Shown here: positions 1-64,000 of the stretch, in pieces
Numbering within the stretch: the stretch's first letter is position 1
How the letters are laid out: each line of letters starts with the position of its first letter
NCBI GenBank assembly: GCA_910575585.1
Contig: CAJTGF010000018.1
Location: 1 to 64,000, forward strand
Length of the DNA: 64,000 nucleotides
Direction: 5' to 3'
Origin: Clostridiaceae bacterium
Lineage (GTDB): Bacteria > Bacillota > Clostridia > Lachnospirales > Lachnospiraceae
Notes under the pieces: model-generated
Told to the model about the DNA's origin: nothing
Seen by the model: the letters and a program-made list of their open reading frames with translations, nothing else
Databases searched by the model: none
Program-made: the position numbers and the translations under genes

Positions 1-40
1 CTGTTAATGTTATATTGCCGTATTTTTTATTTCTGCCCAT
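1..40 (-). CDS. N-terminus of an unrecognised gene running off the window
   Basis: On the minus strand an AGGAG box (50-54) lies 9 bases before an ATG at 38-40. The reading frame begins MGRNKKYGNITLT and stays open to the window edge. Only 13 residues are visible, so no family can be assigned. The good ribosome binding site is the main support. Confidence 0.35.
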   Translation of the reverse strand, partial: MGRNKKYGNITLT

Positions 41-111
41 GGTTGTGTACTCCTGAATAATATTGATACAACCATTATACTATACGTCAATTATACACAC
101 AAGCATTTTAA

Positions 112-558
112 GGACAGACTACTAGTATAGACACTTATGGTTCATTATCCGAATTAGAAACAGCGTTTTCAATTGCTTCAACATCAAATGCGAGAGCCAT
201 TTTTTCAGATGAAAGAATATATTATTTAGCAGATGATAATCAACTAGGACTATCTTTAAAAAAGATCAATGTGCGTGAAAGCTACTTTAATTGTGTATAT
301 GATAACGAAGTTCTGTTAATTACTAATAGAGTAGAAAACGGAAATGTTGATCTTGAAGTAATGGTAGGCAATAACCCTGAAACCTTTACAAAGTCGCGGG
401 TAGGGGACTTGGAATATTATTATATTTACGAGGACAATTGCAATTACTATTTTTGGATGCAGGATGGTTATTCGTTACAACTCAACGTACCTGATGGTTT
501 AGAGTTGATGTTGAGTAGTGTTGTGGATAATCTTATATATATGAATGTCTCCTATTAG
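112..558 (+). pseudogene. C-terminal fragment of an unrecognised protein
   Basis: An open frame follows a TAA at 109-111 and ends at 558. It has no convincing start until a GTG at 271, which lacks a ribosome binding site. About 150 AT-rich codons encode a hydrophilic, aromatic-rich segment (EYYYIYEDN, YYFWMQDGYSLQLN). The pattern vaguely recalls the C-terminal DUF4367-type domains of Firmicutes, but this is not a firm match. The missing N-terminus and the base composition, unlike the GC-rich parB next door, suggest a remnant inside the ICE. If the GTG is used it would be a 95-residue protein. Confidence 0.4.
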
Positions 559-628
559 GAACGCTGTAATATCAAGGCTTTTCGGAGCCTACACCCACAA
601 AAAAATTTAATCAGAGCTATCACATTAC

Positions 629-670
629 GCAAAAAGCCGTCCGGCATGAAAAAACGGGCGGCTTTTTTGC
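629..670 (+). terminator. Rho-independent terminator upstream of parB
   Basis: A GCCGTCC / GGGCGGC stem (one G-T pair) is flanked by an A-run on the left and a T-run on the right, so it could act in both directions. It separates the fragment at 112-558 from the parB transcription unit. Confidence 0.75.
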
Positions 671-761
671 GTGGATAGCCGGGAGGGAGGCGAAAAAATA
701 GTAACAAAGTTTTAGCACAAGATTTGTGCAACATTCACGAAATTAAAAAAGGAGGTAACGA

Positions 762-2264
762 ATGGCAGACGAAAAATTGAACGTGAGCCCGGAGGAAAAT
801 CCCCAGCCCAGTTTGTTCGATACTGGCCCGGCGGATGCTCCTGCCCCGGAAACATCCGCGCCGGAGCCCCCGGCCCCGGAGAACATTCCCGAGCAGGCCG
901 CCGTGGATGCGCCCGCCCAGGATGCCCCGGCTGGTGCTCCCGGCGAGGTGAGTGTATCCGCTGACCAGATTGAAAAGCTCATGGCAGAACAGCGGGCGGC
1001 GGGACGTGCGGAGGTGGAAAAGAACGAGCCGCCTGAACCGGAACAGCCGCCCACCCCGGCCCCGGAGGAAAAGGCCACCGAGAAAAAGGGTCCCACCAAA
1101 GAGGGCAAGACCGCCGGGGAAAAAGCTCCCGAGCCGGAAAAGCCCAAAGCCAAGCGGGGCCGCAAGCCCAAGGAAGAAAAAGCGGGGCCCGGCGAACCGG
1201 GAGGGACGGGGGCCCGCAAGGGCCGCCCACCCAAGGCTGACAAGGCGGCCCCCGACAAGCCCCCGTCCCCACCTCGAGACAAAATGTCCCAAAGCAAGGG
1301 GGCCAAAGCCGCCACGGTAAAGGGTAAAGAAGAAGCCCCCGCCGATCCTGCGCCGGAGCCGCCGCCCCAGCCCCGTGACGCGACCCGCGCTGAAAAGGAA
1401 GAGATCGTCTATCTCAAACTTTCGGAGCTGTTCCCGTTCAAAGACCATCCTTTCGGTGTGCGGGACGATGCGGAAATGAAAGGGCTTGTAGCATCCGTCA
1501 AGGACAACGGCGTACACCAGCCCGCGCTGGTGCGTCCCCGCGAGGGCGGGGGCTATGAAATCATCGCGGGCCACCGCCGCCAGCGGGCCAGTGAGCTGGC
1601 CGGGTTCGCCAATATGCCGTGTATTGTCCGCAACATGACGGACGATGAGGCTGTCCTTGCGATGACGGACGACAACCTGCGCCACCGGGAAAAGATTTTG
1701 CCGATGGAGAAAGCACAGTCCTTAAAAATGCAGGTGGAGGCCATCAGCCACCAGGGGGCAAAGCTGGCGGGCGATGACGTGAAGGACGTGGGCAAACGCT
1801 CCACGGAAATCGTGGGGGAACGAAACGGCATGAATTACAAGCAGGTACAGCGGTATATCCGGCTGACCGAGCTTGTGCCGGAGCTCCAGTCTATGGTGAA
1901 CGAGAAAAAGCTGTCTTTCACCCCCGCCGTGGAAATCTCGTTCATCAAGCCCAAAAACCAGAGGTTTATCGCCGTTTCCATTGAGGGCGAGCAGGCATCC
2001 CCCTCGCTTTCCCAGGCGCAGGAGCTCCGCAAGCTGGATAAGGACGGGAAACTGAACGGCGATGTCATTGACGGCATTTTGAGCCGTGAGAAAAAGGAGG
2101 TAGACAAAGTGATTATTTCCGCCGCAGAGCTGAACAAGTATTTCGGCAAGGACACCACGCCCCGGGAAATGAAAGACCAGATTATGTCCCTGCTGGATGC
2201 GTGGAAAGAGAAGCAGCCCCCGGAGCGCACCGCGCCGGAGAAAAAGACCGACCGGGAAAAGTAA
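762..2264 (+). CDS. ParB-family DNA-binding protein of the ICE
   Basis: 500 residues, start ATG behind GGAGG. Residues 1-205 are low-complexity, rich in Pro, Glu, Ala and Lys, with two AT-hook-like motifs (KRGRKPK near 130, RKGRPPK near 147). Residues about 213-310 form a ParB N-domain with the GHRRQRA box near 268, the signature of the ParB CTPase/clamp family. The rest is a helical region containing the putative HTH (NYKQVQRYIRL). ParB proteins bind palindromic parS-like sites and either partition DNA or regulate genes (KorB, Noc). No parA is seen in the window. One copy of the ICE-wide palindrome lies inside the gene (codons about 171-178) and another directly after its stop, suggesting autoregulation. 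The family call is firm; the job in this ICE is inferred. Confidence 0.85.
   Translation: MADEKLNVSPEENPQPSLFDTGPADAPAPETSAPEPPAPENIPEQAAVDAPAQDAPAGAPGEVSVSADQIEKLMAEQRAAGRAEVEKNEPPEPEQPPTPAPEEKATEKKGPTKEGKTAGEKAPEPEKPKAKRGRKPKEEKAGPGEPGGTGARKGRPPKADKAAPDKPPSPPRDKMSQSKGAKAATVKGKEEAPADPAPEPPPQPRDATRAEKEEIVYLKLSELFPFKDHPFGVRDDAEMKGLVASVKDNGVHQPALVRPREGGGYEIIAGHRRQRASELAGFANMPCIVRNMTDDEAVLAMTDDNLRHREKILPMEKAQSLKMQVEAISHQGAKLAGDDVKDVGKRSTEIVGERNGMNYKQVQRYIRLTELVPELQSMVNEKKLSFTPAVEISFIKPKNQRFIAVSIEGEQASPSLSQAQELRKLDKDGKLNGDVIDGILSREKKEVDKVIISAAELNKYFGKDTTPREMKDQIMSLLDAWKEKQPPERTAPEKKTDREK
1272..1294. repeat. ICE palindrome copy 1, inside parB
   Basis: Left arm CCTCGAGACA, centre AAA, right arm TGTCCCAAAG. 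It lies in the linker between the AT-hook tail and the ParB domain and is read there as RDKMSQSK. Confidence 0.85.
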
Positions 2265-2265
2265 G

Positions 2266-2288
2266 CCTTGAGACATTTTGTCCCGAGG
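2266..2288. repeat. ICE palindrome copy 2, after the parB stop
   Basis: Left arm CCTTGAGACA, centre TTT, right arm TGTCCCGAGG. It begins two bases after the parB stop codon and precedes the structured intergenic region. Confidence 0.85.
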
Positions 2289-2339
2289 CTTTTCTCTTTC
2301 CCGCGCCCCTCCCCCGCGCCTTGCATGGCGTTCTTTTAG

Positions 2340-2515
2340 AGAGGGGCTCTGGTGGTATATCCCCCGTCGCCGCCTGCTACTGAGCACAGCCGGGAGTGGG
2401 CGGTCAAGGGGCGGAACGCCCGCCGCTTGCGGCGGCTTGCCCTTGACGGCCCGCCCCGGCTGTGCCACCCCTCCCGGCGCGGCGGGGGATATATCCTCCA
2501 GAGCCGCCCCCTTTC
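2340..2515. repeat. Large nested inverted repeat in an intergenic region
   Basis: Successive arms pair in nested order: GGGGCTCTGG with CCAGAGCCGCCCC, TATATCCCCCG with CGGGGGATATA, GCACAGCCGG with CCGGCTGTGC, GGCGGTCAAGGG with CCCTTGACGGCC, and an apical GCCGCTTGCGGC. The whole could fold into one hairpin of about 170 nt as RNA or as a DNA cruciform. It fills the gap between parB and the next gene and no coding region fits it. Its role is unknown. Confidence 0.7.
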
Positions 2516-2538
2516 CCATGAATGGGAAAGGGCGGGGG
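2507..2538. repeat. GC-rich hairpin just before the DUF7768-like gene
   Basis: CCCTTTCCCAT and ATGGGAAAGGGCGG pair around a two-base loop. It abuts the larger inverted repeat and lacks a T-run, so it is not a classical terminator. Confidence 0.6.
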
Positions 2539-2583
2539 GATAGGGCTGAACGACAACTATTAAAATATCGGAGGTAAACGACT

Positions 2584-2925
2584 ATGAAACGACCCCTTGC
2601 TTACATCACCGCCGCTTGGTATGGCGGCGATACGGAAAATGCGGAGCTGGCCGCGCAGTACTGCCGGGCGGTCTACGATGCGGGCTTTGCCCCTATCTGT
2701 CCGGCGCTGTTCCTGCCCCTTTTCCTCAATGACGCGGTTCCCGAGGAGCACAAGAGCAGCATTGACATTGGCCGCGACCTGCTCCGCCGCTCCCGGGTGC
2801 TGGTGGTGTGCGGGCATACCGTCACCGAGTCCATGAAGAACGACATCGCCGTGGCCCAGCGGCTGGGCATCACCGCTACCACCCTTGAGGGCATTTTGAC
2901 CGTCAAGGGCCAGGGCCGCCGCTAA
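2584..2925 (+). CDS. DUF7768/DUF4406-like protein
   Basis: 113 residues with a Rossmann-like start (AYITAAWYGGDTENAELAAQ), a central segment LLRRSRVLVVCG and a T-E-S-M-K motif. These resemble the nucleoside 2-deoxyribosyltransferase-like domains (DUF4406/DUF7768) often found in phages and ICEs. A GGAGG lies upstream and one base separates it from ardA, so the two are co-transcribed. Any enzymatic role is not established. Confidence 0.6.
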   Translation: MKRPLAYITAAWYGGDTENAELAAQYCRAVYDAGFAPICPALFLPLFLNDAVPEEHKSSIDIGRDLLRRSRVLVVCGHTVTESMKNDIAVAQRLGITATTLEGILTVKGQGRR

Positions 2926-2926
2926 C

Positions 2927-3634
2927 ATGGCCGGGCTGTTCGAGGCGCACGTCACCAACCTTGGGAAATACAACGAGGGAGTGCTGGCCGGGGAGCCGCT
3001 TTCGTTCCCCGCCAGCCCCCAGGCGGTGCAGGCACTCTTAAAGGACATCGGCGTGGACGGCATACGCTACGAGGAAATTTTTATTGCCAGCTATGACTTC
3101 GGCGGCATCCTGCCGGAGCTTTCGGAGCATCTCGGTGAATACGAAAGTCTGGACGAGCTGAACCATCTGGCCTGCCTGCTCTCGGAAATGGCTCCGGACG
3201 ATTTTGAAAAATTCGGCGCGGCCCTCAGCATGGGAACGCATACCTCCAGCTTGGCGGACATCATCAACCTTGCGGAAAATCTGGAGTATTTTGAATTTTA
3301 CCCGGATATTGAAAACGAGGACGATTTGGGCCGCTATTATGCGGAGGGTTTGCCAATCCCCGCAGAGCTGAAAGACTATGTTGACTATGAGTCATACGGG
3401 CGGGACATATCCACCAACGAAAACGGCCACTTTTCCCACGGCGGCTATATTATCCAGACTGATACCCTCAAAGAAATCTACCACGGGACAGAGGACATCC
3501 CAAAAGAGCACAAGATTTTTGCCCTCCCCCAGCTCTCCATCCGGGAGCAGATGGCCGCCTACAAGGAAGTGATTGACCGCTTTCCTCCTGCGTCTGACCG
3601 GGCCCGCCCGGAGCCGGGCCGTGAGGGGCGGTGA
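2927..3634 (+). CDS. ardA: Antirestriction protein, ArdA family
   Basis: 235 residues, strongly acidic as expected for a DNA mimic, with the ArdA-type opening (LFEAHVTNLGKYNEG) and FEKFGAALSMG further on. ArdA proteins mimic B-form DNA and inhibit type I restriction enzymes when a conjugative element enters a new host. The product acts in the recipient cytoplasm. The gene follows the DUF7768-like gene directly. Its stop codon abuts ICE palindrome copy 3. Two DNA methyltransferases in the same ICE would complement it. Family assignment is good; activity is inferred. Confidence 0.8.
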   Translation: MAGLFEAHVTNLGKYNEGVLAGEPLSFPASPQAVQALLKDIGVDGIRYEEIFIASYDFGGILPELSEHLGEYESLDELNHLACLLSEMAPDDFEKFGAALSMGTHTSSLADIINLAENLEYFEFYPDIENEDDLGRYYAEGLPIPAELKDYVDYESYGRDISTNENGHFSHGGYIIQTDTLKEIYHGTEDIPKEHKIFALPQLSIREQMAAYKEVIDRFPPASDRARPEPGREGR

Positions 3635-3657
3635 CTTCGAGACAAAATGTCCCAAAG
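3635..3657. repeat. ICE palindrome copy 3, between ardA and pcfB
   Basis: Left arm CTTCGAGACA, centre AAA, right arm TGTCCCAAAG. It starts at the base after the ardA stop codon and lies about 40 bases before the pcfB start. Confidence 0.9.
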
Positions 3658-3696
3658 GCCGGAGGGCCTATCCCCCATGAAAGGAGGCGGTTTTGA

Positions 3697-4176
3697 TTGA
3701 TTGACGAGGATGTTTCCCGGCGCACTATCGCGTTATCCATACGGACGGGAAAGCTGACGGCCCGGGTGCTGGCCTATGCGCTCCGGGCGGCTGGCCGGAA
3801 GATACAAAAGGAACGCCGGGCCCGCCAGACGCCCCACGGCAGGCAGTCCGTGAAAAAGCTCATGGCCCACGGCGCGGCCACAAACAGCATCGAGCTCACC
3901 GGGGCCCCAAAAGAATTTGACCGGGTGGCCCGGAAGTGGAATGTTGACTATGCCTTTTACAAGACCGGGCCAGACAAGTATCTGCTGTTCTTCAAGAGCG
4001 GGCAGGCGGACGCTATCACCGCTTGTTTCTCCGAGTATTCCCGCCGGGTGCTGGATAAGGCCAAGACTGACCGCGTACCCATCCGGGAACAGCTCAGACG
4101 GGCCGCCGCCGAGATACTGCATAACCCCGCCCACAAGAAAGAGCGTGTAAAGGAGGCCGCCCATGAGGACAGATAA
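3697..4176 (+). CDS. pcfB: PcfB-family conjugation protein
   Basis: 159 residues resembling PcfB/DUF3801 proteins, which accompany the coupling protein in Gram-positive conjugation and probably link the relaxosome to VirD4. The start is TTG, with AGGAGG 9 bases upstream and no in-frame ATG nearby. It overlaps virD4 by 14 bases, so translation is probably coupled. The strong ribosome binding site with a weak start recurs in other mobility genes of this window. Confidence 0.75.
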   Translation: MIDEDVSRRTIALSIRTGKLTARVLAYALRAAGRKIQKERRARQTPHGRQSVKKLMAHGAATNSIELTGAPKEFDRVARKWNVDYAFYKTGPDKYLLFFKSGQADAITACFSEYSRRVLDKAKTDRVPIREQLRRAAAEILHNPAHKKERVKEAAHEDR

Positions 4177-5986
4177 GCTGAAAAAGTACCTTTTGCCCAA
4201 CCTCCCCTATCTGTTCATCGGCTGGGCCTGCCTAAAGGTGGGGACGGCCTACCGTCTGGCGGCGGGGGCGGATTTGGCCCACAAGCTGGTGGGGATGGTG
4301 GCGGCCCTCGGCCCGGCCTTTGCCGACTTCGCGCCGGGGCTCAATCCCTTTGACTGGCTCACTGGCATAGTGGGGGCCGTGGCGATCCGGCTGGTTATCT
4401 ACCAGAAAAGCAAAAAAGCCCAAAAATATCGCCGGGATGAAGAGTATGGTTCGGCCCGCTGGGGAACGGAAAAAGACATCAAGCCGTTCACCGACCCCAG
4501 GTTTGAGAACAACATCATTCTGACCGGGACGGAATTTCTCACCACCAACACCCGGCCCGCCGTCCCCGCCAATGCCCGGAACTTGAATTGCTGTGTTGTC
4601 GGTTCCTCCGGCTCCGGCAAAACCCGGTTCTGGCTCACGCCCCAGCTTTTGCAGGCCCATTCCTCCTATGTGGTGGTAGACCCAAAAGGCGGGGTGCTGG
4701 AGCAGGCGGGCTTTTTCCTGCAAAAGAAAAAGGGCTATAAAATCAAGGTTTTTAACAGCATTGATTTTTCCCGCTCCATGCACTACAACCCGTTAGCCTA
4801 TATCCGCAACGAGGCCGACATTTTGAAATTCGTCAATACCTTAATAGCCAACACCAAAGGCGAGGGCAAGGAGGGCGACCCGTTCTGGACGAAATCAGAA
4901 ACGCTCCTATACTGCGCCCTTATCGCCTATATCATCTTCGAGGGCCCCGCCGAGGACAGGAACATGAACACCCTTGTAGACATGATTTCCGGCATGGAGG
5001 TCAAGGAGGACGATGACGATTTTATGAACGCGGTGGACTATATGTTCGCCGGGCTGGAAAAGCGCAAGCCGGACTGTTTCGCAGTCAAGCAGTACAAAAA
5101 GTACAAGCTGGCCAGCGGCAAGACGGCGCGGAGCATACTGATTAGCTGTGGCGCAAGGCTGGCCCCATTTGACATCCCGCAGCTCCGGGAGATTATGAGC
5201 TATGACGAGATGGAGCTTGACAAGCTGGGGGACAGACGGACGGCGGCGTTCTTCATCATCAGCGATACCGACACCACCTACAACTTTATCGTGGCCCTTG
5301 CCTTTTCGCAGATGTTCAACCTGCTTTGTGAAAGGGCGGACAACGTACACGGGGGCCGTCTGCCCCATCATGTGCGGGTGCTGTGGGACGAGGCCGCCAA
5401 CACCGGGCAAGTGCCCAACCTCGAAAAGCTGGTGGCGGTCATCCGCTCCCGGGAGGTGAGCCTGACGCTGTTCTACCAGCAGTTGGCCCAATGTAAAGCC
5501 ATCTACGATAAAAACGCGGAAACCATTTTAGGCAACATGGACAGCGTGGTGTTCCTTGGGGGCCGGGAGGCCAGCACCATCAAGGAAATATCGGAGAACT
5601 GGCTGGGCAAGGCCACCATCTCCATGCAGACCGAGGGCCGCTCCCGTGGGCAGTCGGAAAGCTACAACCAGAACACGCAACGGCTGGGCCGGGAACTTAT
5701 GACCCCCGCCGAGCTTGCCACCATGCCCGGCGACAGGTGCATCCTGCAACTGCGGGGCCTGCCGCCGTTCTATTCCCGGAAATATGATTTGAAGCAGCAT
5801 CCCAACTACCGATACACGGCGGAAGCGGACAAGAAAAAAAACGCCTTTTCGCTGGAGCGGCTTATCTGCCGCCGTATAAAAAAGCTCAATCCCAACGAGC
5901 AGTACACCGTGTACGAAGCGCCCATAGACGAGGACGAGGACATCCTCAACTATGACGATTTGGACGACCCGGACGCTTTTGTATAA
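4163..5986 (+). CDS. virD4: VirD4/TraG-type conjugative coupling protein
   Basis: 607 residues. Two hydrophobic N-terminal segments (about 12-30 and 60-80) anchor it in the membrane. Walker A GSSGSGKT lies at 147-154 and Walker B-like VLWDEAANTG near 408. The family recruits the relaxase-DNA complex and pumps it into the secretion channel using ATP. The C-terminal tail is very acidic (DEDEDILNYDDLDDPD). It overlaps pcfB and is followed two bases after the stop by ICE palindrome copy 4. Length and motifs fit an intact gene. Confidence 0.93.
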   Translation: MRTDKLKKYLLPNLPYLFIGWACLKVGTAYRLAAGADLAHKLVGMVAALGPAFADFAPGLNPFDWLTGIVGAVAIRLVIYQKSKKAQKYRRDEEYGSARWGTEKDIKPFTDPRFENNIILTGTEFLTTNTRPAVPANARNLNCCVVGSSGSGKTRFWLTPQLLQAHSSYVVVDPKGGVLEQAGFFLQKKKGYKIKVFNSIDFSRSMHYNPLAYIRNEADILKFVNTLIANTKGEGKEGDPFWTKSETLLYCALIAYIIFEGPAEDRNMNTLVDMISGMEVKEDDDDFMNAVDYMFAGLEKRKPDCFAVKQYKKYKLASGKTARSILISCGARLAPFDIPQLREIMSYDEMELDKLGDRRTAAFFIISDTDTTYNFIVALAFSQMFNLLCERADNVHGGRLPHHVRVLWDEAANTGQVPNLEKLVAVIRSREVSLTLFYQQLAQCKAIYDKNAETILGNMDSVVFLGGREASTIKEISENWLGKATISMQTEGRSRGQSESYNQNTQRLGRELMTPAELATMPGDRCILQLRGLPPFYSRKYDLKQHPNYRYTAEADKKKNAFSLERLICRRIKKLNPNEQYTVYEAPIDEDEDILNYDDLDDPDAFV

Positions 5987-5987
5987 A

Positions 5988-6010
5988 CTTTGGGACAAAA
6001 CGTCCCAAAG
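5988..6010. repeat. ICE palindrome copy 4, after virD4
   Basis: Left arm CTTTGGGACA, centre AAA, right arm CGTCCCAAAG, with one base off consensus. It lies between virD4 and maff2. Confidence 0.9.
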
Positions 6011-6018
6011 CGTCACCT

Positions 6019-6042
6019 GCCGCCGACTATGGCGGCTTTTCT
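6019..6042 (+). terminator. Hairpin terminator between virD4 and maff2
   Basis: GCCGCC and GGCGGC pair around GACTAT and are followed by TTTTCTT. It would end or attenuate the upstream transcript. Confidence 0.6.
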
Positions 6043-6078
6043 TGTGCCCGGGAACATCCCGGAGAAATGGAGGACTAT

Positions 6079-6219
6079 ATGGCATTTTTCGCATCCGCTA
6101 TCACCACTTTGCAGACCCTTGTTATCGCGCTGGGCGCGGGCCTCGGCGTTTGGGGCGTTGTCAATCTGCTGGAGGGCTACGGCTCGGACAATCCCGGCTC
6201 AAATGCTCATGTACGGTAA
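6079..6219 (+). pseudogene. 5' half of maff2, cut by the nested insertion
   Basis: The start (GGAGG then ATG) and first 44 codons (MAFFASAITTLQTLVIALG, then GYGSDNPGSNAH) match the Maff2 family of small membrane proteins of Clostridiales ICE transfer operons. After His44 (6210) the frame reads V-R-stop. The matching C-terminus (QLMAGGGIIVIGTTLIPLL) lies at 31890-31970. Joining the two restores a full-length protein with Gly-Ile following His44. The break therefore marks the left junction of an insertion of about 25.7 kb. Maff2 proteins are thought to be part of the transfer channel. Confidence 0.88.
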
Positions 6220-6436
6220 AGAAGCAAGTAACCGAAAACAAGAAATAGACTGCCAGTACCACACTATTCCGAACCAAAGACCAAAAGACAAGCATTATGG
6301 AAATGTGCATAACAGGCTATTCCGTCATGGATAACTCTATTCACAGCACATGGAAAAGCTAAAATGCAGCTTTCCCACGTCCTGCAAACAGAGTTACCCA
6401 CAACTTCATAAGGCAGCCAGTTATACACATTCCCAC

Positions 6437-6732
6437 AAATCCAAACTTATATAAAATCCAAACTTTTCTGAAAACAGCTTGATAATTGGGGATTCTTGCC
6501 GGAAAAAGTTTGGATTTCGTTTCACAAAGTACAATACTCCAATTATGACAAAATGCGTAAAACATTGCTATTTAGCTCTGTTTCAATCAATTTATTCTCA
6601 TTTCTGACAAGAGAAGTACAAAACAAAATCCAAACTTTTTTATCAGAAAATGCCTTGAATAAAGGATTTACAGAGAAAAGTTTGGATTTCTTCTAAGTTT
6701 GGATTTGTGGAAAAATCCAAAAGTTTAGATTT
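6437..6732. repeat. Iteron-like cluster of AAATCCAAACTT repeats
   Basis: Six perfect 12-mers lie at 6437, 6454 and 6626 (plus) and 6506, 6678 and 6695 (minus). A degenerate back-to-back pair follows at 6713-6732. The AT-rich stretch 6220-6760 has no credible gene. Such arrays are typical of replication-initiator or recombinase binding sites, and the tet element encodes RepA and a DnaC-like protein. The role is inferred. Confidence 0.75.
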
Positions 6733-6812
6733 TTCCACAATGTCGATGACTACGAAACCTCTCACTCATTACATCTTTCTTATGGTGTACAAAGTATTTT
6801 TCCTTTTTCTAC

Positions 6813-6841
6813 TTTCTTTTCTAAAATTGATGTGCTATAAT
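6813..6841 (+). promoter_or_regulatory. Promoter of the tet leader
   Basis: An extended -10 (TGCTATAAT, hexamer 6836-6841) has a weak -35 (TTTCTT, 6813-6818) 17 bases upstream. It lies about 30 bases before the first leader peptide. Confidence 0.6.
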
Positions 6842-6870
6842 AGCTTCATTCCAAAAAAGGAGTAAAAAAT

Positions 6871-6894
6871 ATGCGGCAAGGTATTCTTAAATAA
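6871..6894 (+). CDS. Leader peptide MRQGILK upstream of tet
   Basis: A seven-codon frame (MRQGILK, stop TAA) sits behind AAAAAGGAG. Its last codons overlap the left arm of a long-range RNA stem (6881-6892). Ribosome movement over this peptide would change the fold, as proposed for leader-controlled tet and erm genes. Confidence 0.55.
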   Translation: MRQGILK

Positions 6895-6978
6895 AACTTC
6901 AATCAAATAGTGGGTTCAAAGAATTTTGAATGTCCCTAAATAAGGGGGCTTGGTTTTTTGTACCCAATTTAAGAATAC
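6881..6978 (+). promoter_or_regulatory. Attenuator stem in the tet leader
   Basis: GTATTCTTAAAT (6881-6892) pairs perfectly with ATTTAAGAATAC (6967-6978). A small CCCT/AGGG hairpin followed by GGCTTGGTTTTTT lies in between. The layout is that of a transcription attenuator. Confidence 0.6.
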
Positions 6979-7034
6979 TTTTGCCTTATCAATTTTGACA
7001 TATCTGAAAAAGAACAGCAATCACCAGCAGGTGT

Positions 7035-7079
7035 ATGCTGTATATGTGTATGTCCGCAAACTGTAATCCCCAGTGGTAA
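7035..7079 (+). CDS. Second tet leader peptide
   Basis: Fourteen codons, MLYMCMSANCNPQW then TAA, match the type of short peptide preceding tet(M)-class genes. Its 3' end runs into the left arm of the terminator at 7065-7104, so translation of the peptide would prevent that hairpin from forming. Confidence 0.6.
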   Translation: MLYMCMSANCNPQW

Positions 7080-7104
7080 AAGTATTTTACTGCTGGGGAT
7101 TTTT
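7065..7104 (+). terminator. Attenuator terminator before tet
   Basis: AATCCCCAG, GGTAAAA and their partners TTTTAC, CTGGGGATT form a strong stem followed by TTTT. It is the classic hairpin upstream of tet(M)-like genes. Readthrough is expected when ribosomes stall or cover the leader. Confidence 0.75.
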
Positions 7105-7139
7105 ATGCCCTTTTGGGCTTGTAAAGGGAGGACAATCAC

Positions 7140-9059
7140 ATGAAAATAATCAATATTGGCATTCTTGCCCATGTAGACGCGGGAAAAACAACTTTAACAG
7201 AAAGCCTGTTGTACACCAGTGGAGCGATTGCAGAACAAGGAAGTGTAGATAAAGGAACCACAAGAACAGACACTATGGTTTTAGAGCAGCGGCGGGGAAT
7301 TACCATTCAGACGGCAGTTACTTCTTTTTGCTGGAATGGTTATAAAATCAATATCGTGGACACTCCCGGTCATATGGATTTTTTAGCCGAAGTATATCGT
7401 TCTTTATCTGTCCTTGACGGAGCTGTTTTAGTTGTTTCGGCAAAAGACGGTGTACAGGCACAGACCCGAATATTATTCCATGCACTTCAGAAAATGAACA
7501 TTCCGACAATTATCTATGTAAATAAGATAGACCAAAACGGAATTGATTTACGGCGTGTTTACCAAAACATCAGGGAAAAACTTACCAGTGATATAATCGT
7601 CATGCAAGAGGTTATCTTATCGCCCAAAATAGATATTACTGATATTGCTGATTTGGATAAATGGGATTCCGTTATTTCCGGGAATGATGAACTATTAGAA
7701 AAATATATTTCAGAGGATTCATTGGACATACAGGAATTACAACTTGAAAAGTGCCAGAGAACCAGATGTTGTTCTTTGTTTCCTGTATATCATGGAAGCG
7801 CAAAAGACAATTTAGGAACAGAAAAATTGATTGAGGTAATTACTGAAACTTTTGTTACAGAAACAAAAAATAATCAGTCTGAATTATGTGGGTATGTTTT
7901 TAAGGTTGAGTATACAGAAGGGAAAAAACGTCTTTCCTACTTACGCCTATATCATGGAACGCTCCATTTACGAGATACACTTCTGCTGTCAAAAAAGAAA
8001 AAGGTAAAGATTACAGAAATGTACATTCCGGCAAATGGCGAAATTGTTTCGGCAGACCATGCCTGTCAGGGAGAAATTGTTGTCTTATCCGATGATACTT
8101 TAAAATTATATGACATTTTGGGAAATGAAGAACTTTTACCTCGCAAAGCATGGATTGACAATCCTATGCCTTTACTTCGGACAACCGTTGAGCCACAAGA
8201 GCCAGAACAAAGAGAAGCCTTGCTGAATGCTCTCATAGAAATTGCCGATACAGACCCACTTTTGCACTTTGAAATTGATACTGCCACCCGTGAGATTATT
8301 CTGTCTTTTTTAGGAAAGGTGCAATTAGAGGTTATTTGTTCATTGCTGGAAGAAAAGTATCATGTAAAAGTGGCTATGAAAGAGCCTACGGTTATTTATC
8401 TGGAAAGACCGTTAAAAAAGGCAGCCTACACGATTCATATTGAAGTACCACCAAATCCATTTTGGGCGTCTATTGGTTTAACTGTAACACCACTCCCTAT
8501 CGGAAGCGGAACCCAGTATAAAAGCAAGGTATCTCTTGGCTATTTGAACCAAAGTTTTCAAAATGCCGTCATGGAGGGTGTGCATTATGGAATGGAGCAA
8601 GGCTTATATGGCTGGGAAGTGACAGATTGCAGCATTTGTTTTGACTATGGAGTTTATTACAGCCCGGTTAGTACCCCCGCAGATTTTCGCTTCCTTGCTC
8701 CTGTCGTATTGGAACAGGCATTGAAAAAAGCAGGAACACAGGTTTTGGAGCCATACCTTTCCTTTACCCTTTTTGCTCCACAGGAATATCTTTCACGGGC
8801 TTACAATGATGTGCCAAAATATTGTGCAGTGATTGAATCGGTTGTACTTGAAAATGATGAGGTTATTTTTAAAGGAGAAATCCCCGCCCGCTGTATCAAT
8901 GAATATAAAAATGATTTAAATTTTTATACAAACGGGAGAAGTGTTTGTCTTACAGAATTAAAAGGGTATAAAGAAACTTCTGGGGAGTTTGTATCGCAGC
9001 CACGCCGCCCTAACAGTCGGTTAGATAAGATTCGGTATATGTTTCAAAAGACAATGTAA
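7140..9059 (+). CDS. tet: Ribosomal-protection tetracycline resistance GTPase
   Basis: 639 residues, the normal length for Tet(M)/Tet(O)/Tet(W)/Tet(32) proteins. They are EF-G-like GTPases that bind the ribosome and dislodge tetracycline. GTPase motifs are intact: AHVDAGKT at 10-17, DTPGH at 74-78, NKID at 128-131. The domain IV loop [12 protein letters not shown] lies near 505-516. The start is ATG behind GGGAGG. The usual LERQRGIT switch segment reads LEQRRGIT here, and several cysteines (SFCWNG, RTRCCS) look unusual. I cannot fix the allele without alignment; it looks divergent, perhaps nearest tet(32). Its GC is clearly lower than the flanking mobilization genes, so it is cargo. Control is by the leader attenuators. 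Confidence 0.95.
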
Positions 9060-9110
9060 GTTTTTGTGAATTATATGGAGAAAAAATCTGATAAAAAAGG
9101 AGAACCTATT

Positions 9111-9599
9111 TTGAATAAAGAGCGGACAAATACAGCAAATAAAAAACAAAGGCTTTCAGCTTGCACCGAAGCATACAAAGAACACATTATGTATACTTTT
9201 AACGCTTTTTGTAGAGTGGTGATACGCTATGCAACTCTCAACTCATGGCGTGACAGAAGCAGGAAACGGCAAAGAGAAATATCTTTTGAATATCTTACAG
9301 AAGAAAAATTTTACCCGTTCAGTACGTCTAATAAATATTTCATAGACCCCTATGAGCAGTACCCCATCACCATATGTGGTCAGACGGTTATCCTCACCAA
9401 TGGAGAGCTTGCCGCTGCGCTGTTATCCTTGCCAGAGAAAAAAAGAGAAATCATTTATCTCTACTTTTTCGGTCATTACACGCAACAGGAAATTGGTGAA
9501 ATGTATGGACGTTGCCGGAGTACGGCATGGCATCACATACACAGTGCTTTACAAATGTTACAAGAAAAAATGGAGGTGTTTTCGCATGAAGAATCCTAA
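9111..9599 (+). CDS. Sigma-70 region 4-like protein of the tet module
   Basis: About 162 residues from a TTG at 9111, which has AAAAGGAG just upstream; a longer GTG start at 9066 lacks one. The C-terminus reads LSLPEKKREIIYLYFFG then TQQEIGEMYG, a sigma region 4 helix-turn-helix. It corresponds to the Orf7-type sigma-like regulators that accompany tet genes in Tn916-type modules. It overlaps the next gene by 14 bases. It probably regulates transfer genes; this is inferred from Tn916. Confidence 0.75.
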   Translation: MNKERTNTANKKQRLSACTEAYKEHIMYTFNAFCRVVIRYATLNSWRDRSRKRQREISFEYLTEEKFYPFSTSNKYFIDPYEQYPITICGQTVILTNGELAAALLSLPEKKREIIYLYFFGHYTQQEIGEMYGRCRSTAWHHIHSALQMLQEKMEVFSHEES

Positions 9600-9810
9600 T
9601 CTTATTCCTTATGAAATTATTGTCAGAGCGACCAATGGAGAACCGGAAGCCGTAGACGAGGTTTTACGGCATTACAGCAAGCGAATCCGAATTGCTTCCC
9701 TTGAAAACGGACACGTCAACAAAGATACAGAGGACAACATTAAACGGCGGCTTATCGCTGCCCTGTTCCAGTTCCGCTTTGATGAACAGCCATACCCCAA
9801 AACTGAATAA
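9586..9810 (+). CDS. Small helix-turn-helix protein, Tn916 Orf8-like
   Basis: 74 residues starting MKNPNLIPYEIIVRATNGE, with VDEVLRHYSKRI and a C-terminal RLIAALFQFRFD. These match the HTH-domain proteins paired with the Orf7-type sigma factor in Tn916-like tet modules. It overlaps the preceding gene and is followed by a terminator, so sigma and HTH form one unit downstream of tet. Confidence 0.75.
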   Translation: MKNPNLIPYEIIVRATNGEPEAVDEVLRHYSKRIRIASLENGHVNKDTEDNIKRRLIAALFQFRFDEQPYPKTE

Positions 9811-9837
9811 CCGCCGCCACATAGAACGGCACACCAA

Positions 9838-9871
9838 AACAGGAAATCATAAAAAGGTTTCCTGTTTTTTT
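9838..9871 (+). terminator. Terminator of the tet/sigma/HTH unit
   Basis: AACAGGAAA and TTTCCTGTT pair and are followed by a T-run. Confidence 0.85.
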
Positions 9872-10022
9872 GCGTTTATTTTCGGCGTTTTTGAAAAACC
9901 GCCGTATTGCCCCACGAAAAGGGAAACATGACACGCTCTTTGTTTGGCAGTTTTCAATTTTCGGTGGTGTGGGGAATGAAAGGAAAATGAAGAAATTTCT
10001 CAAAATTCCCGCCTATCCGGGC

Positions 10023-10114
10023 TTGTGTGGTTTTGTAAGAAATGAGGGGAAATTTCCGCAAATCACCGTCATTTTTGCTTTGCGTGGTGTTGTAGGTAGT
10101 AGGGGGAGAAATAC
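10023..10114 (+). repeat. Degenerate direct repeats upstream of mobC, candidate oriT region
   Basis: The stretch 9872-10396 holds no credible gene. Two copies of a roughly 34-base unit occur at 10023 and 10080. Both start TTGYGTGG, carry TTGTA and end in a G-run followed by GAAAT or similar. The position just upstream of mobC and the relaxase is where mobilizable elements usually carry oriT. No nic site was recognised. Confidence 0.35.
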
Positions 10115-10396
10115 CGCCGCCGAGTTGGCAAAATCCCCGCCCTGTCCGTCGAGGGTATCAGAAAATTCCATAAGATATTTTCGCCGGAACGCAACAAACC
10201 AGCCGCCAATAGCCGGATAGTAAGCGAACAGACCACACAGCGCAGTTTCTTAGAGCAAGATTCTACCACAGTACCAAATTTCGCCTACCGGCTCATTTTG
10301 TCCTATGGGAATCTTGTTGGGGTTGCCACCCCAAGCCCGCCTTTTTGCGGCTTGCGCCGCTTGAAAAAATCCACCCACGAAAGGAGATTCACAGCC

Positions 10397-10792
10397 ATGA
10401 AAAGATACAACACGCCACACCGTCACCGGGTAATCAAGACACGCTTGACCGAGGAAGAATACGCCGAGTTTTCCGAGCGTGTCACCCTCTGCAAAATGAG
10501 CCAAGCCGAGTTTATCCGGCAAGCCCTTATCAAATCAAGCATACGCCCGGTCATTACCGTTTCCCCGGTCAATGATGAATTACTCTCTGCCGTTGGAAAA
10601 CTCACAGCCGAATACGGGAAAATCGGCGGCAACTTGAACCAGATTGCCCGCTGTCTGAACGAGTACGGCGCACCTTATAACGCCCTCTCCCAAGAGGTAC
10701 GAGCCGCCACAGCGGAGCTTGCCGCCTTGAAGTTTGAAGTCTTGCAGAAAGTAGGTGAAGCCGTTGGCAACGTTCAAACATATCAGCTCTAA
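10397..10792 (+). CDS. mobC: MobC-like relaxosome accessory protein
   Basis: 131 residues from the ATG behind AAGGAG. The N-terminal half carries a ribbon-helix-helix-like segment (TRLTEEEYAEFSERV). The GGNLNQIARCLN motif is typical of MobC proteins, which melt oriT and assist the relaxase. The 3' end overlaps the relaxase start, so the two are probably coupled. A second MobC belonging to the ICE lies at 41657-42007. Confidence 0.85.
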   Translation: MKRYNTPHRHRVIKTRLTEEEYAEFSERVTLCKMSQAEFIRQALIKSSIRPVITVSPVNDELLSAVGKLTAEYGKIGGNLNQIARCLNEYGAPYNALSQEVRAATAELAALKFEVLQKVGEAVGNVQTYQL

Positions 10793-12395
10793 AAATGCCG
10801 ACTATGGGGCGGCTGAACAGTACCTAACCTTTGAGCATGACGAGTTTACCATGAAGCCCACACTGGACGGAAACGGGCGGCTTGTTCTCCGTGACGATTA
10901 CCGCATTTCCTCTCTGAATTGCGGTGAGGAAGATTTTGCAATCGCCTGTATGCGTTCTAATCTCAAATACGGCAAGAACCAGAAACGGGAGGACGTAAAG
11001 AGCCACCACTATATTATTTCCTTTGACCCCCGTGACGCACCAGACAACGGCTTGACCGTAGACCGGGCGCAAGCGTTGGGCGAGGAATTTTGCAAGACGC
11101 ATTTCCCCGGACACCAAGCCCTTGTATGCACCCACCCGGACGGGCATAACCACAGCGGAAATATCCATGTGCATATCGTAATCAATTCTTTGCGGATTGC
11201 GGAAGTGCCGCTATTGCCCTACATGGAAAGACCAGCCGACACAAGAGAGGGCTGCAAGCACCGCTGTACAGACGCAGCTATGGAATACTTCAAAGCGGAA
11301 GTCATGGAGATGTGCCACCGGGAAAATCTCTATCAGATTGACTTATTGCATGGGAGCAAGAACCGAGTTACCGAGCGTGAGTATTGGGCGAAACGGAAAG
11401 GACAAGCCGCACTGGATAAAGAGAACGCTACCCTTGCCGCCACAGGAGAGCCGCCCAAACAGACCAAGTTTGAAACCGACAAGGAAAAGCTAAGGCAGAC
11501 CATACGGAAAGCCCTTGCCGCCGCTGCCACCTTTGACGACTTTTCCTCTCTGCTGCTCCGGGAGGGCGTGACCGTCAAAGAGAGCCGGGGGAGATTGTCA
11601 TATCTCACGCCGGATAGGACGAAGCCCATCACCGCCCGGAAATTAGGTGATGATTTTGACCGTGCCGCCGTACTGGAAGCACTCACCATAAACGCACAGA
11701 ACGCCGTCAGAGCCGCCGAAACGCCCGCACCCAAACAGGAATACCCCCGCAGCATAAAAGACCGCTTACAGCGTGGCAAAGCCACTATAAACGCCCCGAA
11801 ACAGGACAGCGTACAGCGCATGGTAGACATAGCCGCCAAGAAAGCCGAGGGCAAGGGGCGGGGCTATGAAAAGTGGGCGACCTTGCACAACTTGAAGCAA
11901 ATGGCGGCTACCATGAGCGTTTACGAGGAATCCGGCTTTTCTTCCCCGGAGGAACTGGAAGCTGCCCTTGCCGCCGCCAATACAGAACTGCACGAAACCA
12001 CCGGGAAACTGAAAGCCGTGGAAAGCACTTTGCGGGAGAAAAAAGACTTGCAGAAACAGCTATTGGCGTATATCAAGACCAAGCCAGCCCGTGACGGATT
12101 GCGGGCGCAGAAAACGGAGAAAGCCCGGAGAGCCTACCGGGAGCAGCACGAAAGCGAGTTTATCATTTCCGAATCTGCCGCCCGGTATTTCAAGGCACAG
12201 GGAATCGCCAAACTGCCAGCTTCCAAGACCTTACAAACGGAGATTGAGCAGCTTACCAAAGAGAAAAACGCCCTTTACAACGAGTACCGGGAGAAGAAAG
12301 AGAACGTCCGGGAATTGCAGACCGTGAAAAGCAATCTTGACAAAATCTTACGCCGTGAGCCGGAACGGGGAAAGGGACGGGAAAATGAACGGTAA
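10764..12395 (+). CDS. MOBP-type relaxase of the tet mobilizable element
   Basis: About 543 residues. I chose TTG at 10764, giving MATFKHISSKNADYG, the common N-terminus of this relaxase group; a GTG at 10755 is in frame. The metal-binding motif is HNHSGNIHVHIVINS. The C-terminal half is a helical coiled-coil region. The enzyme nicks oriT and pilots the strand through a transfer channel. The element has no secretion genes of its own, so it must borrow a helper such as the surrounding ICE. It overlaps both mobC and the Cys-rich gene. Confidence 0.88.
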   Translation: MATFKHISSKNADYGAAEQYLTFEHDEFTMKPTLDGNGRLVLRDDYRISSLNCGEEDFAIACMRSNLKYGKNQKREDVKSHHYIISFDPRDAPDNGLTVDRAQALGEEFCKTHFPGHQALVCTHPDGHNHSGNIHVHIVINSLRIAEVPLLPYMERPADTREGCKHRCTDAAMEYFKAEVMEMCHRENLYQIDLLHGSKNRVTEREYWAKRKGQAALDKENATLAATGEPPKQTKFETDKEKLRQTIRKALAAAATFDDFSSLLLREGVTVKESRGRLSYLTPDRTKPITARKLGDDFDRAAVLEALTINAQNAVRAAETPAPKQEYPRSIKDRLQRGKATINAPKQDSVQRMVDIAAKKAEGKGRGYEKWATLHNLKQMAATMSVYEESGFSSPEELEAALAAANTELHETTGKLKAVESTLREKKDLQKQLLAYIKTKPARDGLRAQKTEKARRAYREQHESEFIISESAARYFKAQGIAKLPASKTLQTEIEQLTKEKNALYNEYREKKENVRELQTVKSNLDKILRREPERGKGRENER

Positions 12396-12771
12396 ACGCC
12401 CCTACATGGACTATCAACAACACAGAGCCGCCCGCCGCCTTGTGCATGAGTGCTGCAACTACGATAACGGCAACTGTATCTTGCTGGATAACGGCGAGCC
12501 TTGCGTATGCGTCCAGAGTATCAGCTATTCTCTCTTGTGCCGCTGGTTCATAGCCGCCGTACTGCCATTGGACGGGAAACTGGAAGCCGCCCTTTTGCAC
12601 CGGGCAGACAGGAAACGCTGTACCGAGTGCGGCGGGTATTTTCTCCCCAAGTCAAACCGGGGGAAATACTGCCCGGATTGCGCCGCAAGAGTGCGCCGCC
12701 GGAAAGAAGCCGACAGACAGCGGAAAAGATACCACCTTTCTACGCATTTAGGCTATGAAAGAAGCCCGTAA
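12385..12771 (+). CDS. Cysteine-rich VLP-domain protein
   Basis: 128 residues with eleven cysteines. C-terminal CTECGGYFLPKSNRGKYC and CPDC form a zinc-ribbon-like module followed by a basic tail (RVRRRKEADRQRKR). The start is inside the relaxase end. A paralogue at 40578-40928 occupies the ICE backbone, so the tet element and the ICE share this mobility-associated family. Function unknown; nucleic acid binding is plausible from zinc-ribbon and basic residues. Confidence 0.7.
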   Translation: MNGKRPYMDYQQHRAARRLVHECCNYDNGNCILLDNGEPCVCVQSISYSLLCRWFIAAVLPLDGKLEAALLHRADRKRCTECGGYFLPKSNRGKYCPDCAARVRRRKEADRQRKRYHLSTHLGYERSP

Positions 12772-12872
12772 ATCAAGGCTTTTTTGACCGCCCTCAACAG
12801 GTAGCCGATACATTTATCCTTTACCCCCGAAAATGCCGTTTTAACTGCGTAACAAGAAGCCACAGACAGGAG

Positions 12873-13637
12873 GTGAGAACCATAACCGAATACATCACAG
12901 CCGACACCATATTGCCCCGTTTTCTGCCCTATCCCTATTTTCTGCTGAAAATGGACTTGTCACATACTGCAAGGCTGCTCTATGGGCTGCTTCTTGACCG
13001 TTCCACCCTCTCACAGAAGAACGGCTGGCAGGACAGCGAGGGCAGGACGTATATTGTCTATCCCGTTTCGGAGATAACGGAAATGCTGGATAAAGGCAGC
13101 ACCGCCATAAAAAGCGCACTGAACGAGCTGGACGCTGCCGGGCTTCTGGTGAGGGAACGCCGGGGCTTCTCCGCACCGAACCGCCTTTATATAAAAATAC
13201 CGCAAATGCCAGTGGTACAGTTTTCCGACCATATGACAGCCATACAGCCGGAAAACCGACCCTCTGATAGCCGGAAAAGCGACCCTCATAAGGGCGGAAA
13301 ACCGACCTTTGCGTTGGACGGAAAACCGACCCCTAACCAACTTACTATAAACCAACTAAAAGAGAACCAACGAAAAGGAGTGAGTGGGGAGCAGCCCGCA
13401 CCCTTTGGCAGATATAAAAACCTTTTCCTCTCCGAATCCGAGTATGCGGAGCTGAAAGGGGAATACCCGGACAGGCTGGAACGGTTCATTGAGGAATTGA
13501 GCGAGTACATAGCCGCCTACGGGAAAGTGTACACCAACCATGCCGCAGCTGTCCGTATGTGGGCAAAACGTGACAGGAAAGGCACAGGAAAGAAAGGAAT
13601 CCCCGATTATTCCTACAAGGAGGGCGAGAGCCTTTGA
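12873..13637 (+). CDS. repA: Replication initiator protein A (RepA N-terminal domain)
   Basis: 254 residues from a GTG at 12873 that overlaps the Shine-Dalgarno box itself. A perfect AGGAGG (12868-12873) lies 8 bases before an in-frame ATA at 12882, which would give a 251-residue protein opening TEYITADTILPRFLPYP. The first 110 residues have the winged-helix fold signature of RepA_N proteins (TARLLYGLLLDRS, ITEMLDKGSTAIKSALNEL). A variable linker and a DUF6017-like tail follow. It probably initiates replication of the excised circular form, together with the DnaC-like gene next to it. Confidence 0.78.
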   Translation: MRTITEYITADTILPRFLPYPYFLLKMDLSHTARLLYGLLLDRSTLSQKNGWQDSEGRTYIVYPVSEITEMLDKGSTAIKSALNELDAAGLLVRERRGFSAPNRLYIKIPQMPVVQFSDHMTAIQPENRPSDSRKSDPHKGGKPTFALDGKPTPNQLTINQLKENQRKGVSGEQPAPFGRYKNLFLSESEYAELKGEYPDRLERFIEELSEYIAAYGKVYTNHAAAVRMWAKRDRKGTGKKGIPDYSYKEGESL

Positions 13638-13699
13638 CCGCATAGACACAACGCCCCGTAAACAGGGCGTAAAAGACCATGAACAAGGAGGAAGATTTT

Positions 13700-14551
13700 A
13701 TGAGTGATTACGATAACGCCATTTTCCGGCTTGCCACGGCACAGGAAGCAGAGCCGGAGGACTACACGGGCGAGGACGGGCTTTTATATTGCGGGAGCTG
13801 CCGCCAGCCCAAAGAAGCCTACTTCCCGGAGGGTAAGACCTTTTTCGGACGTGACCGCCACCCCAAAGAATGTGGCTGCCAGAGAAAACGCCGGGAAACG
13901 CTGGAAGCCAGCCACCGGGAATACAAGCACCGGGAGGAAGTGGAACGGCTGAAACGAAAGGGATTTACAGACCCGGCTATGCGGGAATGGACGTTTGAAA
14001 ACGACAACGGGAAATGCCCCCAAATGCACAAAGCCCATGCTTATGTAGAGTGTTGGGAGGAAATGAAAGCCGGGAATATCGGCTATCTGTTATGGGGCAT
14101 GGTAGGCACAGGCAAAAGCTATTTCGCCGGGTGTATCGCCAACGCCCTCATGGAGAAAGAAGTTTCCGTGTGCATGACAAACTTTGCCCTTATCCTCAAT
14201 GACCTTGCCGCCAATTTCAAAGACCGCAACGAATACATAGCCCGTCTTTGCAGCTTCCCTCTGCTTATCCTTGACGATTTCGGCATGGAGCGTGGCACGG
14301 AATACGGGCTTGAACAGGTTTACAACGTGATTGACAGCCGATACCGCAGCAGAAAGCCGCTGATTGTCACAACAAATTTGACGCTGGAGGAATTGCAGAA
14401 CCCGGAGGACACCGCCCACGCCCGCATTTATGACCGCCTTACAGAAATGTGTACCCCCGTTCGCATTACCGGGGAGAATTTCAGAAAAGCCAGAGCAAGG
14501 GAGAAAATGGAACAGCTTAAAACGCTGCTGAACAGAAAGGAGAGCCTATGA
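13700..14551 (+). CDS. DnaC-like ATP-binding helicase loader
   Basis: 283 residues from ATG at 13700 (AAGGAGG upstream); an in-frame ATG at 13679 lies before the box. A zinc-finger-like start (CGSCRQPKE, CGC) is followed by Walker A GMVGTGKS and Walker B LLILDDFG. The family loads replicative helicase onto the origin. The pairing with RepA supports autonomous replication of the excised element. It overlaps tnpW by four bases. Confidence 0.85.
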   Translation: MSDYDNAIFRLATAQEAEPEDYTGEDGLLYCGSCRQPKEAYFPEGKTFFGRDRHPKECGCQRKRRETLEASHREYKHREEVERLKRKGFTDPAMREWTFENDNGKCPQMHKAHAYVECWEEMKAGNIGYLLWGMVGTGKSYFAGCIANALMEKEVSVCMTNFALILNDLAANFKDRNEYIARLCSFPLLILDDFGMERGTEYGLEQVYNVIDSRYRSRKPLIVTTNLTLEELQNPEDTAHARIYDRLTEMCTPVRITGENFRKARAREKMEQLKTLLNRKESL

Positions 14552-14745
14552 CCGACACCCCCAACAGAAGCACCGCCACTACCGCCCGCCGCCCGGATTG
14601 CGTGACCGAGGTACGCCGGGGGAACACCGTCCTTGTGGTTTCCGGCTACTTCAAGCAAGGCACGACCGCCACCGCCGCCGACAAGATGATGAAAGTGCTG
14701 GAAGCCGAAAGCGCAGCCGGACACAAGCCGATTTACAGCGCATGA
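14548..14745 (+). CDS. TnpW-like transposon-encoded small protein
   Basis: 65 residues with the segment RPDCVTEVRRGNTVLVVSGY, characteristic of small proteins that sit next to Tn4451/Tn1549-type recombinases. It overlaps the DnaC-like gene (ATGA). Function unknown; perhaps a recombination accessory. Confidence 0.7.
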   Translation: MTDTPNRSTATTARRPDCVTEVRRGNTVLVVSGYFKQGTTATAADKMMKVLEAESAAGHKPIYSA

Positions 14746-14805
14746 CAACCCGCAGATAAAAACCGTCATTTTGACGGGCGGTAAAGAAGCAAAAAAGACT
14801 GTACA

Positions 14806-14858
14806 GACAGCCGCCCCATGTGGTATGATAAACTTACGGAATAGTGGGGCTGGCTGTC
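14806..14858. repeat. Inverted repeat upstream of the tet-element recombinase
   Basis: GACAGCCGCCCCA and TGGGGCTGGCTGTC face each other 26 bases apart, with a TATGAT -10-like hexamer in the loop. This suggests an operator for the recombinase promoter. Confidence 0.5.
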
Positions 14859-14874
14859 GGAAACGGAGGACATT

Positions 14875-16497
14875 ATGCCAAGACAGACCACCCAAAAACT
14901 CATTACCGCCCTTTATCCGAGATTGTCGCACGAGGACACGCTTCAAGGCGAATCCAACTCCATAAGCAACCAGAAGCGGATTCTGGAAGCCTACGCAAAA
15001 CAGAACGGCTTTTCCAACCTCAAATGGTACACGGACGACGGATTCTCCGGGGCAAATTTCCAAAGACCCGGCTTCCAGTCCATGCTTGCCGACATTGAAG
15101 CGGGGCTTGTGGGAACGGTTATCGTAAAAGATATGTCACGGTTAGGGCGAAACTATCTGCAAGTGGGAATGTACACGGAAATGATTTTCCCACAGAACGG
15201 CGTCCGTTTCATTGCAATCAATGACGGAGTAGACAGCGCACAGGGCGACAACGATTTTGCCCCCTTGCGTAACATTTTTAACGAATGGCTGGTGAGAGAT
15301 ACGAGCAAAAAAATCAGAGCCGTGAAGCGGTCAAAAGGAATGAGCGGGAAGCCCGTCACAAGCAAGCCCGTGTACGGCTACCTCATGGACGAGGACGAAA
15401 ATTTCATCATTGACGGGGAAGCCGCCCCCGTGGTGAAGCAGATATACAGCCTTTGCCTTGCCGGGAACGGACCGACCAAGATAGCCCGTATGCTTGCGGA
15501 ACAGCAAATCCCCACGCCGGGAACACTGGAATACCGCCGGACAGGGAGAACCCGCCGCTACCACCCCGGCTATGAGTGCAGGTGGGCGACAAACACCGTG
15601 GCGCATATCCTTGAAAACCGGGAATACACGGGCTGCCTTGTGAACTTCAAGACCGAGAAAGTGTCCTACAAGGTGAAGCAGAGCAAAGAGAACCCCGTGG
15701 AAAAACAGGCAATCTTTGAGAACCACCACGAAGCAATCATTGACCGGGAAACATGGGAGCGTGTGCAGGAGCTACGCAAGCAGCGCAAACGCCCCAACCG
15801 CTATGATGAAGTGGGTTTGTTCTCCGGCATACTCTTTTGTGCCGATTGCGGCAGCGTCATGTACCAGCAGAGATACCAGACGGACAAACGGCGGCAGGAC
15901 TGCTACATATGCGGCAGCTACAAGAAGCGCACGGCAGACTGTACGGCGCACTTTATCCGCACCGACCTCTTGACCGAGGGAGTGACCGAGAACCTACGGA
16001 AAGTCACCAGCTACGCCGCCAAGCATGAAGCCCGGTTTATGAAGCTGTTGACCGAGCAGACCGAGGACGGGAGCAAACGCCGGAACGCCGCCAAGAAGAA
16101 AGAGCTGGAAGCGGCGGAAAAAAGGATTGCGGAACTCTCCGCCATCTTCAAGCGGCTGTATGAGGACAGCGTGACGGGGCGCATATCGGACGAGCGTTTC
16201 ACGGAGCTTTCGGCAGACTACGAAGCCGAGCAAAAGGAACTGAAAGAGAAAGCCGCCGCCTTGCAGAGCGAGCTTTCCAAGACGCTGGAAGCCACGGCAA
16301 ACGCTGAAAAGTTTATGAAAGTGGTACGCAAGTACACCAGCTTTGAGGAACTCACCCCTACCCTGTTACGGGAGTTTGTGGAGAAAATCGTAATCCACGA
16401 ATCGGAAGCCCTTGACGGGAAACGCCGGGGGAAACTCCGCAGACAGGAAATCGAAATCTATTACTCTTTTGTCGGCAAGGTAGAATTGCCCGACTAA
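14875..16497 (+). CDS. Large serine recombinase of the tet mobilizable element
   Basis: 540 residues. The resolvase-type catalytic serine is Ser18 (LYPRLSHED), followed by SRLGRNYLQVGMYTE in the catalytic domain. A recombinase domain, a zinc ribbon (CADCGS, CYICGSYKKRTADC) and a C-terminal coiled coil (about 380-460) follow. It excises and integrates the element without host factors. It is the last gene of the tet mobilization module, so an element end is expected shortly downstream. Confidence 0.93.
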   Translation: MPRQTTQKLITALYPRLSHEDTLQGESNSISNQKRILEAYAKQNGFSNLKWYTDDGFSGANFQRPGFQSMLADIEAGLVGTVIVKDMSRLGRNYLQVGMYTEMIFPQNGVRFIAINDGVDSAQGDNDFAPLRNIFNEWLVRDTSKKIRAVKRSKGMSGKPVTSKPVYGYLMDEDENFIIDGEAAPVVKQIYSLCLAGNGPTKIARMLAEQQIPTPGTLEYRRTGRTRRYHPGYECRWATNTVAHILENREYTGCLVNFKTEKVSYKVKQSKENPVEKQAIFENHHEAIIDRETWERVQELRKQRKRPNRYDEVGLFSGILFCADCGSVMYQQRYQTDKRRQDCYICGSYKKRTADCTAHFIRTDLLTEGVTENLRKVTSYAAKHEARFMKLLTEQTEDGSKRRNAAKKKELEAAEKRIAELSAIFKRLYEDSVTGRISDERFTELSADYEAEQKELKEKAAALQSELSKTLEATANAEKFMKVVRKYTSFEELTPTLLREFVEKIVIHESEALDGKRRGKLRRQEIEIYYSFVGKVELPD

Positions 16498-16507
16498 AGC
16501 CCGACCC

Positions 16508-16526
16508 GTCCGGCAGTCAGCCGGAC
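16508..16526 (+). terminator. Hairpin after the tet-element recombinase
   Basis: GTCCGGC and GCCGGAC pair around AGTCA. The T-run starts 14 bases later, so termination is possible but not classical. Confidence 0.4.
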
Positions 16527-16680
16527 AGGGAACGGCAAAATTTTTTACACTTCTTTTACTTCTTTATCTCACATGAGCAAAAAGCCAGGGTATGAAACAG
16601 GTCATGGCTAATTAGAGGTAATCAAAAGAGGAAAGGAAAAGCACAATCCAGATGGAACCGGCGATACCGTCAAGAAATAT

Positions 16681-16709
16681 TTGTGAGTTAGCAAGAATCC
16701 TGATATAAT
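16681..16709 (+). promoter_or_regulatory. Promoter for the HTH/tnpV unit
   Basis: TTGTGA (16681-16686), a 17-base spacer and TATAAT (16704-16709). The stretch 16527-16750 otherwise shows nothing recognisable. Confidence 0.65.
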
Positions 16710-16750
16710 GGATATAAACGCCCATCTGGGGCAGAAAGGCAGGGAGAAAA

Positions 16751-17023
16751 ATGCACATCAGCTACAAACCGCTCTGGCACACACTGATAGAGCGAAACAT
16801 GAGGAAAGAGGATTTAAGGCTTGCCGCTGGACTGACCACAAATATGATAGCCAACATGGGCAAAGAAGGGAAACATATCAGCATGGACACGCTGGCACGA
16901 ATCTGCGAAACGCTGGATTGTGGCATAATGGATGTGATTGAGCTGGCCAGTGACGAGCCTTCCACCACAGGAGGGAACGACAATGGAAAAACTGAAAGAA
17001 AGAATCACAGAGAACGGTATTGA
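16751..17023 (+). CDS. XRE-type helix-turn-helix regulator
   Basis: 90 residues. The first 66 form a Cro/C1-like domain (LWHTLIERNMRKEDLRLAAG, MIANMGKEGKHISMDTLARI, ETLDCGIMDVIEL), the small HTH family that partners recombinases and TnpV genes in Clostridia. The basic tail after Asp70 overlaps the tnpV start. It probably represses its own promoter at 16681-16709. Confidence 0.75.
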   Translation: MHISYKPLWHTLIERNMRKEDLRLAAGLTTNMIANMGKEGKHISMDTLARICETLDCGIMDVIELASDEPSTTGGNDNGKTERKNHRERY

Positions 17024-17360
17024 CTATATTCTGGCAGGCGATTACTATATTCCGGACTTGAAGCTGCCGGAGGAGAACCGCCCCATCGGACGCTATGGGC
17101 GGCTGCACCGGGAATATCTCAAACAGGAACACCCGGCACGGTACAGCTCCCTTATCCTGACCGGGAAATTGTGGACATACCTTGCCGACCTGAACGAGCA
17201 GGCGGAGGAACGGCTGGACTTAATCATGGAGCAGATGAAAACCGCCGAGGGAGTGACCGAGGAACTGAAAACCCAAAACCAGCTTGAATGGGTAGGCCGG
17301 ATGAACAATATCCGCAGCCGGGCGGAGGAAATCATAAACAGCGAACTGATTTATATTTGA
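16983..17360 (+). CDS. TnpV-like transposon-encoded protein
   Basis: 125 residues. It has the pattern of TnpV proteins: a short N-terminal YYIPDLKLPEE, then GRYGRLHREYLKQEH, SSLILTGKLWTYLADLNEQA and a charged C-terminal helix. TnpV accompanies recombinase genes in Tn4451-like elements; its role is unknown. It overlaps the HTH gene by 41 bases. Confidence 0.7.
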   Translation: MEKLKERITENGIDYILAGDYYIPDLKLPEENRPIGRYGRLHREYLKQEHPARYSSLILTGKLWTYLADLNEQAEERLDLIMEQMKTAEGVTEELKTQNQLEWVGRMNNIRSRAEEIINSELIYI

Positions 17361-17399
17361 TTGGACATGGAAAGGCCAGCCGACACCCGGCTGGTCTTT

Positions 17400-17726
17400 C
17401 TAACCTTCCTTATGCTCCAATACTGCCCGAATCATGGCAACGGCGATTTCCTGCTGGCTGGGCGATGTGCTTTCCCACAGTTCCGCCAGCTCCCGTATTT
17501 TGCTGACCTCATTATCTTCCAGCGCATCCCGTAGCAGATAATCAGGGGAGATTTTCAGTGCATTGCAGATATTGATAAATACGGGCAGGCTGGGAACCTT
17601 TGTGCCGCCCTCAATTTGCCGGAGGTAAGTTGCGTTGATATTGCACAGTTCCGAGAGCCTGTCCGCCGTGAATCCCCGGTCTTTCCTCACCATGTTGATA
17701 CGTCTGCCTAATCCTTTTCCTTCCAT
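17400..17726 (-). CDS. XRE-family transcriptional repressor
   Basis: 108 residues from the ATG at 17726 (GGGTGG upstream); a start at 17744 is also in frame. The N-terminal HTH reads LGRRINMVRKDRGFTADRLS then NATYLRQIEGGTKVPSLPVF. It is divergent from the SymE-like gene, and the shared intergenic region holds a palindrome over the -10 of that gene's promoter. It probably controls both directions. Recognition is by fold pattern only. Confidence 0.8.
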   Translation of the reverse strand: MEGKGLGRRINMVRKDRGFTADRLSELCNINATYLRQIEGGTKVPSLPVFINICNALKISPDYLLRDALEDNEVSKIRELAELWESTSPSQQEIAVAMIRAVLEHKEG

Positions 17727-17795
17727 AATGCCCACCCATTTCATAAGCTTTTAGCATTTATTTTGTTCACTTTTAGACTACATCACGCATAGGGA

Positions 17796-17831
17796 TTGCA
17801 ATAGATTCTAAAAGGCTATATAATATTAGCC
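17796..17831 (+). promoter_or_regulatory. Promoter with palindromic operator
   Basis: TTGCAA (17796-17801), a 17-base spacer and TATAAT (17819-17824). The -10 is embedded in the palindrome GGCTATATAATATTAGCC (17814-17831), a natural operator for the divergent XRE repressor. Confidence 0.65.
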
Positions 17832-17936
17832 AATAGACTATAAATTATGAAAGGGGAACAGCCTGCTCACTGTCAGGACAGAGGACGGGAACGTATTTGA
17901 AATCGTATGCCGACAGGCAGCGGGGAAGGAGGATGG

Positions 17937-18125
17937 ATGGACGACCGGAAATTGACCGTTTATAATGGGCGAGGGGCTTTCAAAAAATCGCCGCCGCAGA
18001 TTCTATTACAGGGGAACTGGCTGGAACAAGCCGGATTCTCCGCAGGGGACAAAATCACCGTGAAATGCCAGCAGGGGCAGCTTGTTATTACAAAAGACAG
18101 AACAAGAGCAGACTTACGAGAATAA
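17937..18125 (+). CDS. SymE-like SpoVT/AbrB-fold protein
   Basis: 62 residues from the ATG with GGAAGGAGG upstream. It has the SymE-type pattern: a basic start (DDRKLTVYNG), PQILLQGNWLEQAGFSAGDK, then ITVKCQQGQLVITKD. SymE proteins have an AbrB-like fold and some act as RNA-targeting or nucleoid-condensing toxins controlled by antisense RNA. No antisense RNA is evident here; a divergent XRE gene may hold control instead. It could also be a plain DNA-binding regulator. Confidence 0.65.
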   Translation: MDDRKLTVYNGRGAFKKSPPQILLQGNWLEQAGFSAGDKITVKCQQGQLVITKDRTRADLRE

Positions 18126-18163
18126 CACTTTATTGCAACTAAATGAATTTTTTGTAAAGTCTA

Positions 18164-18192
18164 TTCCATCAGGAAAGTTATTGCGGTATAAT
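18164..18192 (+). promoter_or_regulatory. Cargo promoter A (YdeI-like gene)
   Basis: TTCCAT (18164-18169), a 17-base spacer and TATAAT (18187-18192). The surrounding 55 bases align without gaps to the lspA promoter region at 25262-25316. Confidence 0.65.
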
Positions 18193-18257
18193 GGAGTCAT
18201 TGACAAATCTGTAGTTGCTCATTTTGACGGCAGGGCAAACGATAGGAGGGATATATC

Positions 18258-18821
18258 ATAAGCGAATTGATGAAATTTGCCAGCAGAAAAGAATTCCGTG
18301 AATGGCTTTACGAGCATTGTCTGTCAAATAAAGGTATTTGGCTTTTATTTGGTAAGGCTGGTGGGCCAAAAACTATAAAAGCGGGAGAAGCTTTGGAGGA
18401 AGCCCTCTGTTTTGGCTGGATTGACGGACAGATGGAAAAGATTGATGATAAAACCTATAAGAAGTATTTTTCTCTGCGCAGAGAAAACAGCAAATGGTCA
18501 GAGAAAAATAAGGCATTGGTGAAAAGGCTTGACGAACAAGGGCTTATGACTGACTTTGGCAGGAAGAAAATAGACGAAGCCAAGAAGAATGGCCAATGGG
18601 ACGCTCAAAATCCTCTGGCAATCATTACAGAGGAACAGATTGCCTGCCTATCCGCACTGTTGGAAGGGTACGAACCTGCTTATACAAATTTTCAAGCCAT
18701 GCCCCCATCCGTAAAGAAAACTTATACACGGGCATACCTTGATGCTAAGACAGACGCTGGACGGGAAAAGCGAATCGCATGGATGGTGGACAGGCTCAAT
18801 AGAAACCTAAAACCCATGTAA
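18258..18821 (+). CDS. YdeI/OmpD-associated-family protein (cargo)
   Basis: About 187 residues. AGGAGG at 18244-18249 is spaced 8 bases from an in-frame ATA (18258), giving (M)SELMKFASRKEFREWL. The alternative TTG 18267 and ATG 18270 are too far from the box. Features include GGPKTIKAGEALEEALCFGW, IDGQMEKIDD and a C-terminal YLDAKTDAGREKRIAWMVDR, all typical of YdeI-like proteins (bacteriocin-protection / stress family). Molecular function is not known. It has its own promoter, shared in sequence with lspA, and is followed by a small gene and a terminator. Confidence 0.75.
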   Translation: MSELMKFASRKEFREWLYEHCLSNKGIWLLFGKAGGPKTIKAGEALEEALCFGWIDGQMEKIDDKTYKKYFSLRRENSKWSEKNKALVKRLDEQGLMTDFGRKKIDEAKKNGQWDAQNPLAIITEEQIACLSALLEGYEPAYTNFQAMPPSVKKTYTRAYLDAKTDAGREKRIAWMVDRLNRNLKPM

Positions 18822-18843
18822 TCAATTTGAAAGGAGTAACACC

Positions 18844-19041
18844 ATGGAAGAATTAAAATTTATTATGGAGAAGTTCGTTGCGTCTGGTTGGGATTTAATA
18901 TCTATTCCCGCACAACAATGGTTAGAGGGAAAAGCTGATAAAGACACTTTAGTATCAGCAATCAAGCAAGCAGACAAAGAATGTGGAAGCTGCGGTTGCG
19001 AATTAGACCCGTTGTATAAAAGAGCTTTGGAATTGATTTAA
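18844..19041 (+). CDS. Small protein of unknown function
   Basis: 65 residues, ATG with AAAGGAG upstream, 22 bases after the YdeI-like stop, so probably co-transcribed. It ends CGSCGCELDPLYKRALELI. The CGSCGC cluster suggests metal binding. I do not recognise the family. Confidence 0.55.
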   Translation: MEELKFIMEKFVASGWDLISIPAQQWLEGKADKDTLVSAIKQADKECGSCGCELDPLYKRALELI

Positions 19042-19103
19042 TATCGCCAGCAATTCTAGTTTATCAAGCCACGTTCTCAACTAAATACCGCCAGCACAAA
19101 ACC

Positions 19104-19148
19104 GCTGTTACATGGAAACATACACAACCATGCAACAGCGATTTTTTT
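19104..19148. terminator. Bidirectional terminator between cargo and the XRE gene
   Basis: GCTGTTACATGG and CCATGCAACAGC pair (one mismatch), followed by a seven-base T-run. It ends the cargo unit and overlaps the 3' end of the opposing XRE gene. Confidence 0.8.
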
Positions 19149-19956
19149 ATTTCCGTTTCTTTCTCTGTCCGACATAGCTTTTGAAGAATTTGGATTTTTC
19201 AAGGATATGTACAAGCTGCCGGAACTCCACATCAGACAGCTTGTTATAATTGATACCCAGCCGCTTGCAGTAAAGCGCAGCCTGTTTTTCAAGGGGGCTT
19301 CCCTTGAAATTCGCAACATCCTCTAAATCCTGCTTCAATTCTTCGGCAATGGTAGTTGGCGGCGCACTCTCACTGTCAGACTTATGTGCAGCACGAATAT
19401 CCCGGACGATTACGCTTATATCGTCCTGTATCATGTGGCTGAAATATTCATCATCCTCAATGTGTGCAGCCTGCAAAATCCGGAGGTACGGGTCATCCTC
19501 TCCGGGGCGGTGGCGTTCTATAATTTCGTGCCGGACGGTATCCACAAGGGAGTTGAGGTTTTGAATCTGCATGGAGGCAAGCCCATCTACATAAACCTCA
19601 ATATCAGCCAAAAACTTTATAAAATCCTTGTGGGTGGCAAGTTCGCACAGCAGACGGTTGTTAATCCGGCCGCTTTTCAGAAGCGCAACCATTTCATCAC
19701 TCAAATGCAATTCTGTTAAAGGCGTGTTGACCTGCTCCCTGTTTTCTGTCCGACATAACAGATAATCAATGGACACTCCATAAAAATCTGCCAGCGTGAT
19801 AAGGTTGCCATGATTGATTTCTTTATTGTCCTTAGATTCATAGCTGGCAAGGGCAGATTTTGAAATCTGCGTCAGTCGTGCCAGTTCTTCCAGATTCAGC
19901 CCTTTGTCCTTGCGCAGTTCCCAAAGGCGTTCCTGTATGGTAGTCGCTCCTTTCAT
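19147..19956 (-). CDS. XRE-family repressor with long C-terminal domain
   Basis: 269 residues from the ATG at 19956 (GGAG upstream); a longer start at 20079 is in frame but lacks a good box. Residues 1-70 are a Cro/C1 HTH (LWELRKDKGLNLEELARLTQ then SKSALASYESKDN), and the rest is a helical domain of unknown role. It is divergent from the small-gene/RepA-like/DUF3847 operon, as expected for the master repressor of the second mobilizable element. Confidence 0.78.
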   Translation of the reverse strand: MKGATTIQERLWELRKDKGLNLEELARLTQISKSALASYESKDNKEINHGNLITLADFYGVSIDYLLCRTENREQVNTPLTELHLSDEMVALLKSGRINNRLLCELATHKDFIKFLADIEVYVDGLASMQIQNLNSLVDTVRHEIIERHRPGEDDPYLRILQAAHIEDDEYFSHMIQDDISVIVRDIRAAHKSDSESAPPTTIAEELKQDLEDVANFKGSPLEKQAALYCKRLGINYNKLSDVEFRQLVHILEKSKFFKSYVGQRKKRK

Positions 19957-20429
19957 GGGCGCACGCTCCTTTCTGGCGGCTGCTTCCCTGCCGCTTAACT
20001 GGATTATACCATACTTTCCACAATCGTGGAAATTTCCGATATTTGCCCTTAATTCCTTTTTTGTGGACATACGGCACAAGGCTCAAAAATGTTCTATGAT
20101 ACAGGTAGTTCATCGATGGATTATTCCAATCGAATGACCGGTCTGTATGGGATATGCTCCCCGGCGATGTAGCGCAACGACTTCCGGCAGGGAAACGGAG
20201 GAACCCTGACCGCAACGAGCGTACCAAGGAGAGCGAAACGCCGCCAAAGACGGGGGCAGGAACGACAGCAGAGGGAACCGGCAAAATGAACACCGAAACG
20301 ATACCGAAACACAACAATTTCACGGGGCATAGTCTGCCCTGTCCGTAATACCAAGGGGGATTTTGGGGCGGCTCTACGGCTGTATTTCCCTTGAAAATCA
20401 CCCCGAAACGCTACACAAAAAACCACTAT
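19957..20429. other. Gene-free control region of the second mobilizable element
   Basis: Nearly 500 bases separate the divergent repressor from the operon. The left part is AT-rich near 20000-20060, a likely repressor promoter. The right part carries short G-rich runs (GGGGGATTTTGGGGCGG). No credible gene was found; a 64-codon frame at 20154 lacks a ribosome binding site. It may hold the element's operators or oriT. Confidence 0.4.
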
Positions 20430-20469
20430 CCGCCCATTCCGGCTGTACCTGCTGAATCGGGCGGTTTTT
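20430..20469 (+). terminator. Terminator or attenuator before the small-gene operon
   Basis: CCGCCCATTC and GAATCGGGCGG pair and are followed by TTTTT, 16 bases before the next start codon. It could attenuate the operon. Confidence 0.7.
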
Positions 20470-20485
20470 CTATGAAGGAGGCACT

Positions 20486-20677
20486 ATGCCGAGAATGTCA
20501 AAAAAGCGGAAGAAAGAGCTTGCTTTCTTCCTGAACGACCGGGGGCGCAGAAGCTACAATGAACTCTGCCGGAAATGCCAGCATGAGTGCAAGCAGAGTT
20601 TCCGGGCTGTCATGATCGACTGCCCCCGCTACCTATCCAAACGAGCCAAAAGGAGGACACCACCCAATGAATTATGA
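20486..20677 (+). CDS. Small Cys-containing conserved mobile-element protein
   Basis: 63 residues, very basic, starting MPRMSKKRKKELAFFLNDRG with CRKCQHECK in the middle. ATG behind GAAGGAGG. It overlaps the RepA-like gene. Similar short proteins open replication/mobilization operons in Clostridiales elements. Function unknown. Confidence 0.6.
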   Translation: MPRMSKKRKKELAFFLNDRGRRSYNELCRKCQHECKQSFRAVMIDCPRYLSKRAKRRTPPNEL

Positions 20678-21005
20678 GTTTATGATAACCGGAACACACC
20701 TGCCGCCCTGTATGCCGCTCCCAAGAGCGACACTCCGCCTGCCGGTCAGCAACACGGCAAAAGTCATGTACGCCCGCCTGCTGGATGAAATCCTGACAAG
20801 GGGAACCGAGGACAGCAACGGGATTCTGTTTATCCGCTTCCCCGTCATGGAGATAGCGGCGGCACTCTCCCGAAGCCCCCAGACCTGCAAGCGTTCCCTG
20901 AACGAGCTGGAACAGGCCGGGATGATTATGCGTGTCCGTCAGGGAATCGGGGAGGTCAGCCACATCTATATCCTGCTCCCCAAGGAGGACGCCGCCCATG
21001 AATGA
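20667..21005 (+). CDS. RepA N-like winged-helix protein
   Basis: 112 residues. The pattern FMITGTHLPPCMPLPRATLR, NTAKVMYARLLDEIL, MEIAAALSRSPQTCKRSLNE, LEQAGMIMRVRQGIG mirrors the RepA N-terminal domain seen at 12873-13637, but the protein ends there. It could be a short replication initiator or a regulator. It overlaps both neighbours, showing one tight operon. Confidence 0.7.
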   Translation: MNYEFMITGTHLPPCMPLPRATLRLPVSNTAKVMYARLLDEILTRGTEDSNGILFIRFPVMEIAAALSRSPQTCKRSLNELEQAGMIMRVRQGIGEVSHIYILLPKEDAAHE

Positions 21006-21291
21006 GAAGCTGGAAAAACTGAATCAGGAGATTGAAAAGACCGAAGCAAGGCTGCGGCGGGCGCAGCATAAAGAAAAAATGCTGGAACACCAGATAAAGA
21101 CCCTGAACCGGAAGGAACGGACGCACCGGCTCTGCACCAGAGGGGCAATGCTGGAAAGCCATCTCCCCCACCCGGAATCCGTGACGGACGGGCAGGTCAG
21201 CACCATCTTAAAAGTCCTGTTCTGCCGGAGCGACACCAAACGTCTTGTGGAACAGGTTCTTGCAGAAAACCGGAAGGAGGACGCAGAGTGA
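20998..21291 (+). CDS. DUF3847-family protein
   Basis: 97 residues. An N-terminal coiled coil (LEKLNQEIEKTEARLRRAQ) is followed by TRGAMLESHLP and a short C-terminal helix, as in DUF3847 proteins of ICE/IME operons. It overlaps the neighbours by 8 and 4 bases. Function unknown. Confidence 0.75.
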   Translation: MNEKLEKLNQEIEKTEARLRRAQHKEKMLEHQIKTLNRKERTHRLCTRGAMLESHLPHPESVTDGQVSTILKVLFCRSDTKRLVEQVLAENRKEDAE

Positions 21292-21803
21292 AATTTTCAA
21301 AAAGTGAACTGGACATCATCTATCAATATGCCGCACCGACCAAGGCGGAAACCCTTGCGGGCATGAAGGAAATCGTGCCGGTAATAAAAGATATATTGAC
21401 AAAGGCAATCGTGGAGAACGCCATCCGAAAACTGGAACGGATACCGGAGCCGGAGTGCAGCCAGTTTATCGCCGCCACAAAAGCACGGTTCCTTGCAGAG
21501 CGTGACAATTCCATACGCCAGCGACTTGCGGCAGCAAAGTTGCAGGAGCCAATCATGCAGGGGCATGACCTGTCAGGAAAAGAACGGTTCCACCCGGAAA
21601 CCCGCCATATGATTACGTTGGAAGTACAGAAGGATTGTTTTGTTGGCTTTAAGGGGGAGCGGTTCCGTTTCTATCTCTCTGATGGGGGCTACCGCAACGC
21701 AAAGCACAGCGAACAGGATGGGGAAATCAAGATAAAAAGCCATGCAGCCGTTGTTGCCGGGAAGTTATATCCTGATAAGAAACCCAGACAGCAGGAGCGG
21801 TAA
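21288..21803 (+). CDS. Conserved mobile-element protein, TTRAP-like N-terminus
   Basis: 171 residues from a GTG overlapping the previous stop. Residues 1-65 (ELDIIYQYAAPTKAETLAG, ENAIRKLERIPEPEC) resemble transposon-transfer-assisting (TTRAP) proteins. The second half is an unfamiliar domain with KERFHPETRHMITLEV. It closes the operon. The RIT element begins 44 bases downstream and may have separated it from further genes. Confidence 0.5.
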   Translation: MKFSKSELDIIYQYAAPTKAETLAGMKEIVPVIKDILTKAIVENAIRKLERIPEPECSQFIAATKARFLAERDNSIRQRLAAAKLQEPIMQGHDLSGKERFHPETRHMITLEVQKDCFVGFKGERFRFYLSDGGYRNAKHSEQDGEIKIKSHAAVVAGKLYPDKKPRQQER

Positions 21804-21847
21804 AAATGCCAGAAAAACGGAAACTCGGAAAATCCCCCTCTGAAAGA

Positions 21848-21933
21848 GGGCGCATTATCCGAGATTTTTAATTATCCGAGGAAATTCTTAAAAACCTTTT
21901 GTATGCGGGGGTTCATGCAAAAAATCTCGGATA
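21848..21933 (+). repeat. RIT left terminal inverted repeat
   Basis: It opens GGGCGCATTATCCGAGAT, with a second ATTATCCGAGGAAA and a closing ATCTCGGATAA. The first 40 bases match the reverse complement of the right end with about five differences. Confidence 0.85.
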
Positions 21934-21989
21934 AAATTTATCCACATGGGCATAGTACAGTTAAAGCTATCAAACAGGAGGTTTTAACT

Positions 21990-22961
21990 ATGGGTTACCA
22001 TACAAGGGAAACCAACACAGTGCCATGCGGATACCACGAATTGAATCCGGAAATGGAGGCTCTTTTAGCGGAGTACCTTGAAGACGGGAAACGCAAGGGG
22101 CTTCAGGAAAGCAGCATCCATCTTCACGATAAGATTGGGCACTACTTTTTATCCGCCCTGGCTGATACAGGCTGCGCAGCGCCGCAGGCAATGAACGCCC
22201 AAAATGTAGGAGCCGCGTGTTTAATGGTCAGCAGCAACTGGTACCTTTCACACATCCGGACATTCCTCAGATATGCATATCAGGCCAGACATACCGACAG
22301 GGATTACAGCGGAATCGTCCCTCTTTTCAAGAGGCCGCAGCCGTACCCTTCTGTTTATACAATAGAAGAAATCCTGAAAATTGAAAACAGCGTAGACCGG
22401 GACTCCCCACATGGAAAGCGTGATTACGCAGTGCTGCTTCTTGCGACACGGCTGGGGATCAGGAGCGGGGACATCTCATCCATGACATTCCGGGAACTGG
22501 ATTTTGGCAGGAACCTGATTCTGCTTACACAGCACAAAACCAGCGTTGACATTGAACTTCCCATGGTCCCGGATGTAAAGGCCGCCCTGAAACAGTATTT
22601 AGAGGAAGAACGAGCCTGCTATGACAGCCCGTATGTATTTCTCCGCATCGTTCCCCCTTACAGCCATATCTCTGTGCAGGCAATCACCAAGATCGTCAGG
22701 ACTGCCATTATGGCAGCCGGAATTGATCCGGCGGGACGCAAACAGGGCGCACATGCTTTCCGGTCGTCCCTGGCAAGTTCCATGGTCAATGACAACATCC
22801 CTTATGAGGCGGTAAGGAAAGCCCTTGGGCATACAGACCAGAACGCCATCCAATCCTATGCCAGTCTGGATGTGGAGCAGCTGCGGAACTACGCCCTCCC
22901 GGTCATGGAGGCGACAGGTACATTTGCCGCTTTTCTGGAGGGGAGGTGGCGCCTGTCATGA
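21990..22961 (+). CDS. RIT tyrosine recombinase A
   Basis: 323 residues from the ATG at 21990 behind CAGGAGG; an earlier ATG at 21903 lies in the terminal repeat. Catalytic pattern intact: Arg in TRLGIRSGDIS, Lys in HKTSV, H-x-x-R in HAFRSS, His in LGHTD, Tyr in QSYASLD. Tyrosine recombinases cut and rejoin DNA through the Tyr; in RIT elements all three act together on the terminal repeats. The stop overlaps the next start (ATGA). Confidence 0.9.
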   Translation: MGYHTRETNTVPCGYHELNPEMEALLAEYLEDGKRKGLQESSIHLHDKIGHYFLSALADTGCAAPQAMNAQNVGAACLMVSSNWYLSHIRTFLRYAYQARHTDRDYSGIVPLFKRPQPYPSVYTIEEILKIENSVDRDSPHGKRDYAVLLLATRLGIRSGDISSMTFRELDFGRNLILLTQHKTSVDIELPMVPDVKAALKQYLEEERACYDSPYVFLRIVPPYSHISVQAITKIVRTAIMAAGIDPAGRKQGAHAFRSSLASSMVNDNIPYEAVRKALGHTDQNAIQSYASLDVEQLRNYALPVMEATGTFAAFLEGRWRLS

Positions 22962-23947
22962 CACAGTTCCGGTCGGTTTTCAAACATGAGCTTGCAGAAT
23001 ATCTGGAAATCAGCCAGGGGACTGTCAGCGATGATACTTTGCGGAGTACACGCAGAACCCTTCTTTCGTTCGATTCACTGCTGGTGGCAGAAAACGCCGA
23101 CAGGGTTACGGAAACAGCCATCAATCACTGGATCAGGGAACTCCAGCAGATAAACGCGCCCAAAACGGTCAGCGATAAGGTAAGCTATCTCCGCAAATTT
23201 TTGCGGTACCTTCAATACAAGGGGTACAGTGTTTTCATGCCCGCCTGCCCCAAAACATCAGACAGCTATGTCCCATATATTTTTTCGGACAGGGAAATCC
23301 AAACGCTTCTGTCCTGCGCCGACAGCTGGGTCAACAGGCATACAGACCCGAAAACCCGCCGGACGGACATGGAGCTCTGTATGCTGCTCCGGATGCTCCT
23401 TGGGTGCGGGTTCCGCCTGGGAGAACCGCTTGCCGCCAGGGTAAAAGATATAAATTTCCGCAATGGGACCATCCTGATCCGCCATGCCAAGAACAACAAA
23501 CAGCGTGTTGTTCCAATGGACAGGACATTGACAGAGATGCTGGAAAGATACTGCATTGCTATGGGGATCAAAACAGAACCGGAAAGCTATCTGTTCCCGG
23601 CAGCCAGGGGCCAAGAGTTTTCCGTCAGTAAAGGAACCTTTGATTTTCGGTTTAGGAACCTCTTGCGGGAAACCGGCCTGTATGTACAGGAAAAATCCCA
23701 TTCCAGAGGGCAGTGCCTTCATTGCTTCCGTCACTATTTTGCCATCCATTCATTTGCGCAGGCAGAGAAAAACGGACGCCCGACAGATGACTCTGTTCCT
23801 TTCCTATCAGTCTATCTTGGGCACCATGACATGGACGAAACGGAGAAATATCTGAAATTCAGTGGTGATATGTTCCCTGAATATACGGAGCTGTTTGAAG
23901 ATTATGCCGCTGGCGTATTCACGGAGGTGGCGTATGAGGAAAAATAA
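22958..23947 (+). CDS. RIT tyrosine recombinase B
   Basis: 329 residues from the ATG at 22958 overlapping the A stop; GTG 22946 is an alternative. Catalytic residues appear in GCGFRLGEPL (Arg), HAKNNKQR (Lys), HCFRHYF (H-x-x-R), LGHHDMDET (His) and EKYLKFS (Tyr). An N-terminal SAM-like core-binding domain precedes. It overlaps gene C by 14 bases. Confidence 0.9.
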   Translation: MTQFRSVFKHELAEYLEISQGTVSDDTLRSTRRTLLSFDSLLVAENADRVTETAINHWIRELQQINAPKTVSDKVSYLRKFLRYLQYKGYSVFMPACPKTSDSYVPYIFSDREIQTLLSCADSWVNRHTDPKTRRTDMELCMLLRMLLGCGFRLGEPLAARVKDINFRNGTILIRHAKNNKQRVVPMDRTLTEMLERYCIAMGIKTEPESYLFPAARGQEFSVSKGTFDFRFRNLLRETGLYVQEKSHSRGQCLHCFRHYFAIHSFAQAEKNGRPTDDSVPFLSVYLGHHDMDETEKYLKFSGDMFPEYTELFEDYAAGVFTEVAYEEK

Positions 23948-24962
23948 ACTTCCTGAATTCATGCTCCTCCTGGAACAGTTTTTTACGGAATATATGCCGC
24001 TCTCGTCAGGGCTTTCCCCTAATACCACGAGATCCTATAAACATGCCTTCCGCCTTTTGTTCCAGTATGTTTATCAGGAAAAGAAGAAAAATGCTGGCGA
24101 AATCCTCTTCCGGGATTTGAATTTCGAGACTATTGACGGCTTCCTGAAATGGATCGAAGCAGAACGGGGATGCTCAGTATCCACAAGGAATCTCAGGCTT
24201 TCAGCATTGGCCTCTTTTGCCGGTTACGCACAGAACAGGAATTTTGAAGCAGCGACTGTGTTTGCAAATGCGGTGAAAAGAGTGCCTGTAAAAAAAGAGG
24301 CCGTCCAGCCGAGGATCACCTTTACGCTTGATGAAGTTTCAATCCTGCTCCGGCTTCCTGATCCCGGGAAACGGATGGGCTTCCGTGACCAGGTCCTTTT
24401 GAACCTGATGTATGCCAGCGGAGCCAGGGCACAGGAAATCTGCGATCTCAAAGTCAGGGACTTCCTGGCCGAGAAAAACCTCTATAAGCTTACAATTACT
24501 GGAAAGGGAAACAAAACCCGGAGGATCGTGATTGCAAGGCCTAGCGGAACTCTCCTGGAACGATATCTGGAGGAAACGGGAAAGGCCGGTCGGTTGGAGG
24601 CCTACATCTTTTCCAGCCAGACCCATCCGCAGATGAGCATTTCCTGTATTGAGGAGATTTATAAAAAATATATCATGCTCGCAAGAGCAGGGCATCCGGA
24701 AATGTTCCTTGAAAAACGCTACACCCCGCACACCATGAGGCATACGACCGCCACACATATGTTGGAAGCCGGGGTACCAATTATGGCAATCAAAAATTTC
24801 CTCGGACATTCCTCGATCTCCACAACAGAACGGTATGCTGAACTTTCACAGGGAACCGTAAACAGGCATATCCGGGATTGGAACGAAAAGTGGTTTTCCC
24901 ATCAAAAAGAAAATCCTGTTACACAAAAGAAAGAGCATCAGATCCCTGACTTCCTGAAATAG
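23934..24962 (+). CDS. RIT tyrosine recombinase C
   Basis: 342 residues from the ATG at 23934 (GGAGG 8 bases upstream, inside gene B). Catalytic residues lie in YASGARAQEICDL (Arg), TGKGNKTRR (Lys), HTMRHTTATHML (H-x-x-R), LGHSSISTT (His) and ERYAELS (Tyr), close to the XerC/D pattern. It is the last of the trio; the right terminal repeat starts 8 bases after its stop. Confidence 0.9.
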   Translation: MRKNKLPEFMLLLEQFFTEYMPLSSGLSPNTTRSYKHAFRLLFQYVYQEKKKNAGEILFRDLNFETIDGFLKWIEAERGCSVSTRNLRLSALASFAGYAQNRNFEAATVFANAVKRVPVKKEAVQPRITFTLDEVSILLRLPDPGKRMGFRDQVLLNLMYASGARAQEICDLKVRDFLAEKNLYKLTITGKGNKTRRIVIARPSGTLLERYLEETGKAGRLEAYIFSSQTHPQMSISCIEEIYKKYIMLARAGHPEMFLEKRYTPHTMRHTTATHMLEAGVPIMAIKNFLGHSSISTTERYAELSQGTVNRHIRDWNEKWFSHQKENPVTQKKEHQIPDFLK

Positions 24963-24970
24963 TTCTTACA

Positions 24971-25054
24971 TTATCCGAGGCAACTTCTCTGAAAGCCTTT
25001 TATGCTGGCGGTTTTGAGAGTTTCCTCGGATAATTGATTATCTCGGATAATGCG
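24971..25054 (-). repeat. RIT right terminal inverted repeat
   Basis: Read from 25054 leftward it repeats GGGCGCATTATCCGAGAT, ATTATCCGAGGAAA and a final CTCGGATAA, mirroring the left end. A hairpin (GCGCCCTATCC / GGATAGGGCGC) lies at its outer edge. Confidence 0.85.
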
Positions 25055-25265
25055 CCCTATCCGAGTTCTTGGATAGGGCGCAATTATACACCACTTAGGG
25101 AAGTGGTGCATTGCGCCCTGCCGGGAGCGTCCTGCGGACAGCAGATGATTTCCACAGATTTTCAATCTGCTCCAATCATCACAGGGGAAGCTACCCTTCC
25201 CCTGCGCTGGCTTTGCCAGCTACCCCTTTGTGGCTTTGCCACCCGGAAATCTTTCAGAAAGCGTA

Positions 25266-25294
25266 TTCCATTTAGCAAGTTAAAGCTGTATAAT
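25266..25294 (+). promoter_or_regulatory. Cargo promoter B (lspA)
   Basis: TTCCAT (25266-25271), a 17-base spacer and TATAAT (25289-25294), with the same hexamers and spacing as cargo promoter A. The stretch 25055-25261 shows short G/C-rich repeats but no gene. Confidence 0.65.
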
Positions 25295-25335
25295 AGTGCC
25301 AGCGATAAATCAGGATTTGAGAGGAGGAGTTTTTT

Positions 25336-25857
25336 ATCATCAAACAGATTAAGCCATTTATTATCCCTGTACTTTTTTTGACATTGATAGACCAAACTAT
25401 AAAAATAATTATATTAAAGTTATTTATGCAAGACGAGTTTGATATAATATTTCATTTGTTGCGATTTAACCCAGAACAAAATACAAATTTGTCATGGTTT
25501 GGAAATTTTGCTGATGTTTTTTCAAGTTCATTTCTTATGGTTGTTTTTAACATTCTTGCCATTTATATTATTCTATCAGGATATTTATTGTATAGAGCAA
25601 AAACGAAGAAAACTAAATTTTCAGTGAAAATAATTTTAGTTTTTGGGTTGGCAGGTTGTTTGTGTAGCTTAATAGATAAAATTTTTTGGGGAGGAAGTTT
25701 AGACTTTTTGCAGATACCAAACTTCTTTATTTTTGATATTAAGGACTGTTACCTTACAGTCGCAGGAATTATATTTGTTATCATCGGTATTTTACATAGT
25801 AAAGAAATAACCGTTAAAGAGTATTTGTACTTTTGTAGGAATAAATTCAAATTGTAA
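25336..25857 (+). CDS. lspA: Signal peptidase II (LspA)-like protein, cargo
   Basis: About 173 residues if it starts at the ATC (25336) placed 8 bases after AGGAGG (25322-25327). The first standard start, TTG 25378, would cut the first membrane helix. LspA features are visible: LIDQTIK in helix 1, the LIDKIFWGGSLDFL region with the first Asp, and FFIFDIKDCYLTVAG with the second Asp. Four hydrophobic segments fit the polytopic family, which cleaves signal peptides of prolipoproteins. It is an AT-rich cargo gene with its own promoter and terminator. An extra lspA could protect against signal peptidase II inhibitors; this is inference. Confidence 0.72.
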   Translation: MIKQIKPFIIPVLFLTLIDQTIKIIILKLFMQDEFDIIFHLLRFNPEQNTNLSWFGNFADVFSSSFLMVVFNILAIYIILSGYLLYRAKTKKTKFSVKIILVFGLAGCLCSLIDKIFWGGSLDFLQIPNFFIFDIKDCYLTVAGIIFVIIGILHSKEITVKEYLYFCRNKFKL

Positions 25858-25924
25858 AATTTAAGCTTATCAAACTGATAACTCATCAAAAACTAAATAC
25901 CTGCCGCCCACCAGCGGCAACGCA

Positions 25925-25957
25925 AGCAGGAAACTGAAAAAAGGTATCCTGCTTTTT
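25925..25957 (+). terminator. Terminator after the lspA cargo
   Basis: AGCAGGA and TCCTGCT pair, followed by TTTT. The upstream context (AAACTAAATACCTGCC) resembles that before the terminator of the other cargo unit at 19078-19091. Confidence 0.75.
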
Positions 25958-25993
25958 CTATGCCCGGAATCCGGGAGGAAGGAGGGCGCACAC

Positions 25994-27583
25994 TTGCCAT
26001 GCCCGCACTGTAAAATCACCATCATTAAGCGGAGCAACAATGAATCCGCTGTTTCTGCCGCCGCCTACCAGAGCGGCGAAAAGCTGTTCTCTGAATACGA
26101 CCAAGAGCAGAAATACTATCCCTACAAGAACGAAGTCACCCACAAAGAAATCATGCTCCCACCCCATGTGCCGCCGGAGTTTGCAGACCGCAATACCTTA
26201 TGGAACTCTGCCGAAGCACAGGAGAAACAATGGAACTCCCAGCTTGCCCGGAGGTTCGTGCTTGCCATCCCAAGGGAAATCCCGCCGGGACAGTACGCCG
26301 ACCTTATCCGTGACTACTGCCGGGAGTTTTTCGTTTCCAAAGGCATGATTGCTGACTTTGCCATCCACGACAAGGGGGATGGCAACCCTCACGCCCATAT
26401 CCTGCTTACCATGCGGGCGATGGACGAAAAAGGGAAATGGCTTCCCAAGTGCCGCAAGGTATACGACCTCGACGGAAACGGCGAAAGAATCCGGCTCCCG
26501 TCCGGCAGATGGAAAAGCCACAAGGAGAACACCGTGGACTGGAACGACCAGAAGTACGCTGAAATCTGGCGGCAGGGATGGGCGGACACGGCTAACCGCT
26601 ATCTGGAAGCAAACGACCGCCCGGAACGCCTTGACCTGCGCTCCTATGCCCGGCAAGGGATTGACCAAATCCCTACCGTCCACATGGGGCCTGCCGCCTG
26701 CCAGATGGAGAAGAAAGGAATCCAGACCAGCATCGGCAACCTGAACCGGGACATCAGAGCCGCCAACTCCCTCATGCAGTCCATCCGCCAGATGGTGCGC
26801 CACTTAAAAGGCTGGATTGCCGACTTAAAGGAGAAAAAAGCCGCTCTGATGGAAGCGTTGGAACAGACGAAGGAGCCGACCATATCGGAGCTGCTCTCAC
26901 AGTATTTAGAACTGCGGAGCGGACAGCGTGCCGACTGGACTTCCAGAGGGAAGCTCAAGGGCACAGTTGCCGACTTCAACAAGGTACAGGCGGCTATGGA
27001 TTTTCTGCGGAAAAAAGAAATCTCCACCGTAGAGAGCCTTGACACCCGGCTGGATGAAATCAGCCAGACCGCCGTTTCTGTCATGGCGAGCGTGAAAAAA
27101 AGCGAGAAGCGCATCAAAGCCATCAACACCATGCTGTCCTACATTGACAAATACGAAGCGGGCAAGCCAGTCCATAAGGAGTATGCCGCTATCGGCTGGA
27201 AGAAGAAAAAAGAGCAGTTTGCGGAGAGCCACCGGGAGGAACTGGACGCTTACTATGCCGCTATCCGGTATTTGAAAGCCAACCTGAAAGGCAATACCTA
27301 CTCCCGCAAAGATTTGGAAGCGGAACGGGAACAGCTTGCTTCTGCCCTGCCGGAACAGGGGGAGGAGCTGGAAGCGGTGCAGGCAGATGTAAAAGTTCTG
27401 CGGGATGTGCGCCGCTGGCTCAATCAGGTATTGCCGTCCGAGCAGTACCGCCAGACCGCCGAGCCGGGGAAGAAACCGTCCGTACAGGGGAACCTGAAAG
27501 GGCGGCAGGAACGCATCCGGCAGGAGAAGGCAGAGAAACGCCAGCCGCCCCGGACACAGAAACAACAGAATATGGAACTTTAA
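25994..27583 (+). CDS. MOBQ-type relaxase (MobA/MobL family)
   Basis: 529 residues. The start is TTG with AGGAGG 8 bases upstream. The N-terminus KITIIKRSNNESAVSAAAYQ and metal motif HDKGDGNPHAHILLT identify the MobA/MobL family. The C-terminal half is helical with coiled coils. It nicks oriT of the second mobilizable element and would use the secretion system of a helper, here probably the surrounding ICE. It differs in class from the MOBP relaxases at 10764 and 42098, so three relaxases are stacked in one locus. Confidence 0.9.
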   Translation: MPCPHCKITIIKRSNNESAVSAAAYQSGEKLFSEYDQEQKYYPYKNEVTHKEIMLPPHVPPEFADRNTLWNSAEAQEKQWNSQLARRFVLAIPREIPPGQYADLIRDYCREFFVSKGMIADFAIHDKGDGNPHAHILLTMRAMDEKGKWLPKCRKVYDLDGNGERIRLPSGRWKSHKENTVDWNDQKYAEIWRQGWADTANRYLEANDRPERLDLRSYARQGIDQIPTVHMGPAACQMEKKGIQTSIGNLNRDIRAANSLMQSIRQMVRHLKGWIADLKEKKAALMEALEQTKEPTISELLSQYLELRSGQRADWTSRGKLKGTVADFNKVQAAMDFLRKKEISTVESLDTRLDEISQTAVSVMASVKKSEKRIKAINTMLSYIDKYEAGKPVHKEYAAIGWKKKKEQFAESHREELDAYYAAIRYLKANLKGNTYSRKDLEAEREQLASALPEQGEELEAVQADVKVLRDVRRWLNQVLPSEQYRQTAEPGKKPSVQGNLKGRQERIRQEKAEKRQPPRTQKQQNMEL

Positions 27584-27585
27584 AC

Positions 27586-27628
27586 AGGCACTTGTTTTGT
27601 GATTGGAAACCGCAGACAAGTGCCTTTT
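27586..27628 (+). terminator. Terminator after the MOBQ relaxase
   Basis: AGGCACTTGT and ACAAGTGCCT pair and are followed by TTTATTTT. Confidence 0.85.
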
Positions 27629-27654
27629 ATTTTGAACTGGAAAGATTTACAGAC

Positions 27655-27683
27655 AACGTGAGCGACATTGTGTCGCCCACGTT
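27655..27683. repeat. 29-bp palindrome before the primase gene
   Basis: AACGTGAGCGACA and TGTCGCCCACGTT flank a three-base centre with one mismatch. It lies 9 bases before the ribosome binding site of the primase-like gene, a position suited to an operator or an origin. Confidence 0.65.
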
Positions 27684-27706
27684 GGGATTATCAGGAGGAA
27701 CGCCTA

Positions 27707-28354
27707 TTGAACGTATTTGAAGCCGTGAAGCAGTCCGTCACCACAAGGCAGGCTGCGGAGCGTTATGGAATTAAAGTGAACAGAAATGGGATGTGCGTCT
27801 GCCCGTTCCACAACGACAGGAACCCAAGCATGAAGGTTGACCGCCGCTTTTACTGTTTCGGCTGCGGAGCCACCGGGGACGTGATTGACTTTGTTTCCCG
27901 GCTCCACGGTATCGGCAGTAAAGAAGCCGCCCTCATGCTGGCGCAGGACTTCTCCATCCCTTATGAGGACGGGAGGAACGCCGGGAAGCCGCCCATCCGT
28001 CCACGCCTGCGGAGGGAAACCGAGGAACAGAAATTTAAGCGCATGGAGCGGCACTGTTTCCGGGTGCTGTCCGACTATTACCATCTCCTGCGCCGCTGGA
28101 AGGAGGAATATGCCCCACGGCAGCCCGATGAAGCATGGAATCCCCGGTTTGTGGAAGCCCTGCAGAACATGAGCCGGGTGGAATACCTGATGGACGTGCT
28201 TCTCTCCGGGGACATTCAGGAGCGGGCAGCCCTTATTACAGGACACGGAAAGGAAGTGAGGAACCTTGAAAGACGAATGGCAGAATTTACCGCCCCAGAT
28301 ACGGCAGGAAATAGCGAACATGGCAGACAGCGCCGAGCCGCCCCGGAGCGTTGA
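27707..28354 (+). CDS. CHC2 zinc-finger primase-like protein
   Basis: 215 residues from a TTG with AGGAGG 8 bases upstream, giving MNVFEAVKQSVTTRQAAERYG. The CHC2 zinc finger uses Cys32, His35, Cys50 and Cys53 (CPFHNDRNPSM, YCFGCGATGD), as in DnaG-type primases. The catalytic TOPRIM domain is missing, so it probably recognises DNA for the VapE-like helicase that follows and overlaps by 89 bases. Together they should replicate the excised element. Confidence 0.85.
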   Translation: MNVFEAVKQSVTTRQAAERYGIKVNRNGMCVCPFHNDRNPSMKVDRRFYCFGCGATGDVIDFVSRLHGIGSKEAALMLAQDFSIPYEDGRNAGKPPIRPRLRRETEEQKFKRMERHCFRVLSDYYHLLRRWKEEYAPRQPDEAWNPRFVEALQNMSRVEYLMDVLLSGDIQERAALITGHGKEVRNLERRMAEFTAPDTAGNSEHGRQRRAAPER

Positions 28355-29663
28355 GGAAGTCAAGGCCATGCTGGAAACCACCGAGAAAGGCGGCTTCCGC
28401 AACAGCATTCGCAACTGCCTGACCGTGTTCCAGTGCGACCCGCTCCTGTCCGGGGCGGTTGCCTATAACCTGCTGACCGACCGCACGGATATTTTAAAGC
28501 CCATCGGTTACAAAAGACCCCAAAACAGCCCCATGACCGACACGGACATGAAATATATCCGGCTGTATCTGGAAGAAACTTACGGCCTGACAAGCGAAAA
28601 GAAGATACAGGACGCCGCCGACCTTGCCGCCAATGAGAACAGTTACCACCCTGTCCGGGAGTATCTGAACAGCCTGACATGGGACGGAACCGGGCGGGTG
28701 CGCTTCTGTCTGCGGCATTTTTTAGGGGCAGACACAGACCAGTACACCTATGAAGCCCTGCGCCTGTTTTTGTTGGGAGCCATCCACCGGGCATTTTTCC
28801 CCGGCTGTAAATTTGAGGTCATGCTCTGTCTGGTGGGCGGGCAGGGAGCCGGGAAGTCCACCTTCTTCCGTCTGCTGGCAGTCAAAGACGAGTGGTTTTC
28901 GGACGATTTGCGGAAGCTTGACGATGACAATGTATACCGGAAGCTGCAAGGTCACTGGATAATCGAAATGTCGGAGATGATTGCCACCGCAAATGCAAAG
29001 AGCATAGAGGAAATCAAGTCCTTTTTGAGCCGTCAGAAGGAAGTCTACAAGATACCCTACGAAACCCACCCGGCAGACCGCCCAAGGCAGTGTGTGTTCG
29101 GCGGCACATCCAACGCCCTTGACTTCCTGCCCCTTGACCGCTCCGGCAACCGCCGCTTTATCCCCATACAAGTATGCCCGGAACAGGCGGAAACGCACAT
29201 TTTAGAGGACGAACCCGCTTCCAGAGCCTATATCAGCCAGGTGTGGGCAGAAGCGATGGAGATTTACAAAAGCGGCAGATGGAAGCTGACATTCAGCCCG
29301 GAAATGGTGCGCCACCTAAAGGAACGCCAGCGGGACTTCATGCCGGAGGACACCAAGGCCGGGATGATTCAGGCTTTCCTTGACAGCTACCCCGGCGATA
29401 CCGTCTGCTCCAAACAGCTTTACAAAGAAGCCCTGAACCACTCCTTTGACGAGCCGAAACAATGGGAAATCCGGGAAATCAACGAGATAATGAACCAGTG
29501 CGTCACCGGCTGGAATTATTTCTCCAACCCCCGGATGTTCGCCGGGTACGGCAGGCAGAAGGGATGGGAACGGGAGCAACCGGCAACGGACATCAGCAAC
29601 GGGCGTGGAAAAACCCCGGAGGGATTTACGCCAGTGCCGGAGCAAATGGAGCTTCCCTTCTGA
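28266..29663 (+). CDS. VapE-family replication helicase/ATPase
   Basis: 465 residues from a TTG inside the primase-like gene. Walker A GGQGAGKST lies near 191-198; HWIIEMSEM and GGTSNALDFLPLDRSGNRRF are the hallmark motifs of virulence-associated E (DUF927/VirE-like) proteins of phages and satellites. It ends with a PEQMELPF tail. The CHC2-VapE pair is a common replication module in integrative elements. Confidence 0.88.
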   Translation: MKDEWQNLPPQIRQEIANMADSAEPPRSVEEVKAMLETTEKGGFRNSIRNCLTVFQCDPLLSGAVAYNLLTDRTDILKPIGYKRPQNSPMTDTDMKYIRLYLEETYGLTSEKKIQDAADLAANENSYHPVREYLNSLTWDGTGRVRFCLRHFLGADTDQYTYEALRLFLLGAIHRAFFPGCKFEVMLCLVGGQGAGKSTFFRLLAVKDEWFSDDLRKLDDDNVYRKLQGHWIIEMSEMIATANAKSIEEIKSFLSRQKEVYKIPYETHPADRPRQCVFGGTSNALDFLPLDRSGNRRFIPIQVCPEQAETHILEDEPASRAYISQVWAEAMEIYKSGRWKLTFSPEMVRHLKERQRDFMPEDTKAGMIQAFLDSYPGDTVCSKQLYKEALNHSFDEPKQWEIREINEIMNQCVTGWNYFSNPRMFAGYGRQKGWEREQPATDISNGRGKTPEGFTPVPEQMELPF

Positions 29664-29926
29664 AAAAAACCGGCAAATAACAGCCCAATGCTATCCCGTT
29701 GCACACTTCGTTGCTATCCCGTTGCCGGGCCGGTTGCCGGGCAAAATCCCGTAACTGCGGGCTTTTCTCCCCTTTAACAACCAAAGCAACAGAAAAATAA
29801 AAGAAAAAGTATAAAATAACCCAACCGCCAGACAAGGATTAGTTCCAAGGTTTTTTGAAGCCCGTTGCCGGACTTCGTTGCCGACCGTCCCTGTCTGGCC
29901 TTTTCATGTATGGAGGACAACTGCCT
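29664..29926. other. Gene-free stretch between vapE and the small protein
   Basis: It contains short direct repeats built on CCCGTTGC and GTTGCCGG (29692-29740 and again at 29862-29884). These could be protein-binding sites next to the replication genes. No gene or terminator is clear. Confidence 0.4.
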
Positions 29927-30124
29927 ATGGCGAAAAATAAAACAGAGATTCATGTCACCACAGTATTTGACGGTGAGCTGGACGCTACGGACGTTTTCGT
30001 GAGCCTCATCGCACAGAAACACAGCAGAAAAACAGATAAAGAATATCTTGCTAAACCACAAGAAATAGGGTATAATAAAGATGAGGTTCCAAGTGACCGT
30101 GTTCCGTCTGGATTGTGCGGGTAA
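29927..30124 (+). CDS. Small protein upstream of the recombinase
   Basis: 65 residues, ATG behind TGGAGG, starting MAKNKTEIHVTTVFDGELDA. It resembles the short proteins that precede serine recombinases in Clostridial elements and may be an excision factor analogue of TnpW; no family recognised. The recombinase promoter lies in its last codons. Confidence 0.55.
   Translation: MAKNKTEIHVTTVFDGELDATDVFVSLIAQKHSRKTDKEYLAKPQEIGYNKDEVPSDRVPSGLCG
30048..30076 (+). promoter_or_regulatory. Promoter of the second element's recombinase
   Basis: TTGCTA (30048-30053), a 17-base spacer and TATAAT (30071-30076), inside the 3' end of the small upstream gene. Confidence 0.65.
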
Positions 30125-30130
30125 ACGGTT

Positions 30131-31795
30131 ATGATGAACGCAATGGAATATACAGGGATGGACACACTTCTTGCCGGGAGCTTCCGGGCAGCTATCTATT
30201 GCAGGCTGTCCAAGGACGACGACCTTGACGGGACGAGCGCCAGTATCGAGAACCAGCGGGATATGCTGGAAAAGTTCTGCCAGAAGCAGGGATGGGAGGT
30301 TACGGCAGTCTATCAGGACGACGGCTTCACCGGCCTGAACATGGAACGCCCCGACCTGAAACGGATGTTGAAAGCCATTGAGCGGAAACAGATAAACCTT
30401 GTGATTACAAAGGATTTATCGAGGTTAGGACGGAACTACTTGCAGACCGGGCAGCTTATCGAGGACTTCTTCCCAAGAAACGGTGTGCGCTACATCGCCA
30501 TGAATGACGGTATCGACACCATGCGGGACAACAACGACATTGCGCCCTTTAAAAATATCCTGAATGAGATGTACAGCAAGGATATTTCCAAGAAAGTCCA
30601 TTCTTCCTATGTGCTGAAGGCGCAGAAAGGCCAGTTCACCGGCTGTATCGCCCCGTTTGGCTACAAGAAAGACCCGGAGGACAAGAACCACCTTCTCATT
30701 GACGGGGAAACCGCCCCGGTTGTCCGGCTGATTTTCGGATATGCGCTGGACGGCCACGGCCCCAACTACATCCGGCGCAGGCTGGAGGAAGAAAAGCACC
30801 CCTGCCCGACATGGTGGAACCGGAAGCGGGGACACCGGAACATCCGCACCAAATGGGAAAAGAAAGACCCGGAAAACGGGCGGTACGTCTGGGACTTCTC
30901 CGTGATTAAGGAAATCCTGATGAACCCCGTCTACACCGGCGCAATCGCTTCCCAAAAGACCGAGTACCGCTTTAAAATCGGCACTATCCGGGATAAGAAG
31001 CCGGAGGACTGGATTGTGGTGGAGGGGACGCATGAGCCGCTGGTGGACAAAAAGGACTTTGCGATTGTGCAGGAAAAACTGAAATCCCGCCAGCGACCGG
31101 GCAAATCCGGGGAAATCAACCTCTTTGCAGGGCTGATAAAATGTGGGGAGTGCGGAAAGGCTCTCACCATCCGCACCACGCATGAGAAGTTCCCGAAGCG
31201 GATTTTCTCCTGTAAGACCTACAATGCCTATGGGAAGCAGCACTGCACACAGCACCGGGTTGAATTTGACACGCTCTATTCTCTTGTGCTGAACAAAATC
31301 CGGGAGTGCGCCACCGCTGCCCTGACCGACAGCGAAGCGGTGGCCGGACGGCTGACCGACACCTGCCAGGCCGAGCAGAAAGACCAGCGGGAAGCGATGG
31401 AGCGCACCCTTGCCAAAGACGAAGAACGGATTGAAGTGCTGGAAAAGATGGTATTGCGGCTCTATGAGGACATGGTAGCCGGACGAATCACAGAAGAAAA
31501 CTTCAATCTCCTGCTGGAAAAGACACAGAAGGAACAGGCGGAATTAAAGGCTAAAGTTGAGAAAGGCAGGAAACACCTTGCCAATGAAATCCGGCTTGCC
31601 GTGGACGCAAGGCAGTGGGTGGAATCCATACAGGAATACCGGGACATCACCGAACTGGACGCTTCCATCCTGAACCGCCTGATTAAAGAAATCGTTGTCC
31701 ATGAAACCATAGACAGCGACAAAACAAGACACATTTCTATCGAAATTCATTTTAATCTCAAACCCATACCGGAAGTGGAGCAGGTCACAGGCTGA
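30131..31795 (+). CDS. Large serine recombinase of the second mobilizable element
   Basis: 554 residues. Catalytic Ser27 in YCRLSKDD, then TKDLSRLGRNYLQTGQLIED, a zinc ribbon (CGECGKA, RIFSCKTYNAYGKQHC) and a coiled coil near 410-490. It ends about 95 bases from the right maff2 junction, the usual place of the integrase relative to its attachment site. This makes it the likely agent of insertion into maff2. Confidence 0.93.
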   Translation: MMNAMEYTGMDTLLAGSFRAAIYCRLSKDDDLDGTSASIENQRDMLEKFCQKQGWEVTAVYQDDGFTGLNMERPDLKRMLKAIERKQINLVITKDLSRLGRNYLQTGQLIEDFFPRNGVRYIAMNDGIDTMRDNNDIAPFKNILNEMYSKDISKKVHSSYVLKAQKGQFTGCIAPFGYKKDPEDKNHLLIDGETAPVVRLIFGYALDGHGPNYIRRRLEEEKHPCPTWWNRKRGHRNIRTKWEKKDPENGRYVWDFSVIKEILMNPVYTGAIASQKTEYRFKIGTIRDKKPEDWIVVEGTHEPLVDKKDFAIVQEKLKSRQRPGKSGEINLFAGLIKCGECGKALTIRTTHEKFPKRIFSCKTYNAYGKQHCTQHRVEFDTLYSLVLNKIRECATAALTDSEAVAGRLTDTCQAEQKDQREAMERTLAKDEERIEVLEKMVLRLYEDMVAGRITEENFNLLLEKTQKEQAELKAKVEKGRKHLANEIRLAVDARQWVESIQEYRDITELDASILNRLIKEIVVHETIDSDKTRHISIEIHFNLKPIPEVEQVTG

Positions 31796-31889
31796 CCGCT
31801 CCCCTGCTCCGGGGGATTCTTTAAAAACTCCATATATATTTCTTGACGTGCCGCCGCCCGCCAGAAAGCTGTATTGTTCCTACTAATTG

Positions 31890-31970
31890 GGGATAACACA
31901 GCTCATGGCCGGGGGCGGCATCATCGTCATCGGCACGACCCTCATCCCCCTGCTGTCGGGGCTGTTTTAA
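31890..31970 (+). pseudogene. 3' half of maff2, right junction of the nested block
   Basis: The frame GIT-QLMAGGGIIVIGTTLIPLL ends SGLF and stop, matching the Maff2 C-terminus. Joined to codon 44 of the left half (6210) it restores the family sequence SNAHG-I. The only shared base at the crossover is a G; a two-base TG overlap would leave one extra G and shift the frame. Confidence 0.85.
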
Positions 31971-31982
31971 GGGCGGCGGCTT

Positions 31983-32849
31983 ATGGACTTTCTCACCGAC
32001 TGGCTTGAGGACTGGCTGCGGGAGCTGCTGATCGGCGGCATCATGGGGAACCTTGAGGGGCTCTTTGATACCGTCAACGCCAGAGTCGGAGAGATTGCGG
32101 TGCAGGTAGGGACGACCCCGGCGGCATGGAACGCCGGGGTTTTCTCCCTCATCCGCCAGCTTTCCGAGACGGTGATTTTACCCATCGCCGGGCTGGTGCT
32201 GACCTTTGTAGCCACCTATGAGCTCATCCAGATGCTCCTTGAAAAAAACAATATGCACGAGGTTGACGTGGCGAACCTCTACAAATGGATGTTCAAGACC
32301 GCGTGCGCGGTGCTGATACTTTCCAATACATTCAATATCGTGATGGCCGTCTTTGACGTGTCGCAGAGCGTGATTTCCCGCTCTGCCGGGCTGATACAGG
32401 GCTCCACGGCGGTTTCCCCGGATATGTTGAGCAACCTCCAGACCACGCTGGAGGGGATGGATTTGGGGCCGCTTCTGGGGCTGTGGCTCCAGTCCTCCGT
32501 TGTCGGCCTTACCATGCAGGCGCTGGGCATCATCATTTTCGTGCTGGTGTACGGAAGAATGATAGAAATATATCTGCTGACCAGCCTTGCGCCCATCCCC
32601 GTTGCCACCCTCTCCAACCGGGAGGTGGGCGGCATGGGCCAGAACTACTTAAAATCCCTTTTTGCCGTGGGCTTTCAAGGGATGCTGATTTTAGTCTGTG
32701 TCGGCATCTATGCGGTGCTGGTGCAGGGTATCGCCGCCGGGGGCGACCCCATCGGCGCGATATGGGGAACCGTGGGCTATACGGTGCTCCTCTGCTTCAT
32801 GCTGTTCAAGACCGGGACAATCGCCCGGAGCATCTTCGGGGCCCACTGA
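31983..32849 (+). CDS. TrbL/VirB6-like conjugal transfer membrane protein
   Basis: 288 residues with five to six hydrophobic segments (SETVILPIAGLVLTFVATY; MQALGIIIFVLVYGRM; GFQGMLILVCVGIYAVLV; VGYTVLLCFMLF). It opens with an amphipathic MDFLTDWLEDWLREL, the common start of this family in Clostridial ICEs. It forms the inner-membrane pore part of the type IV secretion channel. It follows maff2 directly. Confidence 0.88.
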   Translation: MDFLTDWLEDWLRELLIGGIMGNLEGLFDTVNARVGEIAVQVGTTPAAWNAGVFSLIRQLSETVILPIAGLVLTFVATYELIQMLLEKNNMHEVDVANLYKWMFKTACAVLILSNTFNIVMAVFDVSQSVISRSAGLIQGSTAVSPDMLSNLQTTLEGMDLGPLLGLWLQSSVVGLTMQALGIIIFVLVYGRMIEIYLLTSLAPIPVATLSNREVGGMGQNYLKSLFAVGFQGMLILVCVGIYAVLVQGIAAGGDPIGAIWGTVGYTVLLCFMLFKTGTIARSIFGAH

Positions 32850-32859
32850 TTTAGCGGCA

Positions 32860-32882
32860 CTTCGGGACATTTTGTCCCAAAG
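32860..32882. repeat. ICE palindrome copy 5, after trbL
   Basis: Left arm CTTCGGGACA, centre TTT, right arm TGTCCCAAAG. It lies between trbL and the spoVG-like gene, 20 bases before the latter. Confidence 0.9.
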
Positions 32883-32902
32883 GCCCGGAGGGGAGGTGTG
32901 CT

Positions 32903-33691
32903 GTGCCAAGGCGTTACAAGCTGGGCCCGGAGGGTGAGATGCGCCGGGCATGGGGCGGAAAGCTCCCGGAGGAATTTGACCAGCGGGATATGCTGGCGTT
33001 CATGGCTGAAACCGACCTGCAACTGCATGGGGCGGTATCAGCGGAAACACTGTCCGCGATACACGCGGCAGGCTACGACTATGAGGGCGGGGCGGTCATC
33101 CCCCGTCCCGGAAAGGAGGATTTATCTATGGCGAACACACAGACGGCGGTGCAGACCGCTGAAATGGCGGAGGCCGCCCAGGAGGAAATGCGCCGTCTGA
33201 TTTTCGAGGCCCCCATCGCGGAGCTGGCCGAGCACCAGGGCATCACCATTGACGAGGCCGTGGCCCTGCGGGTGGAGCAGAACCTTGCCGCCGCCACCAT
33301 CCCCATCGAGGTGACGGTGCGGCCCATTGAGCCCCAGAACAAACTGATAGGCTTTGCCAGCGTCAACTTCGGCGGCGTGGTGGTGGACGACTTCAAAGTG
33401 GTGAACGGGCAGAACGGCATCTTTTTGGGTGCGCCCTCAAAGCCCGACCCCACCAGCAGATCCGGCTACCGGGCCACGGTGCGTATCAACGACCGGGCCA
33501 CCCAGGAGCGGCTGAACGCGGCGGGGGTGGAGGCGTACCATTCGGCGGTTGAAAAGCTGATTGCCCGGGCCGAGGCGGTGCGCCCCGCGCCCATCCGGGA
33601 GCAGATGGACAAGGCGGGAAAGGAGGCCGCGCAGAAAAATGCCGCCCGCTCCGCCCCGGCAAAGGGAAAGGAGGGACGGGATGGCAGATAG
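32903..33691 (+). CDS. SpoVG-domain protein of the ICE
   Basis: 262 residues from a GTG behind GGGGAGG. The first 75 residues are a distinct helical part (PEEFDQRDMLAFMAETDLQL). Residues about 132-190 match SpoVG (IEVTVRPIEPQNKLIGFAS, VVVDDFKVVNGQNGIFLG). SpoVG-like proteins bind nucleic acids and tune gene expression in Firmicutes. An internal ATG at 33129, behind GGAGG, could also make a shorter SpoVG-only form. It overlaps the methyltransferase by 11 bases. Confidence 0.8.
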   Translation: MPRRYKLGPEGEMRRAWGGKLPEEFDQRDMLAFMAETDLQLHGAVSAETLSAIHAAGYDYEGGAVIPRPGKEDLSMANTQTAVQTAEMAEAAQEEMRRLIFEAPIAELAEHQGITIDEAVALRVEQNLAAATIPIEVTVRPIEPQNKLIGFASVNFGGVVVDDFKVVNGQNGIFLGAPSKPDPTSRSGYRATVRINDRATQERLNAAGVEAYHSAVEKLIARAEAVRPAPIREQMDKAGKEAAQKNAARSAPAKGKEGRDGR

Positions 33692-34475
33692 CCCGGCTTT
33701 GGGACAAAATGTCCCAAACCTTAACCCGGAACCCTCCGGGCTCTACCTCATGGATGGCATCGCGGGCCTGCGCTCCCTGCCGGAGCACTCAGTCGATATG
33801 CTTCTGACCGACCCGCCCTACGGCACGACCCGCAACTACTGGGACGTGCCCCTGCCGCTCCCGGAGCTGTGGGAGGCGGTGCGCTGGGCGATCAAGCCCT
33901 CCGGGGCGGTGCTGTTCTTCGCACAGTGCCCCTATGACAAAATCCTCGGCGCGTCCAACCTCTCCATGCTCCGCTATGAATGGGTGTGGTATAAGAGCCG
34001 CTGTACGGGATTTCTCAACGCACGCCGCGCCCCGCTGAAAAAGACGGAGAATATTTTGGTGTTCTATCAAAGGCTCCCCCTCTACAACCCGCAGTTTGAG
34101 CAGGGCAAGCCCTATAAGAAAATCGCATCCCACCGTGACCAGAGCCCCAACTATGGGAAGTTCGTCCGCTCCGGCAGCGGCTCGGAGGACGGGCGGCGGT
34201 TCCCGGGGAACCTGCTTTCGTTCCAGACCGTGGCCCATACCGTCCACCCCACCCAGAAGCCCGTGGAGCTGTGCGAGTATCTGATAAAGACCTACACCGC
34301 CCCCGGCGAGGTGGTGGCGGACATCTGCGCGGGCTCCGGCACAACGGCCATCGCCGCTCTGAACACGGGCCGGGAGTTTATCTGCTTTGAGACGGCCCCG
34401 GCCTTTTTCGGCCCGGCCACGGAACGCATCACGCAGGCGCGGGCGGCTGTGGCCGCTGGCGGAAAGGGGGTGTGA
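33681..34475 (+). CDS. Site-specific DNA methyltransferase (DPPY type)
   Basis: 264 residues from the ATG behind GGAGGG. The catalytic motif TDPPYG near residue 49 and the AdoMet motif (ICAGSGTTAIAAL) near 215 are in the beta-class order (catalytic before AdoMet), so it is an N6-adenine or N4-cytosine enzyme. No restriction partner is present. It probably protects the incoming element, together with ardA and the next methyltransferase. Codons 6-13 (ALGQNVPN) are formed by ICE palindrome copy 6. Confidence 0.88.
   Translation: MADSPALGQNVPNLNPEPSGLYLMDGIAGLRSLPEHSVDMLLTDPPYGTTRNYWDVPLPLPELWEAVRWAIKPSGAVLFFAQCPYDKILGASNLSMLRYEWVWYKSRCTGFLNARRAPLKKTENILVFYQRLPLYNPQFEQGKPYKKIASHRDQSPNYGKFVRSGSGSEDGRRFPGNLLSFQTVAHTVHPTQKPVELCEYLIKTYTAPGEVVADICAGSGTTAIAALNTGREFICFETAPAFFGPATERITQARAAVAAGGKGV
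33697..33719. repeat. ICE palindrome copy 6, in the methyltransferase 5' end
   Basis: Left arm CTTTGGGACA, centre AAA, right arm TGTCCCAAAC. It is inside the coding region 16 bases after the start. Confidence 0.9.
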
Positions 34476-35041
34476 CTATCGGTAAGTATTCCGTGATATA
34501 TGCCGACCCGCCGTGGCGGTACGCCCAAAAGGGCCTGCAAGGTGCGGCGGAGCGGCACTACCCCACAATGGGGATTGAGGAATTATGCGCGTTGCCCGTG
34601 GCGGATTTGGCGGCCCCGGACAGCGTTCTTTTTCTGTGGGCCACGTTCCCCCAGCTCCCGGAGGCCCTGCGGCTCATCAAGGCGTGGGGCTTTCACTATA
34701 AGTCCGTGGGCTTTGTCTGGCTGAAAAAGAACAAAAAGGCGGACAGTTGGTTTTACGGGCTGGGCTTTTGGACGCGGGCCAACGCGGAGGTGTGCCTGCT
34801 GGCGACCCGTGGGCATCCCCGGCGCAAGGCTCCCAACGTCCACCAGTTCATTATCTCCCCTATCGAGGGCCACAGCAAAAAGCCGGACGAGGCCCGGGAG
34901 AAAATCGTGGCCCTTATGGGGGACGTGCCCCGGGTGGAGCTGTTTGCCCGCCAGACGGCCCCCGGCTGGGACGTGTGGGGGAACGAGGTGGAGCCCACGG
35001 CGGGACTTCGGGACATTTTGTCCCAAAGAAAGGAGGCTTGA
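34472..35041 (+). CDS. MT-A70-family adenine methyltransferase
   Basis: 189 residues from a GTG overlapping the preceding stop (GTGA). YADPPWRY at about 10-17 is the DPPW motif of the MT-A70 family, with FWTRANAEVCLLATRG and KPDEAREKI further on. Family members methylate adenine in DNA or RNA. The 3' end encodes LRDILSQRKEA, the part made by ICE palindrome copy 7. Two adjacent orphan methyltransferases inside a transfer operon suggest modification of the element's own DNA. Confidence 0.88.
   Translation: MTIGKYSVIYADPPWRYAQKGLQGAAERHYPTMGIEELCALPVADLAAPDSVLFLWATFPQLPEALRLIKAWGFHYKSVGFVWLKKNKKADSWFYGLGFWTRANAEVCLLATRGHPRRKAPNVHQFIISPIEGHSKKPDEAREKIVALMGDVPRVELFARQTAPGWDVWGNEVEPTAGLRDILSQRKEA
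35006..35028. repeat. ICE palindrome copy 7, at the MT-A70 gene end
   Basis: Left arm CTTCGGGACA, centre TTT, right arm TGTCCCAAAG. It lies in the last codons of the gene and 15 bases before the prgI start. Confidence 0.9.
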
Positions 35042-35042
35042 A

Positions 35043-35432
35043 ATGCCCTATGTGAATGTACCTAACGACCTATCCAAAATCAAGACAAAGATTGCTTTCA
35101 ATCTGACGAAACGCCAGCTTGTGTGCTTTGGCGGCGCGGCCCTTGTGGGAGTCCCCTCCTACCTGCTGGCCCGGAATACCTTTGGGAACACGGCGGCGCT
35201 TTTCCTGATGCTGGGCATCATGCTCCCGGCGTTCCTGCTGGCGATGTATGAGAAAGACGGCCTGCCGCTGGAAAAGGTGGTAAAGAACATCATCCGGGCC
35301 CGGTATCTGCGGCCCGGGGTGAGGCCCTACAAGACCGGGAATATCTACGCGCCCTTTACCGGGCAGGACGGGGCGGGAAAGGAGGAACCGAATGAAAAGC
35401 AGAAACAACCAGCGCGGCCCCAAAGGGGCTAA
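35043..35432 (+). CDS. prgI: PrgI-family type IV secretion protein
   Basis: 129 residues from the ATG behind AAAGGAGG. It has the PrgI pattern: YVNVPNDLSKIKTKIAFNLT, then two membrane helices (about 28-70) and YEKDGLPLEKVVKN. PrgI is a VirB3-like inner membrane partner of the VirB4 ATPase. It overlaps virB4 by 41 bases. Confidence 0.88.
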   Translation: MPYVNVPNDLSKIKTKIAFNLTKRQLVCFGGAALVGVPSYLLARNTFGNTAALFLMLGIMLPAFLLAMYEKDGLPLEKVVKNIIRARYLRPGVRPYKTGNIYAPFTGQDGAGKEEPNEKQKQPARPQRG

Positions 35433-37749
35433 AGGCCGGGCGGCCTTATCCGCCCAGCAGTCCATCCCCTATGTGGCGATGCACCCGGACGGCGTTTGCC
35501 AGCTCCCCGGCGGGCTCTACACAAAGACCGTGGAATATGAGGACATCAATTATTCCGTGGCATCCACCGAGGATCAGTCCGCGATTTTCAGCGGGTGGAG
35601 CTCGTTCCTCAACTACTTCGACAGCGCACTCCCCGTCCAGCTTTCCTTTATCAACCGCCGCTCCCACTCCACCAGCCGCTACCATGTGAACATCCCCGCC
35701 CAGGCGGACGATTTTGACAGCATCCGGGGCGAGTTCGTGGGGATGCTCAAACGGCAGATTGCCCGCTCCAACAACGGGATTGAACGCTCCAAATATATCA
35801 CCTTTGGCGTGCCCGCCGAGGGCATCGCCGCCGCCCGGCCCCGGCTTGACCGGGTGGAGGCGGATGTGATGGGCAACCTCCACCGGCTGGGCGTGCCCTC
35901 GTCCCCGCTGGACGGACGGGAGCGGCTGGCCCTCTTACACGGGCAGATGCACCCCGGACGGCGGGAGCCGTTCCGCTTTTCATGGGGCGATATTTCCAAA
36001 ACGGGCATGGGCACAAAGGACTTCATCACCCCCAGCGGCGGCTTTGACTTTAGGGGCTCCCGGTTCTTTAAGGTGGGCGGCTTTTGGGGCGCGGCGTCCT
36101 ATCTCCAGATTTTGGCGTCCGAGCTCTCCGACCGCCTTTTGCGGGAGGTTCTGGAGCTGGACGCGGAGCTCACCGTCACCATGCACATCCAGACCGTTGA
36201 CCAGTTAAAGGCGATAAAGACCATCAAGGGGAAAATCTCGGACATCGACAAGATGAAAGTGGAGGAGCAGAAAAAGGCCGTCCGCGCCGGGTATGACATG
36301 GATATACTTCCCCCCGACCTTATCACCTTTTCCAAGGACGCGGCGGAGCTGTTGGGGGATTTGCAGTCAAGGAATGAGCGGATGTTCCTTTTGACGTTCA
36401 CCGTCATCAACCTCGCCCCCACCCGCCAGCGGCTGGAAAATGACGTGTTCACCGTCTCCGGCATCGCGCAGAAATACAACTGTGCCTTAAAGCGGCTGGA
36501 CTGGCAGCAGGAGCAGGGCTTTATGTCCTCGCTGGCCCTGGGCTACAATGACGTGCAGATACAGCGGGGCATGACAACAAGCTCCACGGCGATTTTCATC
36601 CCCTTTATGACGAGGGAGCTCCGCATGGGCGGGCAGGCCCTCTACTACGGCATGAACGCCCTTTCCCATAACGTCATCATGGCCGACCGGAAAAAACTGA
36701 AATCCGCTAACGGGATGTATCTGGGCTCCACGGGCTCCGGCAAGAGCTTTGCCGCCAAGCGGGAATTGATAAACGTCTTTCTGGCGACCCAAGACCGCAT
36801 CGTTATCGTTGACCCGATGGGGGAATATTCCCCGCTGGTGCGGCGGCTGGGCGGGCAGGTCATCGAGATCGCCCCGGACAGCCCCCACCATATCAACCCG
36901 ATGGATATTCAGATGGGCTTGAATGACGAGGACAGCCCGCTGTCCATGAAAGCCGACTTCCTGCTTTCCCTCTGTGAGCTGGTGGTGGGCGGCAAGGACG
37001 GCCTGCAACCCATAGAGAAAACCGTCATCGACCGCTGTGTGCGGCTGGTGTACCGGGAGCTTGCGCTGGGGCTGGAGGGCGCAAAAATGCCCCTGCTCCA
37101 AGACTTGTACGAGGAGCTCTTGAAACAGCCGGAGCCGGAGGCAAAGCGCGTGGCAACGGCCCTTGAGCTCTACTGTACGGGCTCCCTCAATCTGTTCAAC
37201 CACCCGACCAACGTGGACTTGAGATCCCGGGTGGTGTGCATCGTGCTGAAAGGGCTGGGGGAGAACCTCCGCAAGATTGCGATGCACGTCACCAACGAGT
37301 TTGTCACCTCGGCGGTACATACCAACTACCAGAACGGGGCGGCGACATGGTGCTACTTTGACGAGTTCCACATCCTCCTGCGCGACCCGCTGACCGCCAG
37401 CTATTTTGTGGCGGTGTGGAAGATGCTCCGCAAAAAGGGCTGTGTGCCCTCGGCCCTCACGCAGAACGTGAAAGACCTTTTGGCCAGCCGGGAGATTGAG
37501 AACATACTGGATAACACCGATTTTCTCGTTTTGCTCTCCCAGGCCCAGAGCGACCGGGCCATCATCGCAAAACAGCTCGGCATTTCCGAGCACCAGCTTT
37601 CCTATATCACCCACAGCAACAGCGGCGAGGGCCTGCTGTTCTATGGGAATGTGACGATACCCTTTGTTGACCGTTTCCCCAAGGGGGAGATTTACAACCT
37701 GCTCACCACCCGCCCGGAGGACATAGCCAATGACCAGAGGAACGAATAG
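35392..37749 (+). CDS. virB4: VirB4-like type IV secretion ATPase
   Basis: 785 residues. Walker A GSTGSGKS lies near 445-452 and Walker B CYFDEFHILLRD near 652, with the family N-terminal domain before. It energises assembly of the mating channel. The gene is intact and of normal length. It starts inside prgI and ends inside the C40 peptidase gene, so translation is coupled through the operon. Confidence 0.93.
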   Translation: MKSRNNQRGPKGAKGRAALSAQQSIPYVAMHPDGVCQLPGGLYTKTVEYEDINYSVASTEDQSAIFSGWSSFLNYFDSALPVQLSFINRRSHSTSRYHVNIPAQADDFDSIRGEFVGMLKRQIARSNNGIERSKYITFGVPAEGIAAARPRLDRVEADVMGNLHRLGVPSSPLDGRERLALLHGQMHPGRREPFRFSWGDISKTGMGTKDFITPSGGFDFRGSRFFKVGGFWGAASYLQILASELSDRLLREVLELDAELTVTMHIQTVDQLKAIKTIKGKISDIDKMKVEEQKKAVRAGYDMDILPPDLITFSKDAAELLGDLQSRNERMFLLTFTVINLAPTRQRLENDVFTVSGIAQKYNCALKRLDWQQEQGFMSSLALGYNDVQIQRGMTTSSTAIFIPFMTRELRMGGQALYYGMNALSHNVIMADRKKLKSANGMYLGSTGSGKSFAAKRELINVFLATQDRIVIVDPMGEYSPLVRRLGGQVIEIAPDSPHHINPMDIQMGLNDEDSPLSMKADFLLSLCELVVGGKDGLQPIEKTVIDRCVRLVYRELALGLEGAKMPLLQDLYEELLKQPEPEAKRVATALELYCTGSLNLFNHPTNVDLRSRVVCIVLKGLGENLRKIAMHVTNEFVTSAVHTNYQNGAATWCYFDEFHILLRDPLTASYFVAVWKMLRKKGCVPSALTQNVKDLLASREIENILDNTDFLVLLSQAQSDRAIIAKQLGISEHQLSYITHSNSGEGLLFYGNVTIPFVDRFPKGEIYNLLTTRPEDIANDQRNE

Positions 37750-39463
37750 CGCCGGGCCTGCCGGGGACAAAGGCACTTCGGGACAAAATGTCCCAAAGTC
37801 CCCCAAGGGCCCCAAAACCCAAAAATCGAAATTCCGCATGGAAAGCGAACAAGAGAAAATCAGCAAGTCCAAGCTCCGTATGGAGACGCGGGAGGACAAG
37901 CTGAACCGGGCCCGGAAAAAGCTGGAGGGGAAAAAGCCCCCCAAACCCCGGGGCCCGGTGCGCCGGGTGCTGGGGGCCGCCGGGTGGAACGTCCACGGCT
38001 TTGTGCATGGCAAGGTCTACGAGGTGGAGCATGAAAACGTGGGAACCGAGGGGGCCCACCGCTCCGAGCTTGTGGGTGAGGCCGTGGGCCGGGCGGTGGT
38101 GCATACCGTAAAAAAGCGCATCCGGGAGCACCCGGCCCGGGCCGTCCACAAGGCCGAGGCGCAGTACATCAAGGCCCGGGCGGACTACCAGTTCCGCATG
38201 GCCGCCCAGGAGAACCCGGAGCTTGCAAAAAACGCCGTCACCCGCTACTGGCACAAGCAAAAGCTGAAAAAGCAGTACGCCAAACAAGCGCGGCAGGCGG
38301 CGAAACAGACCGCAAAGCAGGGGGCAAAGGCCGCTGGGAAAACTGCCGCCGCCACGGAAAAGCTGGCGGAGCGGGCTGTGGGCTTTGTGAAACGGCATCC
38401 CGTGGGGGTGCTGCTTGCGCTGGCCTGCGCGGTGCTTCTCTTTTCCCTCCAGTCCTGCGCGTCCTCCCTCGTCTCTCTGGGGAACGCCGCTGCAGGAGCT
38501 GTGGGGGCCACCACCTACCCCGCCGAGGACGGGGATATGCTGGGGGCCGAGGCCGCCTACTGTTCACTGGAAGCGGAGCTCCAGCATTATCTGGATACCT
38601 ACGAAAGTACCCACGACTATGACGAGTACCATTACGATTTAGACGCTATCGAACATGACCCCTATGTGCTGGTTTCCATTCTGAGCGCATGGCATGAGGG
38701 GGAGTGGACGCTGGCGGATGTCCAGCCTACGTTGCAGATGCTCTTTGACCGCCAGTACACGCTGACCGAGAACGTGGTGCATGAGGTACGCTACCGGGAA
38801 GAGACGCGGACGGGAACCACGACCGTCACCGACCCCGTGACCGGGGAAAGCTCCACCGAGGAATACGAGTACACGGTGCAAGTGCCCTATGATTACTACA
38901 TCTGCACTGTGACGCTGGATAACTTCAACCTTTCCCATCTTCCTATCTATATCATGGAGGAGGAAAAGGTTTCCCGGTATTCCCTCTACATGGCTACGCT
39001 GGGGAACCGCCCCGACCTCTTTCCCGGCTCGTCCTATGTGGGGAAATACACCAGCCCGCCAGAGGGCTACGAAGTGCCGGGGGAATATCTGGACGATGAG
39101 ACATTCGCGGCGATGCTCTCTGAGGCGGAGAAATTTTTGGGCTACCCCTATGTATGGGGCGGGAGCTCCCCGGCCACGTCCTTTGACTGCTCCGGCTTTG
39201 TCTCGTGGGTAGTCAATCATTCCGGCTGGAACGTGGGGCGGCTGGGGGCCCAGGGGCTTTACAACATCTGCACCCGCACCAGCTCCCCCCGCCCCGGCGA
39301 CCTTGTTTTCTTCAAGGGAACCTATGACACGCCGGGCGTCTCCCACTGTGGCATCTATGTGGGGGACGGGATGATGATACACTGTGGCGACCCCATCAGC
39401 TACGCCAACTTAAACAGCAGCTACTGGCAGGCCCACTTCTACGCCTACGGGCGCTTACCGTGA
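37730..39463 (+). CDS. C40 (NlpC/P60) cell-wall hydrolase of the transfer apparatus
   Basis: 577 residues, the CD1108-type protein of Clostridial ICEs. A long basic cytoplasmic N-terminus (about 1-220) precedes one membrane helix (HPVGVLLALACAVLLFSLQ). An extracellular region follows, and a C-terminal NlpC/P60 domain with Cys in TSFDCSGFVSW (near 486) and His in VSHCGIYVGDG (near 537). It probably opens the peptidoglycan locally for the channel. ICE palindrome copy 8 lies in its first codons (SGQNVPKSPK). Confidence 0.9.
   Translation: MTRGTNSAGPAGDKGTSGQNVPKSPKGPKTQKSKFRMESEQEKISKSKLRMETREDKLNRARKKLEGKKPPKPRGPVRRVLGAAGWNVHGFVHGKVYEVEHENVGTEGAHRSELVGEAVGRAVVHTVKKRIREHPARAVHKAEAQYIKARADYQFRMAAQENPELAKNAVTRYWHKQKLKKQYAKQARQAAKQTAKQGAKAAGKTAAATEKLAERAVGFVKRHPVGVLLALACAVLLFSLQSCASSLVSLGNAAAGAVGATTYPAEDGDMLGAEAAYCSLEAELQHYLDTYESTHDYDEYHYDLDAIEHDPYVLVSILSAWHEGEWTLADVQPTLQMLFDRQYTLTENVVHEVRYREETRTGTTTVTDPVTGESSTEEYEYTVQVPYDYYICTVTLDNFNLSHLPIYIMEEEKVSRYSLYMATLGNRPDLFPGSSYVGKYTSPPEGYEVPGEYLDDETFAAMLSEAEKFLGYPYVWGGSSPATSFDCSGFVSWVVNHSGWNVGRLGAQGLYNICTRTSSPRPGDLVFFKGTYDTPGVSHCGIYVGDGMMIHCGDPISYANLNSSYWQAHFYAYGRLP
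37776..37798. repeat. ICE palindrome copy 8, in the C40 peptidase 5' end
   Basis: Left arm CTTCGGGACA, centre AAA, right arm TGTCCCAAAG. It begins 27 bases after the virB4 stop. Confidence 0.9.
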
Positions 39464-39477
39464 AAAGGAGGTTTTCA

Positions 39478-39735
39478 ATGGCGATTAGCAAGAGCGCAAA
39501 AATCATGGCCGAGATCGAAAAGGTCAAGGGCAAAATCAGCGACCAGCAGGCCCGGCTGAAAGAGCTGGAACAGAAACACAAGGAGGCCGAGAACGAGGAA
39601 ATCGTGGACATCGTGCGGGGCATGAGCATTTCCCTTGAGGAGCTCCCGCTGGTGCTCCAGCGCATCAAGGCCGGGGATACTTTGGGACAAAATGTCCCGA
39701 AGTCTGCCGGGCCGGAAAAGGAGGACGCGGAATGA
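39478..39735 (+). CDS. DUF4315-family protein
   Basis: 85 residues from the ATG behind AAAAGGAGG. A coiled coil (KIMAEIEKVKGKISDQQARL) is followed by MSISLEELPLVLQRIKAG, the DUF4315 pattern. The last 20 residues include LGQNVPKSAGPEK, encoded over ICE palindrome copy 9. It is always found next to the CD1107-type gene in this ICE group; function unknown. Confidence 0.85.
   Translation: MAISKSAKIMAEIEKVKGKISDQQARLKELEQKHKEAENEEIVDIVRGMSISLEELPLVLQRIKAGDTLGQNVPKSAGPEKEDAE
39680..39702. repeat. ICE palindrome copy 9, at the DUF4315 gene end
   Basis: Left arm CTTTGGGACA, centre AAA, right arm TGTCCCGAAG. It lies 30 bases before the DUF4366 start. Confidence 0.9.
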
Positions 39736-40403
39736 AACTGAAAAAATATCGTGTAGTGGCGGCGGCTCTGTGCGCCGCTTTTTTGCTGTGCGGCATCACC
39801 ACAACGGCCTACGCCGGGGGCGGTGAGGAATGGGAGGACGGTACGGGCGGCCCGGAATGGGAGGGGCTTGACCCCGTGGAGCCCCCGGCCACCCCGGAGC
39901 TGGAACCCGAGCCCAACCCGTTCACCCCGGACGGGCAGGGGACGATGGTGGATAACGCCACGGACGGGGACGGCAAGGAATTTTTCACCATCATGGCGGC
40001 GGACGAGTCCGTGTTCTATCTGGTGATTGACCGCCAGCGGGAGACGGAAAACGTGTATTTCTTGAACGCCGTCACTGTGGCCGACCTTATGGCCCTTGCG
40101 GAGCCCTCCCCGGAGGACGTACCCGAACCGCTCCCGGAGCCGGAGCCTGCTCCCACCCCGGAGCCGGAACCGGAACCCGAGCCGGAAAAATCTGGCGGGG
40201 CGGGGACGCTCCTGCTGGTGCTGGCGGTGCTGGCCCTCGGCGGCGGGGCCGGGTGGTACTTCAAAATCTACCGCCCGAAACAGCAGGCCGCCGCACCCGG
40301 TGAGGACTTTGACGAGGCCGAGGAATACGGCGAGGACTATGGCGGCGGCGAATATGACGACCTCCCCCCGTGGGATGAGGAAGAAACGGAGGGCGGAGAA
40401 TGA
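39732..40403 (+). CDS. CD1107/DUF4366-type secreted membrane protein
   Basis: 223 residues. A signal peptide (VVAAALCAAFLLCGITTTAYA) is followed by an extracellular domain with FFTIMAADESVFYLVIDRQ. A Pro/Glu repeat (PEPEPAPTPEPEPEPEPEK), one membrane helix (AGTLLLVLAVLALGGGAGWYF) and an acidic tail complete it. It is a surface component of the conjugation machinery. It overlaps DUF4315 (ATGA) and the next small gene (ATGA). Confidence 0.85.
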   Translation: MKLKKYRVVAAALCAAFLLCGITTTAYAGGGEEWEDGTGGPEWEGLDPVEPPATPELEPEPNPFTPDGQGTMVDNATDGDGKEFFTIMAADESVFYLVIDRQRETENVYFLNAVTVADLMALAEPSPEDVPEPLPEPEPAPTPEPEPEPEPEKSGGAGTLLLVLAVLALGGGAGWYFKIYRPKQQAAAPGEDFDEAEEYGEDYGGGEYDDLPPWDEEETEGGE

Positions 40404-40573
40404 ATTTCACAAACAACCCTTTGGAACGGGAAATGAAACGCCGCCCCCGGCCCCGGGCTCCCCGCCCGGAAAAGCCCCGGGAGGGCTCCCGGTGCTGTGG
40501 CTGTCCCTACTGGCGCGGCATCCCCTGCGGCTCCTGCTTTCAGAGCCTTTTGAAAAAACCGGGCGGGAGGTGA
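40400..40573 (+). CDS. Small Cys-rich protein of the transfer operon
   Basis: 57 residues. The ATG overlaps the preceding stop codon (ATGA). After a basic N-terminal half (EMKRRPRPRAPRPEKPRE) comes CCGCPYWRGIPCGSC, a compact five-cysteine cluster likely to bind metal. The next gene starts five bases after its stop. I do not recognise the family. Confidence 0.6.
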   Translation: MNFTNNPLEREMKRRPRPRAPRPEKPREGSRCCGCPYWRGIPCGSCFQSLLKKPGGR

Positions 40574-40577
40574 TACT

Positions 40578-40928
40578 TTGCGCGAGCTGACTCGTGAGGA
40601 AAAGGCGGCTATCCGCTCCCTTGTAGTGAAATGGTGCGCCAACTATGACCGGGAAATGGGATGCTTGCCTTTGGACTGTGAGTGCTATATGCTGGGGAAG
40701 TGCTGGACGGGGGCCTATTGCAGATACTTCCGGGAGGCCGTCCTGCCGCTGAACCCGGTGCTGGAGGCCGCGCTGAATACCGAGGGGCCCGCCCCGGAAA
40801 CCCGGCCCTGTCCTGTCTGCGGGCGGCCCTTTCTCCCGGACGGGAGGCGGCGCTACTGCTCCGGGGCCTGCTCCAAGGCCGCAAGGCAGAAAAAACAGCG
40901 GGGATATATGCGGAAATACCGGGGGTAA
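40578..40928 (+). CDS. Cysteine-rich VLP-domain protein (ICE copy)
   Basis: 116 residues from a TTG behind GGGAGG. WCANYDREMGCLPLDCECYM and the C-terminal zinc ribbon CPVCGRPFLPDGRRRYCSGAC with a basic tail parallel the gene at 12385-12771 in the tet element. The paralogy links the ICE and the tet element as relatives. Function unknown. Confidence 0.7.
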   Translation: MRELTREEKAAIRSLVVKWCANYDREMGCLPLDCECYMLGKCWTGAYCRYFREAVLPLNPVLEAALNTEGPAPETRPCPVCGRPFLPDGRRRYCSGACSKAARQKKQRGYMRKYRG

Positions 40929-40988
40929 TGCGTGAGCATTTGGGGGTATAAAAGCCCGCTGTTTTCAAGGCTTTCCGGGGCCGCTTTT

Positions 40989-41020
40989 GGGGCTGGGCGT
41001 ACTTTTACACGTCCTGCCCC
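40989..41020. repeat. Inverted repeat upstream of the relaxase operon, candidate oriT
   Basis: GGGGCTGGGCGT and ACGTCCTGCCCC pair at 10 of 12 positions around ACTTTTAC. The gene-free 40929-41061 stretch lies just before the operon that contains mobC and the relaxase, the usual oriT position. Confidence 0.4.
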
Positions 41021-41061
41021 GATTTCCCAAAATAGTGCTAACATTTCGAGAGGAGGTTCCT

Positions 41062-41655
41062 ATGGACAAAAATCAAGGTTATGCAATCTTAAAGGCCGTC
41101 ATGCTGGAGAATGGCCGGGGCTTTGCGCTGGGGGAGCATCCCCGGGCCCCGTCCCCCTTTGTGACGTGGGCCTGCTACGATGACGAACACGGCGTAAGGC
41201 AGTATGAGTGGGGGCATTATGGCAGTGACCGGGCCGCGCTGGAGCAGGACTTGCTGGAGCGGGTGGAAAACTACCAGCAGCAGTTCTCCGTCAAGGTGGC
41301 GCACATTGAGGCCCCCGGTCTTTACAAGTATTATTCCACCCAGCGGCCCGTTGACATCGGTACATTCCCCAAGCCTGCGGGCAACGAGCCAGACGAGATC
41401 GAAAACTACGACAAGCGCGTACCCGTGGAGGGCGGTGCGTTCCTTGCGTGGGGGCATCTGACCTACACAAAGCCTTTGACGGAAAAGCAGGCGGCGGACT
41501 ATGAGCTCCGGCCCGCCCCGGAGGTGTCCGGCCTACTGCGGGAGGGCAGGCCCCGTCCGATTGCCGAGCAGATGAAAGAGGCCGCAAGGCTGGCCGGGGA
41601 ACGGCAGGCCCCCGCCGCACCCAAACGGAACGCGCCCGACCGGGGCGATAGATAG
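41062..41655 (+). CDS. Conserved ICE protein of unknown function
   Basis: 197 residues from the ATG behind GAGGAGG. It opens YAILKAVMLENGRGFALGEH and has FVTWACYDDEHGVRQYEWGH and an Ala/Arg-rich C-terminal tail. The pattern resembles proteins that sit before mobC in Clostridial ICEs. No enzymatic motif seen. It is one base from mobC. Confidence 0.55.
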   Translation: MDKNQGYAILKAVMLENGRGFALGEHPRAPSPFVTWACYDDEHGVRQYEWGHYGSDRAALEQDLLERVENYQQQFSVKVAHIEAPGLYKYYSTQRPVDIGTFPKPAGNEPDEIENYDKRVPVEGGAFLAWGHLTYTKPLTEKQAADYELRPAPEVSGLLREGRPRPIAEQMKEAARLAGERQAPAAPKRNAPDRGDR

Positions 41656-41656
41656 C

Positions 41657-42007
41657 ATGGCCGGAAAAAAGCGCCGCCGCCCCGTCCATCTTCATGTGAT
41701 GGTGTCCGAGGAAGAGCAGGCACTTATCCGGGAACGCATGGCCCAAGCGGGCATCCGCAACATGGGGGCCTATATGCGGAGGATGGCTCTGTGCGGCTAT
41801 GTGCTCCAGATTGACCTTGCCCCCGTCCGGGAGCTGGTGTCCCTCCAGCGGCGGTGCTCAAACAACCTTAATCAAGTGGCTATCCATGCCAACACCTACG
41901 GGGGGATTTACCCCGAGGAAATATCGGCCCTGCAACGGGACTATTCCGCTTTGTGGGGGCCTTTGTCTGATTTGCTGAAACAGCTTGCCGCGCTGGTGGA
42001 GCTGTGA
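41657..42007 (+). CDS. mobC: MobC-like relaxosome protein of the ICE
   Basis: 116 residues. A ribbon-helix-helix-like start (VHLHVMVSEEEQALIRERMA) is followed by GAYMRRMAL and CSNNLNQVAIHAN, the MobC motif. It assists the relaxase at oriT. The relaxase gene follows after ICE palindrome copy 10. Confidence 0.8.
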   Translation: MAGKKRRRPVHLHVMVSEEEQALIRERMAQAGIRNMGAYMRRMALCGYVLQIDLAPVRELVSLQRRCSNNLNQVAIHANTYGGIYPEEISALQRDYSALWGPLSDLLKQLAALVEL

Positions 42008-42051
42008 TTTGCTGGGGAGCGGTGCTGTGCCGCTCCCCGGCTTTTTTCGTA

Positions 42052-42074
42052 CTTTGGGACATTTTGTCCCAAAG
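42052..42074. repeat. ICE palindrome copy 10, before the relaxase
   Basis: A perfect copy: CTTTGGGACA, TTT, TGTCCCAAAG. It lies between mobC and the relaxase, 10 bases before the AGGAGG box. Confidence 0.95.
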
Positions 42075-42097
42075 TCCCAACGAGAGGAGGTGCTACC

Positions 42098-43504
42098 ACG
42101 GCCACGACCTACATCCGGCCCTACAAGCAGGCGGCGGGACTGAGCGCCGTCCAGACGATGGAGGAGCGGTTTGCCTACGGGCTCAATCCCCAAAAGCTGG
42201 GGGCCGTGTCCTCCCACCTTTGCGACCCGGCCACCGCCGCCGCCGAGTTTCTGCTGGTGAAAAGCGAATACCAGGCGGCCACCGCCCGGCCCGTGGAGCG
42301 CGGGGCTCTGTTTTTCCAGATACGGCAGGCGTTCCCGCCCGGTGAGGTGACGGCGGAGGAGGCAAACAAGCTGGGCTTTGAAACGGCGATGCGCTGGACG
42401 AAAGGCAAGTACCAGTTTTTCGTCTGCACCCATACCGACAAGGGCCACATTCACAATCACATCTATTTTAATTCCACGGCCTTTGACTGCTCCCGGAAAT
42501 TCCATAATTTCCTCGGCTCCAGCTTTGCCCTCCGGCGGCTGTCTGACCGGGTATGTCTGGAGCATGATTTGTCCGTGATACAAAATCCCAAACGGCACAG
42601 CAAGGGCCGTTTCCTCCACTATGGCCAGTGGGTAGGGGAAAAACCGCCCTCCGCTCAACAGCGGGTGCGGCTGGCAATCATCGCGGCCCTTGAAAAAAAG
42701 CCCGCCGACTTTGCCGCGTTCCTCCGGCTGATGGAGGAGTCCGGCTTTGCCGTCAAGCGCGGGCGGGGCGACGTGGTGTCGTTCCTCGCGCCGGGGCAGG
42801 ACAAGTACACCCGGCTCCGGGCATCCACCCTCGGCGTGGGCTTTGCCCCCGAGGACATCCGGGCGGTGATTGCCGGGGGGCGACCCCTCCCGGAGCTCCC
42901 CAAGGACGCGCCGCCCCCGATCCGGCAGGTGGGCCTTATCATTGACATCCAACAGCGCATGGCCGAGGGCAAGGGCCCGGCTTATGAACGGTGGGCGAAA
43001 GTCTACAACCTAAAGCAGATGGCCGCCGCCCTCCAGTTTTTGCAGGAGAACAACCTCACCGACTATGACGCGCTGGCGGCCAAGACCACGGTGGCGGTTG
43101 ACCGGGCCCACGTGCTGGCCGGGGAGCTCCAGACCACCGAGGCCGCCCTCTCCAAAGTCTCCGGGCTGATGGGGGCCGTGGTGGACTATGCAAAGGCCCG
43201 GCCCGTGTTTGATGGCTACAAGGCGGCCCGGTACTCGAAAAAGTACCTTGCCGAGCATGAGGCGGAGCTTGCCACCTATCGGGCGGCCCGGGCCGCTATG
43301 AATGAATTGTTAAACGGTGAAAAGCTCCCCAAAATGGACGCGCTGAAAAAACAGCGGCGGGAGCTGGCGGACAGGAAAAAGGCCCTCTACGCCGAGTACC
43401 GGCAGGCCCAGCGGGATATGCGGGAGGCCGTGGCGGTCAAGGCCAACATCGACCATCTTCTCGGACTGACGGACGGGCGGGATGATAAGGAACAGACGCG
43501 ATAG
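42098..43504 (+). CDS. MOBP-type relaxase of the ICE
   Basis: About 468 residues. AGGAGG (42085-42090) is 7 bases from an in-frame ACG at 42098 (giving ATTYIRPYKQAAGLS), and no ATG occurs until 42158. Starting at 42158 would leave the box 67 bases away and remove the first 20 residues. The metal motif HTDKGHIHNHIYFNS is clear, and a helical tail follows (YERWAKVYNLKQMAAALQF), also present in the tet-element relaxase (YEKWATLHNLKQMAATM). It nicks the ICE oriT and leads the strand to VirD4. The near-cognate start may limit relaxase amounts. Confidence 0.87.
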   Translation, partial: TATTYIRPYKQAAGLSAVQTMEERFAYGLNPQKLGAVSSHLCDPATAAAEFLLVKSEYQAATARPVERGALFFQIRQAFPPGEVTAEEANKLGFETAMRWTKGKYQFFVCTHTDKGHIHNHIYFNSTAFDCSRKFHNFLGSSFALRRLSDRVCLEHDLSVIQNPKRHSKGRFLHYGQWVGEKPPSAQQRVRLAIIAALEKKPADFAAFLRLMEESGFAVKRGRGDVVSFLAPGQDKYTRLRASTLGVGFAPEDIRAVIAGGRPLPELPKDAPPPIRQVGLIIDIQQRMAEGKGPAYERWAKVYNLKQMAAALQFLQENNLTDYDALAAKTTVAVDRAHVLAGELQTTEAALSKVSGLMGAVVDYAKARPVFDGYKAARYSKKYLAEHEAELATYRAARAAMNELLNGEKLPKMDALKKQRRELADRKKALYAEYRQAQRDMREAVAVKANIDHLLGLTDGRDDKEQTR

Positions 43505-43525
43505 CGGCGGTGACGCAGCCAATCT

Positions 43526-43548
43526 CTTTGGGACATTTTGTCCCAAAG
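43526..43548. repeat. ICE palindrome copy 11, after the relaxase
   Basis: A perfect copy: CTTTGGGACA, TTT, TGTCCCAAAG. It lies 21 bases after the relaxase stop. Confidence 0.95.
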
Positions 43549-43579
43549 AGCCGGGTTTGGGGAGGCTCCCCAACAAGCA

Positions 43580-43633
43580 TTTTTGCGGGCCTACGGCCCA
43601 GCAAAAATTTCGGAGTGTGGCCACACCCGAATT
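43580..43633. terminator. Two consecutive hairpins after the relaxase
   Basis: TTTTTGC, GGCC / GGCC, GCAAAAA form the first stem (43580-43607). GTGTGG/CCACAC with flanking CGG/CCG and AATT ends form a second palindrome (43606-43633). They separate the relaxase operon from the convergent XRE gene. Confidence 0.55.
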
Positions 43634-43689
43634 GCTTGCCGTTTGTGCGCTCCCCTATACATGGCGCGAAAAACGGAGGTCGCGTTTTC

Positions 43690-44049
43690 TTACGTTCCCT
43701 CCGTTTCCTTGGCCGCTTTCATCGCTTGAATTGTGGCTTCAACGATTTTTAGTTCTTTTTCGTCTAACGAGCCCAGCATCGCATCAATCCGTTTTCTGCA
43801 CTCGCTCCCTTTGTTCTGAGACGGGTAAAAATATTGATCTACAGATATATCAAACATAGTAACCAGTTGATAAAAGGTATTGAGGCTGGGATGCTGGCCG
43901 TCATTTTCATTATACATAATTGTACGTGGTGAACGGTCAACAATATAGGCCAGTTGCTCCTGCGTCATACCGCTGGCTTCCCGAGCCCGCTTAATGGCCC
44001 GTCCTATATCGTGGAAATCAAGTCGTCTTTTATCTTGTTTTATCTTCAT
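43690..44049 (-). CDS. XRE-family regulator of the cargo block
   Basis: 119 residues from the ATG at 44049; ATG 44079 is an alternative and neither has a strong box. The N-terminal HTH reads IGRAIKRAREASGMTQEQLA then RSPRTIMYNENDGQHPSLNT. The C-terminus is a helical tail (EKELKIVEATIQAMKAAKE). It is AT-richer than the backbone and lies in the same orientation as merR. Its targets are not visible. Confidence 0.78.
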   Translation of the reverse strand: MKIKQDKRRLDFHDIGRAIKRAREASGMTQEQLAYIVDRSPRTIMYNENDGQHPSLNTFYQLVTMFDISVDQYFYPSQNKGSECRKRIDAMLGSLDEKELKIVEATIQAMKAAKETEGT

Positions 44050-44151
44050 AACATCACCCAATGTAATTTTACATTTCATGTGATATTATTTGAACGATTA
44101 TTTATTTCATGATACCGACTGTTTAATTGCATATATAAGGAAACTTTACGC

Positions 44152-44937
44152 TCACTCTCCGGTATAGACTTGAAGCTGATAGTTCCATTGTAGAATACCA
44201 GAAATTACTACAAACCGTAATGAGAAATCGGGCTCCGCATGGTATTCTGTTTTCGCTATGTTCAGCAATTTTTCCAAGGTTTCCTGCCAGCTATCTTCGG
44301 TACAGTCAGCACACAAGTATATCCCGGCAGGAATATTTTTTAGTCCGTTTATTTCTGCATAACGAGTACACACAGCAAAATAACGGGCCGATGAGCTGTC
44401 TTGATATACACCAGCCAAATCCTCAAAAGTAAATTGCTTTTTCTGTTCGTAGGAAAGACGTTGATAAAAATGGCGCTGATAACTCCACAGATCGTCCGCT
44501 GTAATTTTCTCGACCGAATCAGCCAGCATGATGATACGCTTTGGAAACTTCTTTGTAAAAATTCCCTCTGATGCCTGCCAGTTGTGGAGCTTTTTCTCAT
44601 AGTCAGCTTTTGCCAGTTGAATTTTTGATTTGCTGTACCGCAACGAAGAAATTTTTTCATCGGCTTTTTGCTCTGCCTGCTCTAAAAACATAATGATTTT
44701 TTCTAAATCGTCATATTCAAGAACCCGTTTAATTTCCTGCAAAGGCAGATCCATCTGTTGCAGGGCGTGGACTGTATTTAGCCAGATGATGTCCTCCGCA
44801 GTGTAGTACCGATATTTGGTGTGTATGTCAACTTTGCTTGGCTTGACCAGCCCTATGCGATCATAGTGGCGGAGAGTTTCGGTTGTCAAGTGTGCTTGTT
44901 CCGCCGTCTCTCCGATTGAAAAGTACTTTTTTTCCAT
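44152..44937 (-). CDS. MerR-family transcriptional regulator
   Basis: 261 residues from the ATG at 44937 behind GAGGGG. The winged HTH is typical: FSIGETAEQAHLTTETLRHY, DRIGLVKPSK, YRYYTAEDIIWL. A dimerisation helix follows, then a roughly 150-residue effector domain resembling GyrI-like or TipAS-like ligand-binding parts. It is divergent from the ABC operon. The 19-base spacer promoter between them is the classic MerR-activated design, so an antimicrobial or envelope stress signal may be sensed. Confidence 0.85.
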   Translation of the reverse strand: MEKKYFSIGETAEQAHLTTETLRHYDRIGLVKPSKVDIHTKYRYYTAEDIIWLNTVHALQQMDLPLQEIKRVLEYDDLEKIIMFLEQAEQKADEKISSLRYSKSKIQLAKADYEKKLHNWQASEGIFTKKFPKRIIMLADSVEKITADDLWSYQRHFYQRLSYEQKKQFTFEDLAGVYQDSSSARYFAVCTRYAEINGLKNIPAGIYLCADCTEDSWQETLEKLLNIAKTEYHAEPDFSLRFVVISGILQWNYQLQVYTGE

Positions 44938-44951
44938 GCTGATTTCCCCTC

Positions 44952-44982
44952 TTGACTTTTGTGTTACACAAAGGTTTATACT
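44952..44982 (+). promoter_or_regulatory. MerR-type promoter of the ABC operon
   Basis: TTGACT (44952-44957) and TATACT (44977-44982) are separated by 19 bases. The perfect dyad TTTGTGTTACACAAA (44958-44972) fills the spacer, as at MerR-activated promoters. Confidence 0.82.
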
Positions 44983-45049
44983 ATTATAACACCGGAGGGA
45001 CTCTGTATGCAAGTATTTGATTTTCTGGTGTAGTTAGGAGGAAATTGGC

Positions 45050-45901
45050 ATGATAGAAATGAAAAATGTCTCAAAACAATATGGGCAGTCATCTGTATTG
45101 AATAAAATTGATTTAACGGTAGACGAACCCGGTATCTACTGCCTTTTAGGACGAAATGGTGCGGGCAAAACAACCTTTTTGAAGTCGGTTGCTGGCTACC
45201 AGAATGTCACCAGCGGTCAAATAAAAGTAGACGGAAAGGCTATCTCAACCGCAACGCTGGATACTGGGGTCAGTTACATTGAAAACTTTGCCAAACATTT
45301 CAATTTGCCTATTTGGAAGTTGCTACGGATTGCGTCTGAGGTAAATGCAGAATATGACTATCCTTTTGCCACAGAAATGATGGAGCGGTTTGAGCTGGAC
45401 GGAAAGAAGAAATTCAACCAACTTTCCCTTGGTATGAAAACGATGGTTTCTACCATTGTTTGTTTGGCCAGCAACCGTCCAGTCGTTCTTCTGGACGAGC
45501 CGGTTTTAGGATTTGATGCGATTATGCGGGTAGAGTTTTATGAAATGCTCGCGGAAAGTTTTCAACGGCATCCACGAATTATTATAGTATCTACTCACAT
45601 TATTGAAGAAATCGCAAAGACGATTCACAAACTGATTGTTATTGATAAGGGGCGGATTCGCTTTTTTGATACTCTGCAAGCCGTGGAAGAAAAGGCGTTC
45701 AGTATCAGTGGATTAAAGAAAGATGTGGACGCGGCAACTGCCAATTTGAATGTGATTGGGCAGGATACCGTGGGCGGACTTGTAACCAGCTATATTTTTG
45801 ACTACCCACCAAAGCAGGAGGCATCTTTAGAGATTACCCCTCTTTCTCTCCAAGACTTTTTTGTTCAGATGGTGGGGCATAAGGGAGGTATAAAGGTATG
45901 A
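45050..45901 (+). CDS. ABC transporter ATP-binding protein
   Basis: 283 residues. Walker A GRNGAGKT near 35-42, signature-like LSLGMKT near 126 and Walker B VVLLDEP near 145. The atypical C-loop and the single short permease that follows resemble BcrA/YtrB-type exporters involved in antimicrobial peptide or cell-envelope stress. It overlaps the permease by four bases. Confidence 0.87.
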   Translation: MIEMKNVSKQYGQSSVLNKIDLTVDEPGIYCLLGRNGAGKTTFLKSVAGYQNVTSGQIKVDGKAISTATLDTGVSYIENFAKHFNLPIWKLLRIASEVNAEYDYPFATEMMERFELDGKKKFNQLSLGMKTMVSTIVCLASNRPVVLLDEPVLGFDAIMRVEFYEMLAESFQRHPRIIIVSTHIIEEIAKTIHKLIVIDKGRIRFFDTLQAVEEKAFSISGLKKDVDAATANLNVIGQDTVGGLVTSYIFDYPPKQEASLEITPLSLQDFFVQMVGHKGGIKV

Positions 45902-46551
45902 AAGCAACATTATCCATTGTAAAGCGGTTGCTTGCCAGCAATAAAATCAGCTTTATTGTTACAGCAGTGGTGGTTCTTTGCGCCACGACATCCGGCGACT
46001 CCGCCGTTGCTTTAAGTAACGGAAATTACACTTGGCTTTTGGCTGTACTGACACCATTTTTCTTTGTGTTTTATGATTTCAAAAAACTGATTCACTTGGG
46101 AGCCAGTAAAAAGGATTTTTATTTTGGTGCATTGGTCAGTTATGTGGGTCTTGCCTTTTTGGTTTCTCTGCTCAACACGGGGATTCACCTTTTGATTGAC
46201 CCCCTCAACCATACGCAGACCGTGATTAACTTAATGGCCGTATGCGGTTGGATGGAAAACAATGTATTTTTTGCTTTTGTTCAGCAAGCTGTGTTTCTGC
46301 TTCTGAGTATGGTGTTTCTCCATGTTCTGCTGTCCATGCAACCCCATTGGTACGGCTGGCTCACAGATATTATTCTGGTTGCCATCATCTGTATTTTTAC
46401 ACCCATCGCCCCGTTGCGTGGGCTTTTAGCTGGATTTTTCAAAGTGATTATGTTCAATCCCAATGCACTGGCCCATATCAGTATCTGTATTGGAGTGAGT
46501 GCCGCTCTGAGCGCCGTTGGCTTGACTGTTTTGAAACAGAAAACACTGTAA
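45898..46551 (+). CDS. ABC transporter permease
   Basis: 217 residues with about six hydrophobic segments (FIVTAVVVLCATT; WLLAVLTPFFFVFYDF; YVGLAFLVSLLNTG; AVFLLLSMVFLHVLL; DIILVAIICIFTPI; LSAVGLTVL). It partners the preceding ATPase. It is followed by the lipoprotein gene nine bases later. Confidence 0.8.
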   Translation: MKATLSIVKRLLASNKISFIVTAVVVLCATTSGDSAVALSNGNYTWLLAVLTPFFFVFYDFKKLIHLGASKKDFYFGALVSYVGLAFLVSLLNTGIHLLIDPLNHTQTVINLMAVCGWMENNVFFAFVQQAVFLLLSMVFLHVLLSMQPHWYGWLTDIILVAIICIFTPIAPLRGLLAGFFKVIMFNPNALAHISICIGVSAALSAVGLTVLKQKTL

Positions 46552-46560
46552 GAAAGGCAA

Positions 46561-47232
46561 ATGAAAATGAAGGAAAAATTATTACTGATGTTTACGGTTT
46601 TTTTGCTGGTAGGTTCCCTCTCTGCCTGCTCTGACGAGGGGAACACCTTTGAAACGAAAACATACACACCAGAGGGGATTGTGGTAAACGGAATTGATGT
46701 TCAAGTAACCGACCGGGAAATTGTGGTCGTCCTCTCCGATGATGGTCAATTTCATATCGACTATGCGGAAAGCGCAAAAGAATTTTATGATATTTCCGTA
46801 TCTGACAACGGTATTTTGACGATGGTTTCCGAAAGCGATAAAACGTGGACGGACTACATTGGAGGAAGCAAATCTGCTGGTGCGGATAAAATCACGATCC
46901 AGATCCCCAATGCCACTCTTTCCGTTTTGACCCTCTGCACCACAAAAGAGGACATATCCCTGCCGGCGCTGACTGTAACAGAGCAACTTACTTTGTCTAC
47001 CAACGGGGGAGAGATTTCCTTTGAGAATATCAGCGCCGCAAGCTCCATCACTTTGGAAAATAAAAACGGTGACATTGTTGGAGCAATCACCGGGAGCTAT
47101 GATGATTATACAATTACCTGCACAATCAAAAAGGGTAAGAGCAATTTACCGGGTGAAAAAGGCGGCGGCAACAAGACATTAACTGCAATCAATAACAACG
47201 GGGATATTGATATAGAATTTATTAGTGAATAA
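46561..47232 (+). CDS. Lipoprotein with DUF4097-like beta-helix domain
   Basis: 223 residues. The lipobox LSAC at about 20-23 follows a hydrophobic signal, so it is a membrane-anchored lipoprotein. The body alternates short beta strands (LTLSTNGGEISFENISAASS) as in DUF4097 adhesin-like proteins. It may sense or bind the substrate of the ABC exporter. Confidence 0.72.
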   Translation: MKMKEKLLLMFTVFLLVGSLSACSDEGNTFETKTYTPEGIVVNGIDVQVTDREIVVVLSDDGQFHIDYAESAKEFYDISVSDNGILTMVSESDKTWTDYIGGSKSAGADKITIQIPNATLSVLTLCTTKEDISLPALTVTEQLTLSTNGGEISFENISAASSITLENKNGDIVGAITGSYDDYTITCTIKKGKSNLPGEKGGGNKTLTAINNNGDIDIEFISE

Positions 47233-47282
47233 GCCCAAATATCTCAAAAGTCGTTGTTTTGCAGTTGAAAAATACTGATAGA

Positions 47283-47325
47283 CGGCGGTTTTGAAATATC
47301 AAATTCAAAGCCGCCGATTTCTTTT
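47283..47325 (+). terminator. Terminator of the ABC/lipoprotein operon
   Basis: CGGCGG, TTTTGAA pair with TTCAAAG, CCGCCG and a T-rich tail follows. Confidence 0.8.
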
Positions 47326-47359
47326 GAAAAACGGAGGGTGTATTAAAGTCACCCACTTT

Positions 47360-47402
47360 TAAGGACACGGCGGTATCCGGGAGGTATCGCTGTGTCCTTT
47401 AT
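47360..47402. terminator. Second hairpin downstream of the cargo block
   Basis: AAGGACAC and GTGTCCTT with inner GTATC repeats form a stem followed by TATT. Confidence 0.6.
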
Positions 47403-47560
47403 TCTTGCTCCGCTTCTTAACTTGTTAAAAAAAGCTTGCCTCCTCCTTGGGATCAATCCGGCCCGAAATATGCAATATACAAGTCTATAATATGCAGGTA
47501 TTTTTCGTGCGCTCGCATGGCTTTATGTCGTGTGGGCGCTTTTATTTTACATCGACCTTA

Positions 47561-47583
47561 CTTTGGGACAAACAGTCCCAAGG
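47561..47583. repeat. ICE palindrome copy 12, before the sigma-like gene
   Basis: Left arm CTTTGGGACA, centre AAC, right arm AGTCCCAAGG. It is the most degenerate copy and lies 37 bases before the RBS hairpin. Confidence 0.75.
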
Positions 47584-47619
47584 TGCGGACCGGCTCCCCC
47601 GGGTGTCGCTCCCCGCCGC

Positions 47620-47666
47620 CCTCCATATCGTTTCCCGGCAACCAAACCACAAAAACGATATGGAGG
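47620..47666 (+). promoter_or_regulatory. Hairpin that sequesters the RBS of the sigma-like gene
   Basis: CCTCCATATCGTTT (47620-47633) and AAACGATATGGAGG (47653-47666) are perfect 14-base complements around a 19-base loop. The right arm contains the Shine-Dalgarno GGAGG, 8 bases before the ATG. A folded transcript would hide the ribosome binding site. Confidence 0.75.
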
Positions 47667-47674
47667 TACATACA

Positions 47675-48097
47675 ATGACTATCATCAACTTGCGCGACTT
47701 TTACTACTGGTACACCCAGGATGAATATATGGAAGTTTCTGACGATGTGGCCGAGGCTCTCCGGGCCAGTGTCCGCTATGAGGCGGCATACCAGCGGCGG
47801 CTCTCCCGCCACAAGGCGCAGTATTCGCTGGACTGCGAGGACGGCATTGAGTATTCCGCCTGCCTGCGCGAGCTCACCCCGGACGAGGTTCTGGAGCTCA
47901 AGGAGCGGTTCTGCCGTCTGTGGAACGCGCTGAACAGTCTGCCCCCGGCCCAGGGACGCCGGGTGGATGCCTGCGTCATTCTCGGCAAGAGCTTTTCCGA
48001 GGTGGCACTGGCCGAGGGCGTTGACGAAAGCGCGGTGCGGCGGGCCGTGGAGCGCGGGCTGGAGAACATGAAAAAGTTTTTGAAAAATTCCCGCTGA
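47675..48097 (+). CDS. Sigma-70 region 4-like regulator of the ICE
   Basis: 140 residues from the ATG behind GGAGG. The C-terminus (GKSFSEVALAEGVDESAVRR) is a sigma region 4 helix-turn-helix; the N-terminus is short and lacks region 2. Such ICE sigma-like proteins usually drive recombinase or transfer genes. The RBS hairpin suggests tight translational control. A weak promoter (TATAAT at 47486-47491) precedes it. Confidence 0.72.
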   Translation: MTIINLRDFYYWYTQDEYMEVSDDVAEALRASVRYEAAYQRRLSRHKAQYSLDCEDGIEYSACLRELTPDEVLELKERFCRLWNALNSLPPAQGRRVDACVILGKSFSEVALAEGVDESAVRRAVERGLENMKKFLKNSR

Positions 48098-48524
48098 ACC
48101 AGTCCGAAAACCATCCAAAAATGTCTCGGTTAATGAGAGGAAGTTTTTTCTTCTCCACAACTAAATAGCGGGCGGCTCCGGGTGAACGCGGGGAGCCGGG
48201 CGGCGGGTGCGCGGTGACTTCTCCCACGGGAGAACGAGCGACCAACACCACCGCCGCGCGTGGGGAACCTGCCAGCCCCACGGCCACGATCCGCGAGGGA
48301 CAAGCTGGCTGCTTGCCGCTTGGGGCCGCCGCACAAAACAAGGGAACGCCGGGCCGCTAACTGCTGTCTTTTGACGGGCCAAACATACGGGCCCGGCGTT
48401 TCCTCTTTCAAACAAGTTCGAGACAATTTGTCCCAAGGTAGGGATAGGCCAAAGGGCAGCACTTTTCGGAGTGCTGTCCTTTCGCGTTTCCCCACCAACC
48501 CAAAACGCAAAAGGAGGTTTTGCC
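48098..48524. other. GC-rich structured intergenic region
   Basis: No gene is credible here. It holds several hairpins: TTCTCCC/GGGAGAA near 48221, AACGCCGGGCC/GGCCCGGCGTT (48345-48400) and AAAGG-CAGCACT/AGTGCTG-CCTTT (48451-48482), the last two terminator-like. ICE palindrome copy 13 lies between them. Its position between the regulator and the recombinase suits a control region. Confidence 0.55.
48416..48438. repeat. ICE palindrome copy 13
   Basis: Left arm GTTCGAGACA, centre ATT, right arm TGTCCCAAGG, in the intergenic region before the DUF6870 gene. Confidence 0.85.
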
Positions 48525-48791
48525 GTGAAACTGACCGCACAAGAGCTGGAACAAATGAAAAGCGTGAACATCGGCGCGGTGAGCGCGGATGCGCTGGCTG
48601 ACGTGAGCGGTATGGCCTTTGACCGCACCCTCCCCCGGGAGGAGCGGCTGGCCCGGTTTGTGAAACGGGCCGTCAATCCGTACTGCTTTAGCGTGGGCGG
48701 CGTGGGCGTGAAAATCGAATTTGCCGAGGGCGGCCCCTCCCTGCAGGAGATGTTGACCGCCTTTCTTATCCGGCAAAAGAGCGGGCTGTAA
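48525..48791 (+). CDS. DUF6870-like small protein
   Basis: 88 residues from a GTG behind AAAGGAGG. It reads LTAQELEQMKSVNIGAVSAD, then LPREERLARFVKRAVNPYCF, and matches the small proteins that routinely precede serine recombinases in this ICE family. Function unknown; perhaps a recombination directionality or regulatory factor. Confidence 0.65.
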   Translation: MKLTAQELEQMKSVNIGAVSADALADVSGMAFDRTLPREERLARFVKRAVNPYCFSVGGVGVKIEFAEGGPSLQEMLTAFLIRQKSGL

Positions 48792-48813
48792 CTGCTGTTG
48801 CGGCCTGCTCTCA

Positions 48814-48836
48814 CTTCGAGACAAAATGTCCCGAGG
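48814..48836. repeat. ICE palindrome copy 14, before the ICE recombinase
   Basis: Left arm CTTCGAGACA, centre AAA, right arm TGTCCCGAGG, 72 bases before the recombinase start. Confidence 0.9.
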
Positions 48837-48907
48837 CATCGACATCCTTGTTGATTGCCCCGGGCAGAGGTATAATATAAGTGTAATGTGATAGGGAAGG
48901 AGGAACA

Positions 48908-50584
48908 ATGGCACGAGCTAAAAACAGAGGGTATCAGCAGACTTTTACCCCTACATATACAATCCGACGCTGGCGTTTGGGCGAGTACATCCGCCTTTCC
49001 AAAGAGGATTTGAAAAAGGGCAAGGACGACAGCAACAGCGTGAAAAACCAGCGTGACCTGCTGGGGGATTTCTACCAGCGGCATATGGACGAATTTGAAA
49101 GCGCGGTTGAATATGTGGACGATGGGCACACCGGAACAGATGCCAACCGTGAAAACTTCCAGCGGCTTTTGGCCGATGTGATGAGCGGGAAAATCAACTG
49201 CGTGATTGTGAAAGACCTTTCCCGGTTCGCCCGGAATTACAGTGACGCGGGGAGTCTGATTGATAACTTGTTTGTGCAAATGGGCGTCCGCTTTATCTCC
49301 CTTGCGGAGAACGTGGACAGCTACCTGAACCCCGACAGCGTTTCAAACATTATCGTTCCGATAACTAACGTGATGAACGATAACTATTGCTATCAGACCT
49401 CAAAGAAAATCCGGCAGGTTTTTGATTACAAGCGGCGCAACGGCCAGTATATTGGCTCTTTCGCCCCCTATGGCTACATCAAAGACCCAAAGGACAAGCA
49501 CCAGCTTATTGTGGATGCGGATGCGGCTGAAATCGTCAAGCGTGTGTATTCCATGCTCCTGCAAGGCTCGTCTAAAAGGGCCATCGCGTTGTACCTCAAC
49601 GAACACGGCATACCCAGCCCCACGGCTTACCGCCGTAAAAAGGGCCTGCCCGTTTCCTCGGCTGTGGCAGACGACCCCATGTGGGGAGCCCGGATGATAC
49701 ACGAAATCCTCACCAACCCCATTTATACCGGGGATTTGGTGCAGGGCCGCCGCCGGGTGAAAAGCTACAAGGTACACCAGATCGAGGCTGTGCCGGAGGA
49801 AGAATGGGTGCGCGTTCCCGATACCCACGAGGCGATTATCACCCATGAAACCTTTGACAAGGTGCAGGCCCTGCTGGTACGCGATACCCGGACATCCCCC
49901 AAAGGGCGGGAGGTTCACTTGTTCAGCGGTTTTCTGAAATGTGCGGATTGCGGGAAATCCATCACCCGCAGCCAGAGCGGGAAAAATGTATATTACGCCT
50001 GCTCCACTTACAAGAACCGCTCCCGGACGGCCTGCTCCATGCACTCTATCAAGCACAACCGTTTAGAGGCCGCCGTTCTGTTCGCTATCCAGTATCAAGT
50101 GAACACCGCCGTTTCCTACTCGGAATTGATTGCCCGTATCAATTCGGCCCCGCTGAAAAAAAGTCAATCCCACCGCCTTAACGACCAGATAGCCGCAAAG
50201 GAAAAGGAATTGACGAAAATCACCCGCTATAAGCAGTCACTGTATCAAGACTGGAAAGACGGGGAAATCTCCCAGCAGGAATACCGGGATATGAAAGCCG
50301 ATTATGAACGGCAGGCCGCCGAGCTTGCGGATGTGCTGGCCCGGCTGAACGCGGAACGGGCGGAGCTCTTGAATGGCGTTGACAAGGAACACCCCGCGCT
50401 GGTAGCTTTTGCAAAGTATCAAAGCATTGAAACGCTCACCCGTGAAATCCTCACGGACTTGGTAGACCATATCAAGGTTTACGAAAACGGCAATATAAGC
50501 GTTCATTTCAAATTCGCGGACGAGTTCCGCAAGATTGCCGAGTACATTGAAATCAACACCACTGACACCGCCGAGGCGGGCTGA
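48908..50584 (+). CDS. Large serine recombinase of the ICE
   Basis: 558 residues, ATG with AAGGAGG upstream. Catalytic Ser31 in YIRLSKEDL, followed by KDLSRFARNYSDAGSLIDN, a recombinase domain, a zinc ribbon (CADCGKS, YYACSTYKNRSRTAC) and a coiled coil near 420-490. It is the last gene of the ICE and should catalyse integration and excision. A TATAAT at 48873 lies just upstream, after palindrome copy 14. Confidence 0.93.
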   Translation: MARAKNRGYQQTFTPTYTIRRWRLGEYIRLSKEDLKKGKDDSNSVKNQRDLLGDFYQRHMDEFESAVEYVDDGHTGTDANRENFQRLLADVMSGKINCVIVKDLSRFARNYSDAGSLIDNLFVQMGVRFISLAENVDSYLNPDSVSNIIVPITNVMNDNYCYQTSKKIRQVFDYKRRNGQYIGSFAPYGYIKDPKDKHQLIVDADAAEIVKRVYSMLLQGSSKRAIALYLNEHGIPSPTAYRRKKGLPVSSAVADDPMWGARMIHEILTNPIYTGDLVQGRRRVKSYKVHQIEAVPEEEWVRVPDTHEAIITHETFDKVQALLVRDTRTSPKGREVHLFSGFLKCADCGKSITRSQSGKNVYYACSTYKNRSRTACSMHSIKHNRLEAAVLFAIQYQVNTAVSYSELIARINSAPLKKSQSHRLNDQIAAKEKELTKITRYKQSLYQDWKDGEISQQEYRDMKADYERQAAELADVLARLNAERAELLNGVDKEHPALVAFAKYQSIETLTREILTDLVDHIKVYENGNISVHFKFADEFRKIAEYIEINTTDTAEAG

Positions 50585-50889
50585 CCCCCGCCAAAGCAAA
50601 AAACCTTTTGACAGTGTGTTTTCCTAATAGGAGCTAATCATATGGAAATAAACTAACATTCCAGAAGACTTTGGTTACTACAACTAATCAATAAGGAATT
50701 ACTTCGATAATGGGAGAAATGATAGACAGACGAAAAACAAATCAAGACCATTTTGCCCTATGCAGGCTATGTCCATAGAATTTCACAACTCTGTTAATCC
50801 AAAAGCATTCTGATAAAAATAAAACCCAATCGGGAATAAATCAAAGGAAACCGAATAGGATAGATAATAATATTCGGAGCCATATCTCT
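50585..50889. other. ICE right end and start of chromosome
   Basis: Composition changes abruptly from GC-rich to AT-rich within about 40 bases of the recombinase stop. The attachment site should lie in this stretch, but it cannot be fixed without the left end. A short frame after AGGAG at 50629 stops at once. The last 60 bases contain an A/T-rich -10-like GATAAT before dacF. Confidence 0.5.
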
Positions 50890-52128
50890 ATGAATCCCAA
50901 ATACCCTCTATATAAATACATTGCAGCAATCCTGGTTACCCTGACTCTGTCTTGTCAGATGTTTTTCGTCCCAGCCAATGCCGGACAGGAGGAGGACTCA
51001 TCTCTGAATCTGAACGCCCAGTCCGCGGTTCTGATGGATGCCTCCACCGGGCGAGTGCTTTACGGGAAAGAGGAGGATCTGATCCGCCCTATGGCCAGCA
51101 CCACCAAGATCATGACCTGTATCCTGGCTTTGGAGAGGTGCGATCCTGATGATGAGGTGGTGGTGTCCTCCTACGCGGCCAGCCAGCCCAAGGTCCATCT
51201 TGGGGCGGCTTCCGGGCGCAGGTTCCGGCTGGGGGATATTCTCCACTCTCTCATGCTGGAGTCCCACAATGACAGCGCCGTGATGGTGGCGGAGCATGTG
51301 GCGGGCAGCACGCAGGAATTTGCGGCGCTGATGAACGAAAAAGCCAGGGACATCGGGTGTGAACATACCTGGTTCATTACGCCCAACGGTCTGGACGCCC
51401 AAGAGACGGGGGATGGCGGAGAGGTAAGGCTTCATAGCACTACAGCCAGGGATTTGGCGGCCATTATGAGCTACTGTGTCTGGCAGTCCCCCAAGAGCCG
51501 TGAGTTTCTGGCCATAACCCAGGCCCAGAACTATTATTTCACGGATCTGGACGGGAAAGGCAATTATTCCTGCGTTAACCATAACGCGCTTCTGACTATG
51601 ATGGACGGAGTCGTGTCAGGGAAGACCGGGTTTACGGGAGGAGCCGGGTACTGCTATGTGGGGGCGCTGGAAGATAACGGGAGAAAGTACGTGATCGCCC
51701 TTCTTGGCTGCGGCTGGCCGCCTCACAAAACGTACAAGTGGAATGACGCCAGAAAGCTATTTACCTATGGGCTACAAAATTATGAGAACCGTCCTGCAGG
51801 GGAAACGCCAAAGCTACCCCCTGTTTTGGTGGATGGAGGGATTCCCGCTGACGGCATGGGGCATGAGGCCAGGATTGGGCTAAAAACTTTGGGGGAGGAA
51901 GGGAAGGTTTTTCAGGCGCTTATGAAAGAGGGGGAGAGGATAGAGACGCAGATCCGTATCCCCTCAAAGCTTGCCGCTCCCGTAAGGGCAGGGCAGCAGG
52001 TGGGGGAGATTGTCTACACCTTGGAGGGGGTCCGGGTATATTCCCGTCCGGTGTATGCAGCGGAGACGGTGGAGCAGATCGACTGGAGATGGTGTGCCGG
52101 ACAGACAGCGGGATTATTTTTACAGTAA
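50890..52128 (+). CDS. D-alanyl-D-alanine carboxypeptidase (DacF/PBP5 type)
   Basis: 412 residues with a signal peptide (about 1-31, YIAAILVTLTLSCQMFFVPA). The penicillin-binding motifs are intact: S-x-x-K in ASTTK (Ser about 69), S-x-N in SHN (about 124) and K-T-G in GKTGFTGG (about 245). A C-terminal PBP5-type domain follows. It trims the terminal D-Ala of peptidoglycan pentapeptides outside the cell. It is the first chromosomal gene after the ICE. Confidence 0.9.
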   Translation: MNPKYPLYKYIAAILVTLTLSCQMFFVPANAGQEEDSSLNLNAQSAVLMDASTGRVLYGKEEDLIRPMASTTKIMTCILALERCDPDDEVVVSSYAASQPKVHLGAASGRRFRLGDILHSLMLESHNDSAVMVAEHVAGSTQEFAALMNEKARDIGCEHTWFITPNGLDAQETGDGGEVRLHSTTARDLAAIMSYCVWQSPKSREFLAITQAQNYYFTDLDGKGNYSCVNHNALLTMMDGVVSGKTGFTGGAGYCYVGALEDNGRKYVIALLGCGWPPHKTYKWNDARKLFTYGLQNYENRPAGETPKLPPVLVDGGIPADGMGHEARIGLKTLGEEGKVFQALMKEGERIETQIRIPSKLAAPVRAGQQVGEIVYTLEGVRVYSRPVYAAETVEQIDWRWCAGQTAGLFLQ

Positions 52129-52233
52129 TCGCCAATTTAGAACCTGAAAGTTGAAACAGGCCACTCAAAGAAGCGATTTTACCGAATAAAATACTTTATT
52201 GGAAAAATATTTTATGGAAAATTTATAAAAGTA

Positions 52234-52262
52234 TTGACAAGGAGGGCTGTTTGTATTATCAT
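52234..52262 (+). promoter_or_regulatory. Promoter of the beta-glucoside operon
   Basis: TTGACA (52234-52239), a 17-base spacer and TATCAT (52257-52262). Confidence 0.65.
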
Positions 52263-52294
52263 AATATTCAGGAACAGAAATGAATAAAAAGATA

Positions 52295-52378
52295 GGCTTG
52301 TTACTTAATCACGATATTAAGGCAAATTCTATAATATATCTGCTGAGAAGACAGATATATATGGAGTTTGTCTTTTTT
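52295..52378 (+). promoter_or_regulatory. RAT antiterminator site overlapping a terminator
   Basis: GGCTTGTTACTTAATC and ATTAAGGCAAATTC (52295-52330) match the RAT pattern bound by BglG/LicT proteins. A terminator stem (AAGACA at 52348, TGTCTT at 52369) with a T-run follows. Antiterminator binding would favour readthrough into the operon when beta-glucosides are present. Confidence 0.75.
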
Positions 52379-52410
52379 ATTTGTTTTTGTTTCGGAAAGG
52401 AGGCAGGAAG

Positions 52411-53277
52411 GTGAAGAAAGAGTTCAAGCAGATCCTGATTGTAAAAAATATTGTAAATAACAATATTGTGATAGCGAAGGATTTCTACGGCCGGGAAGTT
52501 ATCGCTATTGGCAAGGGATTGGGATTTCGTAAACACAAGAATGAAGCAGTTTATCCGGAAGAAATAACAAAAACCTATATTTCAGTGGATAAGCCCAATT
52601 ATGCTGTGTTTACCTTGCTTGAAGAGATTCCTTTTGAGGTGATTGAAATTTCCCAGAAGATTATTGATTATGCGGAAGAACATCTGAAAGGCACATTTAA
52701 TGTGAATTTCCTTATGACTCTGGCTGACCATATACATTTCAGCATCGTTCAGTATCATCAGGGAAATCAAACACCAAAACTGCTGAATGAAGAGGTAAAG
52801 CGGTTCTACAGGGAAGAATATAATGTTGCCCAGAAGGCGGTTGCGATGATCAATGAACAGTTTGCTATTGATCTTCCAAAGGATGAGGTGACTTCCATTG
52901 CTTTTCACCTGATTACCGCAACTGAAAATAAATCGAATCCGCAGATGCTTCAGATCATGCATGCGGTGTCTGATATTGTAAAGATTGTGGAGCAGCACCT
53001 GGGCTGTCCGCTGGATGAGCATTCTCTGACGTACTCCAGATTTATTATCCATTTAAAGCTCTTTCTTAGAAATGTATTGTCAGACCAGGCAGCGCATAAC
53101 GAAGTCTCTTTTGCATCTATTTTTAACCAGTTAAAGACAGAGTACGAGCAAAGTCTGGAATGTGTAAAGAGTATTTCTGATTATGTAATGGAACATTACA
53201 ACTATCTGTGCAGTGACGAAGACTGTATTTATCTGATGATAGATATTGTCCACTTATATGAGAGATCAAAATCGTAG
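52411..53277 (+). CDS. BglG-family transcription antiterminator
   Basis: 288 residues from the GTG at 52411 behind AAAGGAGG. The first 60 residues are the CAT RNA-binding domain (KNIVNNNIVIAKDFYGREVI, GKGLGFRKHKNEAV). Two PRD domains follow with their conserved histidines (LADHIHFSI; HSLTYSRFIIHLKLF). PTS components phosphorylate these to control RNA binding. The RAT/terminator just upstream is its likely target. Confidence 0.92.
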   Translation: MKKEFKQILIVKNIVNNNIVIAKDFYGREVIAIGKGLGFRKHKNEAVYPEEITKTYISVDKPNYAVFTLLEEIPFEVIEISQKIIDYAEEHLKGTFNVNFLMTLADHIHFSIVQYHQGNQTPKLLNEEVKRFYREEYNVAQKAVAMINEQFAIDLPKDEVTSIAFHLITATENKSNPQMLQIMHAVSDIVKIVEQHLGCPLDEHSLTYSRFIIHLKLFLRNVLSDQAAHNEVSFASIFNQLKTEYEQSLECVKSISDYVMEHYNYLCSDEDCIYLMIDIVHLYERSKS

Positions 53278-53292
53278 TAGGAGGGATGAATT

Positions 53293-54675
53293 ATGGCTAA
53301 AGTGAATTATGAGGAATTGGCCGCCAGTATTATGGGACAAATCGGCGGTACAGAAAATGTAAAAACAGTAACTCACTGTGTTACACGTCTGCGTTTTCAT
53401 TTAAAAGACAGAGGCGCAGCCAGAGATAATGAGATAAAAAAGCTTCCTGGAGTTCTGGGAGTCGTGTACGGCAACGGACAGTATCAGATTATTCTGGGAG
53501 AGCATCTCTTTACTACATATGACTGTATCGTAAAAAATTATTCGGTTGAAACAGAGGAATTGATCAATGAAAACCTGGACGAGGATTTACTTAAGGGACA
53601 GAAGAACGCAAAATACTATTTCGAGAAAATAATTACTTTTATGGGGCAGGCGCTGACGCCGTTTATCACAGTGGTGTACGGAGCGGGAATGCTGCGGGTT
53701 GTGCTGTCTCTTGTCAGTTACTTTGCGCCGGCGGTGACCGAAAGTTCGACCTATCAGATGTTTAATTTTATGGCGCTGACACCTTTTTATTTTATGCCGA
53801 TTTTGGTTGCTTATGGAACTTCAAGGGTGCTAAAGTCCAATCCGGCTTTTGCGATTGCTATGGCAGCGGCTTTGCTGTACCCGGATTTTAATGCCATAAT
53901 GGCGGCCGGTGAGCCTGTGTCCATGTTTGGGTTGCCCGTCCATCTGGGGACTTATGGGAACTCGCTGCTTCCGGGGATTTTTTCAGCGATTCTCTGCGCC
54001 TATTTGGAGCGATTTTTCTATCGCGTCATACCAGGCATGCTAAAATCGGTATTTGCGCCGCTGTGCGTTTTTCTCATCGGCTTTCCTGTTACTGTACTGG
54101 TTTTAGGACCGGCCGGTTCCATTGTCGGTTCCTGGATTGTGGCAGGAATTGTATGGCTGCAGTCCCATGTAGGCGGTTTTGCGCCCGGAATTATCGCGGC
54201 CACACATCCGTTCCTGGTAATGACCGGCGTTAATATGCTGATGGTTGGGCCTATGACCGAACTTTTAGCCCGGGTAGGCTTTGACAATGTATTTCGTCCC
54301 GGATGGATTTTACATAACATATCCGAGGGAGGAGCCTGTATCGCGGTTGCTTTAAAAACGAAAGACAAAGATCTGCGAACGGCGGCTTTATCGGCAGGTG
54401 TGGGAGCGTTTTTGTCCGGCGTTTCGGAACCGGCGTTATATGGTATTAATCTGAGGCTGAAAAAACCCATGATCGGATTGGTTCTGGGCGGTTTTGCAGG
54501 TGGCGCGGTCGCCGGCATTATGGGCGCGAAGGCATATACCATGGGGTATTCCAGCGTACTTGGCGTAGTTATTTTTGAGGATACGCTGATAGCAATTCTG
54601 GTAGGTATTGCCGTGTCGTTTGCCGTATCGTTTCTTGTTACCATGGCCCTCTATGACGGAAAAGAAAGTGGGTGA
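53293..54675 (+). CDS. Beta-glucoside PTS permease, EIIBC
   Basis: 460 residues. The EIIB domain has its phosphorylated Cys29 in THCVTRLRFHL. The EIIC domain follows with about ten membrane segments and the GISEPALYG-like substrate loop (SGVSEPALYGINLRLKKP). It imports and phosphorylates aryl-beta-glucosides or cellobiose-type sugars. EIIA is a separate gene four bases downstream. Confidence 0.92.
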   Translation: MAKVNYEELAASIMGQIGGTENVKTVTHCVTRLRFHLKDRGAARDNEIKKLPGVLGVVYGNGQYQIILGEHLFTTYDCIVKNYSVETEELINENLDEDLLKGQKNAKYYFEKIITFMGQALTPFITVVYGAGMLRVVLSLVSYFAPAVTESSTYQMFNFMALTPFYFMPILVAYGTSRVLKSNPAFAIAMAAALLYPDFNAIMAAGEPVSMFGLPVHLGTYGNSLLPGIFSAILCAYLERFFYRVIPGMLKSVFAPLCVFLIGFPVTVLVLGPAGSIVGSWIVAGIVWLQSHVGGFAPGIIAATHPFLVMTGVNMLMVGPMTELLARVGFDNVFRPGWILHNISEGGACIAVALKTKDKDLRTAALSAGVGAFLSGVSEPALYGINLRLKKPMIGLVLGGFAGGAVAGIMGAKAYTMGYSSVLGVVIFEDTLIAILVGIAVSFAVSFLVTMALYDGKESG

Positions 54676-54678
54676 TTT

Positions 54679-56675
<1,997 letters not shown>

Positions 56676-56726
56676 GGGAAAGCAGGATTGCGGGAGCATG
56701 AAACGCAGAGCAATCCGTAGGCATCA

Positions 56727-56819
56727 GGGGGCAAAAAACCTTTTGCCCCCAACATCATGATATTGGCCGGAAATAAAAACGGCAGAAACCCGATGAATAC
56801 CGGGTTTCTGCCGTTTTGT
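56727..56819 (+). terminator. Two terminator hairpins after the beta-glucoside operon
   Basis: GGGGGCAAAA/TTTTGCCCCC (56727-56750), then AACGGCAGAAACCCG/CGGGTTTCTGCCGTT (56778-56815) with a T-rich tail. Confidence 0.85.
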
Positions 56820-56958
56820 TTGGTTGTCAGTCATTTTTACCCGGAAGCCCGGCTGATTTTTTGATCTGGTTTACGCGGCAATTGAGGTGGAGAAGATCCG
56901 TTTGGGATGGTGTATGGGGAAGGTGCAGGAATATTTTTGCAGCAGCGCCAATTTCCTC

Positions 56959-56987
56959 TTGAAAAATCCTATTTTTCAATATACAAT
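56959..56987 (+). promoter_or_regulatory. Probable promoter of the decarboxylase operon
   Basis: TTGAAA (56959-56964), a 17-base spacer and TACAAT (56982-56987), 94 bases before the start codon. The rest of 56820-57080 shows nothing else. Confidence 0.55.
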
Positions 56988-57080
56988 ATAATCGGCAGAA
57001 ATTTGGATTTACCGGCCTGGATTTGTTAAATTTGAGACAAACGGATCCGGCCAAACTATTTTATAATGGAGGACAGCAAA

Positions 57081-58535
57081 ATGAGTAATTCAGCACAAAC
57101 ATCAGCAAGCAGCCGCATCCATATGCTGCTTGATGAGAACAGTTTTGTTGAAGTCGGCTCCTATGTGACAGCCAGGAACACGGACTTTAACATGACAGAC
57201 AAGGAAACACCTGCTGATGGTGTGGTGACCGGATATGGGACCATTGACGGCTGCCTTGTGTATGTGTACAGCCAGGACGCGGCGGTTTTAGGCGGTTCCA
57301 TGGGCGAGATGCACGCAAAAAAGATCTCCAGGATCTACGGCATGGCCATGAAGATGGGTGCTCCGGTCATCGGACTGGTGGACTGCGCCGGCCTGCGTCT
57401 TCAGGAGGCTACGGACGCCCTTCACGGATTTGGAGAGCTGTTTTATGATCAGACCATGGCCTCTGGCGTAATTGTGCAGATTTCAGCCATTTTCGGCACT
57501 TGCGGCGGCGGCATGGCAGTATCCTCTGCCATTGCGGACTTTACGTTCATGGAGGAAAAGAAGGCAAAATTATTCGTAAACTCGCCCAATGCCATTGATG
57601 ACAACTATGCAGGCAAATGTGACACCGCATCAGCTGCCTATCAGAGTGAGATGGCAGGAACTGTGGATTTTACGGGGGACGAGGCAGAGGTGATCGCGAA
57701 GATCCGCGCTCTGGTATCCATTCTTCCGTCCAACAACGAGGAGGATCTGTCCTACGCTCCCTGCGGCGATGACCTAAACAGGGTCTGCGAAGGGCTTGGC
57801 AACTGCGTGGAGGATACGGGGATCGCCCTGTCTACCATCTCCGACGACAATTTCTTTATGGAGATGAAAAAAGATTTCGCTCCGTCCATGGTCACCGGAT
57901 TCATCCGGTTAAACGGCTCCACCGTAGGCTGTGTGGCCAACCGCAGCGCCGTGTACGGCGAGGACGGCAGTAAGGCGGCGGAGTATGCCCCTGTGCTTAA
58001 CGCCAAGGGCTGCAGAAAGGCGGCGGAGTTTGTAAACTTCTGCGACGCCTTTAACATCCCCCTGCTGACTCTGGTAAACGTCACCGGATATAAAGCAGAC
58101 AAGTGCAACGAAAAGACACTGGCCAAGTCGGCTGCTAAACTGACCTATGCCTTTGCCAACGCCAGCGTTCCCAAGGTAACCGTTATTGTGGGACAGGCAT
58201 ACGGCACCGCTTATCTGACCATGGCCAGCAAGTCCATCGGCGCGGATATTGTCTACGCGTGGCCCGATGCGGTCATCGGCATGATGGACGCCACCGCGGC
58301 GGCCAAGATCATGTACGCCGACGAGATCAAGGCATCGGACAACGGGGCCGTCCTGATCAGGGAGAAAGCGGCTTTGTACCGCGACATCCAGTCCAGCGCC
58401 GTGGCGGCGGCAAAGAGAGGTTATGTTGATGACATCATCGAGGCAAAGGACACCAGGAAGCGGGTCATTGCGGCTTTTGAGATGTTGTTCACAAAGAGAG
58501 AGGACCGTCCGTCCAAGAAGCATGGCACGGTCTAA
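57081..58535 (+). CDS. Acyl-CoA carboxyltransferase subunit (MmdA/PccB type)
   Basis: 484 residues from the ATG at 57081 behind ATGGAGG. Crotonase-fold carboxyltransferase motifs: GSMGEMHAKKISRIYGMAMK, VDCAGLRLQEATDA, FGTCGGGMAVSSA and QAYGTAYLTMASKSIGADIV. The family moves CO2 between biotin and acyl-CoA (methylmalonyl-CoA or propionyl-CoA). It is the first gene of an operon with an OadG-like protein, a biotin carrier, OadB and an OadA-like subunit. Confidence 0.9.
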   Translation: MSNSAQTSASSRIHMLLDENSFVEVGSYVTARNTDFNMTDKETPADGVVTGYGTIDGCLVYVYSQDAAVLGGSMGEMHAKKISRIYGMAMKMGAPVIGLVDCAGLRLQEATDALHGFGELFYDQTMASGVIVQISAIFGTCGGGMAVSSAIADFTFMEEKKAKLFVNSPNAIDDNYAGKCDTASAAYQSEMAGTVDFTGDEAEVIAKIRALVSILPSNNEEDLSYAPCGDDLNRVCEGLGNCVEDTGIALSTISDDNFFMEMKKDFAPSMVTGFIRLNGSTVGCVANRSAVYGEDGSKAAEYAPVLNAKGCRKAAEFVNFCDAFNIPLLTLVNVTGYKADKCNEKTLAKSAAKLTYAFANASVPKVTVIVGQAYGTAYLTMASKSIGADIVYAWPDAVIGMMDATAAAKIMYADEIKASDNGAVLIREKAALYRDIQSSAVAAAKRGYVDDIIEAKDTRKRVIAAFEMLFTKREDRPSKKHGTV

Positions 58536-58553
58536 TGATGAGGTGACAGGCAT

Positions 58554-59315
58554 ATGAAACAGTTTAAGAAACAGGTATTATTGGTGCTTTTTATGGCGGC
58601 GTGCCTTTTCGCTCTGACAGCCTGCGCGGCCGAGGCAGAAAAGACCAATATAGACGCAGCCGAGGCGCAGATGCTTGAGGAAAGCGCCAAGACGGTCCTT
58701 GAAGGATTCGCGGCCGTGCCGGATGCCAATCTGAATGCCATTATCGAACAGTACCGGGAAAATGACATGGAGGCCCTGGCATCGGGCCTGGAGGGCTATT
58801 TGAGCGTCAGGAATGATCTGGGCGCCTACGTCTCGACAGAGTCGGGGATCACCGTAAAAGGTGATGAGGGCTATACCATCACCCTGAACACGGTATTCGA
58901 GCAGCGGACATGTCAGTTTATCCTTACGCTGGATAAACGGATGGAGAACATCACGTCTTTGTCCTTTATCCCGTCCTATTCCCTGGGCGAGAACATGACC
59001 AAGGCGGCGCTGAACACCCTTATGGGCATGGGTACCGTGTTTGTGGTGCTGATCTTTATCAGCTGGCTTATCGGCTGCTTTAAGTATATCGGGAAGTACG
59101 AGGACAAGAGGAAGCATCCCCATCCCCCGGCTCCCTTAAAGACTAAGCCGTCCGCTCCGGCAATGGCTCCTGCCGCAAAGGAAAACCTTGTGGATGATCT
59201 GGAACTGGTGGCGGTCATCACGGCGGCTATTGCGGCAAGTTCTGACACGCCGGCAGACGGGCTGGTGGTCCGCTCCATCAGACGGGCTCCGGGTAATAAA
59301 TGGAAAAGAGCATAA
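58554..59315 (+). CDS. OadG-like subunit fused to a lipoprotein domain
   Basis: 253 residues. A lipoprotein signal (LVLFMAACLFALTAC, lipobox LTAC) and about 110 extracellular residues (LEGYLSVRNDLGAYVSTESG) precede one membrane helix (MGMGTVFVVLIFISWLIG) and a Pro/Ala-rich cytoplasmic tail typical of OadG/MmdD gamma subunits. Usual OadG proteins lack the extracellular part. The C-terminus should hold the decarboxylase complex together at the membrane. Confidence 0.8.
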   Translation: MKQFKKQVLLVLFMAACLFALTACAAEAEKTNIDAAEAQMLEESAKTVLEGFAAVPDANLNAIIEQYRENDMEALASGLEGYLSVRNDLGAYVSTESGITVKGDEGYTITLNTVFEQRTCQFILTLDKRMENITSLSFIPSYSLGENMTKAALNTLMGMGTVFVVLIFISWLIGCFKYIGKYEDKRKHPHPPAPLKTKPSAPAMAPAAKENLVDDLELVAVITAAIAASSDTPADGLVVRSIRRAPGNKWKRA

Positions 59316-59336
59316 TCAATCAGGAGGATTATCATC

Positions 59337-59708
59337 ATGAAAAATTATACGATCACAGTAAATGGCAATGTATATGAAGTAACCGTAGAAGAAGGGACAA
59401 CTGCCGGAGCGGCTTCTGCTCCAAGAGCAGCGGCAGCCCCCAAGGCAGCCCCGGCTCCGGCTGTGAAAGCGGCGGCCCCTGCAGGCGCCCAGGGTTCCGT
59501 GGCAGTGACGGCTCCCATGCCGGGCAAGATTCTGGGCATAAAGGTCCAGGCCGGCCAGAGTGTGGCTAAGGGAGACGCGATTATCGTTTTGGAGGCCATG
59601 AAGATGGAGAATGAGATTGTGGCTCCTTCCGACGGGACCATTGCCACCATCGAAGTGGCGGTGGGAGATGCTGTAGAAGCAGGCCAGACTCTGGCTACTT
59701 TAAACTAG
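59337..59708 (+). CDS. Biotin carboxyl carrier subunit
   Basis: 123 residues. After an Ala/Pro-rich hinge (about 30-55) comes a biotinyl domain with EAMKMENEIVAP; the biotinylated Lys is about 89. It shuttles CO2 between the carboxyltransferase(s) and the membrane decarboxylase. It is the only carrier in an operon with two carboxyltransferases. Confidence 0.92.
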   Translation: MKNYTITVNGNVYEVTVEEGTTAGAASAPRAAAAPKAAPAPAVKAAAPAGAQGSVAVTAPMPGKILGIKVQAGQSVAKGDAIIVLEAMKMENEIVAPSDGTIATIEVAVGDAVEAGQTLATLN

Positions 59709-59751
59709 GGGTCTGCATCTATGGACGCAGATTCCGGATGGAGGGATTAAC

Positions 59752-60879
59752 ATGGAATATATAACAAGTACATTGGGGAATCTTCTTCAGCAGACAGCAT
59801 TTTTGAACCTGACAGGGGGCAACCTGGTCATGATCGCCGTGGCCTGCGGGTTTTTGTACCTGGCCATCAAGAAGGGATTTGAGCCTCTTTTGCTGGTTCC
59901 GATCGCCTTTGGCATGCTGCTTGTTAATATCTACCCGGATATTATGGAAGAGGGAGGACTTCTCCACTACTTCTTTTTACTGGACGAGTGGAGCATTCTT
60001 CCTTCCCTGATCTTCATGGGCGTGGGGGCCATGACGGATTTCGGTCCTCTGATCGCCAACCCGAAAAGTTTTCTTTTGGGCGCGGCGGCCCAGTTCGGCA
60101 TCTATAGCGCCTACTTTATGGCGATCTTTATGGGATTTAACGACAGGGCGGCGGCAGCCATCTCCATTATCGGCGGCGCCGACGGCCCCACGTCCATCTT
60201 CCTGGCCGGCAAGCTGGGACAGACGGGCCTTATGGGTCCCATCGCTGTGGCGGCCTACTCCTACATGGCTTTGGTGCCGATCATCCAGCCGCCTATTATG
60301 AAATTTTTTACCACAGAGCAGGAGCGCAGGATCAAGATGGAGCAGCTGCGTCCGGTATCTAAGCTGGAGAAGATCCTGTTCCCCATCATCGTTACCATTG
60401 TGGTGTGTCTCATACTGCCGTCTACGGCTCCCCTTGTGGGCATGCTGATGCTGGGCAATCTGTTTAAAGAATCCGGCGTTGTGGGACAGCTGGCGGAGAC
60501 CGCGTCCAACGCCATGATGTATATCGTGGTTATCCTTCTGGGCACTTCCGTAGGCGCCACTACCAGCGCGGAGGCATTCCTTAATTGGGATACCATCAAG
60601 ATCGTGGCCCTGGGCCTGATCGCTTTTGCCGTAGGCACCGCCGCAGGCGTGCTGTTCGGAAAGATCATGTGCAAGGTGACAGGCGGCAAGGTGAACCCGC
60701 TGATCGGGTCCGCCGGAGTGTCGGCAGTGCCTATGGCAGCCCGTGTTTCCCAGAAAGTGGGAGCGGAGGCTGATCCCACCAACTTCCTTCTGATGCACGC
60801 CATGGGACCCAACGTGGCAGGCGTGATCGGCACCGCCGTGGCGGCCGGTACGTTTATGGCCATCTTTGGCGTAAAATAG
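59752..60879 (+). CDS. Na+-pumping decarboxylase beta subunit (OadB family)
   Basis: 375 residues, about nine membrane segments, with the family motif GGADGPTSIF near 141 and a C-terminal GVSAVPMAARVSQKVGAEAD. The subunit decarboxylates carboxybiotin and couples this to sodium export. It confirms the operon encodes an energy-conserving membrane decarboxylase. Confidence 0.92.
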   Translation: MEYITSTLGNLLQQTAFLNLTGGNLVMIAVACGFLYLAIKKGFEPLLLVPIAFGMLLVNIYPDIMEEGGLLHYFFLLDEWSILPSLIFMGVGAMTDFGPLIANPKSFLLGAAAQFGIYSAYFMAIFMGFNDRAAAAISIIGGADGPTSIFLAGKLGQTGLMGPIAVAAYSYMALVPIIQPPIMKFFTTEQERRIKMEQLRPVSKLEKILFPIIVTIVVCLILPSTAPLVGMLMLGNLFKESGVVGQLAETASNAMMYIVVILLGTSVGATTSAEAFLNWDTIKIVALGLIAFAVGTAAGVLFGKIMCKVTGGKVNPLIGSAGVSAVPMAARVSQKVGAEADPTNFLLMHAMGPNVAGVIGTAVAAGTFMAIFGVK

Positions 60880-60914
60880 CAAGAAATCTTAATTGAAAAT
60901 TTGGAGGTAATATA

Positions 60915-62327
60915 ATGGCATTGACAGAAAAGAAACCGGTAAAGATTGTAGAGACAGTCCTCCGGGACGCTCACCAGTCTTTGATCGCCACCAGGATGAG
61001 CACGGAACAGATGCTGCCCATCATCGAGAAGATGGACAAGATCGGTTACTATGCGGTAGAGTGCTGGGGCGGAGCCACCTTTGACGCTTCCCTCCGCTTT
61101 TTGAAGGAAGATCCGTGGGTAAGGCTTAGAAAGCTTAGAGACGGCTTTAAGAACACGAAACTCCAGATGCTGTTCCGCGGCCAGAATATCCTGGGATACA
61201 ACCACTATGCCGACGATGTGGTGGAGTACTTTGTGCAGAAATCCGTGTCAAACGGCATTGACATCATCCGTATTTTTGACTGTTTAAACGACCTTCGCAA
61301 CCTTCAGACCGCGGTGAAGGCGGCCAATAAGGAGAGGGCCCATGCCCAGATCGCCCTGTGCTACACCCTGGGCGACGCTTACACCATGAACTACTGGAAA
61401 GATATCGCCAAGAGGATCGAGGATATGGGCGCGGATTCCATCTGTATCAAGGATATGGCAGGTCTTTTGACGCCCTACGCGGCGCAGGAGCTGGTGACGG
61501 CCTTAAAAAGCTCCACCAACCTGCCCATTGACCTGCATACCCATTACACCTCCGGCGTGGCTTCCATGACTTATCTTAAAGCAGTGGAAGCAGGCTGCGA
61601 CATTATCGACACAGCCATGTCTCCTCTGGCTTTAGGTACCAGCCAGCCGGCCACCGAGGTGATGGTGGAGACTTTCAAGGGTACGGAGTACGATACCGGT
61701 TACGACCAGATCAAGCTGGCCGAGATCGCCGACTACTTCGCGCCTCTTCGGGAGGAGGCTTTAAAGAGCGGCCTGTTAAATCCCAAGGTGCTGGGCGTTA
61801 ACATCAAGACTCTCCAGTACCAGGTGCCCGGCGGTATGCTGTCCAACCTGGTTTCCCAGTTAAAGGAAGCGGGGCAGGAGGACAAGTACCGGGAAGTTTT
61901 GGAGGAGATCCCAAGAGTGCGGAAAGACTTTGGCGAGCCGCCGCTGGTGACCCCGTCCTCCCAGATTGTGGGTACCCAGGCGGTTATGAACGTTATCGGC
62001 GGCGAGCGCTACAAGATGGTGCCAAAGGAGTCCAAGAAGATCATGCTGGGCGAGTTCGGCCAGACGGTAAAGCCATTTAACCGGGAAGTGCAGAAGAAGA
62101 TCATCGGCGACGAGACCCCCATCACCTGCCGCCCCGCGGATCTGATTCCGCCTCAGCTTCCCCAGTTTGAGAAGGAATGCGCTCAGTGGAAACAGCAGGA
62201 TGAGGATGTATTATCCTACGCCCTGTTCCCCAAGGTGGCCGAAGAATTCTTCAAATACAGAGAAGCCCAGCAGACAAAGATCGATTCCGCGGTGGCAGAT
62301 ACCGCAAGCAAGGCGTATCCGGTATAA
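60915..62327 (+). CDS. Oxaloacetate/pyruvate carboxyltransferase (OadA N-terminal type)
   Basis: 470 residues. HMGL-type barrel motifs: TVLRDAHQSLIATRM at 14-28, FDCLNDLRN, ICIKDMAGLL (Lys about 178) and DLHTHYTSG (metal His about 210 and 212). A conserved carboxylase domain follows. It lacks the C-terminal biotinyl domain of single-chain OadA, so it must use the separate carrier at 59337. It transfers CO2 from oxaloacetate, or to pyruvate in reverse, as in the 5S subunit of transcarboxylase. Confidence 0.9.
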   Translation: MALTEKKPVKIVETVLRDAHQSLIATRMSTEQMLPIIEKMDKIGYYAVECWGGATFDASLRFLKEDPWVRLRKLRDGFKNTKLQMLFRGQNILGYNHYADDVVEYFVQKSVSNGIDIIRIFDCLNDLRNLQTAVKAANKERAHAQIALCYTLGDAYTMNYWKDIAKRIEDMGADSICIKDMAGLLTPYAAQELVTALKSSTNLPIDLHTHYTSGVASMTYLKAVEAGCDIIDTAMSPLALGTSQPATEVMVETFKGTEYDTGYDQIKLAEIADYFAPLREEALKSGLLNPKVLGVNIKTLQYQVPGGMLSNLVSQLKEAGQEDKYREVLEEIPRVRKDFGEPPLVTPSSQIVGTQAVMNVIGGERYKMVPKESKKIMLGEFGQTVKPFNREVQKKIIGDETPITCRPADLIPPQLPQFEKECAQWKQQDEDVLSYALFPKVAEEFFKYREAQQTKIDSAVADTASKAYPV

Positions 62328-62375
62328 CCCCGGATCATTTTGAGATTTTGCCAACTAAAACAGGGTATATCATGA

Positions 62376-62413
62376 GGGCAGAGAGGGAAGCCGGTTGACT
62401 TCTTTCTCTGCCC
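62376..62413 (+). terminator. Hairpin after the decarboxylase operon
   Basis: GGGCAGAGAGGGAAG and CTTCTTTCTCTGCCC pair; the T-run is weak. Confidence 0.6.
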
Positions 62414-62472
62414 CCTAAATGAAAATTTTTCTTACGATTCTACTTTAATTCCGTGAACTTTTTGTGTTATGG

Positions 62473-62502
62473 TTGACATATGACCTGTAGTATCCTTATA
62501 AT
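62473..62502 (+). promoter_or_regulatory. Strong promoter of the wall hydrolase gene
   Basis: TTGACA (62473-62478), an 18-base spacer and TATAAT (62497-62502), both consensus. Confidence 0.82.
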
Positions 62503-62548
62503 GGCAGTAATGTCTTCCCAAGGAAACGGTTATATAGGAGAAAAACCA

Positions 62549-64000
62549 ATGAGAAAACGAAAGCTCAAACAGGGACTGGCGGTTGTGCTGGTCCTGTTTA
62601 TGACTATAAATTACGCAGGAGGCTACCTGGGCCGTTCGCCCTCGGTAAGTTTTGCCAACACGGCCACGGTAACGGCCACCAGCCTGAACGTGCGCAGCGG
62701 ACCGGGGACCGGTAACCAGGCTGTGGGCAAGGTGACCTACGGCTCGTCGGTAAATGTGGTGGGGCAGACCACAGGCAGCGACGGAAAAATATGGTATCAG
62801 ATCCAGTTTACGAAAAACGGAGCCCAGGCCACAGGCTATGTACGTTCCGATTATGTTAAGTTTCCCACCACATACCAGTCCGACGGTAATTTTGAACAGT
62901 ACCTGTCCAATCAGGGGTTCCCGGAAAGTTATAAGCAGGGATTGCGGCAGCTTCACGCGGAGTATCCCAACTGGGTATTTACGGCCCAGCACACAAACCT
63001 GGACTGGAATGACGTGATTAACAATGAATCTGTGGTAGGAAGGAACCTGGTGCCGGGGACCAGCCCTACCTCCTGGAAATCCATGGAGACAGGCGCCTAC
63101 AACTGGGAGACCAACAGCTGGCCCTCATTTGACAGCGGCAACTGGGTGGCGGCTTCCAGGGAGATCATCAGCCACTACATGGATCCGAGAAATTTTTTGG
63201 ACGGAAAGTATGTATTTCAGTTTCTGCGCCATAAATATAACAGCAGCATCCACACCATAGACGGCATCAACAGCATGGTCCAGGGTACCTTTCTGGACAA
63301 TTACGCAAATGTCAGCGGCAATCTGTCCTCCGGCGGTTCTTCAGGACCAGGGGGGTCTTCCGGCGGGAATCCTTCGTCCGGAGGAACGATAGGCCCCGGT
63401 TTTTTCGGGTCCGGCAGCGGCAGCGGGAATCCTTCGGCCGCTTCAGGCCCCGGCGCGTCAGGAGGGAGCCAGAATAAGGTGCAGCCGGGGGTCAGCCCGG
63501 GCAGCGGCCAAAACAGCTCCGGTTCCTCCCAGCCGCCCGCAAGCTCGGGCAGCAGCGGTTCGGGCAGCCAGACTCAGAACAGTCAGGGACCCGGCAGTTC
63601 TGGCAGTTCCGGCACGGACAAGGCCCAGCCGGGAGTCAGCCCGGGCGGCAGCGGGGGAGCGCCCCAGTCGGGGAACAACTCCAATGTAAGCCTCCAGGCT
63701 CCGGGAGCTTCCGTCAGCAGACGGGATACCCTTAGAGTGGCCACAGCCATAGGTCCGGGCATGACGTCAGGCACCGGCAGCGGCCCGTCTTTTGGCAGCG
63801 GTTCTACGGCCTCCTACGCGGAGATCATCATGAACGCGGCGGCCCGCTCCGGGGTAAACCCTTATGTCCTTACGGCCATGATCCTGCAGGAGCAGGGCAG
63901 CCAGGGCAGCAGAGGGGTCTCGGGAACCGTGGCCGGATATGAGGGTTACTACAATTTTTTCAATATTGAGGCATACAAATCGGGCTCTCTGGAGGCAATT
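62549..64000 (+). CDS. SH3b-domain cell-wall hydrolase (glucosaminidase type), partial
   Basis: The open frame runs from an ATG behind TAGGAG to the window edge (484 codons). A signal peptide (about 1-38, LAVVLVLFMTINYAGG) is followed by a bacterial SH3 domain (about 42-108, VTATSLNVRSGPGTGNQAVG). A domain with QGLRQLHAEYPNWVFTAQHT comes next, then a Ser/Gly/Pro-rich linker of about 150 residues (260-410). The glucosaminidase-like catalytic region starts near 425 (YAEIIMNAAARSGVNPYVLT). It probably cleaves peptidoglycan glycan strands. The C-terminus is missing. Confidence 0.82.
   Translation, partial: MRKRKLKQGLAVVLVLFMTINYAGGYLGRSPSVSFANTATVTATSLNVRSGPGTGNQAVGKVTYGSSVNVVGQTTGSDGKIWYQIQFTKNGAQATGYVRSDYVKFPTTYQSDGNFEQYLSNQGFPESYKQGLRQLHAEYPNWVFTAQHTNLDWNDVINNESVVGRNLVPGTSPTSWKSMETGAYNWETNSWPSFDSGNWVAASREIISHYMDPRNFLDGKYVFQFLRHKYNSSIHTIDGINSMVQGTFLDNYANVSGNLSSGGSSGPGGSSGGNPSSGGTIGPGFFGSGSGSGNPSAASGPGASGGSQNKVQPGVSPGSGQNSSGSSQPPASSGSSGSGSQTQNSQGPGSSGSSGTDKAQPGVSPGGSGGAPQSGNNSNVSLQAPGASVSRRDTLRVATAIGPGMTSGTGSGPSFGSGSTASYAEIIMNAAARSGVNPYVLTAMILQEQGSQGSRGVSGTVAGYEGYYNFFNIEAYKSGSLEAI

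Follow-up and report, generated by a model that had tools for sequence, protein, structure and literature searches.

Which protein reads a 23-bp palindrome that is repeated fourteen times along an ICE of a Clostridiaceae bacterium, and what do these dispersed sites do? The sequence-only reading of this locus had pointed to a network centred on a ParB-family protein and serving silencing, partition or both. We analysed the window, by which we mean the whole stretch of 64,000 nucleotides on contig C18, together with related ICEs. With a probability of roughly 60% we regard the palindromes as candidate parS-like operators for the ParB encoded by the ICE itself, the CTP clamps of which would give element-wide control of transcription.

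A search of the window with the palindrome pattern, allowing up to three mismatches, recovered all fourteen reported copies as 28 strand matches, while 100 dinucleotide shuffles of the window gave none. The sites span 47.6 kb; the same search had no match in 6010-32860 or beyond 48836, and the absence claimed for the nested region and for the DNA after the last copy is thus confirmed. The layout is 10-3-10, and in related ICEs the half-sites follow the family formula CTTY-x-GG-y-CA with differing bases at x and y. On the plus strand of the window the first site (1272-1294) lies within the parB frame and has a counterpart in locus L031 and, with three mismatches, at position 301 of contig C44. 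The next three lie directly 3' of the parB stop (2266-2288), immediately 3' of the ardA stop (3635-3657) and shortly 3' of the virD4 stop (5988-6010). They are followed by sites in the gap between trbL and the LPD26/SpoVG gene (32860-32882), shortly 3' of the latter (33697-33719), and in the end of the MT-A70 gene (35006-35028), 14 nt 5' of the next aligned gene, which we take to be prgI. Further copies are found shortly 3' of virB4 and close to the start of the NlpC/P60 gene (37776-37798), in the end of the DUF4315 gene 5' of a CD1107-like gene (39680-39702), between mobC and the relaxase gene (42052-42074), shortly 3' of the relaxase gene (43526-43548), and close to the start of a sigma70-region-4-like ORF (47561-47583). 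The last two lie 5' of the DUF6870 gene (48416-48438) and between this gene and that of the large serine recombinase (48814-48836), which itself (48908-50584, plus strand; Pfam Recombinase/Resolvase) stands at the right end of the ICE. Five of the 14 palindromes are asymmetric (1272, 2266, 3635, 48416 and 48814), with GAGACA confined to the left half. Because 1272 is in the parB frame, 35006 and 39680 are in gene ends and 47561 is inside an ORF, the sites are not all intergenic. Many gene junctions do carry a site, but the earlier wording that nearly every junction has one is slightly overstated, as the overlapping or abutting junctions DUF7768/ardA, DUF3801/virD4, MTase/MT-A70 and NlpC/DUF4315 of the window have none.

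Within the bacterium's genome of 6.13 Mb in 253 contigs, matches with no more than one mismatch are confined to C18, C44, C30 and C34, the last two with one match each. C44 carries a second ICE with 13 GA-type sites, and the single match on C30 adjoins homologues of the recombinase and DUF6870 proteins of the window ICE; within 20 kb of the C34 match none of 22 window ICE proteins was recognised. Allowing two to three mismatches adds a related palindrome, CTTCTGGACANNNTGTCCAGAAG, on C13, C19, C23, C56 and C76, and the first four of these five contigs have ICE gene homologues. These observations support the view that the palindromes cluster on ICEs and belong to the ICE backbone. A general host repeat is rejected, and in none of the four genomes in which the pattern was sought was the motif common in unrelated chromosomal DNA. 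With near-copies kept and no pattern supplied, a de novo scan of 92 loci for palindromes returned 29 locus families of at least three copies for a 3-base spacer, and its mirror control returned none. Across related ICE loci the motif type follows the linked ParB, and the sites track with this parB.

The proposed reader is encoded by parB (762-2264, plus strand), a 500-aa protein with a Pfam ParB_N match (PF02195, E = 1.9e-17) at residues 215-299. Residues 210-500 were modelled with AlphaFold (mean pLDDT 82.5), and the closest structures to this model are Noc, ParB and KorB; with its helix-turn-helix DNA-binding domain and the ParB/Noc/KorB fold the protein shows the features of the ParB/Spo0J superfamily. 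A 19-row alignment (A2) shows an invariant G-H-R-R stretch, which presumably belongs to the CTP pocket. For comparison we used a clade set of 97 loci (window, C44, L029-L108 and L159-L173). The N-terminal extension recognised in this comparison (762-1388, plus strand) is of low complexity and contains two AT-hook-like stretches, RGRKPK and KGRPPK. Its median length is 187 aa in 95 of the 97 clade ParBs versus 15 aa in the outgroup (60 of 67 ParBs), the remaining two and seven proteins being left out since the end of the extension was not located. AT-hook-like motifs were found in 66 of these 95 and in none of these 60.

Nine of the 97 clade loci have fewer than two sites (L056, L066 and L106 have none), a point against our reading, and were left out of the counts, and merging near-copies at 95% identity reduced the other 88 to 35 representatives. 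Also left out were sites with y = G (7/409 overall, 4/185 in the representatives), a chance match at 22822 of the window, and two GC-type sites that lie at the C44 terminus and belong to another element. The site filter applied after the de novo scan presupposes a GG.CA core, and the labels x and y are majorities, from which 5 (x) and 11 (y) of the 358 half-sites in the representatives deviate. The junction 3' of parB is occupied in 33 of 35 representatives, that of ardA in 26 and that of virD4 in 21, and these junctions hold sites in all four site types: GA (window), GC (L092 and L165), TA (L072) and TC (L074). Junction occupancy persists while the site sequence switches.

The switching sequence allows the reader to be sought by covariation. 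Among 291 ParB columns in the 35 representatives residue 359 is the sole perfect column for y, and residue 346 the sole perfect column for x. Arg at 346 goes with G at x, and Leu or Lys with T; Tyr, Gly or Ala at 359 goes with A at y, and Val or Ile with C or T. Both columns are in the helix-turn-helix. In the window Arg346 (codon 1797-1799, plus strand), which predicts x, is in the helix preceding the recognition helix, and Tyr359 (codon 1836-1838, plus strand), which predicts y, is residue 1 of the recognition helix as placed by the AlphaFold model. By eye Tyr359 aligns with R173 of Caulobacter ParB (PMC7383237), and residue 346 is not among the four residues named in the available part of that source. 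The YI(R/K/W/Y)L position had first been considered as the determinant of x, but L087 and L169 do not fit and the idea was abandoned.

On a ParB tree from which the helix-turn-helix was excluded, y changes three times and so does residue 359, the two agreeing in 3/3 pairs. For x and for residue 346 there are four changes each, which coincide in 2/2 pairs on supported branches. Independent switches are so few that sign tests cannot reach 0.05. None of the loci added later contradicts the rule, and L283 (51% identity) has the T/A site that it predicts. In the distant, ParA-bearing C26 and C55 ParBs (42-43% identity) Ala at residue 359 goes with C at y, and the rule therefore holds for the near clade only. 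The rule would name G/A for the distant loci L291 and L292, where no site was found.

Other proteins of the element were compared in the same way. VirD4 (30 loci), ArdA (26), DUF3801 (29) and DUF7768 (31) have no perfect column for x or y and are not supported as reader. Perfect columns for y and x, respectively, do occur in TrbL (2 and 0; 16 loci), MT-A70 (31 and 9; 10 loci), VirB4 (47 and 116; 13 loci) and SpoVG (2 and 122; 11 loci), tests which are uninformative because loci or types are too few. These columns, the hairpin that a site could form and the short T-run closely 3' of 2266, the only one among the 14 sites, are what can be said for ParB being incidental and for another protein, an RNA hairpin or a mobile repeat explaining the palindromes. 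We consider this highly improbable, as two ParB helix-turn-helix columns covary with the sites and none does in the four better sampled proteins. Half-sites of the Y-type are mixed C/T both ways (CT 21, TC 19), which fits duplex DNA rather than an RNA hairpin; half-site variation without kept pairing, in both orientations, and the lack of a close T-run at all sites but 2266 lead us to reject an RNA hairpin or terminator. The residue-base covariation strongly supports ParB as the likely reader of the palindromes, and to this extent the ParB-centred system proposed before is supported.

The position of the sites relative to transcription has to be weighed too. In the representatives 109 of 179 sites lie at most 30 nt after a stop codon, and in asymmetric GA-type sites GAGACA is upstream in 138 cases and downstream in none (65 GA-type clade loci, near-copies included; 37 versus 0 in the 19 GA representatives). 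Both counts would suit a stoperator-like roadblock, a special form of restraint in which site-bound ParB, with no need to slide, halts elongation and the asymmetric GAGACA class is oriented along transcription. However, about half of the GA-type sites (136/274) are symmetric, Y-type sites are unbiased in orientation and the counts are non-independent owing to orthology, and we hold such a roadblock to be rather unlikely. Stoperators of L5-type mycobacteriophages are likewise many sites in short intergenic regions of a mobile genome with a DNA-binding reader of its own, but in the part of the source available they are 13-bp asymmetric sites bound by a monomeric, non-ParB repressor (PMC9283540). 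Consensus promoter scans, which are weak evidence, gave little signal at the sites, with one weak minus-strand match overlapping 47561; this counts against the reading that we favour.

ParB proteins are also known from partition. ParABS centromere sites are usually clustered near parAB, dispersed centromeres also exist, and parS is a 16-bp site. The window ICE has no ParA beside parB and its sites are not clustered near parAB. No match to the ParA profile PF13614 was found on C18, and of 80 clade loci none has a full-length ParA adjoining parB, one having a fragment; a ParA-profile match at L164 (361-2157) lies in a large ORF about 7 kb upstream and was not counted as adjacent. Short-ParB relatives have an adjacent full-length ParA at 44 of 65 loci. 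The ParA-binding motif (L/F/I)G(K/R)G(L/F/I) is absent from the 97 clade and 67 outgroup ParBs alike and is uninformative. Clade ParBs thus have no full-length ParA next to them, and their N-terminal tail is long. It is therefore unlikely that the element is partitioned by a ParABS system of its own, and in this form the partition half of the earlier proposal is not supported. A distributed centromere, in which ParB on the dispersed sites would partition or stabilise the excised, replicating ICE with a ParA of the host or of another element, agrees with the ancestry of ParB, with 16 ParA-family matches elsewhere in the genome, with the 10-3-10 tandem arrays directly 3' of parB in two ParA-bearing relatives (L140 and L141), and with L104, where parB is preceded by a RepA_N gene and a ParA remnant. 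The lack of ParA on the contig and beside parB in the clade speaks against it; moreover, as a single site cluster can suffice for partition systems, the 14-19 sites at gene junctions would be left unexplained, and we think this alternative improbable.

The likeness to the operators of KorB from the IncP plasmid RK2, which had been noted from the sequence, stands in the similar number and dispersal of sites: both elements have dispersed operators for an element-encoded ParB homologue, with binding in the ICE suggested by covariation. KorB works with a ParA (IncC), whereas the window ICE has none on the contig; KorB operators are promoter-linked, whereas most of the ICE sites follow a stop codon and precede the next gene. 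The 10-3-10 site CTTYxGGyCA and the long AT-hook-like tail also set the ICE apart from the KorB system. According to the part of the report available, the sliding KorB clamp is ineffective in repression until stalled by KorA, a property that we count against a clamp-repression model here (PMC11790492). Noc uses 16-bp NBS sites in the source as available (PMC7383237). These, like the sites of ParB-parS systems, differ from the 23-bp 10-3-10 palindromes here, and the window ParB differs in being element-borne and extended at its N-terminus. Orphan ParBs are likewise ParA-less, located on mobile elements and often fused to extra regions, and the sections of PMC12704722 available to us mention neither this ICE family nor a grid of dispersed sites; its main text nowhere uses the term AT-hook. 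The statement that the motif lacked a description was not contradicted by searches of open-licence papers for ICE ParBs or the motif.

A ParB-like clamp regulator on an ICE is already known: BisD of ICEclc, described in the accessible text as a DNA-sliding clamp (PMC7423338, PMC13098234). Since BisD co-activates transcription (excerpts of PMC13098234 and PMC7423338), ParB clamps loading at the palindromes might help to activate rather than silence ICE promoters. We judge this unlikely. BisD itself is proteobacterial and works as an activator together with BisC.

Our preferred reading is that CTP-dependent ParB clamps control transcription across the whole element, with KorB, BisD and phage stoperators as parallels; covariation argues for binding and homology for function. 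One ParB dimer would contact the two 10-bp half-sites flanking the 3-bp centre, residue 359 selecting y and residue 346 selecting x; the covariation is observed, and the contacts are those it predicts. By homology ParB may shut as a CTP-dependent clamp and slide away from each site, and clamps and basic N-terminal tail may together spread over the ICE backbone. This cover would control how the transfer genes are transcribed, most probably by holding transcription down as long as the element is not activated. The system probably originated from a ParABS system through loss of ParA and spreading of the sites along the element, an origin with which the gene content agrees and whose direction we infer. 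Tentatively, and at less than even odds, a ParA-less ParB clamp with an AT-hook-like tail may form an element-specific chromatin system in this widespread gut ICE family, loading at the sites of many junctions and coating and silencing the entire element, with co-resident ICEs insulated from each other by two-base/two-residue switching.

Such ICEs carry antibiotic-resistance and other cargo between gut bacteria, and to our knowledge their silencing and activation are poorly understood. The two-position reader code makes the ParB-site system directly testable. It also supplies a set of naturally occurring changes in ParB specificity, in which residue 359 is a position known from ParB/Noc work and residue 346 a second candidate (PMC7383237, as far as available). 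The palindrome further provides a sequence tag for delimiting such ICEs in assemblies.

The sequence-only reading had located 14 copies of a 23-bp palindrome (10-nt arms, 3-nt spacer) at gene junctions of the ICE in the window, which is contig C18 of a 6.13 Mb draft genome; all were found again at the same positions, where the chance expectation is none. The ICE, which we take to be Tn1549-like, has backbone genes for VirD4, TrbL/VirB6, a VirB4-like protein (TraG P-loop), NlpC/P60, MobC/NikA and a relaxase, and a large serine recombinase gene forms its right end. Because similarity to relatives starts at about 540, parB (762..2264, 500 aa) is the first backbone gene. The nested insert splitting the backbone after 6010 is indeed free of palindromes. 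It carries an elongation-factor-G-like gene (7140-9059, Pfam), presumably of the kind conferring ribosomal protection against tetracycline.

Elsewhere in the same genome, with at most one mismatch, palindromes were found on C44 and one each on C30 and C34. C44 harbours a second ICE with 13 sites of the GGGACA (GA) type, mostly at junctions matching those of the window ICE. At the end of C44 two GGGCCA-type sites (L020, 3025 and 4506) flank a relaxase-like gene; they probably belong to a third ICE, whose site type differs. The palindrome on C34 (41590; L024, 9590) stands alone: none of the window's ICE proteins has a homologue in the 20 kb examined. Clustering was also seen in three better assembled genomes. 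G127 has 19 palindromes within 27.4 kb and one isolated; in its element the sites occupy the stretch from parB on the left to the recombinase on the right, except for one that precedes the aligned start of parB. G144 has 17 within 23 kb of C5, three on C7 and five on C8. Of the 22 palindromes in G760, a genome assembled as a single contig, 17 fall into three groups (8, 7 and 2), those of 8 and 2 each adjoining a parB; the remaining five are dispersed, at least one of them (1077079) resembling a chance match.

A pattern-free palindrome scan of 92 loci (the window and fetched relatives, near-copies included) gave 29 locus families with at least three copies for a 3-base spacer, versus 0 in the mirror control. 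Spacers of 1, 5 and 7 gave fewer (7, 7 and 9), which may partly be shifted readings of the same palindromes. The inner halves of the main families are GGGACA, TGGACA, GGGCCA and TGGCCA, with outer arms including CTTC, CTTT, CCTC and GCTC; L087 adds the arm GTTG. The half-site CTTY-x-GG-y-CA thus has two variable bases, x and y.

At least two sites are present in 88 of the 97 loci of the clade around the window's ParB, and reduction at 95% identity left 35 representatives (19 GA, 8 G-C/T, 4 TA and 4 T-C/T, named by x and y). Among their 291 ParB columns, residue 359 is the only one predicting y without error (Tyr, Gly or Ala for A; Val or Ile for C or T), and residue 346 the only one doing so for x (Arg for G; Leu or Lys for T). 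In the predicted structure residue 359 would open the recognition helix and residue 346 lie in the preceding helix; aligned by eye, residue 359 matches R173 in the ParB of Caulobacter, which PMC7383237 lists among the residues for specificity. No column perfectly predicting x or y exists in VirD4, ArdA, DUF3801 or DUF7768 (26-31 loci each). Such columns do occur in four ICE proteins sampled at just 10-16 loci, which is what samples this small would lead one to expect. On a ParB tree computed with the helix-turn-helix left out, y and residue 359 change three times each, agreeing in 3/3 pairs, and x and residue 346 four times each, agreeing in 2/2 pairs on supported branches, in both cases too few for significance.

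Loci fetched later did not contradict the rule. In the first set 17 of 20 ParBs match an already sampled one at 95% identity or more; one such near-copy, L274, has no site within 5 kb. L258, L264 and L266 (93, 65 and 81% identity; 3, 3 and 2 filter hits) have half-sites mostly as predicted, with a single stray hit in each. In the second set, 29 loci from viral contigs, L279 (90% identity) and two near-copies of L169 (L282, L299) fit the rule, and L283 (51%, ParA present) has a single site, which lies inside parB and is T/A as predicted; most other distant loci have residues outside the rule's scope or no sites. For two distant ParBs that have a ParA, those of C26 and C55, y is C despite Ala359, so the code holds for the near clade only. 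ParB is very probably the reader of the palindromes.

Of 179 sites in the representatives, 109 lie at most 30 nt downstream of a core-gene stop codon and 32 at most 110 nt upstream of an aligned gene start; 8 are within a gene and 30 elsewhere. The junctions after parB, ardA and virD4 are occupied in 33, 26 and 21 of the 35, respectively, some of the unoccupied ones belonging to loci truncated by a contig end. Since each is occupied in all four types, the place persists while the site sequence switches.

Wherever a GA-type site is asymmetric, GAGACA lies in its upstream and never in its downstream half, 138 to 0 in 65 loci (near-copies included) and 37 to 0 among the 19 representatives of this type. 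Asymmetric sites occur chiefly after parB (12/18), after ardA (9/15) and around DUF6870 (4/4); symmetric ones occur before prgI (8/8), after virB4 (3/3) and before the relaxase (2/2). The one-sidedness could reflect avoidance of an mRNA hairpin, against which speaks that Y-type sites (y = C or T) have no such orientation bias. The asymmetric sites of the window (1272, 2266, 3635, 48416, 48814) flank the junction expected on excision, grouped on both its sides.

A full-length ParA gene next to parB was found in none of 80 clade loci with at least 1.5 kb upstream, versus 44 of 65 loci of the short-ParB outgroup. L104 has a 62-residue ParA remnant (9034-9219) between an upstream RepA_N gene and parB, which looks like the trace of a lost partition operon. 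The median length of the N-terminal extension is 187 residues in the clade (95/97 measured) and 15 in the outgroup (60/67), with an AT-hook-like motif in 66/95 versus 0/60. Only 7 of 67 outgroup loci have at least two 10-3-10 palindromes. In L140 (C26; ~10422-10591, ParA upstream) and L141 (C55; ~7447-7650, upstream ParA ORF partial), both from the draft genome that holds the window, five or six tandem palindromes of the CTTTGTGCCANNNTGGCACAAAG type, 35-37 bp apart, start at most 20 nt from the parB end and resemble ordinary centromere arrays. Between one and three sites are present in each of four further relatives with a ParA (L025, L028, L188, L211). The pattern suggests that a ParABS system came first and that ParA was then lost and the sites dispersed, the direction being our reading. 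The clade loci L066 and L106 have no sites, and L056 has no palindrome in 20 kb; the latter may be a decaying element, because its ParB match (10001-10872, 89% identity) is 872 nt long, a length not divisible by three.

Mobile elements with orphan ParBs (PMC12704722) and ParB-like ICE regulators (PMC7423338, PMC13098234) have already been described. The open-licence papers searched for ICE ParBs gave no description of the site family, of its grid at gene junctions, of the extended ParB clade lacking ParA or of the two-position code, and within that scope we regard all four as new. ParB clamps can control a mobile element from a distance, KorB (PMC11790492) as a repressor and BisD (PMC7423338, PMC13098234) as an activator. 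Phage stoperators (PMC9283540) lie in the gaps between genes and are proposed to halt elongation. To the observed sites, positions, covariation and missing ParA we would add, by homology, that a ParB dimer binds the site, closes as a CTP clamp and slides. We further propose that it would control, probably restrain, transcription across the ICE backbone. This account as a whole we put at about 0.6; a roadblock alternative overlaps with it, so that the figures do not sum to one. That ParB controls transcription, in whichever direction, we consider quite likely.
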